Part shown: positions 1-64,000 of the stretch, piece after piece
How positions within the stretch are numbered: the first letter of the stretch is position 1
How the letters are laid out: each line of letters opens with the position of its first letter
NCBI GenBank assembly: GCA_035222895.1
Contig: JAVYIG010000318.1
Location: forward strand, 124,001-188,000
From: Strongylocentrotus droebachiensis
Taxonomy: Eukaryota; Echinodermata; Echinoidea; Camarodonta; Strongylocentrotidae
DNA: 64,000 bases
Direction of reading: 5' to 3'
The notes under the pieces: generated by a model
What the model was told of the DNA's origin: nothing
The model's input: only the letters and a program-made list of their open reading frames with translations
Databases searched by the model: none
Program-made: the position numbers and the translations under genes

Positions 1-271
1 GCTTCATCCACTGAAAGAGCTTATTTTTGCTAAGATTTTGAATAAAATTGTTATTTTCATGTATCATCATCTTCTCAGTTTATAGAATCATTATTAATAA
101 GTTATCGGCACATATGACTTGCAGGAAAAGCAAACGTTTTATCACTACGACCCTCAGTTCTCTCATCATTGTATAATTAAATATAAGGTCAACTGGGGGT
201 GGGGTTAACAACATGACACTTGGACTCAGTATAGCTTTACCCATAATCATATCTTTCATTTCATTCTTAAG

Positions 272-3200
272 GCCCACCGGATGGTGTTACAATGACTACC
301 CTCGATGATCTACACGACGGTATAGGAACCAACGTAAGCTGCAGAGCTGTTGATGGATACCCTGCTCCGCTCATCCATTGGTACATCGGATCAAGAAATG
401 TGACTAATGATTCGTATCTAAAGACTTCAATGAATCCAGCTGATCGGTATGTAGATGGTCGATATGATGCTGACAGCATCCTTACCCTCATACCACAAAG
501 GTTTGATCATGGAAAACCTCTTCTCTGCCAGGCAGTTCAACATACAACACCCTCTATGCAGGAAGTTAAATATACAACAACGGTTGTGTGGTCAGTTAAT
601 GATAGCATGGTTTTAAACATATCATGTGAGTATCCATTTTCCTTTACAATTTGGTGAGGACATTTTAATATGTATTGGTCTGTCCAAGCGTTTATTAAAT
701 ATTATCAAGACTCCACGACTGCTCTCCTTTTTTCCTTAAGATTCTACTTTTTGATTTGATTTATATAAGTATGTGCAATTATGGAAATGCTTTACTCGTC
801 CAACGTGAGCTGGTGGTTTCCCATTTGAAAACAACATGCATATAGATCTCGAGCAGTCAACATGCAATGAGTTTCAATTAGTCCCACCCTAATAACCTTA
901 ATTTACCTCCCCATTACAGCCTCATCCTTAAATCTCATTCTATTTTATATCATCTCTTTTCGAAACTGATTTTCAATATTTTTCTTCCATCTAGATGACC
1001 CAGTTGTGTTCGTTTCTTCTCGACGGCTTACATCAAATACAGCAAGTACTGGGTTTGTATTGAAATGTACCTCAGACGCCAATCCTCCTACTTTTATCTT
1101 CCAATGGCTATGTAACGGCACACTATTTTCTTACGGCACCCGTAACATATCACACTCCAAGACTGTACTCCAAGGTGAAACGCTGACCTCTAGCGAAGTG
1201 ACGATTCGAAATCCCCTGTCAGAAGATTCATGTGAATACAAATGCATTGCTATTTCAAGATATGGTTCCGGAAGTGCAGTATTTAACTCCACGTTTTCTC
1301 GTAAGAAGAACTGTATTTTTCGTTCTATATTCAGGTCCATTTCTATCTCGCTATGCGATTCTTTGTTATCTTCATTTGAATTGGAAATTTCTCCACAAGT
1401 GGAGCAGGGTGTATAAACTGCTAAGGTAAGGAGAGTTTTCGGTCTACGACACTAGACTGAAATTGATCCTGATAAAACCAGAGACTAGAGGAATTACGCT
1501 AACATCAATATGTTTATGCTATTTTGAGTGGTATGTGAAACCGTTCTAAAAGTCCTGTACGCACCTCTTTTTTCCCCTTAGATTTGTTTATGAAAATTCG
1601 AAAATGAAATTATGAACTTGGAATGCTTCCTCTCTGATAACAATTGGGGGACATAACCCTCCCACTCCCTCCCATATAAAAAGGGGAGTGGTAAAAGCGA
1701 TCAAAGAAAAGTAACAACATGGACAGAAATTGACGTAGTGTTATTTCCAACCAAGTCCTGTGGTCTTAATTGGAATGAACTAGCTTACAATTTTCATTCT
1801 CTTACACTCTGCAATCTAATTAGAATGTAAAACCACTGTAACTTTGAACTAATTTAGTGACTATATCTACATAAAATGTTCATGTAATAAACATCTTATA
1901 ACATCGATAGTTCTAGTTTGAACATAATTTGTTTGAATACAAGACAATATAAGAAGCCATAGCTTCCCATTTCAACCATTATACATTTACCCCGATAAAA
2001 TGATGGTGCTGTTTACGACGCTTTTCCAGTACCCTTTGGAGTCCGGCAAGAGTCTCGGCTCGGTCCTTTACTCTATACATTTCCATTCCCATTATCCGAA
2101 ATAAAATCCCTGAAAATCATGCCTATGCCATCCATGGAAGACACATGTTTATTTCTATTTCAGGCCTGATGTACTTCCTCAAGAGCGAGGCATTTCAACA
2201 ATAGAAGCATGTGTTGATTATTCATGTGGATGGACGCTTTAAACAAAAATCATGATAAATGACAACAAAACTGAATTGTTGCTTATTGGTACTTATAAAC
2301 AAGTTTCCAAACTTTAGTGTCTGCCCTTTATATATTTATATATTATTATTATCATATCATGTTAAATCCACCTTTCTACATCTGCGTACAGTTATCCCAG
2401 ATCCACCTTCTCGGTTCTTCATCGACCCAAACAAGACGACATCTTCAACTCTCTTCGTTGCCTGGCAATCAGGAAACGATGGCGGGTTGAAACAAACTTT
2501 TACTCTGGAATACTGTCCAAACAACATGCAAGTGGATAAAGAGGGGTGTGACGTTGCCACAACAATCACAGGGACATCATACACATGTGTTGGACTGAAC
2601 TCATTCACATGGTACCGGATGACTCTCTGGGCTGTGAACATCGCGGGAAATAGTAGCGCAGTGGTAACAGTAGCTTCAACAACTCGTAAGTTTCTAAATA
2701 ACGAGAAATTCTAAAATGTTTCCCGTTCGAACTTTAATCATCCACACAAGTTTGCCCTTTTTTTGTTATCTGAAAACTTTTTGTTTTGTTCTTTTCACTT
2801 CGAACACTACCTTTTTTGCATTCTAAATTGCTGATGAATAAAGAAAGTGCTTTTAATTTGCGATTTAACCTACATTATAATAAAAATAATAATAATCTTT
2901 TAAAGTCCACTCCAAATTTTATTCAGTTAAACCGAAAATGGAAATTCTTTTTGCCCAATTGATCGTGAGCCTGGCAGCCACTGAGCAGCGCCTGATCGAA
3001 GTTGCTCTATCCCCTATTGTTGAACGCCAAACAAGGTAGCTGCAACTCCCGTCTTTTAACGTATTTTGGTATGACGCGGCCGGGGTTCGAACCCACGACC
3101 TCCTGGTTGTGAGGCGGACGCTCTACTGACTAGGCCAACGCACCAGTTTTATACATCTTACTCGAAACCGTAAACAAAAAGAAGTATTAGTAACCTTTCT

Positions 3201-6200
3201 ACGAGCTCATCTACAGAGAATATGTCAACTGTTTACAACAAAAGTAGACATATTGTTTAATATTTTCTCTTATAACGGTCTTAATTATTTACAGACCTAT
3301 AGATTCAGTTATAAATGTAAATTTATGTTAATTTTGCATGATAAGGGTTGTGGTCGGATAAGAAAGAATACATTAAAGCTTATTGCAGTATTGTAATTCT
3401 CACCATCATCCAGTTCAATCTATGCTGTATACTTTATACTGTAGGTGTAAACAATTACTAAATCATTAATACAGACAACTTTCCAATTGATGATAGAAAC
3501 CTGTCTGAGTTATTTATAACCATTTCTTTCAGTTCAATTAGAAATATAACAAACAGCGACCCTGAGATTAAAAAACACTTATCAAACGTCATTGATTAAA
3601 AGCTCTGTTTCTTGTTTCTCTTTTATACTTCCTTGTTTGGGCTTTATACAGCATTGCATCCCGAGAGCTATGGTAAGGATAAAAGCTTTATCAATAAGAA
3701 AGATCCCTTTTGTTTGTTTTTTTGCTTGTTTGGTTGGCTGTGAGATGAAACTATTTTCGTCCCTTTTGTGGGATGAAACACCCTGAACAGTACAAACGGT
3801 TTTTTCACATAGGGGTCCTGTTGGGATACACGACATATTTTCTGCACAAGACGTCTTTCTTAATTCCAGTGAAAGGAATATATTTCAGTTTCCATTTTGA
3901 ATCAGTCAATAGAATAGCACAATTATATTCTCTCCCATGCAATCATTAAAACGAATAGCTAGCTCCGACATGTTAAACGAAAGTTTGACTAAGCAGAAAT
4001 ATAAAGAGGGATGTTAAAATGGAGCGAACAGAATAATGTTTCCCTTATTTAGCTTTAACACGTGTTTGTTTACTAATTTAAAGACTGTGTATCCAAACAT
4101 CAAATTGAACAGCTCTTACAAAATACATAACACAATACAGTATGATGCTTATTTTATTATCCCACACTCTGTCTCTATCTAACAAAAATTAGTAATACCA
4201 TAGTTTTTGTCCTCTGTTTTTTTTTTGGGGGGGGGGGGGGTTTCTTCTTTTTTCTCCGTCATCTAGGCATAACGACCAGCTGGGATAAACATAAACATAT
4301 CTTAACATTGTCAGAGGCAAACCAAACCCTGGATGAAATATGCTTCATCACACAGAGGACTTACAGCGGGCCAGACTGTGCCTCTGTGAATAGATCCAAG
4401 TGCGTTGAACCGGGCACAGAGGTCAGCATTGACCAGTATGATGACACAGTATTGGTGACCGTTGGAAGGGGACTATGCAGTACACCAGCTGATCTAACAG
4501 GTTAAGTAATTATCTTTTCATTTATAATTATTCATAAGAAAAGGAGACTATTTTAGTTGCGAAAGTTCCCAAGATCTTATTGAAAACGAGGTTTCGAAAC
4601 ATACAATATATTTTTTAAGTGGCAAGAAAAAAGCAGAAGTCCCCTAATGCAACTGTATGTTTATCATAACATGCTTCCTAAATGTTATAACTTACTATAA
4701 TAACTATACATTGAAAAGTAAAGCCGACATTTAGATGTAATCAACATACATAACTATAAATGGACATGGGACATAAAGAGTTCACGTTTAGTTGTATCTA
4801 TGATCACATGTTTACGTGGATGAATGTGTGCATGTGTGGATGTGTGGATTGGATTTACATGTGGGTGTGGTCGGGTTCACATATTTAAAATTCACATATT
4901 ACATGCACATGGGTATAGATGAATTCCCATGTCTTGGGTACGTGTCAGTATTTATTTGTTATGGATAATAAACATGCATGTGTGCAGGTGTGGGTGGATA
5001 CATGGGGGTGTGCGTGGGATAATATATGTGTGGGGGTTTTCTAGTAGTAATAGATATTCACTCTGCCAAACACAACACATCCTCCTACATGGTTTCGTAT
5101 AACGCTATTTGCAACACAAAGTATTTAGAGATGTGCACGAAACATCCATACATAAAACCATGGATATAAATAAATTTGCCATTAAACCAATCTCCTACAA
5201 AAAAATAGAAAACCAATAACCACAACATTATAGTCATGATATTGTTTGTCCTAGACTCACCAGTTGAGAAGCATCCATCAACTGAACGTAACCTTCTTTA
5301 CATGATAATCGCAATTGGAGTGATTGCCTCCGCTGGCTTCATCCTGCTGATTTCACTGGGTTTGATGTACTTCTATGGAGTGTTATGCTGTGTGAAACGA
5401 AAGAAGGGTATGCTATAAAGCAGCTGGCCCCCAACGTTCACCTTCAAACAAAAAATACATTCTCCATTCCTTTAAAAAAAAAAAATTCTTAAAGCTTCAG
5501 TCTTCAACTTCTTGTTACGCTTCCTTGTTATTTCGCCACCTCTTGAATTCTATTTTGGTTTTATGTTGTGTTTCTTTTCTTCTTCTCTCTTTCGTTTTAC
5601 TTCTGTGTCTCTCGATCACTTCTGCTGCCCTTTGATGGCATTCATACCCAAACTGAGAGTTTGTTTCGTATGTTTTGTTGGTCTAAATACATAATGTTTG
5701 TTAAGCTTTTTCTTTCGTGTTTTATTAACTTACCTTCCGGAGTTTATTTATCTCCTTATTTATCGTTATTTACGGTATTCACTATTATTTGTATAACTAT
5801 TCCAATTTTCCGCTGCTAATAACATGTGCACTCCCGTTTATCATAAATAACCCTTACACGTTCACATCCTCTTTATATCATTTACTTTAACCTATATAGT
5901 CTCCCTTTTCTCTCCTTATTGTTCGTACATTGTGATTGTAGTAGTTGTATCATTCATAATGACAACTTACAGTTTTAATACTCAGACAGAACTTGAGGTC
6001 TAACAAAATGTGGGAAGAAAAACATTTCCAGTTATTATAGTTCCAAACAGGAAACAAAATAGTTATAACGATCAAAGTAGGAATAAGGAAAAGTGAACTG
6101 CCAGTCAGAAGAATATTAAGTAGGATACTTTAAATTTTATTTATATGTACATGATAAGAAACCCAAAAAAAAACATATTTCCTAGCAGGCTTCAATCATT

Positions 6201-7673
6201 TTATTTTTCACAATTTATTTGAGGTAAAATCATATTGTAGAATTTTTTTAATTGAAACAGATCAATTCATTGATCTGTTATCATGGATATTGTTTTCAAT
6301 ATAAATTAAGTCAAGTTGTCTAATCTAGGTCAAACTTTTAAAATGAAGTACCTATGCTAAAACGTGTGCTTGTGTTAACATGATATTTCTTTACATTTAA
6401 TTTCATTCTGTGTGCTCCAAGCAGGCAATGGAAAACACAAGCAGCCAGAAGGTCAAATGGTAGGTCTATAATTTTGCAATACTTATTGATATGATATGAA
6501 AAAATAATATTAAGGTGAAATCCAAATTGCATTAATTAATGTTTAGCTGCGGCATGTCGAAACAACTTATCTCTAAAAATTCAGCATTCTTAACAGAAAT
6601 CATACATTTTAATGACCCAGTTAAATCAGAATTGAAGTTAAATATATATAGTTCTAAAATATTTTGTCAATTGAAATTTAATCAAAATTTACGATCAGTT
6701 GCTGAGCAGCTTTGAACAAGTCTGAATTTTGTATTTTTTAACAGCAAATCTTATAAAGGTTGTGGCAAAATGTTGTTCTCGGTCCCTGGCGCCATACTTC
6801 CTTTTATACGCCTCTGAGTTTTAGGTAGTAAAAATGCTTTGCTTCTTTGGATTACTGATATACTTACGTTTACAGAAAGGCTCAGACACCGTTTAAAGGA
6901 AAATTAAAAAATGCAAACCATTGATACATAGGCCTACGGTGAATAATAGAAATATATATTTGACATTTTGAAATTCACTTTAGGTATTTTGCTTGAAAAC
7001 ATTATTGTAGGTGGACCAGGGAGAATATGCTGAAATATCACAAGTACCTCCATCTCACGCCTCTAAATCAACTACAAGCGACTACATGGACTTGAAGCTT
7101 GTTCCTCGCACCAACAAGGACACAACTACAAGCGACTACATGGACTTGAGGCCTGTTCCTCGCACCAACAATGACACAACTACAAGCTACTACATGGACT
7201 TGAAGCCTGTTCCTCGCACCAACAAGGACACAACTACAAGCGACTACATGGACTTGAAGCATATTCCTCGCACCAACAAGGACACAACTACAAGCGACTA
7301 CATGGACTTGAAGCATATCCCTCGCACCAACAATGACACAACTACAAGCTACTACATGGACTTGAAGCCTGTTCCTCGCACCGAAAATGACACAACTACA
7401 AGCTACTACATGGACATGAAGCCGATTTCTCCCACCGACAATGCCAAATACATCAGTCCTAGTGTTACTCGAAAGTGTCCTGAGGCTGTCTATGTAAATA
7501 GGGACATGACCGATGAAATTGCGCTTCATAACGACCCAGACAATCAAGATTGTGTAAATCCTAGTTCTACTCGAACGTGTTCTGGGGCGGTAAATGTGAA
7601 TACAGACGAAAATGCGCCTAAAAACGAATCCGATGATCCTCAATATATCAATACCCTTCCCACAGCACAATAA
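272..7673 (+). CDS. Gene A (3' part): Ig/FN3 transmembrane receptor with repeated-tyrosine tail
   Basis: The gene begins upstream of the window. Seven exons join in frame: 272-625 (Ig4-like), 995-1300 (Ig5-like), 2392-2685 (full FN3, 98 codons), 4267-4500 (78 codons, four Cys, possibly a second FN3-like module), 5255-5407 (juxtamembrane and transmembrane helix), 6425-6459 (micro-exon), 7011-7673 (cytoplasmic tail, TAA stop). All internal borders are phase 1 except the last, which is phase 0. This gives 678 complete residues in the window. The Ig domains keep the paired Cys and central Trp and carry several N-x-S/T sites. The two Ig exons match the type 1 genes of the array downstream, so A is the membrane-bound relative of that array. 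It is probably a plasma-membrane recognition or signalling receptor; the ligand is unknown. The family name (IgSF) is secure, the function is inferred. Confidence 0.85.
2950..3150 (-). mobile_element. tRNA-derived SINE in an intron of gene A
   Basis: Read on the minus strand, the head resembles a tRNA: an A-box-like segment (GGCCTAGTCAGTAGAGCG), a B-box (GGTTCGAACCC) and an anticodon-loop-like CTCACAA. It is followed by about 110 bases of non-tRNA body. The anticodon stem does not pair properly and the body continues past the tRNA end, so this is a SINE and not a functional tRNA gene. The 3' limit is approximate. Confidence 0.6.
5255..5407 (+). other. Transmembrane exon of gene A
   Basis: The exon encodes 51 codons: a short polar stalk, then a hydrophobic stretch of about 25 residues starting near YMIIAIGVIAS and ending before the basic stop-transfer cluster KRKKG. 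It is flanked by CTAG and GTATGC splice sites in phase 1. This orients the Ig/FN3 domains outside the cell and the tyrosine-rich tail inside. I found no equivalent exon in any array gene downstream. Confidence 0.85.
6425..6459 (+). other. 35-bp micro-exon of gene A, phase switch from 1 to 0
   Basis: The acceptor CAAGCAG and donor ATG|GTAGGT bracket 35 bases encoding roughly GNGKHKQPEGQM. The exon converts the phase-1 end of the transmembrane exon into the phase-0 start of the tail exon at 7011. Without it the tail would be out of frame, which supports it as real. Confidence 0.7.
7068..7445 (+). repeat. Seven 54-bp repeats coding an 18-residue tyrosine motif
   Basis: Seven tandem in-frame units of 54 bp encode variants of TTTSDYMDLKPVPRTNKD. 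Six units carry S-x-Y-M-D-L and the last carries S-Y-Y-M-D-M. The period is a multiple of three, so unit gain or loss would keep the frame. Outside the array the tail has a YAEI near its start and YVN and YIN near its end. Confidence 0.95.
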
Positions 7674-10023
7674 GCTAATGCTAAAACAACCACTACATAT
7701 ATGAACATCAATCCCATATCGCCTATGCCGTCTCCGTAACTTATTTCATTCAAGATAAAGAAGAGTGACGCACTGGGTAAATCAAAAGTTGAATTGGCTA
7801 ACACATGAACATATAGCCTAATCAGAAATGGTACAAAGATCCCACTTAATTAGCAATAAATAGTCCTTACTCAGAAGAAAAGGAAGCTTACACCGTCATA
7901 AGCTTTCGTGGATCAAAGTTGGTGAAGGTTTGCATACATATGGGTATTTTTTTCGTTGTGTAAAAGGAAAAATATATTCTTAAATCATTTCACATATAAA
8001 AATATCAAGAACATAAAAAAAACACTAGAATTAGAAAATATCTGATGCCCAAAACTGTATGAGTAGGCTTATTTATTGTTTATGATTCATGTAATTTCCA
8101 AAAAATACTATTTTCGTGATTGTATCGAATTTTATCACACCTCTAAATCTACTGAGTAAAAGAGTGAACGAGTAAATTACACTCCATATTTAAGTAGTAA
8201 TATTAAATTAATATTAAGAGAATGCCGCATGTTATGTATTTAGATTGATATTCTTTATGTATAATCATAATTCACTCGAAAGGGATAGATCGTCTTTTGT
8301 TCGGTTCCATCAACACATTGTAAACAATCCACATTTGATGTTAGAACATACTGCTAATGCAGGTAGACATTAATTTGAAAAGGCGGACCCCTAGCATAAC
8401 ACCACGATCTCTTGCAAACGTTGCACAAGTGATTCGTTTGTATTAAAACAGTTTTACGTACATGTATTAAACCTGTATATCTATTTCTATGTTTATCTCT
8501 GTATGTATACTTATCACTCAAACATCTTAATATATATATTTGCTGGTTTAAAACGAAAAATTAATATTAACTGATTCAAAAGAATATGCTGTAAATATGG
8601 AAGCATACCTACTATCGTACGTCATTAGGATTTCTTGCACCGCTTTTGTTACTATAATTTCAATTAGGGTTAAAATCTGTCACATTTACATGAATTTGAA
8701 AATCGGACTTTAGTAAGCTTAACGTGTAGGATAAATGTATATATATAAATAATGATGATGTTTGAATGAAAATTCATATTTCAATAATTGTCGAATGATA
8801 TTTGTCAAATATTTCATTTTTATGCAACTACTAAATAAATGTAGCAAGTACATGTAATATATCACAACCTGCTGTTCTGCAAAGGTTTAGAATGCATTGT
8901 ATATCGATTATATGCTATGTGTATGGCACGAATTGCATTTCATTACAACTAAGTGCTCTTAAAGTAGATTTAATCTCCTACTCTGGCCTGTAAGTCTAAC
9001 CGCCTGCAGGATCACATTGTAAGCAACACTGTAAATAGATGACGAACACTATATTTCTATGATTAACACTTTAAAAACAATTCGCTGTTAATTATTACAT
9101 GTATGTATAGAGTGTGTTGTTTCAATAATGCAATATCTCGGTCATGTGTTGCACAATCGCATTTTTTTAAACATTGAATGATACATGTTAACTTGGTGTA
9201 ACAATGGCCTCTTTCAATTCATTTGTATACACATTATCTGTAACTGTAACCTGTAGCTTTAAGATGTACAATCAAATTAAATTCAAACATATTTTTCTGC
9301 ATAACAGTAGTGCTTGATAATTTGAGATTAGATTCAAATATTGAGGGCTTTGTAACATATATATGTCAAGTTAATGATTATATTACTATAATGGCAGATA
9401 TTATAATTCTCATATAGGCTCACATGTACATGTATATAAATCCATATAATTATCACACCATTGCACTGTTTCACTTAGAATGAGATCAGCATTTGTAATA
9501 TATACTGCAATAATAATTGACTTTAGACGAACAAAAAACAATATGAATGTAGCAAACGTCAAGTCCTGCATTGTAAATCCTGGGAGACTTTTAGGTCATT
9601 TATACATTTAATTGCATTTGTATCTGAGCATATTGAATCCTTAACTAATCACATCATTGTGGCATACTTGTATACAACAAATGTAATTAATATTACTTTT
9701 GGAGTATTTCAACTTTACTTCATCACATGAGGATATCCGTCTAGTGGACACTAATTTTATATTGATCAGTAATTATTATAATTTGTATAGTCTGTCTGTA
9801 TTTCTATTCATTAAAGGTCTATTCACGAAATATTTTCTGATTCATCGATGAATCCATTTGTTTAAAGCAATCGTTTTACCTTCGCACTGCACTTATTGCA
9901 CTGCCTGTGCATGACAGACCTGTAGGAAATATGTATTTCAATAAAAGCTGCACAGATAAAACAATGATGACGTTTTAAAAGTTTATATTTACTTGTTACC
10001 CTATACTTTGACAGGTCCTTACA
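7674..10023 (+). other. Probable 3' UTR of gene A and AT-rich flank
   Basis: No coding exon is visible after the TAA at 7671-7673. Candidate AATAAA signals lie near 7855, 8834 and 9941. The last one sits in a segment (9939-9968) that is repeated in the 257-bp tandem array just downstream. The true end of the transcript cannot be chosen from sequence alone. Confidence 0.4.
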
Positions 10024-10788
10024 ATGCATTTCAATAAAAGCTGCACAGATAAAACAATGAGACTTGGAATTTTAATGATTACGCTGCCGCGTGTACTATT
10101 TTCTCTGCTTTCGAAGGGCTTGAATTATTTCATCTTCCTTAAATTATTCACTGTCAATGATTTTTCTCCAAGGGTTAAGGGCATGACACAATTACACACG
10201 AGCACATTTTACAAGAACTTATACAAAATAATACAAATCAGATGCAGAGTTGATGGCCCTGGTATCAGCAGGGCCTTACAATGCATTTCAATAAAAGCTG
10301 CACAGATAAAACAATGAGACTTGGAATTTTAATGATTACGCTGCCGCGTGTACTATTTTCTCTGCTTTCGAAGGGCTTGAATTATTTCATCTTCCTTAAA
10401 TTATTCACTGTCAATGATTTTTCTCCAAGGGTTAAGGGCATGACACAATTACACACGAGCACATTTTACAAGAACTTATACAAAATAATACAAATCAGAT
10501 GCAGAGTTGATGGCCCTGGTATCAGCAGGGCCTTACAGTGCATTTCAATAAAAGCTGCACAGATAAAACAATGAGACTTGGAATTGTAATGATTACGCTG
10601 CCGCGTGTACTATTTTCTCTGCTTTCGAAGGGCTTGAATTATTTCATCTTCCTTAAATTATTCACTGTCAATGATTTTTCTCCAAGGGTTAAGGGCATGA
10701 CACAATTACACACGAGCACATTTTACAAGAACTTATACAAAATAATACAAATCAGATGCAGAGTTGATGGCCCTGGTATCAGCAGGCT
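10024..10788 (+). repeat. 257-bp tandem repeat, three near-identical copies
   Basis: Copies start at 10024, 10281 and 10538; the third is cut a few bases short at about 10788. Copies differ at only a few positions. Each starts with CATTTCAATAAAAGCTGC, which also occurs singly at about 9939, and a diverged piece of the middle recurs at 10827-10900. Each copy is open for about 97 codons, but 257 is not a multiple of three and no domain is recognisable, so coding is unlikely. Confidence 0.9.
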
Positions 10789-13700
10789 CTAAAATGTTTT
10801 CTGAAATGGAGGATATGAAATAAATTATTATTTCTCCAAGGGTTAAGGGCATGACAAAATAACACACGAGCACATTTCAAAAGAAGTTATACAAAATGAT
10901 AAAAAGTAAAAGAAGAATCTGAGAAAATAAATTCACTAATGAATACAAAATTAGGAATGAACGATAATTACAAAAAAAAAGAATGTAACAAAAACAAATT
11001 ACAACAAAGAAGTATCACATTAAAGACAAACTGAGTGAAAACCAGATGGGTGAAGAAAAAGCAATTTAATGTCAAGATATATGGGAAAATAAATTGAACA
11101 CAATGGTAAATAAATTCAAAAGAGAAAGATTATATATAAGCATATATACATAGTGTGAGGGGCAACCAGGCCAATGAGATAGGGATAAATGTAAAAGTTT
11201 GAATGATTCAAGTACGAACTGAGAGTTTTAGAGTGGAAACTAGAAATGTGAGAGAATAATATGTGATAGAAAAAGTGTAAAATAGTTATGAATAATGTCA
11301 AGGAAATAAAGATATTTCCATGGAAGGAGTTTCATCGACAGAATGAACGGAGGACGACAGAGTGAGAGGGTAGGGGGCCTGACATGCAACAATTGTATAC
11401 AGAGCAGAGAGAGATAAAGAACACTAGACTTAAAGATAAAGTTGACTTCGGGTCAAGCGATTGCATGGTAAATAAAGAAAACAGTGTGAAATCGATGAGA
11501 ACAAGTTGATCATGTAGCATATAAGTATTGGTTGTGTACTGCAAGGTTCTGGTTTCATCAAAAAGATAATAAATTTGGCCCAGTCTTGGTACAGTAACAA
11601 GTACTGTACACAGTAAGATTAATATGGTACTGCACAAACATATGGCATACAAATCGGGCCTCATTTTCAAACTGTTTATTGCCATATTTAGAACATGAAG
11701 GCATTTGAAGAGCCATTCTTTTAAAGGAACTTTTTTTTTCTCTGATGTCACTCTGCTCTTGCATAAAAACAATGATAACGCTCATAAATTATTGCTCACA
11801 TCTCCCCAGTAGTTGACTTTGTGTATGGAGGGCGCTACACAAGTTTCAAGTTTATATTACATGTATACATAACTATACATTCTCAACTTGTAGGTAAAGA
11901 ACGCTTTTGAATAATCTGGATTTCTTAAATATATAAAATTGAAGAAAAAAACTCAAAGTTAAGTTATTTGTGTTCGTTTGGCTCTTTGTTCGTATAAAGG
12001 AAGATACATACATATTAACAAAAACAAAAATCATTCGTAAAAAAGGGTTGATTTATCTATTGAGAGCCATTAATATAAAGGCTCTGTTCTTTCTAGAGTT
12101 CCAGTAAATACCTTTACATCACTTGATATCATTGTCTGGTAAAGGGAAATCATTAAACATGCATATGACTAGAGATATAGAGGGAGTAGTTTTATATAAA
12201 AGCGTGTCACAAAACAATTACTTGTAAATTGGTTTGTTTTTAAGTATTAATACTATAATCAACTTGACCTTAAGAACGTAAAATATACTTTATACCTATA
12301 TAACAGAGTTACCATATATATGTATAGAAACAGGGTCAATTAATGATTACCGTAAGCCGCATGTGAATCCTCACATTCCATTCCAAAAAATGTGATATTG
12401 CGCGGTACACATACGTCATTATGAAATTGAATCCAGCAAATTATAGATTAATCATTAAAACTCTCAAAGCTAAATTACATAAATCAACGAAATTGATTAT
12501 CATTAATTGAATCAGGATATGGATTTGTTCGATAAGTCGCAGACCTTGTAAGAAGAGAAGACATTTTTTAATACATTTGTATTTAAACAAATTAGAAAAA
12601 TATTGAACAAATACATCTGAAGTTGTAATCCCAGTCGGAAAAGTCAGGTCTTACAACAAATTCAGTGTAATTGTTATATATCATGTAACTTAGTGTAAAC
12701 AAAAATCAAATACATGATATCATTTAATATTGAAAGGTGATTTAGAATGACATGACACTACATTTTAAGAATCATAGGAGATCATACATCACAAAAAGAA
12801 GGGGGAAGGAACATGGACTGTCTCCGTGATGGGAGACGAGTATATAAGCGTCCGTCTGCTATGGAGCATATTCTCTATCAGCGTATCACAGGCACCACAG
12901 GAGTATGGACATTTGAAAGAAAATGAGAAAAACAAATACTTCTTGCGAGCAGCAGGGCACAAACGTGAATAATCCGTAGTCTTTCTTTATATGGCAATGG
13001 TGCAAAACTTTAAATATTATATTTGGACAAGGATGACGGCGGCATTAACCAATGTAGAGTGACGACAACTCTTGCACCATAATATAATACCTACAGAGGG
13101 TCAAGAAACATACAGTTACAAGTACCAATACTAGGTAAATATGTTGACATTATAAATTGGAATTAAAATGGAATATTTTATCAAACAGTAAAAGTGGTAT
13201 AACATGCAACTCTAAATATGTAGTATATTTCAAAACGTGTCTGGAAACCCTACTTCTAGATCGTGCGTATGTACTATTTACCCACAAGCTATTAGTCATT
13301 CAGAAGCATAATTATCAATAATAAACCACCATTTTAAATGTTATTACATTATATTATATTTGTGGTCAAATTGTACATGTTTAAAGATTCGGAGATACCT
13401 GCAATATACAATAAGCAGATTTATACGTAAATAACTGAATCAAAGTAAAGTATATCAACAAAATTATGCTTGTATTGTTGTAAAATTTGTGATGCTGAGA
13501 TTAAGGTTTATACAAAACTGGAGTTAACAAAGGGAATTAGTGGAAGGTCTATGTTTCCGTTGTTAAAAGTGACTGTAGACCTACTGTCGGGTTTAACTGA
13601 AATATTAGAATAATGTCCTTGGAATTTGAACTGTATTTATATCTATGATTAGAAACTAGGAAGACGAATGAATTGGAGGCAGCAGTCAAAATAATACGTT

Positions 13701-14418
13701 CGTTTGTTAAACATGAATAGCTCCGCCCACGAGACCCCTCATTGGTGACGACGTACACCCAGACGGGCACATCAACCATACACACGTAACAATAACGAGA
13801 GCCTTATGAGGTCAATTGTGAATCAGAGGATACAAGATCTCCTGTGAGCCTTACCCTGATTTTTGCATAAAACTTGCATAAATTAGCTTTTTTTTAACTA
13901 GGATGCCAGTCACCGATTTCATGGCACCCTATCTAAAATTACTGCTTTTGATTAAAAAAAATGACTCACATGCCAAAAATCGCGCTTTTGTAAAACCTTT
14001 CCCTAAAATTGTACACGTGAGGAATGCAATGCAAATATATATTGTAAAACAAGACGTTAGGTATTTCTCCCTTGACCATCTTTCTTTTGAGTCGCCTTTT
14101 GTTAAGCACGATTTATATTAGTCCATTTTTTTAAAGATTAACGCAGTTGACATTATTATTTTTTGTTGTAAACCTATTGTTGCTTGGTATGAAAAGGACG
14201 TCATTAGCCAAACAAACATTTTTTAATATTCAATACTTCCTGAATGAAGAAAAATAGTTCAATTTAGTATTGACTTGCATTTTGTGTGAGCGATTGTAAA
14301 AAGGTAAAATACCATGATGAAAGGAAATCTCAAATATCATGAAAAAGATGACAAGGTGCATAAGATTAATTGTGTATGCTCCTTCTACATACCTTTGTTA
14401 TCATCATATGTTTTACAG
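10789..14418. other. Intergenic stretch without a recognised gene
   Basis: I see no Ig, FN3 or transposase coding here. A minus-strand open frame of 146 codons (11332-11772) and one of 78 codons (13549-13785) have no recognisable domain or partner exons. A TATATAAG at 12841-12848 in a locally GC-richer patch is the only promoter-like sequence noticed. Confidence 0.4.
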
Positions 14419-14564
14419 CGATCCCAGATCCACCTCATAACCCAGATCCACCTCATAACCTCTCCATCAAGCCCTACCAGCCGACATCTTCAACTTTAAT
14501 CGTTGCCTGGCAACCTGTGTTCCTTGTAGGCGGATTCTATATAGCAAGCGTTCCTCCGACTTGA
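14419..14564 (+). pseudogene. FN3 exon relic 1, with internal 18-bp duplication
   Basis: After a good acceptor (TTTTACAG) the frame reads like the start of the FN3 exon of gene A (IPDPP... STLIVAWQP) and ends at TGA after about 48 codons, roughly half an FN3 domain. An 18-bp segment, CCAGATCCACCTCATAAC, is duplicated in tandem. No Ig exons lie upstream, so this is an orphan fragment of a lost gene unit. Confidence 0.7.
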
Positions 14565-15746
14565 ATAATGGATCAGAGAAAAATAAGATTACCGCTTTAA
14601 AGCGGTGTGTACTAAGCTAGCTGAATAAATCTTACGACGTATCAACCCATATACATTTAAGCAACTCAACAAGTGACTGAACCATATATATGATAATATC
14701 GGAAATAGCTGGCTTCGTTCATCAACCAGTTGTCTTAGAAATCTTTAACACATGTTTTTAAAGGCCGACTTCCCTCTTCAGTTCATTAAGCTAACATTCG
14801 TCTTAGGTATGTTTGGCAAATGATTTATTAATCTTAGTTTGTTTAAGTTCTCAAATACGACTATAAGCTATTCATCTTGTTATTATGTTTCCTATGTAAT
14901 TAATTTGGTTTCAAACTCGCTAAATTTTGATCTGCCTCATGCCAAAAACCAGGGGCGTAAATCCCGGGGGATGGGAGGGGGGCTGCATTCCCCCCCCCCC
15001 CCCTGGCTTGAAGTAGGGGGGGGGGGTGGCCTGTACAATCACCCCCCAGCCTGATATTACAACCAAAAATGCATAATGCATGAGAAATGATTTATTTGTT
15101 TATGTATTTATAACTGTATAGCCTACACGTATACAGTATGTCACGATCATTAAGGTTAGTTGCGCGACGTGCGTGAACAAGCACTTCATAAACTTCAGAA
15201 TACATTTTCGTTATTTTGAAAGGTATTATTATAGCCCGGACGTAAAGTGCGCCAGCGAGCGCTTAAAAAGTGCAATCATGTGCAGTAGATGCCCGGCTCC
15301 CCCCCCCCTAATTAAGTGTTATTTAGGGTACGCGTATGCTCGTTCCTTACGCGTACCCCCCCCCCCCCTCTCAGGACTGCCAACATTTCTGAATCCCCCT
15401 TTCGCTGGCTTTTCGCTGGATTTTCCTGCCTTGGAGACCCACCCCCCCCCCCCGAATCCGGAACACTGCTAAATGTACCACGTCCCCCCCCCCCCCCCAA
15501 AAAAAAAAAAAAAAAAAAAAAAATCAGGTGAGCTCTAGTCGATCGAGGGGGCCGATGTTTTTACTTTTTAAAATGAAATAATCCTGAATGAACTTTCAAA
15601 GCTAGCAGGAATTTCAGGAATTTGATCCTGGGATTTGATAAATTTTTCTATGAAATTCAAAATATTTTATAACCTCCTTTTTACATTTCTCAGGATTCCA
15701 AAGAGAGAGAGAAAAAAAAAACACCCCCTTTTTAAAGAAACTAAGA

Positions 15747-16525
15747 GTCGAGAACGGTACAACGAATCGTCTTCTTTCTCTAATTATTTAATGAAACGTA
15801 AAAGCTTCCGCGCTTTGCGCGGGTGGGGGATGGGAAAAACTGAATTCAGCTGAGGATTAAAAGTCGAAAGCGGTACAACGAATCGTCTTCTTTCTCTAAT
15901 GATTTAATGAAACGTAAAAGCTTCCGCGCTTCGCGCGGGAGGTGGGGAAGGAAAAAACTGAATTCAGATGAGGATTAAAAGTCAAGAACGGTACAACGAA
16001 TCGTCTTCTTTCTCTAATGATTTAATGAAACGTACAAGCTTACGCGCTTCGCACGGGAGGGGGGAAGGGAAAAACTGAATTCAGATGAGGATTAAAAGTC
16101 AAGAACGGTACACGAATCGTCTTCTTTCTCTAATGATTTAATGAAACGTAAAAGCTTCCGCGCTTCGCGCGGGAGGGGGGAAGGGAAAAACTGAATTCAG
16201 ATGAGGATTAAAAGTCAAGAACGGTACAACGAATCGTCTTCTTTCTCTAATGATTTAATGAAACGTAAAAGCTTCAGCACTTCGCGCGGGAGGTGGGGGA
16301 AGGGAAAAACTGAATTCAGATGATGATTAAAAGTCGAGAACGGTACAACGAATCGTCTTCTTTCTCTAATGATTTAATGAAACGTAAAAGCTTCCGCATT
16401 TTGCGCGGGAGGTGGGGAAGGGAAAAACTGAATTCAGATGAGGATTAAAAGTCGAGAACGGTACAACGAATCGTCTTCTTTCTCTAATGATTTAATGATA
16501 CGTAAAAGCTTCGGCGCTTTGCGGA
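15747..16525. repeat. About 117-bp minisatellite, seven copies, with GC hairpin
   Basis: Copies start near 15747, 15863, 15981, 16098, 16214, 16333 and 16451 (spacing 116-119 bp). Each contains GGTACAACGAATCGTC and, near its end, the hairpin CCGCGCTTCGCGCGG (stem CCGCGC/GCGCGG, loop TTC). The array lies wholly inside the hAT-like element. Confidence 0.9.
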
Positions 16526-16675
16526 GGAGGGAGGGGGAAATCGCCCCTCCTTGCCCCCCCCCCCCCCCCATTACGCCAATGATTTCAAATTTGCCCCCCC
16601 CCCTAAGAAATCCTGGATCTGTGTATGTATGCATGTATACAAATATGTCCATGTGTTTGGGTACGTGTGTGTTTG

Positions 16676-16745
16676 TTGTTTGTGCGCGTATGTGTGTGCG
16701 TGTGTGTGTGTGTGTGTGTGCTGTGTGTTGTGTGTTTGTGCGTGC
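16676..16745. repeat. GT/GC microsatellite
   Basis: An imperfect run of GT dinucleotides merges into alternating GCGC. The minus-strand and plus-strand open frames here are artefacts of the simple repeat. Confidence 0.9.
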
Positions 16746-17412
16746 GCGAACGCGCGCGCTTGCTTAAATTAGTGTGGGCGTGTGCTCGTGCTAGTATGTG
16801 ATGGCTATCGCCGATCATCCCCCCCCCCCCCACTCCTCGGTACGGATTTACGCCCCTGCCAAATACACAAATTAGACTATCCTTATTTGCAGTGCCTCAG
16901 AGGTTTAATACTGTCTATATTAGTTGCTAACAAGATGACAACGTTTAATGCGTGGGCATAATGAATACAATATTTGATGATCCAACAATAGCGTGTAGGA
17001 AGTTTGAAAACTAAAAAAAACCGTATCTATCCAATTTCAAATTAAGGTTATTAATCATAACCTAAAGATCGTTTTTGTATCAGAGCTCATAAGAATATTT
17101 GAAATTTAAAGATATTTCGGTAAAAGGCTTGTAGAAGAATGTATAATATATTCGTTTATTTATCATAATAAAATCTTACAATGTATAAAAACGTTAAACT
17201 CACTGTTTAGCTGTCTTACTGTGTAAGTGGGTGGATGGCTTTGTGTACTCGTGCGGTGTGTGCGGTGGTGTGTGTGTGTGTGTTTTTTTTTGTTGTTTGG
17301 GGGTTCAATTACTGCCTTTACCATTTCTCAAAGACCATTTTCACTCCAGAATAAAAGAACTAGTGTCAGATACTACAAGACATATATGTTTATTGTTGTT
17401 CGTGTGTCTGCA

Positions 17413-17514
17413 ATCCTGGATCCACCTCATAACCTCTCCATCAAGCCCTACCGGCCGCCATCTTCAACTCTCTCCACTGCCTGGCAACCTGTGTTCCTTG
17501 TAGGAGGATTCTAG
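17413..17514 (+). pseudogene. FN3 exon relic 2
   Basis: This is nearly identical to relic 1 across the coding start and for about 200 bp beyond its stop, so the two are a local duplication about 3 kb apart. Here the expected AG acceptor is missing (TCTGCAATCC against ACAGCGATCC in relic 1) and the frame stops after about 34 codons. Confidence 0.65.
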
Positions 17515-18094
17515 CAAGCGTTCCTGTGAGTTGAATAATGGATCAGAGAAAAATTCCCGCTTTGCGGCGGTGCAACTAGCTCAATTAATCCTACAACGTA
17601 TCATCTTATTAACATTTTGAACAATTCCTCACGTGCCCGAAGCAGCTTGACCACTTTGATAGAACATGGGATATAAGAATTTCTGCCCGCTCAAGGGGGG
17701 GGGGGGGGGTTTAAACCGCCAACCCCTCCCCCTAGGACCGCCCCTGATAGTCATAATTAACATATAACATGACCTAATGTCAAGAGTGTATAAAGTGAAG
17801 TAATTAAGGTTCTTTCTGATTCTTAACCCAAACCACTGTGTATATTTCGTGAGTGTATTCATTTTTTATAGTCCAGAAATGGTAGAAATATAAACTTTGC
17901 TACATGTTTTTGTTTCTTATAGGAACTTTTAAATCAAACAAGTGACTTATTAAAAGCCACGATACATGTTGGTATTACACGCGCTAAATATTAATTGCTA
18001 TATCGATATCAAAAACCTATGGACAACTTGCACAATACATATTGTTTTGATACCTTCCAATTTGAAGTATTTTGCCATAGAGCCTGAAGAAAAA

Positions 18095-18200
18095 AGAGCG
18101 CCCCTATTGTTTAATCATTTATAACGTGTTACTTGTCATTTCAAATTGATGCTCTGGTGAAGATTTTGAAACTGAACCAGTGTCAGAAGGGTATATAAAA
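18095..18200 (+). promoter_or_regulatory. Putative type 1 promoter block of gene C
   Basis: A block starting AGAGCGCCCC and ending GTGTCAGAAGG is conserved upstream of genes C, E, G and I. In C it contains GAAACTGAAC at 18168-18177 and is followed by TATATAAAA at 18192-18200, about 240 bp before the start codon. Conservation among spacers that otherwise drift suggests function; which factor binds is unknown. Confidence 0.5.
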
Positions 18201-18432
18201 ATGCTAGCATCCATCATGATATTTGTTTCGGTTTCAACACCAAAAACCGCATATCGCCGACGAATCATCCAATAGATGGTAGATCTCTTCAAAGCAATCG
18301 TCTAGCACGCTGTTTACTGTTTGCTTTCTTTCATCATGGAGTCTCCACCATCTCCCTGCTTTCATAATCAAATAGTTCATTATCGGACAGAGTTGTAAAG
18401 TAGCCCTTTTTATGGCAGTATGCGATGACTGA

Positions 18433-21400
18433 ATGATGATATTGATTTGTGCAAAAGCTCTTTTTTTTCTGGTTTTTATCATCTCCAAATGTGGTAAGTT
18501 GTACTTCATCTTTGGATTGTAAGTGTAAAGTGAGCTTAGCCTCGATGGGATTTCGGGAGGTGTAATTAATATAATGAATGCAATATTTTGTTTAGGCAAA
18601 AATATCCATACTCCTTTGATTCATGATTTCCAAACGCTCTATATCGTGTAAGCCGCCATATTTTGTTTTATTATCCCAATTACATGATGGAGGTACAAAG
18701 ATCATTGTCAACGAAACTGGTCAGAAAGCTAAACTATCATATAAATTGTACCAACTCAGAGATTGTCGTACATATCACTTATACTTATGCATTACTTTGT
18801 ATTACACACACGTATTGGAAACTATTCTGTGCGATCAATCAAGATACTTGAACGTGGGGCCATTATCATTTATCGTCAAGGTGTTTAACAGAAAGTGTAT
18901 TTAAACGATGGGAAAGCTATTAGGAATGTCACGCCCTCACCCCCCCCCCCATCTACTATTGAATAACAATTGAAAGAAAGCAAAAAGTAAGATGAAAGAG
19001 AAAGAGAAAGAGGAACAGGGAAACAAGCAGGAAAAGAACAAGATTGGAACATCATCATAACCTCTTTCATAATCAAGCGGTAGTCTTGAAAATTTGCACT
19101 TCATTTGCTGAGTACACCGGTGCCCCTCCCCCCCCCCCCCACTAGTCCAGTAATCCTTACTTTAATTTCACCCATACAGGATACAATGCATTTGAAGTGT
19201 CGATTCGAACGGGCAACTCTCTACCAGTCATCGGGGAAGATTTCACACTGGTCTGTACCTTTACCCCGCAAACCAGGAATCGACTTGTAATTTGGGAAAG
19301 GAGAGGTAGTTTTAATACGCTGGCCTCTCACGAATGTAAGGATTATGGTTCTTGTGGATTTACTGTTCTTGAACAATGGAAATTCAGCTTGTTAGCAGAC
19401 TATTACAGTGCGAATCTTACAATAAAACATCTTCACAAAAGTGATGGAGACAACTACCAATGCACTGTAAGCGATACGGTTGGACCAGCGAATCCCGGAT
19501 CATCTAGCATGCAAGTAACTCCATTACTACCAGGTATACTATTCATTAAAACAAACTACAAAGCAAAGTAAAAGGATAACGTATTCATTCATACATATCA
19601 CTGAGGCAAACAGTACAAAAAAGGATCTTCCAGTATTACATTTTACACAAAGATTGGCGTGTTCTTAACTTGATATACTCTGCAAAGCATTCGATAAAAC
19701 AATCAGTGGTAAAGTTTTGAAAATGTATCTAAATATTCGGCTACAAACTAACTTACACGACAACACCAACATAGGGCTGGTTAAATGATTACTTTAACGA
19801 TATGTGATACTCCTATATCTAATTTTTGGAGTTGTAACTTTGAATGTTTGTGATAACAGTCAATAGTGATTACATCTCAAGGATGAAGACTATCAGATAG
19901 AACAAATTATATTGGAGTTTGGTTTTTAATCGTAGATATTCCCTTTTATGTCGCTAGCCCCGCCCAGTTGGCTCCTTTTCACTAACGTAAGATCGAGCAG
20001 CTACCTGAGCAACATCAGTGTTACGGTATCAGCTGGACAGCCGTACGACATCATATGTGAAGCATACGGGGCAAGGCCTCCTGCAGTACTGGAATGGCGT
20101 ATACCAGATGGTGTAACCGTTGTCTGTCAAGATCAGTCTGATGTTGTACGAGGCAAAAGCTATGTCTCTCTGAACGCTGTAACAATCAGACCCTCTAGGA
20201 ATGATCAAGGAAAGAATCTCGGCTGCGTAGCATCACATCCAAAACTACAAAATGATCTTCAACGCTCAGTTCACCTGAATATTCAGGGTAAGTAAACGTG
20301 TTAAGGTAGCATGTCTTCCCTGTAGTTATGTGGTGCCAATATCATAACAGGTGAGATCAGTGTTGTATTTCTCTTTATGTACTAAAAATCGAGCAGTTTC
20401 TGGGCCGAAATATCAATAAATGTTTACACATGTTTATTCACGAGATTCATATTTTTTCTACAAGTATTTTCTTTCCATTCATATGTACAAACGTATTAAA
20501 TATATATATATTTCCTAAAAACACTATCTAGCGTTTCTAACATGATTTCTTCTAAATTTCTCTTTTATTAAGTTTTGCCCTCTAGCCTGTTGCTTTTTCT
20601 ATCCGGAGAAAGCGAGAAAAACGGACAAGGGTCAACCACCATTTACGTTCAAGAAGGTTCATTGACTTCAATCACCTGTAAAAGTATAGGGTCCCTACCA
20701 GCAGCTGAACTATCATGGCGACTTGACGTCAACAAAAGTCTTCCCAGTAACATAAGTCTGTCAAAGTATCGCAGTGCTTTAGATCAAATTTTGTTCGACA
20801 CCGAAAGTACCATCAAGATACGTCCAGAAACAAAACACCACGGGATGTACCTTTGGTGCTATGCATCTCTGGGAGAGTTTCTTGATATACGGACAGCTAA
20901 ACTGATGGTTTATAGTGAGTTCAGGTTCTTTAATATACTGGTATACCATTTGTATTGAACTTCATAGGACATTTTTTGTTCTGAAAGTCCCATTCATCAC
21001 TTATAATTAAAAACAGGTGACTGGTTTATCTATTAATATTTACCCGATTTTAACGAAATTATCATTATAGTTATAACAAAATTGGCGTTTCCTCGGACTG
21101 GGAGGAGAAAAAAGGATTGTTTGTCAGCATGGCCCTCATGTCTTTTCTCATCGCTGTATAGCTTAATATCATATTTAAGAGCTTATATATTTAACCAAAT
21201 GAAAATTTGAGCCATCAAGGTTTTATCGATAACCATATATAATTCATTTCTGTGTAAAGGCCCACCAGATGATGTTAGAATTACTAAACTAGAGGACCTA
21301 CAAGACAGTATAAAAATCAATGTAAGCTGCAGAGCTTCCAATGGATACCCTGCACCTATCATCAATTGGTACATCGGATCTAGAAATGTGACACATAATT

Positions 21401-22215
21401 CATCTCTTAAGACTTCAGTGACTGCAGATAATCGGTATGATGCTGAAAGCACCCTTACTCTCATACCAAAGAGGATTCATTATAGGAAACCTCTTCTCTG
21501 TCAGGCAGTTCAACCTACAATACCCGCAATACGGTCAATGAATGATAGCATAGTGCTGACCATATCATGTGAGTATCCATTTTCTATAAACCTTTTGGTA
21601 AGGATATTATGATACAGAATCTCCTGAAACTGCTTTTGATATTGATAGGTGTATGTTTTCATCAAAGATTCCTTAGAGTCTTCGATTGCTATTTTCCCCT
21701 TTAATTATATATAATGTTTTTTCTATCTGTATCTAAAATTTTATAAATTTGTCACAAGTCCCCTGTGGGTTGTCTTTTTTCGATCTTACGAAGGGATCCA
21801 TATGTATAACGACCAGTCAAAGTAATGGGCTATATCTTAATTTTCGTGTTTTGTTCATGCATGCCATCGACAAGTCTGTTCATCCATTTCCATCCCCATC
21901 CCAACCCACCTTCCATCTTTCACGTTTAGGTATTAACATCTTTTGCATATGTTATTATATATTTAGGTTCATTAATGTCTTGTCCATGTCATTCTCATTG
22001 TTTTTCATTATATGAATTGGTGCTTGCTTCCAATTAAAAACATTCTAGCTTTCATGAATTCTTTTTCTATTTATCAAATGATTAATCAAACCAAAATTAT
22101 AGCATTGAATGAACAGTCTCTACCGATTTTACTGGATTTTTTTGTTACCACTGTTTAACCCTGAAATGCAGTTATCCCCGATTCACCTTCTTGGCTCATC
22201 TTCGACCAAAACTAA
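18433..22215 (+). CDS. Gene C (type 1): secreted four-Ig protein
   Basis: Exons: 18433-18493 (hydrophobic signal peptide, MMILICAKALFFLVF...), 19180-19533 (Ig1, V-like), 19958-20287 (Ig2), 20573-20914 (Ig3), 21260-21568 (Ig4), 22172-22215 (start of FN3, stop after 14 codons). All junctions are GT/AG and phase 1, and the total is 480 codons including the stop. The Ig5 exon of sister genes is absent: the intron runs straight from Ig4 to FN3. Ig3 keeps its central Trp, unlike E and G. There is no transmembrane segment, so secretion is predicted. Related to gene A's ectodomain; ligand unknown. The small signal exon is supported by matching exons at the same place in E, G and I. Confidence 0.75.
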
Positions 22216-22473
22216 ACGACATCTTCAGCTCTCTTCGTTGCCTGTCAACCGGGATGCAAAACCAAGTTACGTCATAATTGGATATGATTTAACAAACTGT
22301 CGATACACATGATTAAGATTAACTTCAAGATATCAATAGATTGGCCATGCCTTCAAATTGACGAGTTTAACCCATCTTCCATCTTTTACGTTTAGGTATT
22401 AACATCTTTTGCACATCCACAATTTAGTTTACAGGTAAAGAAGTGTGTCTGAACTGTTAACTTATGGAGACTG

Positions 22474-23427
22474 CACTGTAAAAAATAATTTGTTCATTGG
22501 TAATTTTTACGTATTTTTTCCATGTAGAATTTACTTGTAAACATTAGTTTTGCCACTTATGCACTAAATTTAAGTCTTGCTAACTCAAACTTTCAATTTA
22601 GTAGAACATACGTGGAATATTTAAGTAAAATCAAATACATAAGAACTTTAAGTAATTTCAGCTTGTATTAATTTAGTAATTTTAACTCAAAATCAGAAAT
22701 TATACGTATTACTCAAACAATTTATGTTGATTATTCTTATCTTTTTAAAGTAAGGACCGATGCAGTGCGTAATAGAAATATTTACATAATTTATGAATAT
22801 TCATTAAGACCAAATTAAACTCTTTTTAAAATAAAACAATTCTTTTTTGTGGTTGAATGAAAATTTAAGGACTTTAAAACATTTACTAATTCATTTAACA
22901 TGGCTTAGCAAAGACAAGACAATTTTTAATTGTTACCCAGTTCAAAACAAATAAAAACTTGATATTTCAGGAAATTGTCAACCAATTTTCATTTTAAGAT
23001 GCTACGATCAAGTATATATAAAATTTGGAGCCTTTCAATATGTGTCGAATTGAAGCGTATGTAATAGTTTGTGATGGTGGTAGATATATATATATACGGT
23101 TAAATCTTAAATAGAAGTAGTGTTAGTGATTAGTGATTAATCTTAAATAGAAGTAGTGAATGATTAGTGGATGTTACTTGTTAGATTAGATGGGTACCAA
23201 ATCGTGCAATATGTAATCCTATCATAGCTTTTTTTTTTATTATCTAAAATGATTACAATACTTGAATTATTTACGTTAATGTAACTCGATTTAACTGAGT
23301 AAAAATTTATTCAGCAAAATAAGTAAATTCTACTTAAGATGCCGTAGGTAATATTTACTTAATAAAAATAAGGCAATTCTTTTCCTCAATTTTATTGAGT
23401 TATTTCGACTATTATTTTTTTACAGTG
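22474..23427. mobile_element. Terminal-inverted-repeat element, about 954 bp, non-coding
   Basis: CACTGTAAAAAATAAT at 22474 is matched by its complement ending at 23427 (with one extra A). The interior is very AT-rich with no open frame and is absent from the equivalent spacers E/F and G/H. It looks like a MITE-type DNA element inserted after the array duplicated. I could not define a clean target-site duplication. Confidence 0.5.
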
Positions 23428-24129
23428 TGCATAGTCTAGCATACTTAGTAAGCGATGCACTGTAGCTCATCCTGACACAGCTCGAGAATGGAAGAGTTCA
23501 CTAACCACGAGGCTTTTTGAAAGTGTTTTAAAGTTTTATAATAATAGATTATATAGCTACGGACTACACATGAGTACGCCCTGACTGTAGAAGCCGGGAA
23601 AAAGATGACATATTTACAAAAGATTTACACATATGAACAATGATCATATTGCCTTCTAATCGAATATAGTAAGTCGATTTCTTTACAGCGTATCTAAACT
23701 GCAGTTTCTCTTTGGAGCATAAATATTGACTACAGTATATCAACTGGGACCCCTTATATCCAAGGCAAGATATTGGTTGGTAATTGGAACACTTTCGGTT
23801 TACAGGCGAAAGTACAAAATAAATTATTTCGCGATTACTGGAAAGGATTTGTTTTCTTGAAAACTCAAACGTGCTATTCGGTTTTATTTTAGTATAGAAC
23901 GTATTTATGTCCATTAGGGTAAGAAATAAAACATATATCCCCTAAACACTTATCCCATTGTGTAAAATACAACATTTTATATAATTCCCTGCCATTCCTC
24001 TTCCTAAAGATATTTACCTATCATATACAACGTAATGGCATTATCGAAAGTTAAAAGTAAAACAATATGAATAGTCAATGGTTGACTCATGATAACAACT
24101 AGCTGATACTTCCAAAATAGCCACTTACA

Positions 24130-24220
24130 GTAAGTTTCCGAACCTCCCCTTTTTTATTTGAAACTGACAGCGCACTTATGCTCTTCATTGAGATAGATTC
24201 CTTTTACTTTCGAAGCGCAA
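24130..24220 (+). promoter_or_regulatory. Putative type 2 promoter block of gene D
   Basis: A block containing GAAACTGACAGCGCACTT (GAAACTGA at 24160-24167) and CTTTCGAAGCGCAA is nearly identical before gene H. In both cases GAAACTGA lies 240 bp before the homologous start codon. Gene F has a weaker version around 35890-35955. Confidence 0.45.
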
Positions 24221-24399
24221 GATAGAAGTGCATGCGCATATCAGCCGCTTTTCCTTGTGTCCACTCATTCACTCATTGCAAACCATTACTGCACATCGTT
24301 ATTTTTTTAATTATCCAGATATCACGCTACGTTGCAGGATGATTTATGCAAAGCACCTCCGATGTTGAAATATTCAAGGAAGTGAGACGTAATAACAAC

Positions 24400-27300
24400 A
24401 TGGACGCACGTCTTCAAATAGTTATCTTTCTAACCTTCATCGTTTCTAAGACATATGAGATAGCGTGTCTACTCGTTTTTAGAACCCGGAAATCCTCCCA
24501 GTCGTTGGTGAGAAAATAACACTTGCCTGCACCTTCACCCCTCCATCGAAATATCGCCAACTGTTTTGGATGGACAGGAATAACAATATCCTAGCTAGAT
24601 GTCCAGGAGTGGGATGCAGAAACGATCAGAATTTCTCAGATATGTCCAAGTACAGTCTGGTGGCAGATTCTTCGAACGGAAATATAACTATTAGGTATTT
24701 AACAGTGGATGACAGCGGCAATTATCGGTGCCTGGTTTTTACATCTAATGATACAATTGCAAGTGGAGTTGTAGTGAAGGTATTGTTATCAGGTAATGTA
24801 TTCTAACTTTTATCTGGATTACTTGACCTAGTTGTGATGTGTGCAAAATCAAAATGTAAATGATTCGAAATCATTACAACATTTGAACTTTGGAATAAAA
24901 CAGTCATGTCAGATGTATCGAGTTCAATTCTTGACAGAGAATAATCCAAACTATCGTCGTTTTTAGAAATAGTGATGATATTGTGGTATTTTTTATTTCG
25001 TTTATGTATATAACGGTCCTTGAATTAGGTCGACACCCAATTTTAAAATACCTATATTCCAGTTGTAACTGTATATATATATATATTATATACATATAAA
25101 ATTTGTTTAATTTCCAGCCAGACCTACATTGCTATCCATCATCGACGATAAGTGTGAGGATGGATACGAGAATGGAGCATCAGTGAGTATCACATTTGGG
25201 CGAACGCACAACCTAACATGTTTAGTCCAAGACGCTAGACCACCTGCAAAACTGGAGTGGCACGTTCCCGAAGAAGTACAGATTCAGCTAGACCATCAGT
25301 ATAACGCACTTCGTGGTGACGCTTACACCTCTGAAACAATTATTTCTGTAACTCCGTCCAGGGACGATGATGGAAAGATTTTCCGTTGTGTGGCTTCGCA
25401 CCAGGAGCTGGAGAATGGGCTTCAATCGTTCATCCGTTTAGATGTTCAAGGTGAATATCCATCATTGTTCGGTGTCGTATAAATATGCGTCTAAATATGA
25501 GCATTGTCTGAAATTGATGAAATATGCAATATCTCCTAAAACGTTTACCTCTCTTCTGTATTTCCTTCAGGTAGGGAATAATAAGAACGTCTTTAGAATC
25601 CATGATCCCTTCACCGCTAATAGTTCACCTTTTTATGAAAAATTAGCTGACTTTGTATGAACATTTTGATTCTGCCTTTCTATTTTCACTCAGTACCGCC
25701 AAGTGACCTTCAGCTTACCGCTTATGGATACCTAACTACCAATGCAACAGAGACAAGAAGTGTCAATGTCTTTGAGGACTCGGCAACATCATTCACCTGC
25801 AAGAGTGGAGGATCTCGCCCTACATCTCGTATATCATGGACCATTGGTTCTGAAGACGACCTGGGTAGCACGACCACTAAGTCTACCACGAATGAGGCCG
25901 ACCAAGGTTTACGTGGCACACAGTCTACTCTACATTTGATTCCAAAGAGGAGGCATCACAATAAACTGCTCCGATGTGTGGCATATGCTGGTATGAACCA
26001 ACGTCAATTAGAAGTGAGGCTAATCGTCTATGGTGAGTATTCGTAAGTTGCATTAACTATACCTCATCTTCTCTAATTCAAACAGAAAACCGAACAACAA
26101 CTAATTTGGACATTGATATATATCTGATGTAAAACTTTATATTTGAAATAACCGGGTGTACTAATACCATGCTTGTATATTATACAGAAACACATTTCAA
26201 AGAAGTAACAATATTATAAATTCTGTAGTGACATACCTTCGGGACAGCTAAAGTAATTTATATATCAAGATATTTGTTGTTGATTTAGGTGTAAAAATAT
26301 GGGGTATGTATACTTACGATACATAGGGCGTCGTTGACTTATATATCGGCAGGCATTAATTCTAATATCGCAATGTATGTGATATGTAAGTCACTGTGGA
26401 TTAATCTAAAAGGAAATAATGTAATAAACACATCTTGATCTTCAAGGACCACCAAACCGTCCCTACCTCAATGGAACAGGAGGTTTGCAGGCTCGAGTGT
26501 TGTCAAATGTGACTTGCACATCGAACAACGGCTACCCAGCACCAACTTTTCAATGGTACCTTGGATCAAAGAACGTCACCAAAGATTCTAAAACACAGCC
26601 ATCGAGGAATCGAAGTCTTCGACGGGATGCCACAAGTGTTTTCAATTTCACACCCACAGTAGACGATCATGGAAAACTCCTTGTCTGTCAAGTGTTTCAA
26701 CCAAACGCTGCATCCATAAAGTCATGGAGTGTCAGTGAGGTACTTCATGTTTTGTGTAAGTACAGTTTGATCAATTCATCATTGAGATCTCATAAAGAGG
26801 CAGGTACATTACATCGCCTCACCTCTACAAAAGGGCATTACCATCAATGTAATTACTTGGCGTTCGTGCCCTTTATGCAGTAAGTCGGTGATTATATTAA
26901 CCTTTACATATACATGTTTGGCTGCGACGAGGCTTGGGAACGACAGCACAACTATAACATTTGCATATTCTGGTAAATCTCTTACTATCAGACCAATGCG
27001 CATTTATGTAAAGGATCATGTCATATTGTTGAAATGACATATTGTCTAGTGCAGTACTGTGTCAGTGATGATCCCAGATGACAAATGATAAAGTATGATA
27101 CTGTTCCGATGTTATAACCTAGGTAATGAGATGATTACCCAGTAACAGGAAGTATCGAGTAATTTTCATGAATTTACTCGTTACGGGACATTAATGTGTT
27201 GACTTTGAGCATCGGTGATGGTTGAAGGGCTAATTACATGCACAACAATGCTCTGGTGAAAATTAAATTGAGTTTTATCTCGTCAAGGATACAGGGTTGA

Positions 27301-27622
27301 CATTTAGAGTTCGGTTTAAGGCATGTAACTTACAACCGTCAGTACTGCAGCACGATATGATACACAAATTAATTGGATTGATTGGATACTTTTGGGATTT
27401 TTTGGTAGCAAAATATGTTGAAGAGATTATTCCTTGGAACATGAAGTTTTCACCATCTTTTTTCCAGGGAGTCCAGATCCACCTTACTGGTTCATCGTCG
27501 ATCAAAACCAGACGACATCATCTACTCTCTTTGTTGCTTGGCTACCTGGAATCCCTGGTGGGTTTCAGCAACATATCACTCTGGTGCATAAAATGAGGGA
27601 TCTGGTATTATTTCTTCTTTGA
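24400..27622 (+). pseudogene. Gene D (type 2): Ig gene with broken first exon
   Basis: Exons by homology to F and H: 24400-24792 (signal peptide plus Ig1), 25118-25450 (Ig2), 25694-26032 (Ig3), 26447-26755 (Ig4), 27468-27622 (start of FN3, TGA). Ig2-Ig4 are fully open with intact splice sites. The first exon is 393 bp against 394 in H: a G is missing in the TATGAGATGAGC region of H (TATGAGATAGC here), which shifts the frame after the signal peptide, and a TGG seen in F has become TAG just upstream of Ig1. The Ig5 exon has lost its first half. The gene may be dead, or may use another start or acceptor (TTTTTAG at about 24482). Confidence 0.7.
26911..26972 (+). pseudogene. Remnant of the Ig5 exon of gene D
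   Basis: Only the last part of an Ig5 domain remains (YTCLAATRLGNDSTTITF), followed by a donor-like GGTAAATC as in F. The upstream half, with the first Cys and Trp, is not recognisable. Splicing from Ig4 straight to the FN3 exon would keep the frame, because all borders are phase 1. Confidence 0.6.
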
Positions 27623-29107
27623 CAGGAGCACACAATATTACAGATTTGTGAGAAACAGTAAAAGATTCACGTTGTTCTCCAAATACTATTCCTTATTTTT
27701 ATCTTAGAAAATACCTGTACAAATGCTCGTACCGTACGTAATTGAGGGAATGACTGCAGATATTTCCCTGAATTCTGCTAGGTATTTGTGCATGTATATT
27801 ATGATAGAATGTGTAGTTCTAGCAAACATGCTGTAAACGTGCGTTGTGTGCGCATGTGTTTTTGTTTATGAACGCATGAAAACAACTTGAGAATATTAAC
27901 CCAGGTTTGAAACGAGTCCTTCCATTTTAATGCAACCTATGTTTGTTGGTCTTATGAATCTATACATGCTCAACGTTAACATATTTATATTAAGTCCTAT
28001 GTATATACTCTTTGTTTTATGCATATGCATGAATTCATTGTAATAAAATAAATAATGTACTGTGCTTTTATATAGTGAGCAATCATCTTTCACTTTGATT
28101 TGTTCCTCAGGTATAAATAAGTAAAAATATATTTTGAGAGCATGAAATGTATTACATCTAGCTTAATATAAAACTGCTGGCCACTGTTGAAATATGATTT
28201 CTCAATGTTGTAATACTAGAAATTTCTATAGCGAAGAACCTTGATAGCCTCTCCCCGAGAAAGACAAGTTGTATAGCATACAATATTCATGATAAATATG
28301 TTAAGACACTGGCTATGCAAAAAAAACATAATTATGCTTATAACTAAAACGTTAACATAATTTTAGATTTAGGTTTTAAAGTCGTTTATTTAGAATGAAA
28401 TGGCTTTTCCCCAATTCTAGTGATGATCCTCATATTTATTTTTGTTTTCACTAAAGTAATTATGTCGCTAAGTCACTGTTTTACCTCTCTTTTTTTCTTT
28501 TGAGATTAAAATATTTTTTTCTTTTGAGGATACAGGCAATTAAGTAATTACATAATATGTTATCCATATAATGTCGTTATACCTCGACAATTCAAAACTT
28601 ATATGTTAATATTCATAGGCATGTATTGTGTATTAGCGATAACTCTACGACGGTGAATGGGGCAGTTTTAGTGACAAGTGTTTACACTATTCAAAATGAT
28701 TTTGTTATGATTTATGTTTTTAATGTCAATTAAGCATTGTCGCTGGAAATGATTATTTAAAAAAAATGATAATGTCTCGAGGACAAATCATGAATTTGTA
28801 TCTGTTTCATATCGCAAAGAACAATAAATAAGTAGTCATTTTTTATTAAATTAATTATTGGAAAATAGCTGTATGCCTATATATTGGTAAATAACCTAAT
28901 GAATACACCGCGCGCTAAAGGAAATAGCACACTCAATCATTTGGATGTGGACTTGGTTATTAAATCATTAAGAAGGTTCTTTATTTATCAGTCTATTCAT
29001 GGTATAACCACAAAACTAACCTTGATAAGCAATCAATTCCTGAATTATTCACATCGTACAAACTAATTAACACTAAATTATTGACAATAGTGTGGCGACA
29101 TAAATGC
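27623..29107. other. Spacer after gene D
   Basis: No gene seen. Scattered segments, for example around 27900-28020, align by eye with the spacer after gene H (57420-57540), showing that the spacers were copied along with the genes. Confidence 0.5.
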
Positions 29108-29348
29108 ATCCCTCCTGGAAAGAACACACTCATTCACACTCATTCACAGTGTGAATCACACTGTGAATCACAGTGTGCTCCACAATGTTAAATTGGGCGC
29201 GTTTTCACATTGTGGTTCACAGTGTGGATAACCGGAAAAGGAAAGAACACACTCATTCACACTCATTCACGATGTGAATCACCTGTGTTTCACACTGTGA
29301 TTCACAGGGTGAATGAGTGTGAATGAGTGTGTTCTTTCCAGCAGGGAT
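29108..29348. mobile_element. 241-bp palindromic MITE-like element
   Basis: Terminal inverted repeats of about 40 bp begin ATCCCTCCTGGAAAGAACAC at the left and end with the near-exact complement at the right. The TIR core (GGAAAGAACACACTC) recurs once more internally near 29240, and short GTGAATCACA-type palindromes fill the centre. No coding capacity. Confidence 0.7.
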
Positions 29349-30599
29349 TAAACCTAGGATAACGGGTTATTGTTGATAGACATTTTTTCACCTAAGTATA
29401 TTGCACGACAGAGTTATAATATCATCAATTATTAAACCAATTACTAAATAAATGAAAGCAAGAGGTGGAATCATTGTATCGTGCTCACATTCAATATCAA
29501 GTCGTTCAAAGGAGTTATGGGATTTTCTGTCTTTTTACCTTAAAATTGCATTCACGAGACAAATAAGGTAGGTGAGAGCATTTTTTAATAGCGCTCCATT
29601 TTTGCCAAAAAATTCGGAATAGGTTCGGACATTTCGCAATGTTCGAGAATGTAAAAACGATTACAAGGGAATAAGCCAGTCTTGGTTCATGTTTGATGAT
29701 AGTCTGATCAATCCTTTGACCAGACTCAATACCAGTTTTCCCGTCTTTCATCGAAGGTAGGCAGGCCCAATTCTTGATTATTGTTTGTTATTGGAACTTT
29801 AATTCAGTTATTTATTTACAGTTTTATTTACGCAGGATTGCCTTTTACTCGGTTAACTTCTATCCATTTTGGGTACTGCAAAATTAAAAAAGATCTTTAA
29901 AACATTTACACGCTTCATGATTACAAAAGGAACACATAAATAACACAAGAAACAAAAGTTATGATATGGAAGATGAATAAAATAAGAATAAATATTTTGA
30001 ACATAATATGTCAAGTGTAACTAAAGATATGGTATAATAAAAATATCCAACTTATAAATTAGTAAATTGTCCATGTACTGATTACTGCTGTTGAGAGGAA
30101 ATGAAGTAATGGATAAATGATAAAGACGGAGTGGAAGAGAAATAGAAAGAAAGAGAGAGAGAGAGGCAGGAGGGCAAAAATTGATTACGTAGGTATTACA
30201 GGAGACATGAGTCCGCTAAAGTGGATGTCCTAGAAGAGTGTACAAGTATGGTACAAAAGACACGAAAAAACGGAGAGGGGTAGAATAATGGAAAGAAAGA
30301 CAAGGAGGATCGGCGTGAAAGAAAGCAAGAAAGAAAGAGAGAGAAAGAGTGTATGTGAAAGAGATAAAGAGGGATCCTTTAAACCTGTACATGAATATAT
30401 ATTAATACTGTACGCTGTAATGTTTTTTGGGGATAGCACAAAAACGGTAATACCAAAGTCGCTTTAAACTATTTGATTTCTGGGTCATATCTCTGTTTGG
30501 CATTTAATTAATTCCATTGTTTCGACCTTAAGTACCGGAGATTTAGTTTACCACTCTCGTTAATAATATTACCTGTTTATTGACGGGAAGCAATGGTTC

Positions 30600-30960
30600 T
30601 TTTTATCGTCTTACGACCATAGGGTTTCGTGAAACGTTGGCATTAATACTGGGGGCCATACCATTAACACATTTTGAAACTTCGCTCACTCTATAAACCT
30701 GCCATCTTGAGTTAGTTTGTTTCCGTTGTAAGGCCTGACATAAATCTGGTATGGGGGTTCTTGGATGCGTTCTCAGGATCATTCTATCTTAAGAATCCAT
30801 CTGTACAGTTTGACAAGTATCACAATAGTCGGAAAGGCATTACGAGGGAGGTACATAGTAACTTAAACAAAACATTTGGAATTCATTGCTTTTCAGATAA
30901 TCTATGAAAAAAAAGATTCTGTGATCGTTTTCTTCGTCATAAAGTCAACATGGAACCTAT
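30600..30960 (-). mobile_element. LINE reverse-transcriptase remnant upstream of gene E
   Basis: Minus-strand translation contains LLCTSLVMP and matches the longer remnant at 42077-42358 over several hundred bases. The copy is degraded, with no long open frame. Its presence at the same place before E and before G shows that it was in the ancestral duplication unit. A GA-rich simple repeat lies nearby at about 30130-30170 and 30300-30350. Confidence 0.6.
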
Positions 30961-31160
30961 ATGACATATTTTCGTCTAGAAAGAAAACTAAGTATTAACG
31001 AAAATGAGTAGTGAGTGACTGAAACACGATTAGATTTGGTATCACATGCACCAGATACCAATTGCTACAATTACATCAAAAGCATATGGAAAACTTTTAC
31101 AATGAATTTGTATTTCAATTTTCCAATTTAGAGTGATTTTGTCTCAATATCTAAATAGAA

Positions 31161-31291
31161 AGAGCGCCCTTCTTGTTTAAACGTTTACAACACACATCCT
31201 GTTATTCTTAATCGATGATTTGGTTAAGTTTGTGAAACTGATCGGTGTCAGAAGGACAAATTGACACTTGTTTCTCTTTTACGCTATAAAT
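31161..31291 (+). promoter_or_regulatory. Putative type 1 promoter block of gene E
   Basis: Starts AGAGCGCCCTTCTTG, contains GAAACTGA at 31234-31241 and GTGTCAGAAGG, and is followed by a TATAAAT at 31285-31291, about 150 bp before the start codon. Same arrangement as before C and G. Confidence 0.5.
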
Positions 31292-31436
31292 CACCAACGA
31301 TTCTTTCAAAGTATGGACTATTAGTTCAAAAGCATTTAAGCTTGTTGTACTGTTTGCTTGCGTTCATGATCATCGACAGAGTGCGTTATAAGCTCCTCAA
31401 ATAGATTTTCGAATGGCAACATTCGACTGCTGAATA

Positions 31437-34400
31437 ATGATGGCGATTTGTGCAAAAGTTCTTGTTTTTCTCGCCGCTATCATCTCCAAATCTGGTAAGT
31501 TTTATTTCATGATAACTTGACAAAATTCATTCGTACTTAGCCCAGGCAGAGATTTATGAAAATCTAACAACTTAAACATTTCAATGCACTATTAAACGAT
31601 TATCGTTGATTAATGTTTTCTAAAAACAGTGTCATAATCCGTTTTTATATCTCAAATCTCTTGATTTTAAGATGAAATTTAATAGATAGATGGAAGAAAA
31701 AAAACAAATCACAACGCTTGTATAGCAATTCCGATCATGGGCAACAAAATTGACTAACAAAGAATTTTAACGAAACACATCATTGTCGTGCATCTCGTTA
31801 TTGCTTTGGATACCAAGCAGGTATTAAAATCTAATCGGGTAAGTAAATCAATGAATTGGTAACACTGGGTCATCTTCTTGTATCTTTAATAGCTTTACCA
31901 AGGGTTGTATCTGATATGTGACGTAAATTATGTGGCAGTACGGGAGGACACGAACCCGTCCAGTGGTGAGAAACAATTAAAAGAAAGACAAAGTGAGAAC
32001 AGAGAGAAAATGTAAAAGGGAGAAATGGATAACGACGAGAAAAGAAGACACATAGGGTATCCCCCGCACCCTTCTACTTCAAAAATCGCGTTTCATTTTC
32101 TGAATATGTCCGGTGCCAACCCACCCATCCCCCACCCTCCTACCCCAGTCATTCAAGTACCCCTTCAGTAGGTGGAATCGCCCTACGTCACTTGTTGTTG
32201 ATGCATGTTGCTTGCAATGTACCAGATAACTTTCCTTCGGAATGTTATTCAATTCTACTCATACAGGATACCATGCATTTGAAGTATCTATTCAGACATT
32301 CGACTCACTTCCAGTCATTGGCGAGGATTTTACACTGGTCTGCACCTTCGAGCCGCAAACCAGATACAGGCGGGTATTGTGGACAAAAGGTAACAACGTC
32401 ATGGTGGCCTATCACTCTTGTTTGATGGATTCGGCTTGTACAGGGTCCAACGTTCCTTACCCATCGAAGTTCAGCTTGTTGACAGACACTGGCAGCGGAA
32501 GTTTAATAATACACAAACTTGACAGAAATGATAGCGACAACTACCATTGTACAGTATCCAGTTCAACCGTGGAAACGAATCCAGGATCAACTAGCATGCA
32601 AGTGACACCATTTTCACCAGGTATAGTATTCAGTATTATAAATTTACACAGCAAACATCAAGGAAAATATATTAATGTTAATGTTAATTCATTATGTATG
32701 AGTGTATTTTGTGGATTAAAATCTCAATCAAACGTCTGTTTTGTATATTGTTAGTAACACGATGCGAGGCTTTAAAACAAAGAGAAGTCTCACATGTTCA
32801 CGTATTATCAAAACTGCAGGTGATTTACTTGATTCATGCCTTTTATTTCATTATTCTACGAAGTATCATGACGATTGTCTCAATATATTTGGGACCAACT
32901 TTAACAACCTAATTACTCAAGAAATGAGCTTAAACGATTTCTTAAAGGAACTGTGTTAATGATTTCATGATGCTCCAGTGTTTAATTTGGAAGTGGCGCT
33001 CTTTGAAAGGCTGTTTTAGAGTAATGACTGATTACATCTGAAGAAGGTAAACTATCGGAGTGGAGAAGTAGAATTCGAAGCGACCTTTATTCATCGTGCC
33101 TCTTCTTTCCTCTGGCGCTAGCTCCGCCCTATAGGATCATTATTACTGATGGGAGATTGAGAGGTTATACCCCTAACAACGCCTCTGTAACGGTCATAGC
33201 TAGACAGCAACATGACATCACATGTGAAGCATACGGGGCAAGGCCTCCTGTAGTACTAGAATGGCGTTTACCAGATGGTGTAACTGTGGTTCTTCGGGAA
33301 CAGTCTGATGCCGTACAAGGCAACAGCTATGTCTCTCGGAAGGCTGCTACAATCACGCCCTCTAGGAATGATCAAGGAAAGAGTCTTTACTGTGTGGCAT
33401 CACATCCAGAACTACAGAATAATCTTCAACACTCAGTTCACCTGAATGTTCAAGGTAAGTGAACGTGCTAAGTACAAGGCGTTTAATCTTTTCGTTGTTA
33501 GGTGGTGCCAATGTCTTTAAAGAAGAGTACATGTCGTATTTTTGTTAATCTTTACGTCCTGCTCTACTCAGACCACAACATTTTAACAGTTTATGTGGCA
33601 AAATCTCAAGGAATATTTATGAATGTTCATTCGTGATATTCTACAAGTATATTCTTTATATCCACATGTACAAAACGTATAAATAAAAACTATCTCGTTC
33701 CTGTAAGATTTTGTTTGCGTTTCTTACATGATCTTGTGTGTTATTTGTTATTCTCATTCTCTTGTATTAAGTTCTACCCATTAGCATGTTACTTTTTCGA
33801 AACGGAGATAACAAGGAACACGGATCTGGGTCATCATTCATTTACGTTCAAGAAGATTCATCGACTTCGATCACTTGTAAAACTATTGGATCGTTGCCAG
33901 CGGTTGAACTATCATTGACTCTTCTTGGTGACACAGATAGTACTCCCGGTAACTCAAACCTGTCAAAGTATCCCAATGCTCTAGATGGAGCTTTCTTTGA
34001 CACCGAAAGTACTATCACAATACATTCACAAAGAAAGCACCATGGAATGTTCATTCAATGCTATGTTTCTCTGGACGGAGACTTTGTTCATGTACTATTA
34101 GCCAGGTTGATCGTTTACGGTAAGTATGGATTTTCAATATATCGGCATTTGATGTTCCTTGTAATATCCCCGGTGAGAAAAAGCATTGTTGTTATGGATT
34201 TAATCCCCTTTAAGGCCATATCTTCGCTACGAACATAACGAAAATTGTTTCATGTATGCCTCGTCATCTACCCAATTAAAAAGAATCACACATGAGGGGG
34301 AGGAAAAGTGAGAGCGCATTATTATGTTATCCAAATGACAATTTGACTCATTAAGGCTTTACCCATAACCACAAATTTCATGTCATTTTAAAGGCCCACC

Positions 34401-35459
34401 AGATAATGTTAAAATTACAACCTCCGATGATCTAAGTGATGGTGAGGAAACCAACGTAAGCTGCAGAGCTGTTAATGGATACCCTGCTCCGTATATCCAT
34501 TGGTACATCGGATCTAGAAATGTGACTCATGATTCGTCTCTAAAGTCTTCAGTGAATCAAGCTGATCGGTATGATGCTGAAAGTACCCTTATCATCATAC
34601 CAAAGAGGATTTATCATGGGACACCTCTTCTCTGTAATGCAGTTCAACCTACAACATCCTTTATGCAGGAAGTTCAACCCACAACACCCTCAATGTGGTC
34701 GGTGAATGATAGCATCGTTCTGAACATATTATGTGAGTATTCATTTTCGGTAAAACTTTTGATTAGGACATTACAATAAAGAATCTCCAAAAACTGCGTT
34801 AGATATTGATCTGTCTAAGCGTTCACGAACTATCCTCAAGAGTCTTCGTCTGCTTTCGCTTTTATTTTATTTAAATTCTACACTTTTGTTAGTTTAAGTA
34901 AATTTCTGGAAATGCTTTACACGTTCCATGTAAGTTGCTTGTTTTCCAACTGACACAGAATGCTATGGATGAAGACAAAGTAAAATTAATAGACTATAAT
35001 ATAATTTCTTCTCTTTTTGTCCTGCATGCATTGAAAAGTATCTTTACATCCTACCCCATCAACCTTAATTAACCTCCCCTGTCCTTTCTTCTTGTTCTAT
35101 TTTCTATCACCTCCACTCAAAACAAAATTCCAACATTATTTTTTAATCTAGACGGCCCAATTGTGTTCGTTTCTTCTCGACGTCTAACTTCAAATGGAGT
35201 ACATACAGGGTTCATGTTGACATGTACCTCCAACGCGAATCCTCCTGCTTTTATCTTCAAATGGTTCTGTAACGGCACAAAGTTGTCTGATGACTTCCGT
35301 ATTCTCTCCGAGACTATACAAGAAGGTGAAACGCTGTCTTCCAGTGAAAAATCGATTCGAAACCCCCGGTCCGAAGATCCGTGTGATTACAAATGCGTAG
35401 CAGTGTCAAGATATGCTTCCGGGAGTGCAGTCTTTAACTACACGTTGTCTCGTAAGTAG
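31437..35459 (+). CDS. Gene E (type 1): five-Ig protein
   Basis: Exons: 31437-31494 (signal peptide, MMAICAKVLVFLAA...), 32267-32620 (Ig1), 33122-33454 (Ig2), 33772-34119 (Ig3), 34394-34732 (Ig4), 35152-35451 (Ig5). All are phase 1. The FN3 relic downstream (about 35662-35745) has lost its AG acceptor (TTG in place of the CAG in G). If the Ig5 donor is not used, translation ends at once in the donor itself (CGT AAG TAG), giving 579 residues. Otherwise an unseen terminal exon is needed. Ig3 has Leu at the usual central Trp position. Ig4 carries a doubled QPTT...M segment that C has once. Predicted secreted; ligand unknown. Confidence 0.75.
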
Positions 35460-35661
35460 ACATGTGTTTCTCATAGTTTCGTTAGGTTCAATTGTCTGAT
35501 ACTCCATATTCATTTAACTAAATGGGGCTTGCTTTCAAATATACAAATTAAACTTATATCAATTAAACCATCTTATATTTCTCAATAATGATTTAAGTTA
35601 TTAAACTGAAGAACCTTACAAATTTGTGCTTTACAATTTACCACTCATTAACCTTAACACG

Positions 35662-35745
35662 TTGTTATTTTCGATCCACCTTCTTGGCTCATCGTCGACC
35701 AAAACCGAACGACATATTCAGCTCTCTGCGCTGCCTGGCAATTTA
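35662..35745 (+). pseudogene. FN3 exon relic behind gene E
   Basis: The sequence matches the FN3 start of G (WLIVDQN... then a CAAW-like core) but has no AG acceptor and breaks off. The spacer to the next gene is only about 350 bp, much shorter than C-D or G-H, so a deletion joined E to F. Confidence 0.55.
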
Positions 35746-36109
35746 GATTCAACATAAGGTTACGACACAATTGGTACTATCGAAAGTTCAGGGTAAAATG
35801 CTACTACATGTCATTGATTGACGGATAATATCAATTAATCATGTTTTGCCAAAAGTGCCAATTAAATTAAGTTGTTAAAACCCCTTTTCATTCATAACTG
35901 ACCATCACTACTTAAGTTCTTCAGAGAGATGAATCGCTTTCATTTTCGTAACGCAAGAACAAAAGTAAGCCATTAATCTCTGTGCCTATTCATTATGCCA
36001 ATAAAAACCCATATCGCTTCCTCCTCATTTTTTATCGGCAGATATTCTGGTTCATGACACAACGTCCCCAGTTTGAATTCATAGGGAGAGACAAACCGTG
36101 GATGACAAC

Positions 36110-39100
36110 ATGAATGATTTTTTTCGAACATTTATCTTTCTTGCCTTCATCGTATCTCAAACTTATGAGACAAGTGTGTCTACTCGTATCTGGAACCCAG
36201 AAGTCCTCCCAGTCGTTGGAGAGAATATCACACTTGCCTGCATTTACACGCCCCCATCCACGTCTCGGCTACTATCGTGGCAGGACGAGAACGGCATTAT
36301 ACTGGCTATCGAAAGATGTCAAGGAGTGGGATGCACAAACGAGCAAAATGTTCCAGAAATATCCAAGTACAGTTTGAAGGCAGATTCTTCGAGTGGAAAT
36401 CTAACTATTAGGCATTTAACAATAGATGACAGCGGCAGATATCAGTGCTTTGTCGGCACTTTTTCTGATGCAGCTTATGATGGGATTGAACTGAATGTGG
36501 TGTTATCAGGTAATATGTTTCCGTTGTATCGTATTATTCTCGGTATACTAATAAAATGTACGAACATACATAATTCGTCGGCTGCCTGCAAGAGGACCGT
36601 GAAAGTTGTCTATTGCCAATGGTAGTATTGGTTATTTGTATTTTTGTATTTATTAACATTTATTTCCTTCTCAACGGTACAATATGAAACAAATTGTTTA
36701 TATAAATTATATATGTAAGAATGATGTCAACAAAGAGTATACAATAAGTAATTCAGATAACAGAAGGAGGCGAAAACTCGAAGCCTACGAATTCTTTGTT
36801 AATTTATGAAATTAAAATGTGGTTAGAAAATGATAGGGTTAGAATTTGTGTCACTGCACGAAAAGATACATATTTCCAAACAACCAGTCTAAATTTCATT
36901 TGTGACTGATAATCATGCCACCTGCAGTCACTGTCATTTTGTAATCATGATAACGTGTCAAGTGTGGTACATTTTTAGTCTCAGATGTCATAGTTTTGGG
37001 GAGACATTTCGCTTGGAATGAAAACTGTATGAATGTTGTCTCACCTCCAGTCGAACCTAGATTGCTTTCCATCACTGACGGTCGGACTGAGAATCGATAC
37101 AAGTATGGTTCATCTGTGAGCATCACATCTGGGCAAACCCACAACCTAACATGTTCAGTCCAAGACGCTAGGCCACCTGCACAACTGGTGTGGCACGTTC
37201 CCGAAGAAGTGGGGGTTCGACTGGAAGATCAGTATAACGTTGTTCACGGTGACGCTTACACCTCTCGAAGAGTTATTTCTGTAACTCCGTCTAGGGATGA
37301 TGATGGAAAGGTTTTCCGCTGTGTGGCATCGCATCGGGAGCTGGATAATGAGCTTCAAATATTCATCCAATTAGATGTTCAAGGTGATTATCTTACTAAT
37401 GATATCATCCCATGTTCACTCCGTGTGTGTGTTCTACCTAATAAGTGAATATTCCTCCCAAATGTCAGGGTTTTCCTAAATGGATAAAACATTCAACATC
37501 TTCTAAATCGTTTCCCACTCTTCACTTGATCCCATGATGCCTTCACCGATATCATACTGTTTTCATATTGTTACCAATAGTTCACTTTAGTATCTCTCCT
37601 TTCAGTAGCTGACTCCGTATGAAATGTGGGTTCTTCCTTTTTCTACCAACTCAGTACCGCCAAGTGACCTCGAGCTTACTGCGTATGGAACCATAGCTTC
37701 CAACGCAACAGAGACAAGAAGTGTCATTATCTTTGAAGATTCTGCAACATCATTCACCTGCAAGAGTGTAGGATCTCGTCCAAAAGCTCTGATATCGTGG
37801 ACCATTGGTTCAGAGGACGCCCTAGGAAGCACAACATCTACGTCTACGACGAATGAGGCCGACCAAGGTCTACGTGACACCAAGTCCACTCTTGAGTTGA
37901 TTCCAAGGAGGAGGCATCACAATAAACTCCTCCGATGTGTGGCCTGTGCTGGTATAAATCAAAGTCACACAGAAGTGAGGGTTATAGTGTTTGGTGAGTA
38001 TTCGTACGTTGTATTTAATGATCTTCTCTAACTCACAAAAGCTGACCGAATGCGGTCTTGGACATACTGCAAAACATTTGGACATATTTATGTACCTGAT
38101 GTTAAACTATTTAATTCGAATAACCGGGTTAACTCATACCACGGTTTGCCAATCATGCAACAAGATATCTCAAAAGAGTGAAAATGTAGAAAATATGTAG
38201 TGACATACCTTCGGGACGGCTAAAGCAAATTCCTTTAGATATCAACCGATTTGTTCCTGTTGTCAGAATATTTGAGATTTATGGGTCAGGTTGTTAACAT
38301 ATATCATCAGGTTTAAAGTCCTGTATCGGTAAATATGATATATGCAAGTCAATAATAAAAACAAACTGTGACATAAGGAATGCACTTTGCTTTTCAAGGA
38401 CCACCGGATCCTCCTTACCTAAATGGAACAGAAGGATTGCAGGATGGAGTTTCATCAAACGTGACTTGCACATCGAACAATGGCTACCCAGCACCAGCTT
38501 TCCAATGGTACCTTGGTTCAGAAAACATCACCAAAGATTATAATACACAGTATTCGAGGAATATAGATCATCGACTTGATGCCATAAGTGTTTTCAATTT
38601 CACACCGTCAATAGACGATCATGGGGAACTCCTTGTCTGTCAAGTTGTTCAACCAAACGCTTCATCCATGAAATATTGGAGTGTCAGTGAGGTGCTTCAT
38701 GTTCTTTGTAAGTCTGATAAATTTAATCCTAAATCGTTCATCAAGTAGATCTTATTACGAGACAGCTATCTTACGTTGCCTCACCGTCATAGAGACATTA
38801 CTACCGTTCACAAATTTGGTGTTAGCATCCTGTTTGCTTTGAGCCGGCGATTATATTTACGTTTCTATTATTATATTGAACAGGCAAGGTAAGCTTTTTG
38901 TTTTACAAACATCACCTGGCTTGATTGTCTATCATTTTACAAATTACTGTTTGTGTTTCAAGAACATTTATGAATTATACAGGTTTGGTTCAGATAAATA
39001 CCTAAGTATACCATATTCCTGTAGAAAGACCATTCTATGTTACGATAATAGTGCTGACATGCTAGTTTTACGCAATATTGGTAACTATTAAAACATGTAT

Positions 39101-40202
39101 TAACTACGCTAATAAGGAACATCATCTCAAATGTTATTTTCCTGAGCCTCGCATTATTGTTTCCTGAACGTATTTTGTTCTTTCCAAATACAAACATGTA
39201 GATTATCCTGCTATTGTGGGCTACTCTGTTCGTCGGGTTTATAGTGATCACCACAGCGTTGATGCCATTCTTACATGTACTTCAGATAGCAGACCCCTAG
39301 CCTCAATAACATGGTTCTTGAATGACAAGGAACTCAACAACGGCACCCGCCATCACATTCACCACAGTCATCCACAAGAAGATAACTTGGGATCGAGTAA
39401 TCTGATTATTGTAAATATATCGACCGAAGACGATGGCAACTATACATGTTTGGCTGCAACAAGGCTTGGGGGCGACAGGGCAACTATAACCTTTTCATAT
39501 TCTGGTAAATCTTCTACAATCAGACCAAGGCGCATTTATGTAAAATTTGTATGTCCTATTGTTCAGATTGCCTGGTACAGTGCTGTGCCCATTATAATCC
39601 AAGATAACAAATGACATAACAGTATCATACTGCTACGATTGTTTAACCTATGTATTGAGATGATAACCCAGTTACAGGGACTATCGGCAAATGTTACAGT
39701 ACCTTTGTCGACCTTTATGACATGTTAAACAAAGTCCAATAGAAAATTGATTTGGGGTTACAGGTGGGTTGAATATTGTAAAACTGCCTGAAAATTGGGT
39801 GAACGTAAAGCGTAGGGTTATGGTTAGGTTTAGGTAAAGGGTTTGGCCCAGGATTTACAAAGAAAATCGAACAATTAGAGTTCGGTTGGTGTACGAAGTG
39901 ATCGGGTTGTCGCCAGAACATGTGACATACAGTCGTCACTACGACAGTACGATATGAATATTTATATCCAAATAAATTGTATTGCTTGGATACTTGTACT
40001 CACTGATATCATCTTTTTGAAATTTCTCGCAGGGATTCCAGATCCGCCTTATGAGTGCACCGTCGATCAAAACCAGACGACATCATCTACTCTCTTCGTT
40101 GCTTGGCAACCTGGAATCGATCATGGGTTTCAGCAAAATATCACTTTGGAGTATATTACGAGGAAAATCTTCATTAGAGGATATTTTTGTATATCGCGAT
40201 AG
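36110..40202 (+). CDS. Gene F (type 2): secreted five-Ig protein with truncated FN3
   Basis: Exons: 36110-36509 (signal peptide and Ig1), 37051-37383 (Ig2), 37655-37993 (Ig3), 38399-38707 (Ig4), 39202-39504 (Ig5), 40033-40202 (FN3 start, then TAG). They sum to 618 codons including the stop, with every junction phase 1 and GT/AG. The start ATG at 36110 is chosen because it aligns with the starts of D and H and precedes a hydrophobic stretch (FIFLAFIVS). This is the most complete type 2 gene. FN3 ends after about 55 residues, before the second half of the domain, with no membrane anchor. Ig2 has the ARPPAQLVW core, Ig4 the NGYPAPAFQWYLGS core. Predicted secreted recognition protein; ligand unknown. 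Confidence 0.8.
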
Positions 40203-42076
40203 ACAATATATATATATATATATATTTTTAGTAGTTTTAAGATAATTTTTGCCTATAAATTTAAAGATAGGATAATTATTACACGTCGCTCTGAAGAGCG
40301 CACTCTCTCGTTTGGATATGGACAAGGTGATGTACTCGTTAATAGATAGTACTTTATTTATTTATTTAATTCTTGGTATAATACAAATCGTACATACAGT
40401 ACAATAATGCAAATAGTTAAATCAAACAAAGTCCAGATGATAATCAGGGTAGCTTGACCACTGAGGTTGAAATAATTCAAGAAAATAGTACAATCAATAT
40501 CAGTCATGAAACATAATTCGTAATTCAATGGATAAAATTAATTGCATTTGTGATCAAAGATATAAAGTATTTAAAAATGAGTTGAAAAGAGAATTTAATT
40601 CTAATCAAAGGTTTGAGTATCAAAATGTGTAAACATATTGCAAAACAATAAGCCGTTTAAGTGGCCAATGAACTTATTCTATCTTATTCTATGCAGGCTT
40701 GAATGGTGTGAAAGATTGTTTATATTGTATTATGATTTAAGATTATATTTATTGTACTATAATCTAATTAATACTAAATGACTGAATTATGTGGCGACAA
40801 ATTTTCACCGAAGTATAGTACACGAGAGATTGTAATAACATCATCAAATAAACCAATACCTCTAAAAAAAAAAAAATAGGCGAGGTCATTGAATCGTCCA
40901 CATTCAAAGGTGTTTTTCTCTTCTTTATCTTACTTTACATTTGCATTTAAGCGCCAACTGAGCCTGGTAGGGGAGAACACTTCTTTATTCGCGCTCTTTT
41001 TTGTTAATACTTAGTTTTTCGTCATTTTACCTTAAATTTGCAATCACGAGCCAAATGAGGTTGGGGAAAAAGATTCAGAATAGGTTTGGAAATTTCGCAG
41101 TGATCGAGAATTAAAACTGATTGAAAGGACAAAAGACAGTGTTGACAGTCTGGTCAATCCTTTGACTAGACTCAATGGCAGCTTATGCGTCTTTCATCGA
41201 GAATGGGCAGTCCCTAATCTTTGATAATTTTGTGTTATTGTAAACTTCATTCATTTATTTATTTAGTTAACAAACTGCTTTTCCTGATAGCCATGCTTGT
41301 TGGAAACAACGTGAATAAATAAAATATTTACAAATATAATAAGTACAAATTTGAGACATAAATAACAAACGAAACAAAGACAAATACAATATTATGAATA
41401 CAATATTGCAAAGTGTAACAAAACATACGGTATAATCAAAACATCTATTTGATTAAACAAATTCCAAGTTCTGTTTAATGTCGTTGAAATGACAATGAGA
41501 TAATAAATAGGAAATTGTTCAGAGGGGATATATTGAGGGAGAGTAAATATAGTTTGTAAAGAAGGATTGAGAGAGAATGAGAGAGAGATAGAGAGAGAGA
41601 GAGGAAAAGAGAGAGAAAGGGTAAGGGGGGAGCGATGGAGAACAAAGGATTGCGTGGGTATATTACAAGAGTCATGAGTCAGCTAAAGTGTATGTCCTAG
41701 AACAGTGTACAAGTAGGGTACAAAATATACGGAACATGAGAGATGGGTAGAAAGCGGGACAGAAAGAGAATGAGGATGGGTGAGACAAAAAGACAGTTAG
41801 AAAAACAGAAAGAAAGAAAGAAAGATCCTTCATACATGTACATGAATACATACAGTAACCGGTAAGTACGCGGTAATGTCTCCAGATGGCACAAAAAAAG
41901 TAATACAAAAATTGCTTTGAAATATTTGAGTGAAGAGGCTATAGTCTATGTTCGTTCTGAATTGTATGTATTCCCTTTTTTCGACCACATTAAAGTTCTT
42001 GAAGGGAGGCAGTGGTTTGTGATCGTGTTTCGACTGAATATTGGGGTTTCGTGAAACTTTGGAATACATTTTAAAT
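40203..42076. other. Spacer after gene F: TA and GA simple repeats, LINE debris
   Basis: Contains a TA run (about 40207-40226), a GA-rich run (about 41577-41618) and degraded LINE-like sequence on the minus strand. No gene recognised. It resembles the spacer before gene E in order and content. Confidence 0.5.
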
Positions 42077-42358
42077 TTAGATCAATCTTTGAACCTGCCA
42101 CCTTAAATTAATTGTCTTTCCAATGTAAGACCTGCCATAAATCTGGTATGTGGGTCTTGGATGCGCTCCCAGAAAAATTCTTGATAGCCTGTTATGAAGT
42201 TTTACCAGTTTGTCTAAGAGTAAATCGGAACAGTTTGACCAGACAATGTCACTAAAGTCGAATAACGGCATTACGAGGGAGGTACATGACAGTAAATAAA
42301 ATGCAATTGTCTTTGAGCTTTTCTTGGTCATGAAGTCAACATGGTAACTATTTGACAT
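42077..42358 (-). mobile_element. LINE reverse-transcriptase C-terminal fragment
   Basis: A 93-codon minus-strand frame contains SCTSLVMPLFDFSDIVW and KLVKLHNRLSRIFLGA. This is the typical thumb/C-terminal segment of CR1/L2/Jockey-type LINE polymerases (…P.fDY.d.vW…kLq.lqNra.R.i). It is a fragment only, and the paralogous copy before gene E is more decayed. Confidence 0.8.
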
Positions 42359-42667
42359 ATTTTAGTCCAGAAATCCAACTTAGCATTTAAAATCGTTTGA
42401 TCAAGTAACTGAAACACGATTAGATTTGGTATCATATGCTATATACATATATTTAGGCTTTTCTAGTCTAGAAATAGTAGGGAAGAAATACGTTGCTTCC
42501 TGTTTTTGTTTGTTATTGGAACTTTTTAATAGTGAATGAAAACACGGTTAAGTTAGATATTCATACGCACCATATACCCATTGCTACAATAACATCAAGA
42601 GCCTAAGTCAAACTTTTGCCATAAATGTTCCAATCGGAATTAATTTTGTCACAATGTCTGAAGTAGA

Positions 42668-42800
42668 AGAGCGCCCTTCTTGTTAAAACATTTACAGCAT
42701 GCATACTGTCATTTCAAATTGATGGTTTGCTGAAGTTTGTGAAACTGAATCGGTGTCAGAAGGACACGATGATAATTGTTTCAATTCAAACGCTATAAAT
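42668..42800 (+). promoter_or_regulatory. Putative type 1 promoter block of gene G
   Basis: Starts AGAGCGCCCTTCTTG, includes GAAACTGAAT at 42741-42750 and GTGTCAGAAGG, with TATAAAT at 42794-42800, about 125 bp before the start codon. Confidence 0.5.
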
Positions 42801-42924
42801 CACCAACTTTCAAAGTATGGTTTATCAGTTCAAAGGCATGTCGGACTGCGTACATATTCAGCGAGAGTGTATGTTATGAGCTCGTCAAATAGAATTTCGA
42901 CTGACGTGATTCGATTGCTGAATA

Positions 42925-45900
42925 ATGGTGCCGATTTGTGCAGAAGTTCTTCTTTTTCTCATCGTTATAATCTCCAAATCTGGTAAGTTTTAATTCATGT
43001 TAACATGATAAAGTCGTTGGTACTCAGTCAATGCGGAGAATTAGAGAGATGTAATTAATTCAATACACTAACCATTAGTGTTTGCATTCATGTTTTGAAA
43101 TTGTTGTCTATCTCATTATCCGCTTTTATTACTTTACTCTCTGTATTCTTTGGTGGAATTAAATAGATAGATGAAAAAACTATCAAATCACGACGATTGT
43201 ATAACAATTCCGATCATGGGCAACAAAAATGGTAGTAAAGCTAAACTAACAAAATAATGTTACCAACTCCAATCTTTGTCGTGCATCTTGTTAACACTAG
43301 TTGCCTTCTACGCCAAGTCGTATTGGAAGCTATTTGGGCAAATTATAATAAATGGTCGTAACATTTGCCCATTTTATTTTATTGTAAATTTGTTTATCAG
43401 AGACACCCTCCTAATCACTAAATTCGCATTTCATTTTCTGAATACGTCCGGTGCCCCCCCCCCCCCCCTCCTCCACCGATCATCCCAGTGCCCTTTCAGT
43501 GGGTGGCATGCGTTATGTCACCATCTGATGCATACTATTAATAATATAGTAGGTACCTTTCTTATAGAAACTCGTTTCTTTTCACCCATGCAGGATACCA
43601 TGCTTTTGAAGTGTCTATTCAGACGTTCAATTCTCTTCCAGTCATTGGGGAAGACTTCACGATGGTATGTACCTTCACACCGAAGAGGCGATATCGGCGG
43701 CTAATTTGGGCAAAGGGTGACAACATTGTGGTAGCCTCTCACGTTTGTTTGCCGTTTTCAGATTGTACAATGGTTACCGTTCCTTATTTATCGAAGCTCA
43801 GCTTTTTGGCAGACACTGGCAGCGGAAATTTAACGTTAAAGAAACTTGACAGAAATGATAGCGACAATTACCTGTGCACAGTAAAAAGTGCATATGGGGT
43901 GGAGAATCCAGGATCAGATACCATTCACGTGACACCATTGTCACCAGGTATGCTATTGTAATGAATTTTCACAAGAAAACTCAAGGATATTTATGATGAT
44001 ATTATGACGATATATGAGTGTACTTTTCATTAAAATCTTAACCAAACCCCCTTTTTCCTGTATTCTATTATATAAATACCACTATGGGAAGCTTGCAACC
44101 AATTTAAGGTTGCATATTTTCACATGTTATTAACAGGAAAGTAATTGACTTGATACATGCCTATTATATCATTATTTTAAGAAATGTCCTGATAATACCA
44201 GCACAATTTTAGTTTGTGAAATACTGAGGGGTTTGCTAGTTGTTATCGTACGGGGAGCAGGGAATGAACTACGATAATGTACAAAGACAATATTTGTGAA
44301 TCTATTTTTATTTGGTAACAACTTTAACAACTTAATATCTAAAGCAATGGTTCATAACATTACTTTTGAAGGAACTGTGTCAATTGTAGGTTATGTTACA
44401 TTGCCTAACTTTGAAGTGGTAATCTTGGAAAAGCTGTTTTAAAGTAATTAGTTTTTCCATCTCAAGGAAGTAGACTGTTAGAGTAGAGAATTTTAATTGA
44501 AAGCGACATTTATTAATCGTGACTATTTCCCCTTATGTCGCCAGCTCCGCCAAATAGGATACTTATCACGGATGAGAGATCGGGCGGTTATTACACTAAC
44601 AACGCCGATATGACGGTAACTGCTGGAGAGCTGTATACCATCACATGTGTAGCATTTGGGGCAAGGCCTCCTACAATACTGGAATGGCGTATACCAGATG
44701 ACGTAACTGTTGTTCTTCAAAACCAGTCTGATGTCGCACAAGGCAACAGCTTTATCTCTCGGAAGGCAATTACAATCACACCCTCTACAAATGATCGAGG
44801 AAAGAATCTCCGCTGCGTGGCATCACATCCTGAACTACCAAGCAGCCGTCAGAGTTCAGTTTACCTTAAGGTTCAAGGTAAGGAATACATTTACACAAGT
44901 ACAACGCGTATTCACTTTCTCACAGCCTGGCAGTTTTTTTTTTTTAAATCACAATTAACATCAATGTCAGTAAAGTGAGTCCACGTCTTCCTGTTTTTAC
45001 CTTGTATCAATTGCCACTCAGATATAAAATACTAAATCGTCTATTTTGCTTTGGATATTTTGTACTTTTACTGCACTTATAGAAACATATTTTGTTATCG
45101 CTCCTAGAAGAAATGTTTATGTTGCCTTATATTTTGTTTCTGTCATGAAGCTCAACTGACCATCATGCTCTCTTCTACAACTGGAGATAACAAGCACATT
45201 TAGCGTTTCTTACAAGACTTAGAAATATGATTTCACGTTCTTCCCCTCTCTCTGTCTTTCTTATATAGTTCTACCATATAGTATGTTGATTTTTCCAAGT
45301 GGAAATAACAAGGAACACGAATCTGGTTCATCATTCATTAACGTTCAAGAAGGTTCATCGACTTCGATCACTTGTAAAAGTATTGGATCATTACCAGCGG
45401 TTACTTTATCGCTGACTCTTCTTGGTGACACCGATACTTTTCCCGGTAACCTTACAACGTATCACAATGCTTTAGATGTAAGTTTGTTTGACACCGAAAG
45501 TACCATCGCAATACATCCAGAGAGAAAGCACCATGGAATGTTCATTCAATGCTATGTATCTCTAGACGGAGACTTTATACATGTACTATTAGCCAAGTTG
45601 ATCGTTTACGGTGAGTTTAAAGTTTTTAATATATCGGCATTTTATCTTCCTTTTAATATTCCCAGTGAGAAAATGCATTTTTATTATGGATTTAATCCAC
45701 TGTAAGGCCCTATCTTCGCTACGATCATAAGGACATTGTTATATGTATGTATCGTTATCTACCCAGTTAAAATGAATCATTATCATTGATAAGTTATCGT
45801 CACCTATGATGGGGAGAAAATGTGAACGTTTATCATTGTATACCTCGATTTTCTCCTCGCCTTTAAAAAAAATAATACGTCTGAAAACGCATAATTCTTT

Positions 45901-46465
45901 TCTCTTAATGACAATTTGACTCATTAAGGCTTTACCAATAATCATATATTTCATTTCATTGTAAAGGCCCACCAGATAATGTTAAAATGACAACCCCCGA
46001 TGATCTACGTGATGGTATAGACACCAACGTAAACTGCAAAGCTGTTAATGGATATCCTGCTCCGTTTATCCAATGGTACATCGGATCTACAAATGTGACG
46101 CATCATTCTTCTCTTAAGACTTCAATGAATGAAGCTGATCGGTATGATGCTGAAAGCACCCTTACCCTCATACCAAAAAGGATTCATTATAGGAAATCTC
46201 TTCTCTGTCAGGCAGTTCAACCTACAACACCCTCTATGCAGGAAGTTCAACCCACAACACTTTCAATGCGGTCAGTGACAGTGAATGATAGCATGGTTCT
46301 GAACATATCATGTAAGTTTTCATTTCAGTAAAACTTTTGGTAAGGAGATCATTATAAAGAATCTCCTAAAACTGCGTAGGATATAGTTCACGAACTATCC
46401 TCAGGAGTCTTCATCTGCTTTTGTTCCCCTTTTTTTCTTCTTTAGATTATACATATTATTTTTTG

Positions 46466-46496
<31 letters not shown>

Positions 46497-47388
46497 AATT
46501 TCTTTAAATGCTACACACTCCCCTTGCTGGTTGCCGTTTTCCTATCTTACGACAGGAGCAGTCAAAGAATAGGGTAGACGTTAATTTTGTCATGCATTGA
46601 CAAGCTTCGTTTGGTCCTAGCACAATAACCTTATATTGAGTCCCAAGTCCTAATCGTATCCTGTGTCCCTTCTTCTATTTGATATCTCCTCTTCTAAAAA
46701 CTGATTTCCAAATTTCTTTTTATAATCTAGACACCCCGATTGTGTCCGTTTCTTATCGACGGCTTACATCAAATAAAGCGCGTTTTGAGTTCGTACTGAC
46801 ATGTACCTCGGACGCCAATCCTCCTGCTTTTATCTTCCAATGGTTCTGTAACGGCACACAGCTGTCTAACGGCACCCGTAACATATCACTCTCCAAGACT
46901 ATACTAGAAGGTGAAACGCTGACTTTCAGCGAGGTGGTCATTCAACACCTTCAGTCCGAAGATCATTGTGATTATGAATGCGTAGCTGTGTCCAGATATG
47001 CTTCAGGTAGTGCACTCTTCAACTCCACATTTTCTCGTAAGTAGAACTGTGTTTTTTCTTTGTATCTTTCCGTTCATTTGTATCTTGTTTATATGATTCT
47101 TTTTTTTGTTGTCATTATATGGATTTGTGCTTGCTTTTTAATAAAAATATTCGCTTCATGGAATTTTCTATTTTTCAAAATGATTAATGATCCAAATTCA
47201 TAGAACTCAAGGAATAATCTCCAATGATTTTTCATTAACGCTTTATCACTGATTAACGTTAACATGCAGTTATCTCCGATTCACCTTCTTGGCTCATCGT
47301 TGACCAAAACCCAACGTCATCTTCAGCTCTCTTCGTTGCCTGGCAACCTCGATGCAACATCAGGTTACGTCAAATTTGGATAGACTGA
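42925..47388 (+). CDS. Gene G (type 1): secreted five-Ig protein with truncated FN3
   Basis: Exons: 42925-42982 (signal peptide, MVPICAEVLLFLIV...), 43594-43947 (Ig1), 44545-44877 (Ig2), 45269-45610 (Ig3), 45967-46311 (Ig4), 46731-47036 (Ig5), 47270-47388 (FN3 start, TGA). They total 619 codons including the stop, all phase 1. This is the only type 1 gene in the window with every part intact. FN3 ends after about 38 residues. Ig3 has Leu instead of the central Trp; Ig4 has the doubled QPTT...M segment. The Ig5 donor reads CGT AAG TAG, so intron retention would stop translation immediately. No transmembrane segment; secretion predicted. Confidence 0.8.
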
Positions 47389-49930
47389 ACATACTATCGA
47401 CAAACATTATTAATTTCAAGGAATCAATGGAGTGGCCCTGCTTTCGAATCGAAGAGTCCTACCTAGTTTTGTATTTGTTATGTATCGGTATTATCATCTT
47501 CCACATAATTATTCATAAGCTCGTTTGCGGACAGAGACCCTTGAATGTTTTATATACACACAAAAGAAAACGTAATATTACAAACATATTCGGAATCTAT
47601 TTAAAGAAAATAGTATGGAGGGCAAATGTTGAAAAGTATCACCTCTGGAGAAGAAATAAAATAATGTTAAAAAACGTAAAATTAATGTTGTGATATAAGT
47701 ATAATTCAAATTCATGTGTTTTGTTTGTAATCGATATAAGTCTGACTATATAATAATACACCCTCGGTTAAGGAGCTGGGAAAAGGGTGACAGATGACTT
47801 ATTCATACCAAAGACTTCTTTATTTGTTTGTTTGTTTTGTTTTATTTTCGCCTTTTTCAACATAAAAGAAAGAAATGTACGAACACGATACATATATATT
47901 ATTAAGATAATTCAAATACAAATATAATCATATCATAAGATAAATAAATAAATTACTTGTACTTTTAAAAGCACGCGTTTGACAAATCAGTTCAAAATTT
48001 AAAGAACGCAGGAGAGCACCATCTTTAGCTAAAACTTGAACGTGATGGCGGTCTTAGAAAAGGAACCTGTATGGGCGACCAAACCTATAGCATATAGTAC
48101 AATCGTATACAAATTAAATATAACCGCTACATAATGAAGTTAAAAAACAAATTCCAGCATAACATGAAATGCGTTAAGTGTGAATGTGTATATTATTTAA
48201 GTGTATGTCTTTTGTTGAACGTTTTATTTATGTTCGTATTTATGTATGAATGTGCAAGTGTGAGTCCGAGTGCATGTGTTTGGAGCGTTTATCAAATTAT
48301 GACTTGTATGCTGATAATAATAAATGCTTCATGGCTGCCTTGAAAACATATTTCGTTGGGAGACTATTCCCCATGTCAGGGCCATGATGTCGTATAGGTT
48401 TATGCGCAATTAGCAATTTGGGGTTTATCAAATGAAAGTTCTTAGAGTTTCCTGTCGGATAAGAATTTATTGTGTTGTTTATGACAAACACATTTTTGAA
48501 TGTTCAGGAAGTAGTTTATCGAAGTATTTGAACATACAGATTGCAACCTAGAAGGTATGGATGTCAAAAACTGTTAATATTTTCAGCTTCTGAAATAAGA
48601 GTTCTGAATTTGCCAAAAAAAGTAAGATCTGGTAAAAAAAAAAAAAAAGGGGATTTACTTTTGTCTGCGCACAGCTTGCCCAAACAATATTACAATGAGT
48701 AAATAAGAACCATTGTATTATACAATAAAAACTAAATTTGTTGAGTAAGTAATTGTTTCATTTTACAAATAACTTTTACACCTTTAAATAATATATATGT
48801 AAAGCGCTTAGGCACATCGTTGGATCGTGTATTGAGCGCTATATAAACACGGAATATTATTATTATTATTAGATATACATATTTAATATAATTGAAATGG
48901 TCATTTTATGTTGGGCATTCATCAGTGATCACTCCGAGAAACAAAGGTTTACGCTTGTTATCAATCAATAAGTTTATTGTCATATCTGTAGTTATGAGTG
49001 CATCATGGTGGTTGAAGTTTATACAAAATGGGTTTTGTGAATATTACGAGATCGCTTACTATACTTAAACCATGTGAACAATTCGGGTAATTCCAGCTGA
49101 AGGTATTCATTGGTGTTCCAAAGTTATTGGATAATATTTTCCTTTACATACAAAAGATAAAGAAATGGTCCCACTTAAACATGTCAACAATGAAACAATT
49201 AATTTATGATCCAACCTAGTACAACGATTCGTTAAGACTCGCTATCTATTTACCTATAAGTGATGATTCTTTCAGTGTACAGTCACCTAAAACACCATTT
49301 GTAAATAGGTGGAATATTCAACAAATTCTGGAACAAATATATATTTTGGCTTCTATAGGTAAACGGTCAAGGAGTAAATGCAGAAAATAAAGGATAATAT
49401 CAAATCTCCCGTAAAGGGCGAGCACTGAACCCTTAATTGGACTTTATGGTCGGTTTTGACTTCCATGCGCGCCATGTCACATGCGTTAAATAATCTATTC
49501 AATAAGACGTTTTGATGCTCAATTTGGAGTGTATTTAAACTGCAGTATCTCTTTGTAAAAGAAACATTGACTACAGTATCTCAACTTAGGACCCCTTACA
49601 TCTAAAGTAGGATATGTGTTGGTACACTTTAGGCTTACAGGCGAAAGTCCAAAATAGATTAGTTGTGATTACTGGAAAGAAAATTCTTTTCGAGGACCAA
49701 CATACGCCCTTTTCATTTTTTGAGAATAGGTCGTCTTCATGAAGTCCAAAAAGGTGATATCCCAAAACACTTCTCCCATTGTATAAAGTTAAACATCTGA
49801 TATCATTTCCTGGTGTTCTTCTTCATATACCAATTGTATACAGCTGAATGGCATCATCAAAAGTTAAAGGAAAACAATAGAAAAATAAATGTCAGTGGTT
49901 GACTTATATTATCAACTAATCTTATACTTC
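47389..49930. other. Spacer after gene G
   Basis: An open frame at 47352-47693 runs out of the FN3 exon in a different frame and includes a hydrophobic stretch (YLVLYLLCIGIIIF). The matching spacer after C is not open, so it is probably chance. No other gene seen. A retroposon tail lies at 48795-48871. Confidence 0.45.
48795..48871 (+). mobile_element. 3' tail of a LINE/SINE retroposon
   Basis: The sequence GTAAAGCGCTTAGGCACATC ... GAGCGCTATATAAACAC ends in an ATT repeat. This is a common 3' end of CR1/L2-like retroposons in marine invertebrates. Only the tail is present. Confidence 0.6.
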
Positions 49931-49939
49931 CAAACAAGC

Positions 49940-50035
49940 CAATTTAAGTAAGTTTCCGAAACCCCCCTTTTATTTGAAACTGACAGCGCACTTATGCTCT
50001 TCAGTGAGACAAATTCCTTTCACTTTCGAAGCGCA
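49940..50035 (+). promoter_or_regulatory. Putative type 2 promoter block of gene H
   Basis: Near-identical to the block before D: AAGTTTCCGAA, GAAACTGACAGCGCACTT (GAAACTGA at 49976-49983) and CTTTCGAAGCGCAAA. GAAACTGA lies 240 bp before the start codon, as in D. Confidence 0.45.
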
Positions 50036-50215
50036 AAGGGGAAGTAAATAAGCATACCGACCACTTTTCTTTGTGTGCACTCACTAAGTCATAAGTAACC
50101 GTTAGTGCACATCGTTCATTGTATAATTATACAAATATTCTGCTAGGTTGTATGATGGTTTATGCAACGCTCCTCTGAAGTTGAAATATACAAGGAAATG
50201 AGACGTAATAACGAC

Positions 50216-53200
50216 ATGAATGAACATCTTCGAATTTATCTCTTCCTCACCTTCATCGTTTTGAAGACATATGAGATGAGCGTGTCTACTAGTATTCAAA
50301 ACCAAGAAATCTTCCCGGTCGTCGGTGAGAATATAACACTTGCCTGCAACTTCAACCCTCCATCTACATATCGCCAAATGTCTTGGATTGGCAGGAATGA
50401 CAATATCCTAGCTACATGTCAAGGGGTGGGATGCAGAAAGGAGAAAATTGTCGCGGATATGTCTAAATACAATTTGAGGGCAGATTCTTCCAGCGGAAAT
50501 CTAACTATTAGGGATTTAACAGTGGATGACAGCGGCAAATATCGGTGCATAGTACTCACATATTCTGATTCAGCTACTAATGAAACTGTACTGAAGGTAC
50601 TTTTATCAGGTAATGTACTTTATCAGGTGATGTATTATAATATTATTTTGGATAGCTTAATCCGGCTATGATGTGTTCGAAATAACATATAAATGATTCA
50701 TCACTCATTCATCAACTCAATGAAACATTCGAACATTTAAATAAAACAGTCATGCGGGTGTAGCGTCATCAATAACTATAGTACGTTAATTCTTAATATA
50801 TTACTATTAGGATATTATGGAATAGATTAACACTATAATAAGGAAAGCCCCTTCACTAGAAAACGTTAAACCAAGACTGAAAACTCACTTGTGCATGTAG
50901 TCTCTACAGTATTAGCACATTATTTACGAGCTCTTGCATCGCAGTAGAATATATCAACGTAGTTATTGCGCTTTACAAATGAATATATTATATTATTATT
51001 ATTATGTCGAGTTCGTTTCGTGACTGAAAATAAACCAAACAATTGTATTATACAAAAGGTATTGATATTATGGTATTTGTGTTATATTTATGTGCAAAAC
51101 CAGACACCCAGCTTGAAAAAAAATATATTCCACTGGTAAATATGTCCATACATGTACACTTTGCTTAATTTCCAGCCACGCCTAGATTTTTATACATCAC
51201 CGACGATCGGTCTGAGGATGGATACATGAATGGAGCATCACTGAGCATCACATCTGGACAAACCCACAACCTAACATGCTCAGTCCGAGAAGTGAGACCA
51301 CCTGCAGAACTGGAGTGGCAAGTTCCTGAAGAAGTACAGGTTCAACTGGAAGATCAGTATAATGCTGTTGATGGTGACGCGTACACTTCTCAAAGAGTTG
51401 TATCTGTAACTCCCTCGAGAGAGGATGATGGAAAGATTTTCCGCTGTATGGCTTCGCATCGGGAGCTGAATAATGAGCTTCAATCAACCATCCGTCTAGA
51501 TGTTCAAGGTGATTATTGATATCACTCAAGACAGGTATATTTGCGTCCGACTCGTCTTGTTGAGTGAATAAACATCAGAACGTAAACATCAGAACGTAAT
51601 ATATTATAATTCTGAATATTATATACGATATATTCTAAAAATTCCGAATTACTCAAATTGCTTTCACGAATGTCACTTCTAAACATCTTGATAACAGACG
51701 CACGTACCTGTTATGACTGCTGATAAAGCATAATTCGATGATTATTCCACTACTTTATTTCCAATCAGTCTCCCCCTCTCTCCATACCATAGAAAGTAAT
51801 AACTTGAAGCAATCTCATATTGTTCCGTTTAGTCTCATTTCACAACGCCCTCTATCGTCAGAGTCAGCAGCCTAACATGTTAGCCTATGGAATTTACCCA
51901 AAAAAAAAATCGTTAAAAATTAATTTTTTTGTTTAAACGAAAAGCACATCCACCCTGACGTACGTTATCACTAGCTCTTTCATTGGAACCATCAAGTCCC
52001 ATTGACTTTTGAAAGTTCACCCACCGTAATTTGATCAAAATAGGTTGCAAGCTCGTCGTTGCCTATAATACACATGTGAAACGAGTCGAACTTTGGACTC
52101 AGTTTGCCAAGCGATTTTAAGATTATAGGTCAAGCACACGAATGATAAGAAGCATGAATTATCATAGATCACTTCTGCTTGGTTCATTATGTCCATTTCA
52201 TCCAACCCCCACCGTCATTTTTCCATTTAGTAAAAGCAAACATTTTGCCGAGGTAAGCAAAAACATGTATATTCATGAACGGTCAGACAATACAGTCTTT
52301 TAGTACGTAACGTATAGTGAGTGAGAATGGGCGATGATCCGTCCAGGAGGTAGAGGTCAGGGGTTTGTGCTGGCAATGCTCCAGCGAGCGAAAATGAGAC
52401 AACCGGAGCAATATGTATGTGTTTGCCAATTTCGTGGTTTTTCTTTTTCTCCTCTCATTTAGTTCCGCCAACAAACCTACGGCTCACCGCATCTGACCCA
52501 ATCACTATCGACGAAGCAGGAACAAGAAGTGTCATTGTCTTTGAAGACTCGGCAACATCATTCACCTGCAAGAGTGTAGGATCTCGCCCTAAGGCTGTCA
52601 TATCATGGATCATTGGTTCGGATGACGACCTGGGTAGCACGACCTCTACGTCAACCATAAATCAGGCCGACCAAGGTTTACGAGACACGGAGTCTAATCT
52701 CCAGTTGATTCCGAAAAGGGGGCATCACACTCAACTTCTCCGATGTGTGGCCCATGCTGGTATGAACAACAATAACAAAGGAGTGAGGGTTGTCGTCTAT
52801 GGTGAGTATTCGTACTTGGTATTTACGATACGTCATCTTCTCGTTTCCACAACAGAAGACCAAATGCGGTTAGGGACAAACTGCTAAACACTTGGACATT
52901 GATATATAGCAGATGCACATATTTTAACATTTAGAATAAATGGGTGTACTCATACCAAGGTTCGACTATTCTGCATTAATGTATTTCAATGGAGTATCAA
53001 TTCAGGACATTCCTAAGTGACAAACCTTACTGATAGCTAAAGAAAAATTAATATTGACATCAACATTATTCATTTATTGTGTCCGAATATTAGTTACAAG
53101 TAATACATAGGCTGTTGCTGCTCATGATATCGGAATAACCAATTTGTTTTTATCGGTTTTATGTTATATGCAAGTCACTGTGGCTTAAAATCTAAAAAAA

Positions 53201-56200
53201 TATAATGACATATGAATTACACTTTAATTTCAAAGGACCACCGGACCCTCCCTACCTAAATGGAACGGAAGGATTGGAAGATGGGGTGTCATCAAATGTT
53301 ACTTGCACATCGAACAACGGCTACCCAACACCAACTTTCCAATGGTACCTTGGATCAAAAAACGTCACCAAAGATTGTAACACGCAGTCTGAGAGGAATA
53401 TACATCATCGAATGGATGCCAATAGTGTTTTCAATTTCACACCGACATTACATGATCATGGGGAACGACTTGTCTGTCAGGTTTTTCAACGAACTGCTCA
53501 ATCAGTGAAGTCTTCGAGGATTACTGCGGTTCTTAATGTTCTCTGTAAGTCTCCTTTACTTACTGTCTCCCCTAAAAGTCATAGTGCACATTTTATTCTG
53601 AGGTACTATTTCTTCTGATTTTGTTTCTCAAAAAGTTAACTGAATGATGAACAGTAGCTAACGGTTGTATATTCCATTTATAAACCATGAACTCTCGTCC
53701 AAAAAAATATTTGTGTAATACTACAGAGTGAAGTATTAGAATCATTGCTTACATGTAGACTTTGTGTGTCATTTTGGAACCACCAACATGACGTTCCATA
53801 ACGTTGGTGAGGGCTACGAGAAATTTGTTCATTTTTTTCTTTTCTGCCATTCTTTTATTAAACTTTAGAAAGCCTTCGCATTTGCCTTTCTTTTTGTTTC
53901 TATAATCGTTCTAATGCATTTATTTTTCCTTCTGAATCCAGATCCTCCCGTAATTGAAAGCTTCTTTGTTCGACGGATACCCATTGGCCAGCGAGGCGTC
54001 AATGCCATCTTTACCTGCACATCCGATGGAAGACCCCCTGTTTCTATAGCCTGGTTCTGTAATGACACGAAAGTTACTAACGGCACCCGCCATCAGATTT
54101 ACCACAGTCTTCTACAAGAATATACCTCGATGTCGAGTATTCTGACTATTTCTCATATTTCGGCAGAAGACGATGGCAACTATACATGTTTGACCGAGAC
54201 AAGGCTTGGAAACGACAGTGCAACTATAATATTTGTATATTCTGGTAAGTATTTACTATCAGACCAAGGTGCATATATGTATAAGGATCAACTATATTAT
54301 TGAAGAGATGGTTACGAGTCATCCCACAATGATCCGGTGAAAATTGCGTTTGGCTTGACTTTGCCAAGGATTTGTCGTAAATATAATGAAAGCAATTCGG
54401 TTAAACAATGGGTACAGGCACTGGCGTACCTATGGGGGGGGGGGGGGGGCAGGGGGGGCAGAGTGCCCCCCCTGACGGGCTCCAGGCGAAACAAAAAAAG
54501 GGGAAAGAAAAGAAAAGAAAGGAAAGGAAAGAAAAAGAAAAAAAGAAAAGGGAAGAAAAAAAGGAAAAAAAGAGAAAAAAAGAAAAAGGAAAGAAAAAAG
54601 GAAGAAGAAGAGAAAAGGAAGAAAAAGTGAAAAGAAAAGGAAAGGAAAAAAATGGGGAAATAAAAAAAAAAAGACCATGGCCGTACGCACCAGGGGGGGG
54701 GGGGGGGGGGCAGTTGACCCCAGATATTTTGAAAACGTACAGTTTTTTTCCTGAAAATGTAGTGTAGGCCTATACCAAATCCTTCAATTCTACTTTTGAA
54801 AATGCAAAAGTACCCTCATGACCAGTTCGGTCGCTCGAACTCTCTTCACTCCTTTTGCTTTTGAGATTCTTCGAAAACTTTTAACGCATCTTTCCCCCTC
54901 CTCCACCAGAAAAATATTCCGCATACGGCCCTGAAAAATTAAGACAAATGAAAATAGGAAAATATAAGTGATATAACAAATTCGAAACTCTTCGCTGGCG
55001 CGAACTGCTTGCTAGCCTATTTTGTATTAAATGTTTTCACTTGCTTGTCCCCCTGAAAAAAGAAAAGGATTAGCATTGCCTAGAATACAATTGTGCCTGC
55101 CCCGACGGGCCCCGACCTGCAACCATGGCAACAATAACACACAGTGTATGTACCAAATGTTACTAAAAGAGAGTAATTCATTTTTCTCGCTCGCTACACT
55201 TTCTCGCGAATAAAATGAATAGATATTGCTTTGGAAATAATTGTGCCCACCCTTGACCTGCAACAGTATCATTAAAAATGGAAGAGTTTTTTCGCCCTCT
55301 CGCCAAAAAGGAATTGAATCGCGTTAAACGCAATTGCGTCCATCCTGACCTGCACCAATAAAAACAAGTTTATTTATTAATTTCTATTAAAAGAGATTTT
55401 TTTTTTTTTGCTTGCTCGCTATGCTCGCTCGCCAAAATGGAATTGACACCGCTAACGTGCCCGCCCCAACCTGCAACAACCAGTTAATAATTATGTATAC
55501 CAAACGTTATTCAAAGAAGTTTTGGTGTGCTCGTGCTCGCCAAAACGGAATTAACATCACCTTAGACATGATTGTGTAAGCCCTGCCCTGCAACAAAAAA
55601 ATCTGAAATTTATGAACCAATTATCATTACAAAAATTTTGCTCGCTCGCTACGCTCGCTCGCCAAAATAGAAATAACACCGCTTTTAATAATCACGTCCC
55701 TGACATGGAACAATGAACCCAAGTTTATGTACCATATTTTCCATATAAAAGAGAAGTGATTTTTTTGCTCGCTCGCTACGCTCGCTCGCCAAAATAGAAA
55801 TAACACCGCTTTTAATAATCACGTCCCTGACATGGAACAATGAACCCAAGTTTTATGTACCATATTTTCCCTATAAAAGAGAAGTGATTTTTTTCGCTCG
55901 CTCGCTACGCTCGCGAGCTCGTGGAATTATGTGCCCACCACTAACCTGCTACAATATCATTAAAAAGAGAAATGTAGGGGGTTGCCTGCCCGCCAAAATG
56001 GGATTGACATTGCCTTAAACACGATTGTGCCCGCCCCCGACCTGCAACAATGAAACAAATTTTATATAGCAATTCATTGAGAGAAAGATGTATTTTGGCT
56101 CGCTAGCTAAAATGGGTATAAAATCACCCTAAACACAATATTGTTCCCGCGCCCTGCATGGGACAATTGAGCCAAGTTTAAGTGGCAATTATTAAAAAAG

Positions 56201-57006
56201 AAGTGATTTTTTTCTTGCTCGCTACGCTCCTTTGCAAAAAATGGAATTAACGTCGCTAACAAGTGAATGTTCCCACCCCCAACTTGCAACAATACCAGTT
56301 TATATACCAAACGTTACTTAAAGATTTTTTTTTGCTCGCTCGCTCGCCAGAAGTGAAAATTAGCATCGCCTTTTTTGTTTGTTTCGGTCGCTTGCCCCCC
56401 CCCTGATGGAGTACCCCAGGTACGCCACTGGGTACAGGGTAAGGGTTAGGGTTACGTTTATATACAACGTTTGGGTTAAAATGTACAGTTCGGATAGAGG
56501 AACGAAATTGGCCAGGGGGAAATTGCCGCCGGAGCATGTATTTATTTATTTATTTATTTATTTATTTATTCCGTTTTATTTTAACAGGGTAGCCCCGTCA
56601 GTAATCAAAGTACTGTTTTCCAGGTGGCCCTGTACATAAATGAACATATATGAAGAAACAAACTACTTGAACAATATAAACATCATGGAAAACATCATTA
56701 CATAGCAACATATAACAGAAAGTGAGTAAAGAGTAAGAGTGAATAATGAAACAAAGCCGTAGTAAGAATGATACATTTCAATGAGCAATTTACGATTTCA
56801 TACCACAAACTAAATGAATTGATTGGATACTTGTTGATTGTTTTAGTTCTTTAAGATTACCCCTTACAGCATTAATTTCCACCATTTGAAATAAACTTAC
56901 AGGGAGCCCAGGTCCACCTTATTGGTTCATCGTCGATCAAAACAAGACGACATCATCTACTTTCTTCGTTGCTTGGCAACCTGGTATCACTGATGGGTGC
57001 CAGTGA
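50216..57006 (+). CDS. Gene H (type 2): secreted five-Ig protein, last intron split by transposons
   Basis: Exons: 50216-50609 (signal peptide and Ig1), 51176-51508 (Ig2), 52463-52801 (Ig3), 53236-53544 (Ig4), 53942-54244 (Ig5), 56903-57006 (FN3 start, TGA). They give 594 codons including the stop, all phase 1. In-frame ATGs also occur at 50162 and 50198; 50216 is preferred because it aligns with D and F and directly precedes the hydrophobic stretch (IYLFLTFIV). The last intron is 2.7 kb because a 2.0-kb hAT-like element and a LINE tail inserted in it. FN3 ends after about 34 residues. Predicted secreted; ligand unknown. Confidence 0.75.
50820..51004 (+). mobile_element. 3' end of a LINE in an intron of gene H
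   Basis: A short plus-strand frame reads SLENVKPRLKTHLCM then stop, typical of the extreme C-terminus of CR1/L2-like LINE polymerases. It is followed by about 100 bases of UTR-like sequence (GCGCTTTACAAATGAATATA) and an ATT repeat. Confidence 0.6.
54419..56430. mobile_element. Non-autonomous hAT-like DNA transposon, 2.0 kb, perfect 8-bp target duplication
   Basis: Ends are CACTGGCGTACCT (left) and the complement of CAGTGGCGTACCT (right), flanked by identical 8-bp repeats GGTACAGG at 54411-54418 and 56431-56438. Inside are a purine-rich A/G tract (about 54490-54670), poly-G runs, and several diverged units containing GCTCGCTACGCTCGCTCGCC at about 55420-56350. No transposase. The perfect duplication suggests a younger insertion than the element at 14950. 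Confidence 0.88.
55400..56350. repeat. Irregular minisatellite with GCTCGCTACGCTCGCTCGCC core
   Basis: Units of roughly 100-130 bp recur with the core motif, followed by CAAAA(T/A)GGAATT and a CCTGCAACAAT-like segment. Two adjacent units near 55680-55900 are almost identical over about 115 bp. The repeat lies inside the hAT-like element. Confidence 0.75.
56538..56720 (-). mobile_element. CR1/L2-like retroposon 3' end with TTTA tail
   Basis: On the minus strand it reads GGGCTACCCTGTTAAAATAA into an AATA repeat (the TTTA run at 56538-56571), as in 3' ends of CR1-like elements. It sits just downstream of the hAT-like element in the last intron of H. Confidence 0.5.
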
Positions 57007-58840
57007 GATTTCACCTGCAACACTGTCTAAAGGATACCGAAATATGTTACGATGGTTCTCCTATTGGTCATTTTTTTAAATAAGCAATTTATGGTGCTGA
57101 TTTGAAGGAATAACGTGTAGATTTGAGTGTCCATTGAAGATAGTTATTTGTATAGAAGTTTACAATATCGGTAACATTAAAAAGATTAATGTTGCCCTCA
57201 CGATGTTATTTCATATCTTTATGCTACAAACTATCAATGATTCATCTTACCTGTCATCAATTAAGTAGTGATTGTAGACCTTTACCTGATTTCAAAAGAT
57301 ACATCTGTGATAATGCCATGATATACTTTGTATGTCTAGCAAATATATGTTATTAATGGGCAATATGTATGATGATCCTTTGAATTCACAGAGAAATGAA
57401 AATAAGTTGAAATAATGACCTAGGTTTGACATGGTTCTTTAAATATTGATGCAAACATTGTTGATTTGTGTTTCGTCCAATGAATCTATGCATTTTAATG
57501 GTATTAGCTGTGCTGTTATTATTTAGTCCTTTGTATAGACCTTTGTTATATAAATATACGTCACTTGAATGTGATTTGAACAGATGCATTATACACTGCG
57601 TTTTCAGTACAGTGAAAATTGTGCAGTCACTTTAAGTTGTTCTTCAGTAGGTATAAGGTACAAGTACCTTTGAAAAACTGAAATGCATGACGTCTAGCAA
57701 AATATGCAACTGTTGGGCGGTGTCTAAATATAATTCCTTAAATTTTTAACACTACATAATTCGATAGTGCTTTGACCCCCTCTCCCTCCAATATGCGCGG
57801 ATTTTTTTCGTTAAATACTCTGTAATTCTATGATAGAAACTGTACCAATGAAAATCATTTGTCATTATTCACCTGTATACAAATTAGGAATGTAACATAT
57901 ATTTTTGTTTATATTAGTGTCCTCGTCTAGATAAAAAAATCACCAAGCGTTTGCCTTGAGTCTACATGTTTTAAGAATTCATTAAGTCCACTCCTACACA
58001 AATATTTTCCAAATATTGCATTGTGCAGATTTATGTTTTTACTTCATGTAAATATGCTCGAAAAGAAGGATGCGCATATCCTTTGGTAATTATGATACGT
58101 TCTCGTAATGGCACGTTGCATTGAATGCACATTTAAACTCAAACGAAATGATTTACCCTTCATGGATATATTGAATTTTAAATTTGTATACAGCCTATCA
58201 TTGCCAAGGAACCAAATCCAAGATTTTCTAAACTCAAATATTATCGATCTGGTGAATTGAAACTTCAACTTTAATATATGTTTAGATTTACAGTAGGCTT
58301 GAAGTTGCACCATGTGAGAGGGGAGGATTGGGGAGTTCTGATTAGGACTGAGTTAGTACTGAATATGATTGTTGGTAGTCTCTCTTGACCTTGAGCTTAA
58401 CGTTCTAAAAGGACTATAGTGCCAGTCGTAAGGAGAGGATGGGTGGTATGAGGGGCTCGACGTTTCGAACAGGTTGACTATCCGTCGTCATCAGCTACGT
58501 TTAGATTGTTATTAATTAACAATATTGTATAGTTGTATTAATTATTATGAAATAGCTTTCAATATGTCTAGTGCTGATACTTATTTTTGTTAATACCTAC
58601 TACACATTTTAAGTCACTGTTTCACATATCTTTGTAATTTTTCCTGAGGTTAAATTAATAATTAGTTAAATGTGTTATGAGAGTATTATGAAAGTATTTT
58701 GAGAAAAAATGGAAATGAAAAATAGATTATTATAACAGTTTTGGTATCATGCGCAGCATATATTGGTTGCTACAATTACATTAAAATCCTTAGGAAAACT
58801 CCTCAAATGGATGTTCTTTTGTCACAGTGGCTGAAGAGAA
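57007..58840. other. Spacer after gene H
   Basis: 57100-57780 resembles the spacer after D. The stretch from about 57800 to 58500 has no counterpart there and may be an insertion; it has an unrecognised 89-codon minus-strand frame (58044-58313). No gene assigned. Confidence 0.4.
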
Positions 58841-58950
58841 AGAGCGCCCCTCTTGTTTAAACATTGACAACATGCATACTGTCATGTTACGTCGATGGTT
58901 TGGTAAATATTGTGAAACTGAAACGGTGTCAAAATGACAAACATATATTT
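58841..58950 (+). promoter_or_regulatory. Putative type 1 promoter block of gene I
   Basis: Starts AGAGCGCCCCTCTTG and contains GAAACTGAAAC at 58914-58924, which fits the GAAANNGAAA consensus of IRF/ISRE sites exactly. The TATAAAT of E and G is altered here (GTTAAAG). Confidence 0.5.
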
Positions 58951-59119
58951 GTTTTACTTCTAACGTTAAAGATCACCGATTCCTTCAAAGTATGGACTAT
59001 TCGTTAAAAAGCGACAACTGTTTACGTACTGTCTGCTTGCGTTAACAGAACATCGATCGTGTGTGGTATGAGCTCGTCAAAAACTTTTCCGAATGGCAAG
59101 ATTCAACTATTAAAAAAGA

Positions 59120-60201
59120 ATGTCGACTTGTGCAGATTTTCTTCTTTGTCTCGCCATTATCATCTCCAAATCTGGTGAGTTTTATTTCATGTTAACTTCA
59201 TAAAAGTTGTTCGTACTTAGCCCAGATGGAGACTTTGGGAGAGGTAACAATGTAATGAAATAGATATACCAACCAATCGTCGTTGGGTCCATGATCTTCA
59301 CATTTTTTCCAAAATTATCGAAGCACGATGATTGTATATCAGATCACAGGCAAGAAACCTATTCGTATTTTCAAGTTTTTCAAATTTCAAGTATAAAAAA
59401 AACTGTTCCAACTCCCATTCATGTGGTACTTCTCAATTAGACATTGCTTTTCAAAAGTTAAATACTCTACTGAGAACATTTGGGTACTGTTTTTCAACGT
59501 TAGTGTGTTTAACAGAGTATGTTTTTGATCAGTGGCGTAGATATAGGAGGCGGCACGGAAGGGCACGCCCCGATCCAGCGGTGAAAACAAAAGAAAGAAA
59601 GGGCGATAATAGAGAGGAAGAGAAAAGGAGATAGGAAAAAGGACGATACAATAAAGACATTTCCTGCAACTACCTCATGATCGATTGTCTTTAAAATTTG
59701 CATTTAATTGGCACGATCCCCCGCCCCCTCCCTCCCCAATGTTCCAGTTCTCCTTCAGTGGTTGTGTGCTTACTCGATGTATGCGATTAGCAATACCTTC
59801 AGCTTCTTTCCCTTGAACTTATTTTGATTTCACCCATGCAGGATACCATGCATTTGAAGTGTCGATTCAGACAGACCATTCGCTACCAGTTATCGGGGAA
59901 GATTTTACAATGATCTGTACCTTTACGTCGCAAACCACGAATCGGATGGTCGTGTGGGAAAAGAGTAGTCTTCCTTATGCGCTGGCCACTCAGGACTGCC
60001 AGGAATATAATTCTTGTGTGCTAACTGTTCTTGACGAATGGAAATTCAGCTTGGTAGCAGACTGTTACAGTGTAAATCTTACAATAAAAAAACTCGAAAG
60101 AATTGATGGCGACAATTACAAATGCACAGTAAGAAACGAACTGGTATCTGAGACAGCGAATCCGGAATCAGCTAATTTGCAAGTGACGCCATTGTTTCCA
60201 G
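59120..60201 (+). CDS. Gene I (type 1): first two exons only
   Basis: Exons: 59120-59174 (signal peptide, MSTCADFLLCLAIIIS...) and 59842-60201 (Ig1, 120 codons, with both Ig cysteines and the extra Cys pair). Both are phase 1 with good splice sites. Ig2 should follow within about 500 bp, as in C, but the sequence from about 60600 onward is retroelement fossil and repeats, and no Ig2 appears before the window ends. The gene is either interrupted or has a greatly enlarged intron. Confidence 0.65.
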
Positions 60202-60599
60202 GTATATTATTTTGCATAATTAATTCAGCAAGTTAATTCCTTATCATTTATATGAGATTATATTGTTATCTTCTTGTACAAAAACAAATTACTATGGAAA
60301 GTTATAAGAAAAAAAGATAGTCTTTTATTATTATATTTTACACAAAAAAGGCGCGTAATTAAATTGAAATTTTATAGGAAGTATTCGATAAAACCGTCAA
60401 TGATTTGGTTTAACAAAATGTTGATGATTCGCAAGTTCGTATAGTAAAGGGAAATATAATAAATCAATTAATGATGTACAATGAAAGTTGTTTCTATGTA
60501 TTCGGCAACAAAACCATATTAAACGATAACACCTAAATATTGCTTGTAAAATAGTAACGTCAGTAAGAAATTTTATCGAACGAAGGGCGATATAAATGG

Positions 60600-61735
60600 T
60601 TTACATTCATCAGTGACATCACGAGTTCGCGGCGGCTTCTCTTCTGTGATGACCCTTAGCGGCATCTTGATAGAAAACAATAACATGCCGACACCCTTTG
60701 AGTCAGCCGCGCGGCTTCTTTCATGTACGCGTATCTATAAAAGGAATGTGCGCAATGTATGTTTCGAATTTATATATGGAATTATTTTAGCCGGGATATA
60801 TTGGTTCTCACGGTGTTGGCGTGAGAATCCTCATTCACCTTGCAGATTTTTTAGAGGATGGTCATAGACATTATTCGGTGGCAAATTAATTTATTGGACT
60901 TTATTGAGGAAACATTGTAGTCGACAACTATTATACTTCGATTCCACATTGGATTTACAGAAGGGAACATTTTAATACAACTTGGTTCTTCAGAGTAATT
61001 ATATACGGCGACGGGATTTTGAATTGTGTACATTTGGAGTCCATAACTGGTTAATTTTATATTAGCCACATAACTTTGTTAATTGTATCATCGCGTCGGG
61101 AATTATAATGCCGAAGGCTAAGCAGAAGTCCAGGTGGACAACTGTTGACCGAACTGGGTCCTCACGTCCACGGAGAACTGCGACTGCAACAGCTCCGCCT
61201 TCCCAGCCCGTATCAGAGCCTCTCGTCCAGGCACCGCAGCCGAACCCCGGAGTGGAGCAGCGGGGACCGGGTCCATCCGCAAGTGAGTACGATTTTAGGC
61301 CGTTGGTTTGCGCGGGTAATGATACATTAAACTCAATTGGAGGCCCTGAGCAGGCGCAGCAGGTGGGGCTGATGATCAATGACCCTCCCTTGTTGGCAAC
61401 TCCTCGGGAGCTGCTGGGGTCAGCTGTTCCTCGCGCATTGCGGGATAGAATCTGGAAAGGCGAGTTTGTTGATTTAGGGGCCTTGCTAAAAAATGTCCCC
61501 GTGCCAGACGGCAGCGCACCCACGGTTATTGCCCTGTCAGGGTCAACATTTTGGATCGGCCAGTAGCACGATTTATTTACATTCTTTCAGAAAAGGCGCG
61601 GCCACATCAGCCGCTAAGACCGGTTCTGACGCAGGGGAAATTGAGAACACCCCAATAAACAAAACACTAAAAAGTAACCTCTTTTGGGAGTGTATTTTAA
61701 GTGATTTTAAAGTATGGTGCCTTTTGAACTAAATT
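60600..61735 (+). mobile_element. DIRS-like (tyrosine-recombinase) retroelement fossil, broken
   Basis: Parts recognised: a Gag-like open frame at 61108-61566 (contains RIWKGEFVDLGALL, a motif seen in DIRS/Ngaro-type first ORFs) and a short piece resembling the end of a tyrosine recombinase (HSFRKGAATSAAKTG) at about 61586-61635. No polymerase region is visible in the window. It is a fragmentary, non-functional copy. The borders are approximate and no terminal repeats were defined. It lies in the place expected for the rest of gene I. Confidence 0.55.
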
Positions 61736-62082
61736 TAAACGTTATCGACACGTGCTTTCATTTAAACAAAAAAGGTACTCCTGTTCACGTTTTCATCTAA
61801 CCTAAAAACCACCAATTTATCACGCGACTGGAGTAACGTGATTCCACTTACCTCTGTAGGTCACGTGTTTATGACCAAATAACCACTTGATCAGGCAACG
61901 AGTTTTTTGTCTGTTAACCGATGGTGGTGATAAATAAGTAATTATTTGGTCTTGTAAGCACCTTAATCGATTGGTTTCACAGGTTATCCAAGGTTGATGG
62001 TAATAATCACGTTACTTACACCGGCTAATCGTCTTATTGTTCTGTCCGTGAATCTCTGGTTATATTAAATTAGTAATTCTGA

Positions 62083-62640
62083 GGTGTCTTACACACCTCT
62101 TTAAATGGTTTCAAAGTTACCGTAACTTTCTTGGTTATGATCACGTAGCTAAAACTGATTACTAATCTAAGCTGTGAATCCGTGATATTTAGGTGTAAAA
62201 AATTAGTAATTATTAGGTGTCTTAAAACACCTATTTAAATGATAGTCAAAGTTGCCAGCAGTTCCGCGGTGATGACGTCGTGACTCAAACGGATTATTAA
62301 TCTAAGCTGGGCATAAGTGACTTTTAGGTGTGAAAAATTAGTAATTATTAGGTGTCTTAAAACACCTTTTTAAATGGTTTCAAAGTTATCATAACTTTAT
62401 TGGTGATGATCACGTAGCTAAAACTGATTACTAATCTAAGCTGTGAATTCGTGATATTTAGGTGTGAAAAATTAGTAATTATTAGGTGTCTTAAAACACC
62501 TATGTAAATGGTAGTCAAAGTTGCCAGCAGTTCCGCGGTGATGATCTCGTGACTCAAACGGATTATTAATCTAAGCTGGGTATTCCGTGATTTCCAGGTG
62601 TGAAAAATGAGTTATTCTTGGGTGTCTTGATGGTTTCACG
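62083..62640. repeat. 134-bp tandem repeat with alternating A/B units
   Basis: Units begin at GGTGTCTTA near 62083, 62216, 62351, 62485 and (diverged) 62621. Odd units share GATCACGTAGCTAAAACTG; even units share CCAGCAGTTCCGCGGTGATG. The real period is thus a 268-bp dimer. Most units contain the near-palindrome GGTGTCTTAAAACACC. Confidence 0.85.
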
Positions 62641-62689
62641 GTTACCATTTAAGTTCCGTGGTGATAATCCCGTGTCTGTTGGCATATTT

Positions 62690-63330
62690 CTATTTTCACC
62701 AGTTGATAACTGACTGTTGGCAACTTTTCATTGCACCAGTTGATAACCGGTCTGTGTGCATATTTCCAGTTGCACCAGTTGATGACTGCCGGCTGACTGT
62801 TGGCATGTTTCCAGTTGAACCAGCTGACACAAATTAATTTGCATATTGAATATGGGGTGCGTGCAGATCTATGTTTTTTAAACAGTTTATCTGAATTTAC
62901 AGCATATTTCTTAATTACTGATGATTTAGTTATATGCAATTCATTTCGAAAATACTACAAATATAAATTACCAGTTAATAGGACATTTCGCTACTTCGTA
63001 TAAATTACATTTAATAAAACATGAATAAGGAAAACATTAACTAGAACTAAAATAATTTCAATAAAATACAAGTATATGAAAAAAAATCGATTAATTAATT
63101 ATGTAAGTCTACTTATTACCAATGCCTTTACATTGGAAATACAGACGTACCAGTATTGAAGTGTTGTTGCCGTTCAACTGGTTGGAAGTTTTACCAAATG
63201 GTTCTAATGGCTCAGCTAGACCAGTTGAATTCTAACTGGTCTGGATCAACTGGATCATTTGGCCCATTTCAATTTCCGGGGTTACCAGTTGGCATTAACT
63301 GGTTCATCAACTGGACCAGTTGCAACTAGC
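62690..63330. repeat. Cluster of CAACTGG/CCAGTTG sites
   Basis: About eleven copies of CCAGTTG or its complement occur in two patches (62695-62825 and 63170-63330), in both orientations. The first patch is a decayed tandem repeat of about 55 bp that includes GACTGTTGGCA. Confidence 0.65.
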
Positions 63331-63363
63331 TTTCTCCTCTGGGATGTTTGCAACCACCCCCTA

Positions 63364-63647
63364 CCCCCCCCCCCCCCCCCTCCCCACCCCTCTAATCCCA
63401 AACTGCTTCCGGCGCGCCTGGACGTAATTATGGATGAGAACGTCATTGTTTTGGTTTATTTATTGTGTGAGATTTGCGTAATTATCGGGTTGAACGCTGG
63501 TTACAGTAATATTCACGTGAATTTCGCACAGATATTTTGACTAAAACAATTACTAACGCTTCACGTGTTTTTGTGACGCGATAATTTCGTTTATGAAGAT
63601 GTAATTTCATAACAAAACAAAAAAAAAAAAAAAAAAAAAAAAAAAAA
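63364..63647. repeat. Poly-C tract and 29-bp poly-A run
   Basis: An uninterrupted C-run near 63365-63380 and an A-run at 63619-63647. The A-run might mark the 3' end of a retroposon, but I recognise no element before it. From here to the end of the window no gene is seen. Confidence 0.6.
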
Positions 63648-64000
63648 CGGGAGTATTAGGTTTCCAAACCATGGTCTCCAAGGTAGGGATAATCACGTTA
63701 ATATAATGGTGATATTGCAGTGACAATTGCGTGATTTAGTGTACGTGTGTTTTAAGTGACCTAGTGCAATAAACGTATTAACACATTTACGTAAATGTCC
63801 GGTGTTTGAAGAACGTAACTCTCCTCAAGTCGATACCTTGATATTGACGTAATTTTCACGTGATTTTGTTTATTGGGACGGGGCACTGGTCCTCGGACGC
63901 GCATAAGAGATATGATCGTATTAATATGCTACCTGTTGCATAATTCATGATGTATTGTACCATATTACTCCTTTAATCATTTTAGTTTAAGGAAGCGTGT

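Follow-up and report, generated by a model that had tools for sequence, protein, structure and literature searches.

In the 64-kb window, that is, the whole stretch of DNA analysed here, whose sequence style suggests an animal source, probably a marine invertebrate and perhaps an echinoderm, seven units built from Ig exons occupy 18433-60201 on the plus strand, in the alternating order T1a, T2a, T1b, T2b, T1c, T2c, T1d (four of type 1, three of type 2; Table 1). Exon models were derived manually, on the basis of homology and splice sites, and then verified by script, including Ig4, Ig5 and FN3 of gene A, a receptor-like gene upstream of the array. The seven units contain 27 Ig exons with GT donors and phase-1 ends, all but the first exons also having AG acceptors, and the expected frame is open in 26 of the 27, the sole failure being the first exon of T2a. 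The signal peptide and Ig1 are separated by an intron in type 1 and share a joint exon in type 2. T1b and T1c comprise a signal peptide and Ig1-Ig5, T2b and T2c the joint signal-peptide/Ig1 exon and Ig2-Ig5, and T1a a signal peptide and Ig1-Ig4. In a Pfam scan the first Ig domain was a V-set domain, followed by C2-set_2 and I-set domains. As stated in the initial annotation, each unit has its own upstream block, conserved among units of the same type. All Ig1 domains (e.g. 43596-43946) carry an extra cysteine pair, spaced C-x4/5-C, that follows the strand bearing the conserved Trp (GVGC in type 2) and possibly forms a second disulphide.

Some of the units are damaged or incomplete. Because of a 1-base deletion, seen in the alignment with T2b and T2c, the first exon of T2a (393 bases) has a frameshift and an early stop between signal peptide and Ig1; Ig2-Ig4 of this unit are intact, and only the last ~63 bases of Ig5 are left. 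T1a lacks Ig5, all its remaining exons being open. T1d is represented in the window by signal peptide and Ig1 only, and a sensitive search of the remaining 3.8 kb did not find its Ig2. With T2a frameshifted and T1d incomplete in the window, five units are intact; the earlier description of seven same-strand alternating units thus holds for order, strand and exon models, but not for the number that is intact. Outside the array, an open frame at 61066-61566 is followed by a stretch reading HSFRKGAATSAAKTG, which recalls tyrosine recombinases and has no Pfam match; it is possible that a mobile element interrupts or borders T1d here.

Gene A is visible over 272-7673, and its 5′ part, including Ig1-Ig3 if present, lies upstream of the window. 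Exon models, trees and hydropathy agree with the initial annotation that it combines type 1 Ig4-Ig5 with FN3, a membrane helix and a tail. The tail contains seven 18-residue YMDL/M repeats, encoded by a 54-base tandem repeat, and ends in LPTAQ. With six matches to the ITIM pattern [ILVS]xYxx[ILV], its tyrosine motifs, which are short, resemble ITIMs. The membrane-proximal exon had no sequence match among solved structures, and its model is of low confidence.

Table 1. Exons and exon remnants of gene A and of the Ig array (positions in the 64-kb window).
Feature	Position	Strand	Basis or remark
Gene A Ig4 exon, type 1 clade	272..625	+	exon model, tree
Gene A Ig5 exon, type 1 clade	995..1300	+	exon model, tree
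Gene A complete FN3 exon	2392..2685	+	PF00041, E=7.9e-5, 23.2 bits, just below curated cut-off of 25
Gene A membrane-proximal Cys-containing exon, without recognised domain	4267..4500	+	
Gene A transmembrane exon	5255..5407	+	hydropathy 2.65 over 19 residues
Gene A short cytoplasmic exon	6425..6459	+	
Gene A tail exon	7011..7673	+	YAEI, six SxYMDL, one YMDM, two YxN
Lone FN3 half-exon remnant R14	14419..14540	+	without nearby Ig exons
Lone FN3 half-exon remnant R17	17405..17520	+	without nearby Ig exons
T1a signal-peptide exon	18433..18493	+	exon model, upstream-block alignment
T1a Ig1	19180..19533	+	exon model
T1a Ig2	19958..20287	+	exon model
T1a Ig3	20573..20914	+	exon model
T1a Ig4 (Ig5 deleted)	21260..21568	+	exon model
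T1a FN3 half-exon to early in-frame stop	22172..22213	+	~14 residues
T2a signal peptide + Ig1 exon, frameshifted	24400..24792	+	exon model, alignment
T2a Ig2	25118..25450	+	exon model
T2a Ig3	25694..26032	+	exon model
T2a Ig4	26447..26755	+	exon model
T2a Ig5 remnant, 3′ end only	26909..26971	+	similarity search
T2a FN3 half-exon with stop	27468..27622	+	
T1b signal-peptide exon	31437..31494	+	exon model
T1b Ig1-Ig4	32267-32620, 33122-33454, 33772-34119, 34394-34732	+	exon model
T1b Ig5	35152..35459 if intron kept; exon to 35451	+	in-frame CGT AAG TAG if intron kept
T1b FN3 half-exon remnant	35668..35774	+	acceptor AG lost
T2b signal peptide + Ig1	36110..36509	+	exon model
T2b Ig2, Ig3, Ig4	37051-37383, 37655-37993, 38399-38707	+	exon model
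T2b Ig5	39202..39504	+	exon model
T2b FN3 half-exon, new C-terminal tail, stop	40033..40202	+	
T1c signal-peptide exon	42925..42982	+	exon model
T1c Ig1-Ig4	43594-43947, 44545-44877, 45269-45610, 45967-46311	+	exon model
T1c Ig5	46731..47036	+	in-frame TAG at 47042 if intron kept
T1c FN3 half-exon with stop	47270..47388	+	
T2c signal peptide + Ig1	50216..50609	+	exon model
T2c Ig2, Ig3, Ig4	51176-51508, 52463-52801, 53236-53544	+	exon model
T2c Ig5	53942..54244	+	exon model
T2c FN3 half-exon with stop	56903..57006	+	
T1d signal-peptide exon	59120..59174	+	exon model
T1d Ig1	59842..60201	+	exon model

The ends of the units revealed a feature that had initially been missed. In T1a, T1c, T2a, T2b and T2c, the last Ig exon is followed by a correct acceptor, the first part of the FN3 exon of gene A and an in-frame stop. 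T1b has lost the acceptor of this FN3 half-exon, and read-through into the intron meets an in-frame TAG as its third codon. Apart from the exons of gene A, a similarity search of the window revealed neither a second half of FN3 nor a membrane exon nor a tail. An intron in the middle of FN3 with a lost second exon was considered and rejected, as the second FN3 half was not found in the window. Since the units terminate with a stop within or adjacent to the first half of the gene A FN3 exon, the soluble forms would represent truncated receptors. Between type 2 and type 1 or gene A, identity of the half-exon over an 81-base stretch is 74-81%, compared with at most 68% between types in every 81-base window of the Ig exons. 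This similarity begins at the splice acceptor, with no visible extension into the intron. The half-exon has been either homogenised or constrained at the exon level, and ~20 synonymous sites do not suffice to distinguish between the two. The lone remnants R14 and R17 are 80% identical over 214 bases and suggest traces of lost units upstream of the array.

The exon structure also bears on a reading in which the units would be alternative 5′ cassettes, in which case each would contribute its own promoter and Ig exons, and splicing would join these to a common membrane and tail region outside the window or to other units. Chelicerate Dscam is a known case of tandem 5′ cassettes (cited in PMC11999971), and the exons described here are symmetrical: all are phase 1, so that cassette joins would preserve the frame. 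Moreover, the Ig5 donors are intact, even in T1b with its lost FN3 acceptor. However, gene A has its membrane and tail exons upstream of the array, so that they are unable to serve it in cis. In addition, T1a, T1c and all type 2 units are each followed by an FN3 half-exon that has a usable acceptor and a stop, and a similarity search of the 64-kb window found no second membrane exon like that of gene A. We consider such cassettes quite improbable.

Domains at the same position are each other's best matches across the two types, with diagonal mean scores of 141, 232, 138, 182 and 128 and off-diagonal scores of at most 112, in agreement with the claim that each type 1 domain aligns with the same type 2 domain. 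A phylogeny of the exon classes, which the initial annotation had proposed, was run for five exons and separated the types with 100/100 support in each tree. Ig4 and Ig5 of gene A group inside type 1, and several single-exon trees are unresolved. The dS between types is ~2.4 or not computable, which is at or beyond saturation, and by these sequence measures the two types are old. The introns are homologous between units and the spacers partly so, and hence blocks were copied. The closest pairs are T1b/T1c in type 1 (introns 77%) and T2a/T2c in type 2 (introns 79%), a mismatch that argues against a history in which a fixed pair was simply copied once. The earlier proposal of an older duplication, after which the pair was copied, is thus retained in its first part and too simple in its second; the data argue for a history of repeated block copying with later recombination or unequal exchange.

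Within types, concatenated exons gave a dS of 0.32-0.57, a dN of 0.17-0.27 and a dN/dS of 0.40-0.55, and all comparisons were significantly below 1 (Fisher p 5e-3 to 9e-14). The highest pairwise dN/dS was 1.05 (Ig4, T1b/T1c), with none clearly above 1; no significant case of positive selection was found among the pairwise comparisons, which have low power. The locus can therefore be called fast-evolving, as before, in the sense of rapid divergence but not of positive selection. Indels amount to 0.6-15 per kb in exons versus 47-97 in introns. All exon indels are in frame for T1b/T1c and T2b/T2c, and when T1a is aligned with T1b or T1c at the nucleotide level, gaps of 1-7 bases appear that depend on the alignment. 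Under neutral drift, ~10 stops would be expected per gene. These patterns are a clear indication that the Ig exons are selected for protein, and the purifying selection between copies could be partly older than the truncation. The array might instead be debris of a birth-and-death process, consisting of incomplete tandem receptor copies, some of them open by recency, with no selected soluble function. The T2a frameshift, the Ig5 deletions in T1a and T2a, the lost FN3 acceptor of T1b and the isolated half-exons R14 and R17 would be expected from such debris. Nevertheless, five units have four or five open, correctly spliced Ig exons despite the within-type divergence at synonymous sites, dN/dS is significantly below 1, and the T1b/T1c and T2b/T2c pairs show only in-frame indels, so that we regard debris as unlikely.

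A matching described locus was not found in the open-access literature searched. The earlier statement that this is not a described system can thus be kept for the exact combination within that literature, but the general design is already known from CEACAM/PSG and from the fuhc-sec/fuhc-tm and fester/FcoR pairs of Botryllus. The CEACAM/PSG genes are clustered. In mammals, this one family includes ITIM-bearing membrane receptors and rapidly evolving secreted Ig relatives (PMC7893922, PMC2832619). Compared by layout only, the likeness lies in an ITIM-type receptor with Ig relatives that are secreted or, in the present array, predicted to be so; CEACAM/PSG differ in domain make-up and have neither two ancient alternating types nor a truncated FN3 at unit ends. 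A carcinoembryonic antigen chain was among the generic Ig matches. In the Botryllus fuhc locus, secreted and membrane genes adjoin, receptors were copied as gene pairs, and tails are of ITIM/hemITAM type (PMC12065747). The present locus resembles it in its predicted secreted genes beside a membrane gene, in pair copying and in an ITIM-type tail. However, Botryllus has Sushi and EGF domains, and its paired genes both encode membrane proteins; in the three proteins scanned here, only Ig and FN3 reached or neared the Pfam cut-off, and Sushi (fester, FcoR) and EGF (fuhc-sec) were not found. The same three proteins gave no match to the chitin-binding domain that VCBPs combine with two V domains, or to the fibrinogen domain that FREPs combine with Ig. 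Insect hemolin is a secreted, immunity-linked protein with several Ig domains. The molluscan defence molecule has the same characteristics (PMC11999971). Compared by description only, both resemble the putatively secreted multi-Ig proteins of the array, but they are not known as alternating arrays adjoining a receptor. A fold search with the Ig1 model gave no match at E<=0.001, all hits being of a generic antibody V-like kind, and no relatives were confirmed in viral contigs.

The best sequence match among solved structures was SYG-2 (E=4.8e-19, residues 34-451), and the V, C2, C2, C2, I order of Ig domains followed by FN3 is nephrin-like. The genes could accordingly belong to a nephrin/kirrel-type (SYG-1/SYG-2) adhesion or developmental family, not an immune one, whose soluble forms would tune cell contact or fusion. 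However, nephrin has eight Ig domains and FN3, and the array units have at most five (the 5′ part of gene A being outside the window). Kirrel has five Ig domains, no FN3 and a C-terminal PDZ-binding motif, unlike gene A with its FN3 and LPTAQ terminus, and echinoderm kirrelL is intronless (PMC8903837). The tails of both differ from that of gene A, and single-copy adhesion genes do not usually diverge rapidly, show turnover of copies or have a tail of tandem phosphotyrosine repeats. An adhesion family is in our view quite unlikely.

We favour, with a probability of about 0.5, a fast-evolving recognition locus that consists of a receptor plus soluble relatives. The layout of receptor and soluble paralogues proposed initially is supported by the signal peptides, the stops at or just before the truncated FN3, the selection on Ig exons and the hydropathy profiles, in which no predicted array protein has a membrane helix and gene A has a strong one. 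The array genes keep only the outer Ig part and thus probably make secreted proteins. A recognition function is inferred from the layout, the speed of change and the comparison with CEACAM/PSG and Botryllus. Gene A would be a membrane receptor in which Ig domains and FN3 form the outer part, joined by a single membrane helix to a phosphotyrosine-repeat tail. Copying of receptor-like genes would have stopped halfway through the FN3 exon, leaving each array copy without helix and tail and ending at a stop. In the most probable mode of action, the soluble type 1 proteins would have a ligand surface in common with gene A and function as free binders, either as decoys or as opsonins, and type 2 may be a putative pairing partner of type 1 or provide a second specificity. 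Confidence in the structure models is low (pLDDT 63-64). A further, quite unlikely extension is that the two ancient soluble types were copied as alternating partners with a homogenised FN3 half-exon in common, and that their type 1/type 2 heteromers compete with or assist the linked type 1 inhibitory receptor. If so, the locus would encode a paired soluble recognition system beside its own receptor. If the copies are expressed, the locus illustrates how a receptor can give rise to secreted recognition proteins when copying extends only as far as one particular exon, and it would be a further case of gene-pair copying, as reported for Botryllus. Moreover, the common FN3 half-exon provides a sequence mark for tracing the spread of units.

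The interferon-regulatory-factor-like motif GAAANNGAAA is present at 18226, 35938, 50018 and 58914, which is -172 to -207 of T1a, T2b, T2c and T1d (four of the seven units). It is a lead only, because the motif is also enriched window-wide (20 versus 5.8 expected), partly in low-complexity sequence. NF-kB-like sites are at chance level, no RNA families or tRNA genes were found in the window, and a bacterial promoter scan gave nothing useful. A tRNA-like sequence at ~3061-3145 with GGTTCGAA and a GAGGCGGACGCTCTACTGACT box, in which ARAGORN calls no tRNA, is perhaps a tRNA-derived SINE. Tandem repeats outside the genes are located at 10012-10786 (257-base unit x3), 15704-16534 (118-base unit x6) and 62093-62583 (269-base unit x2).
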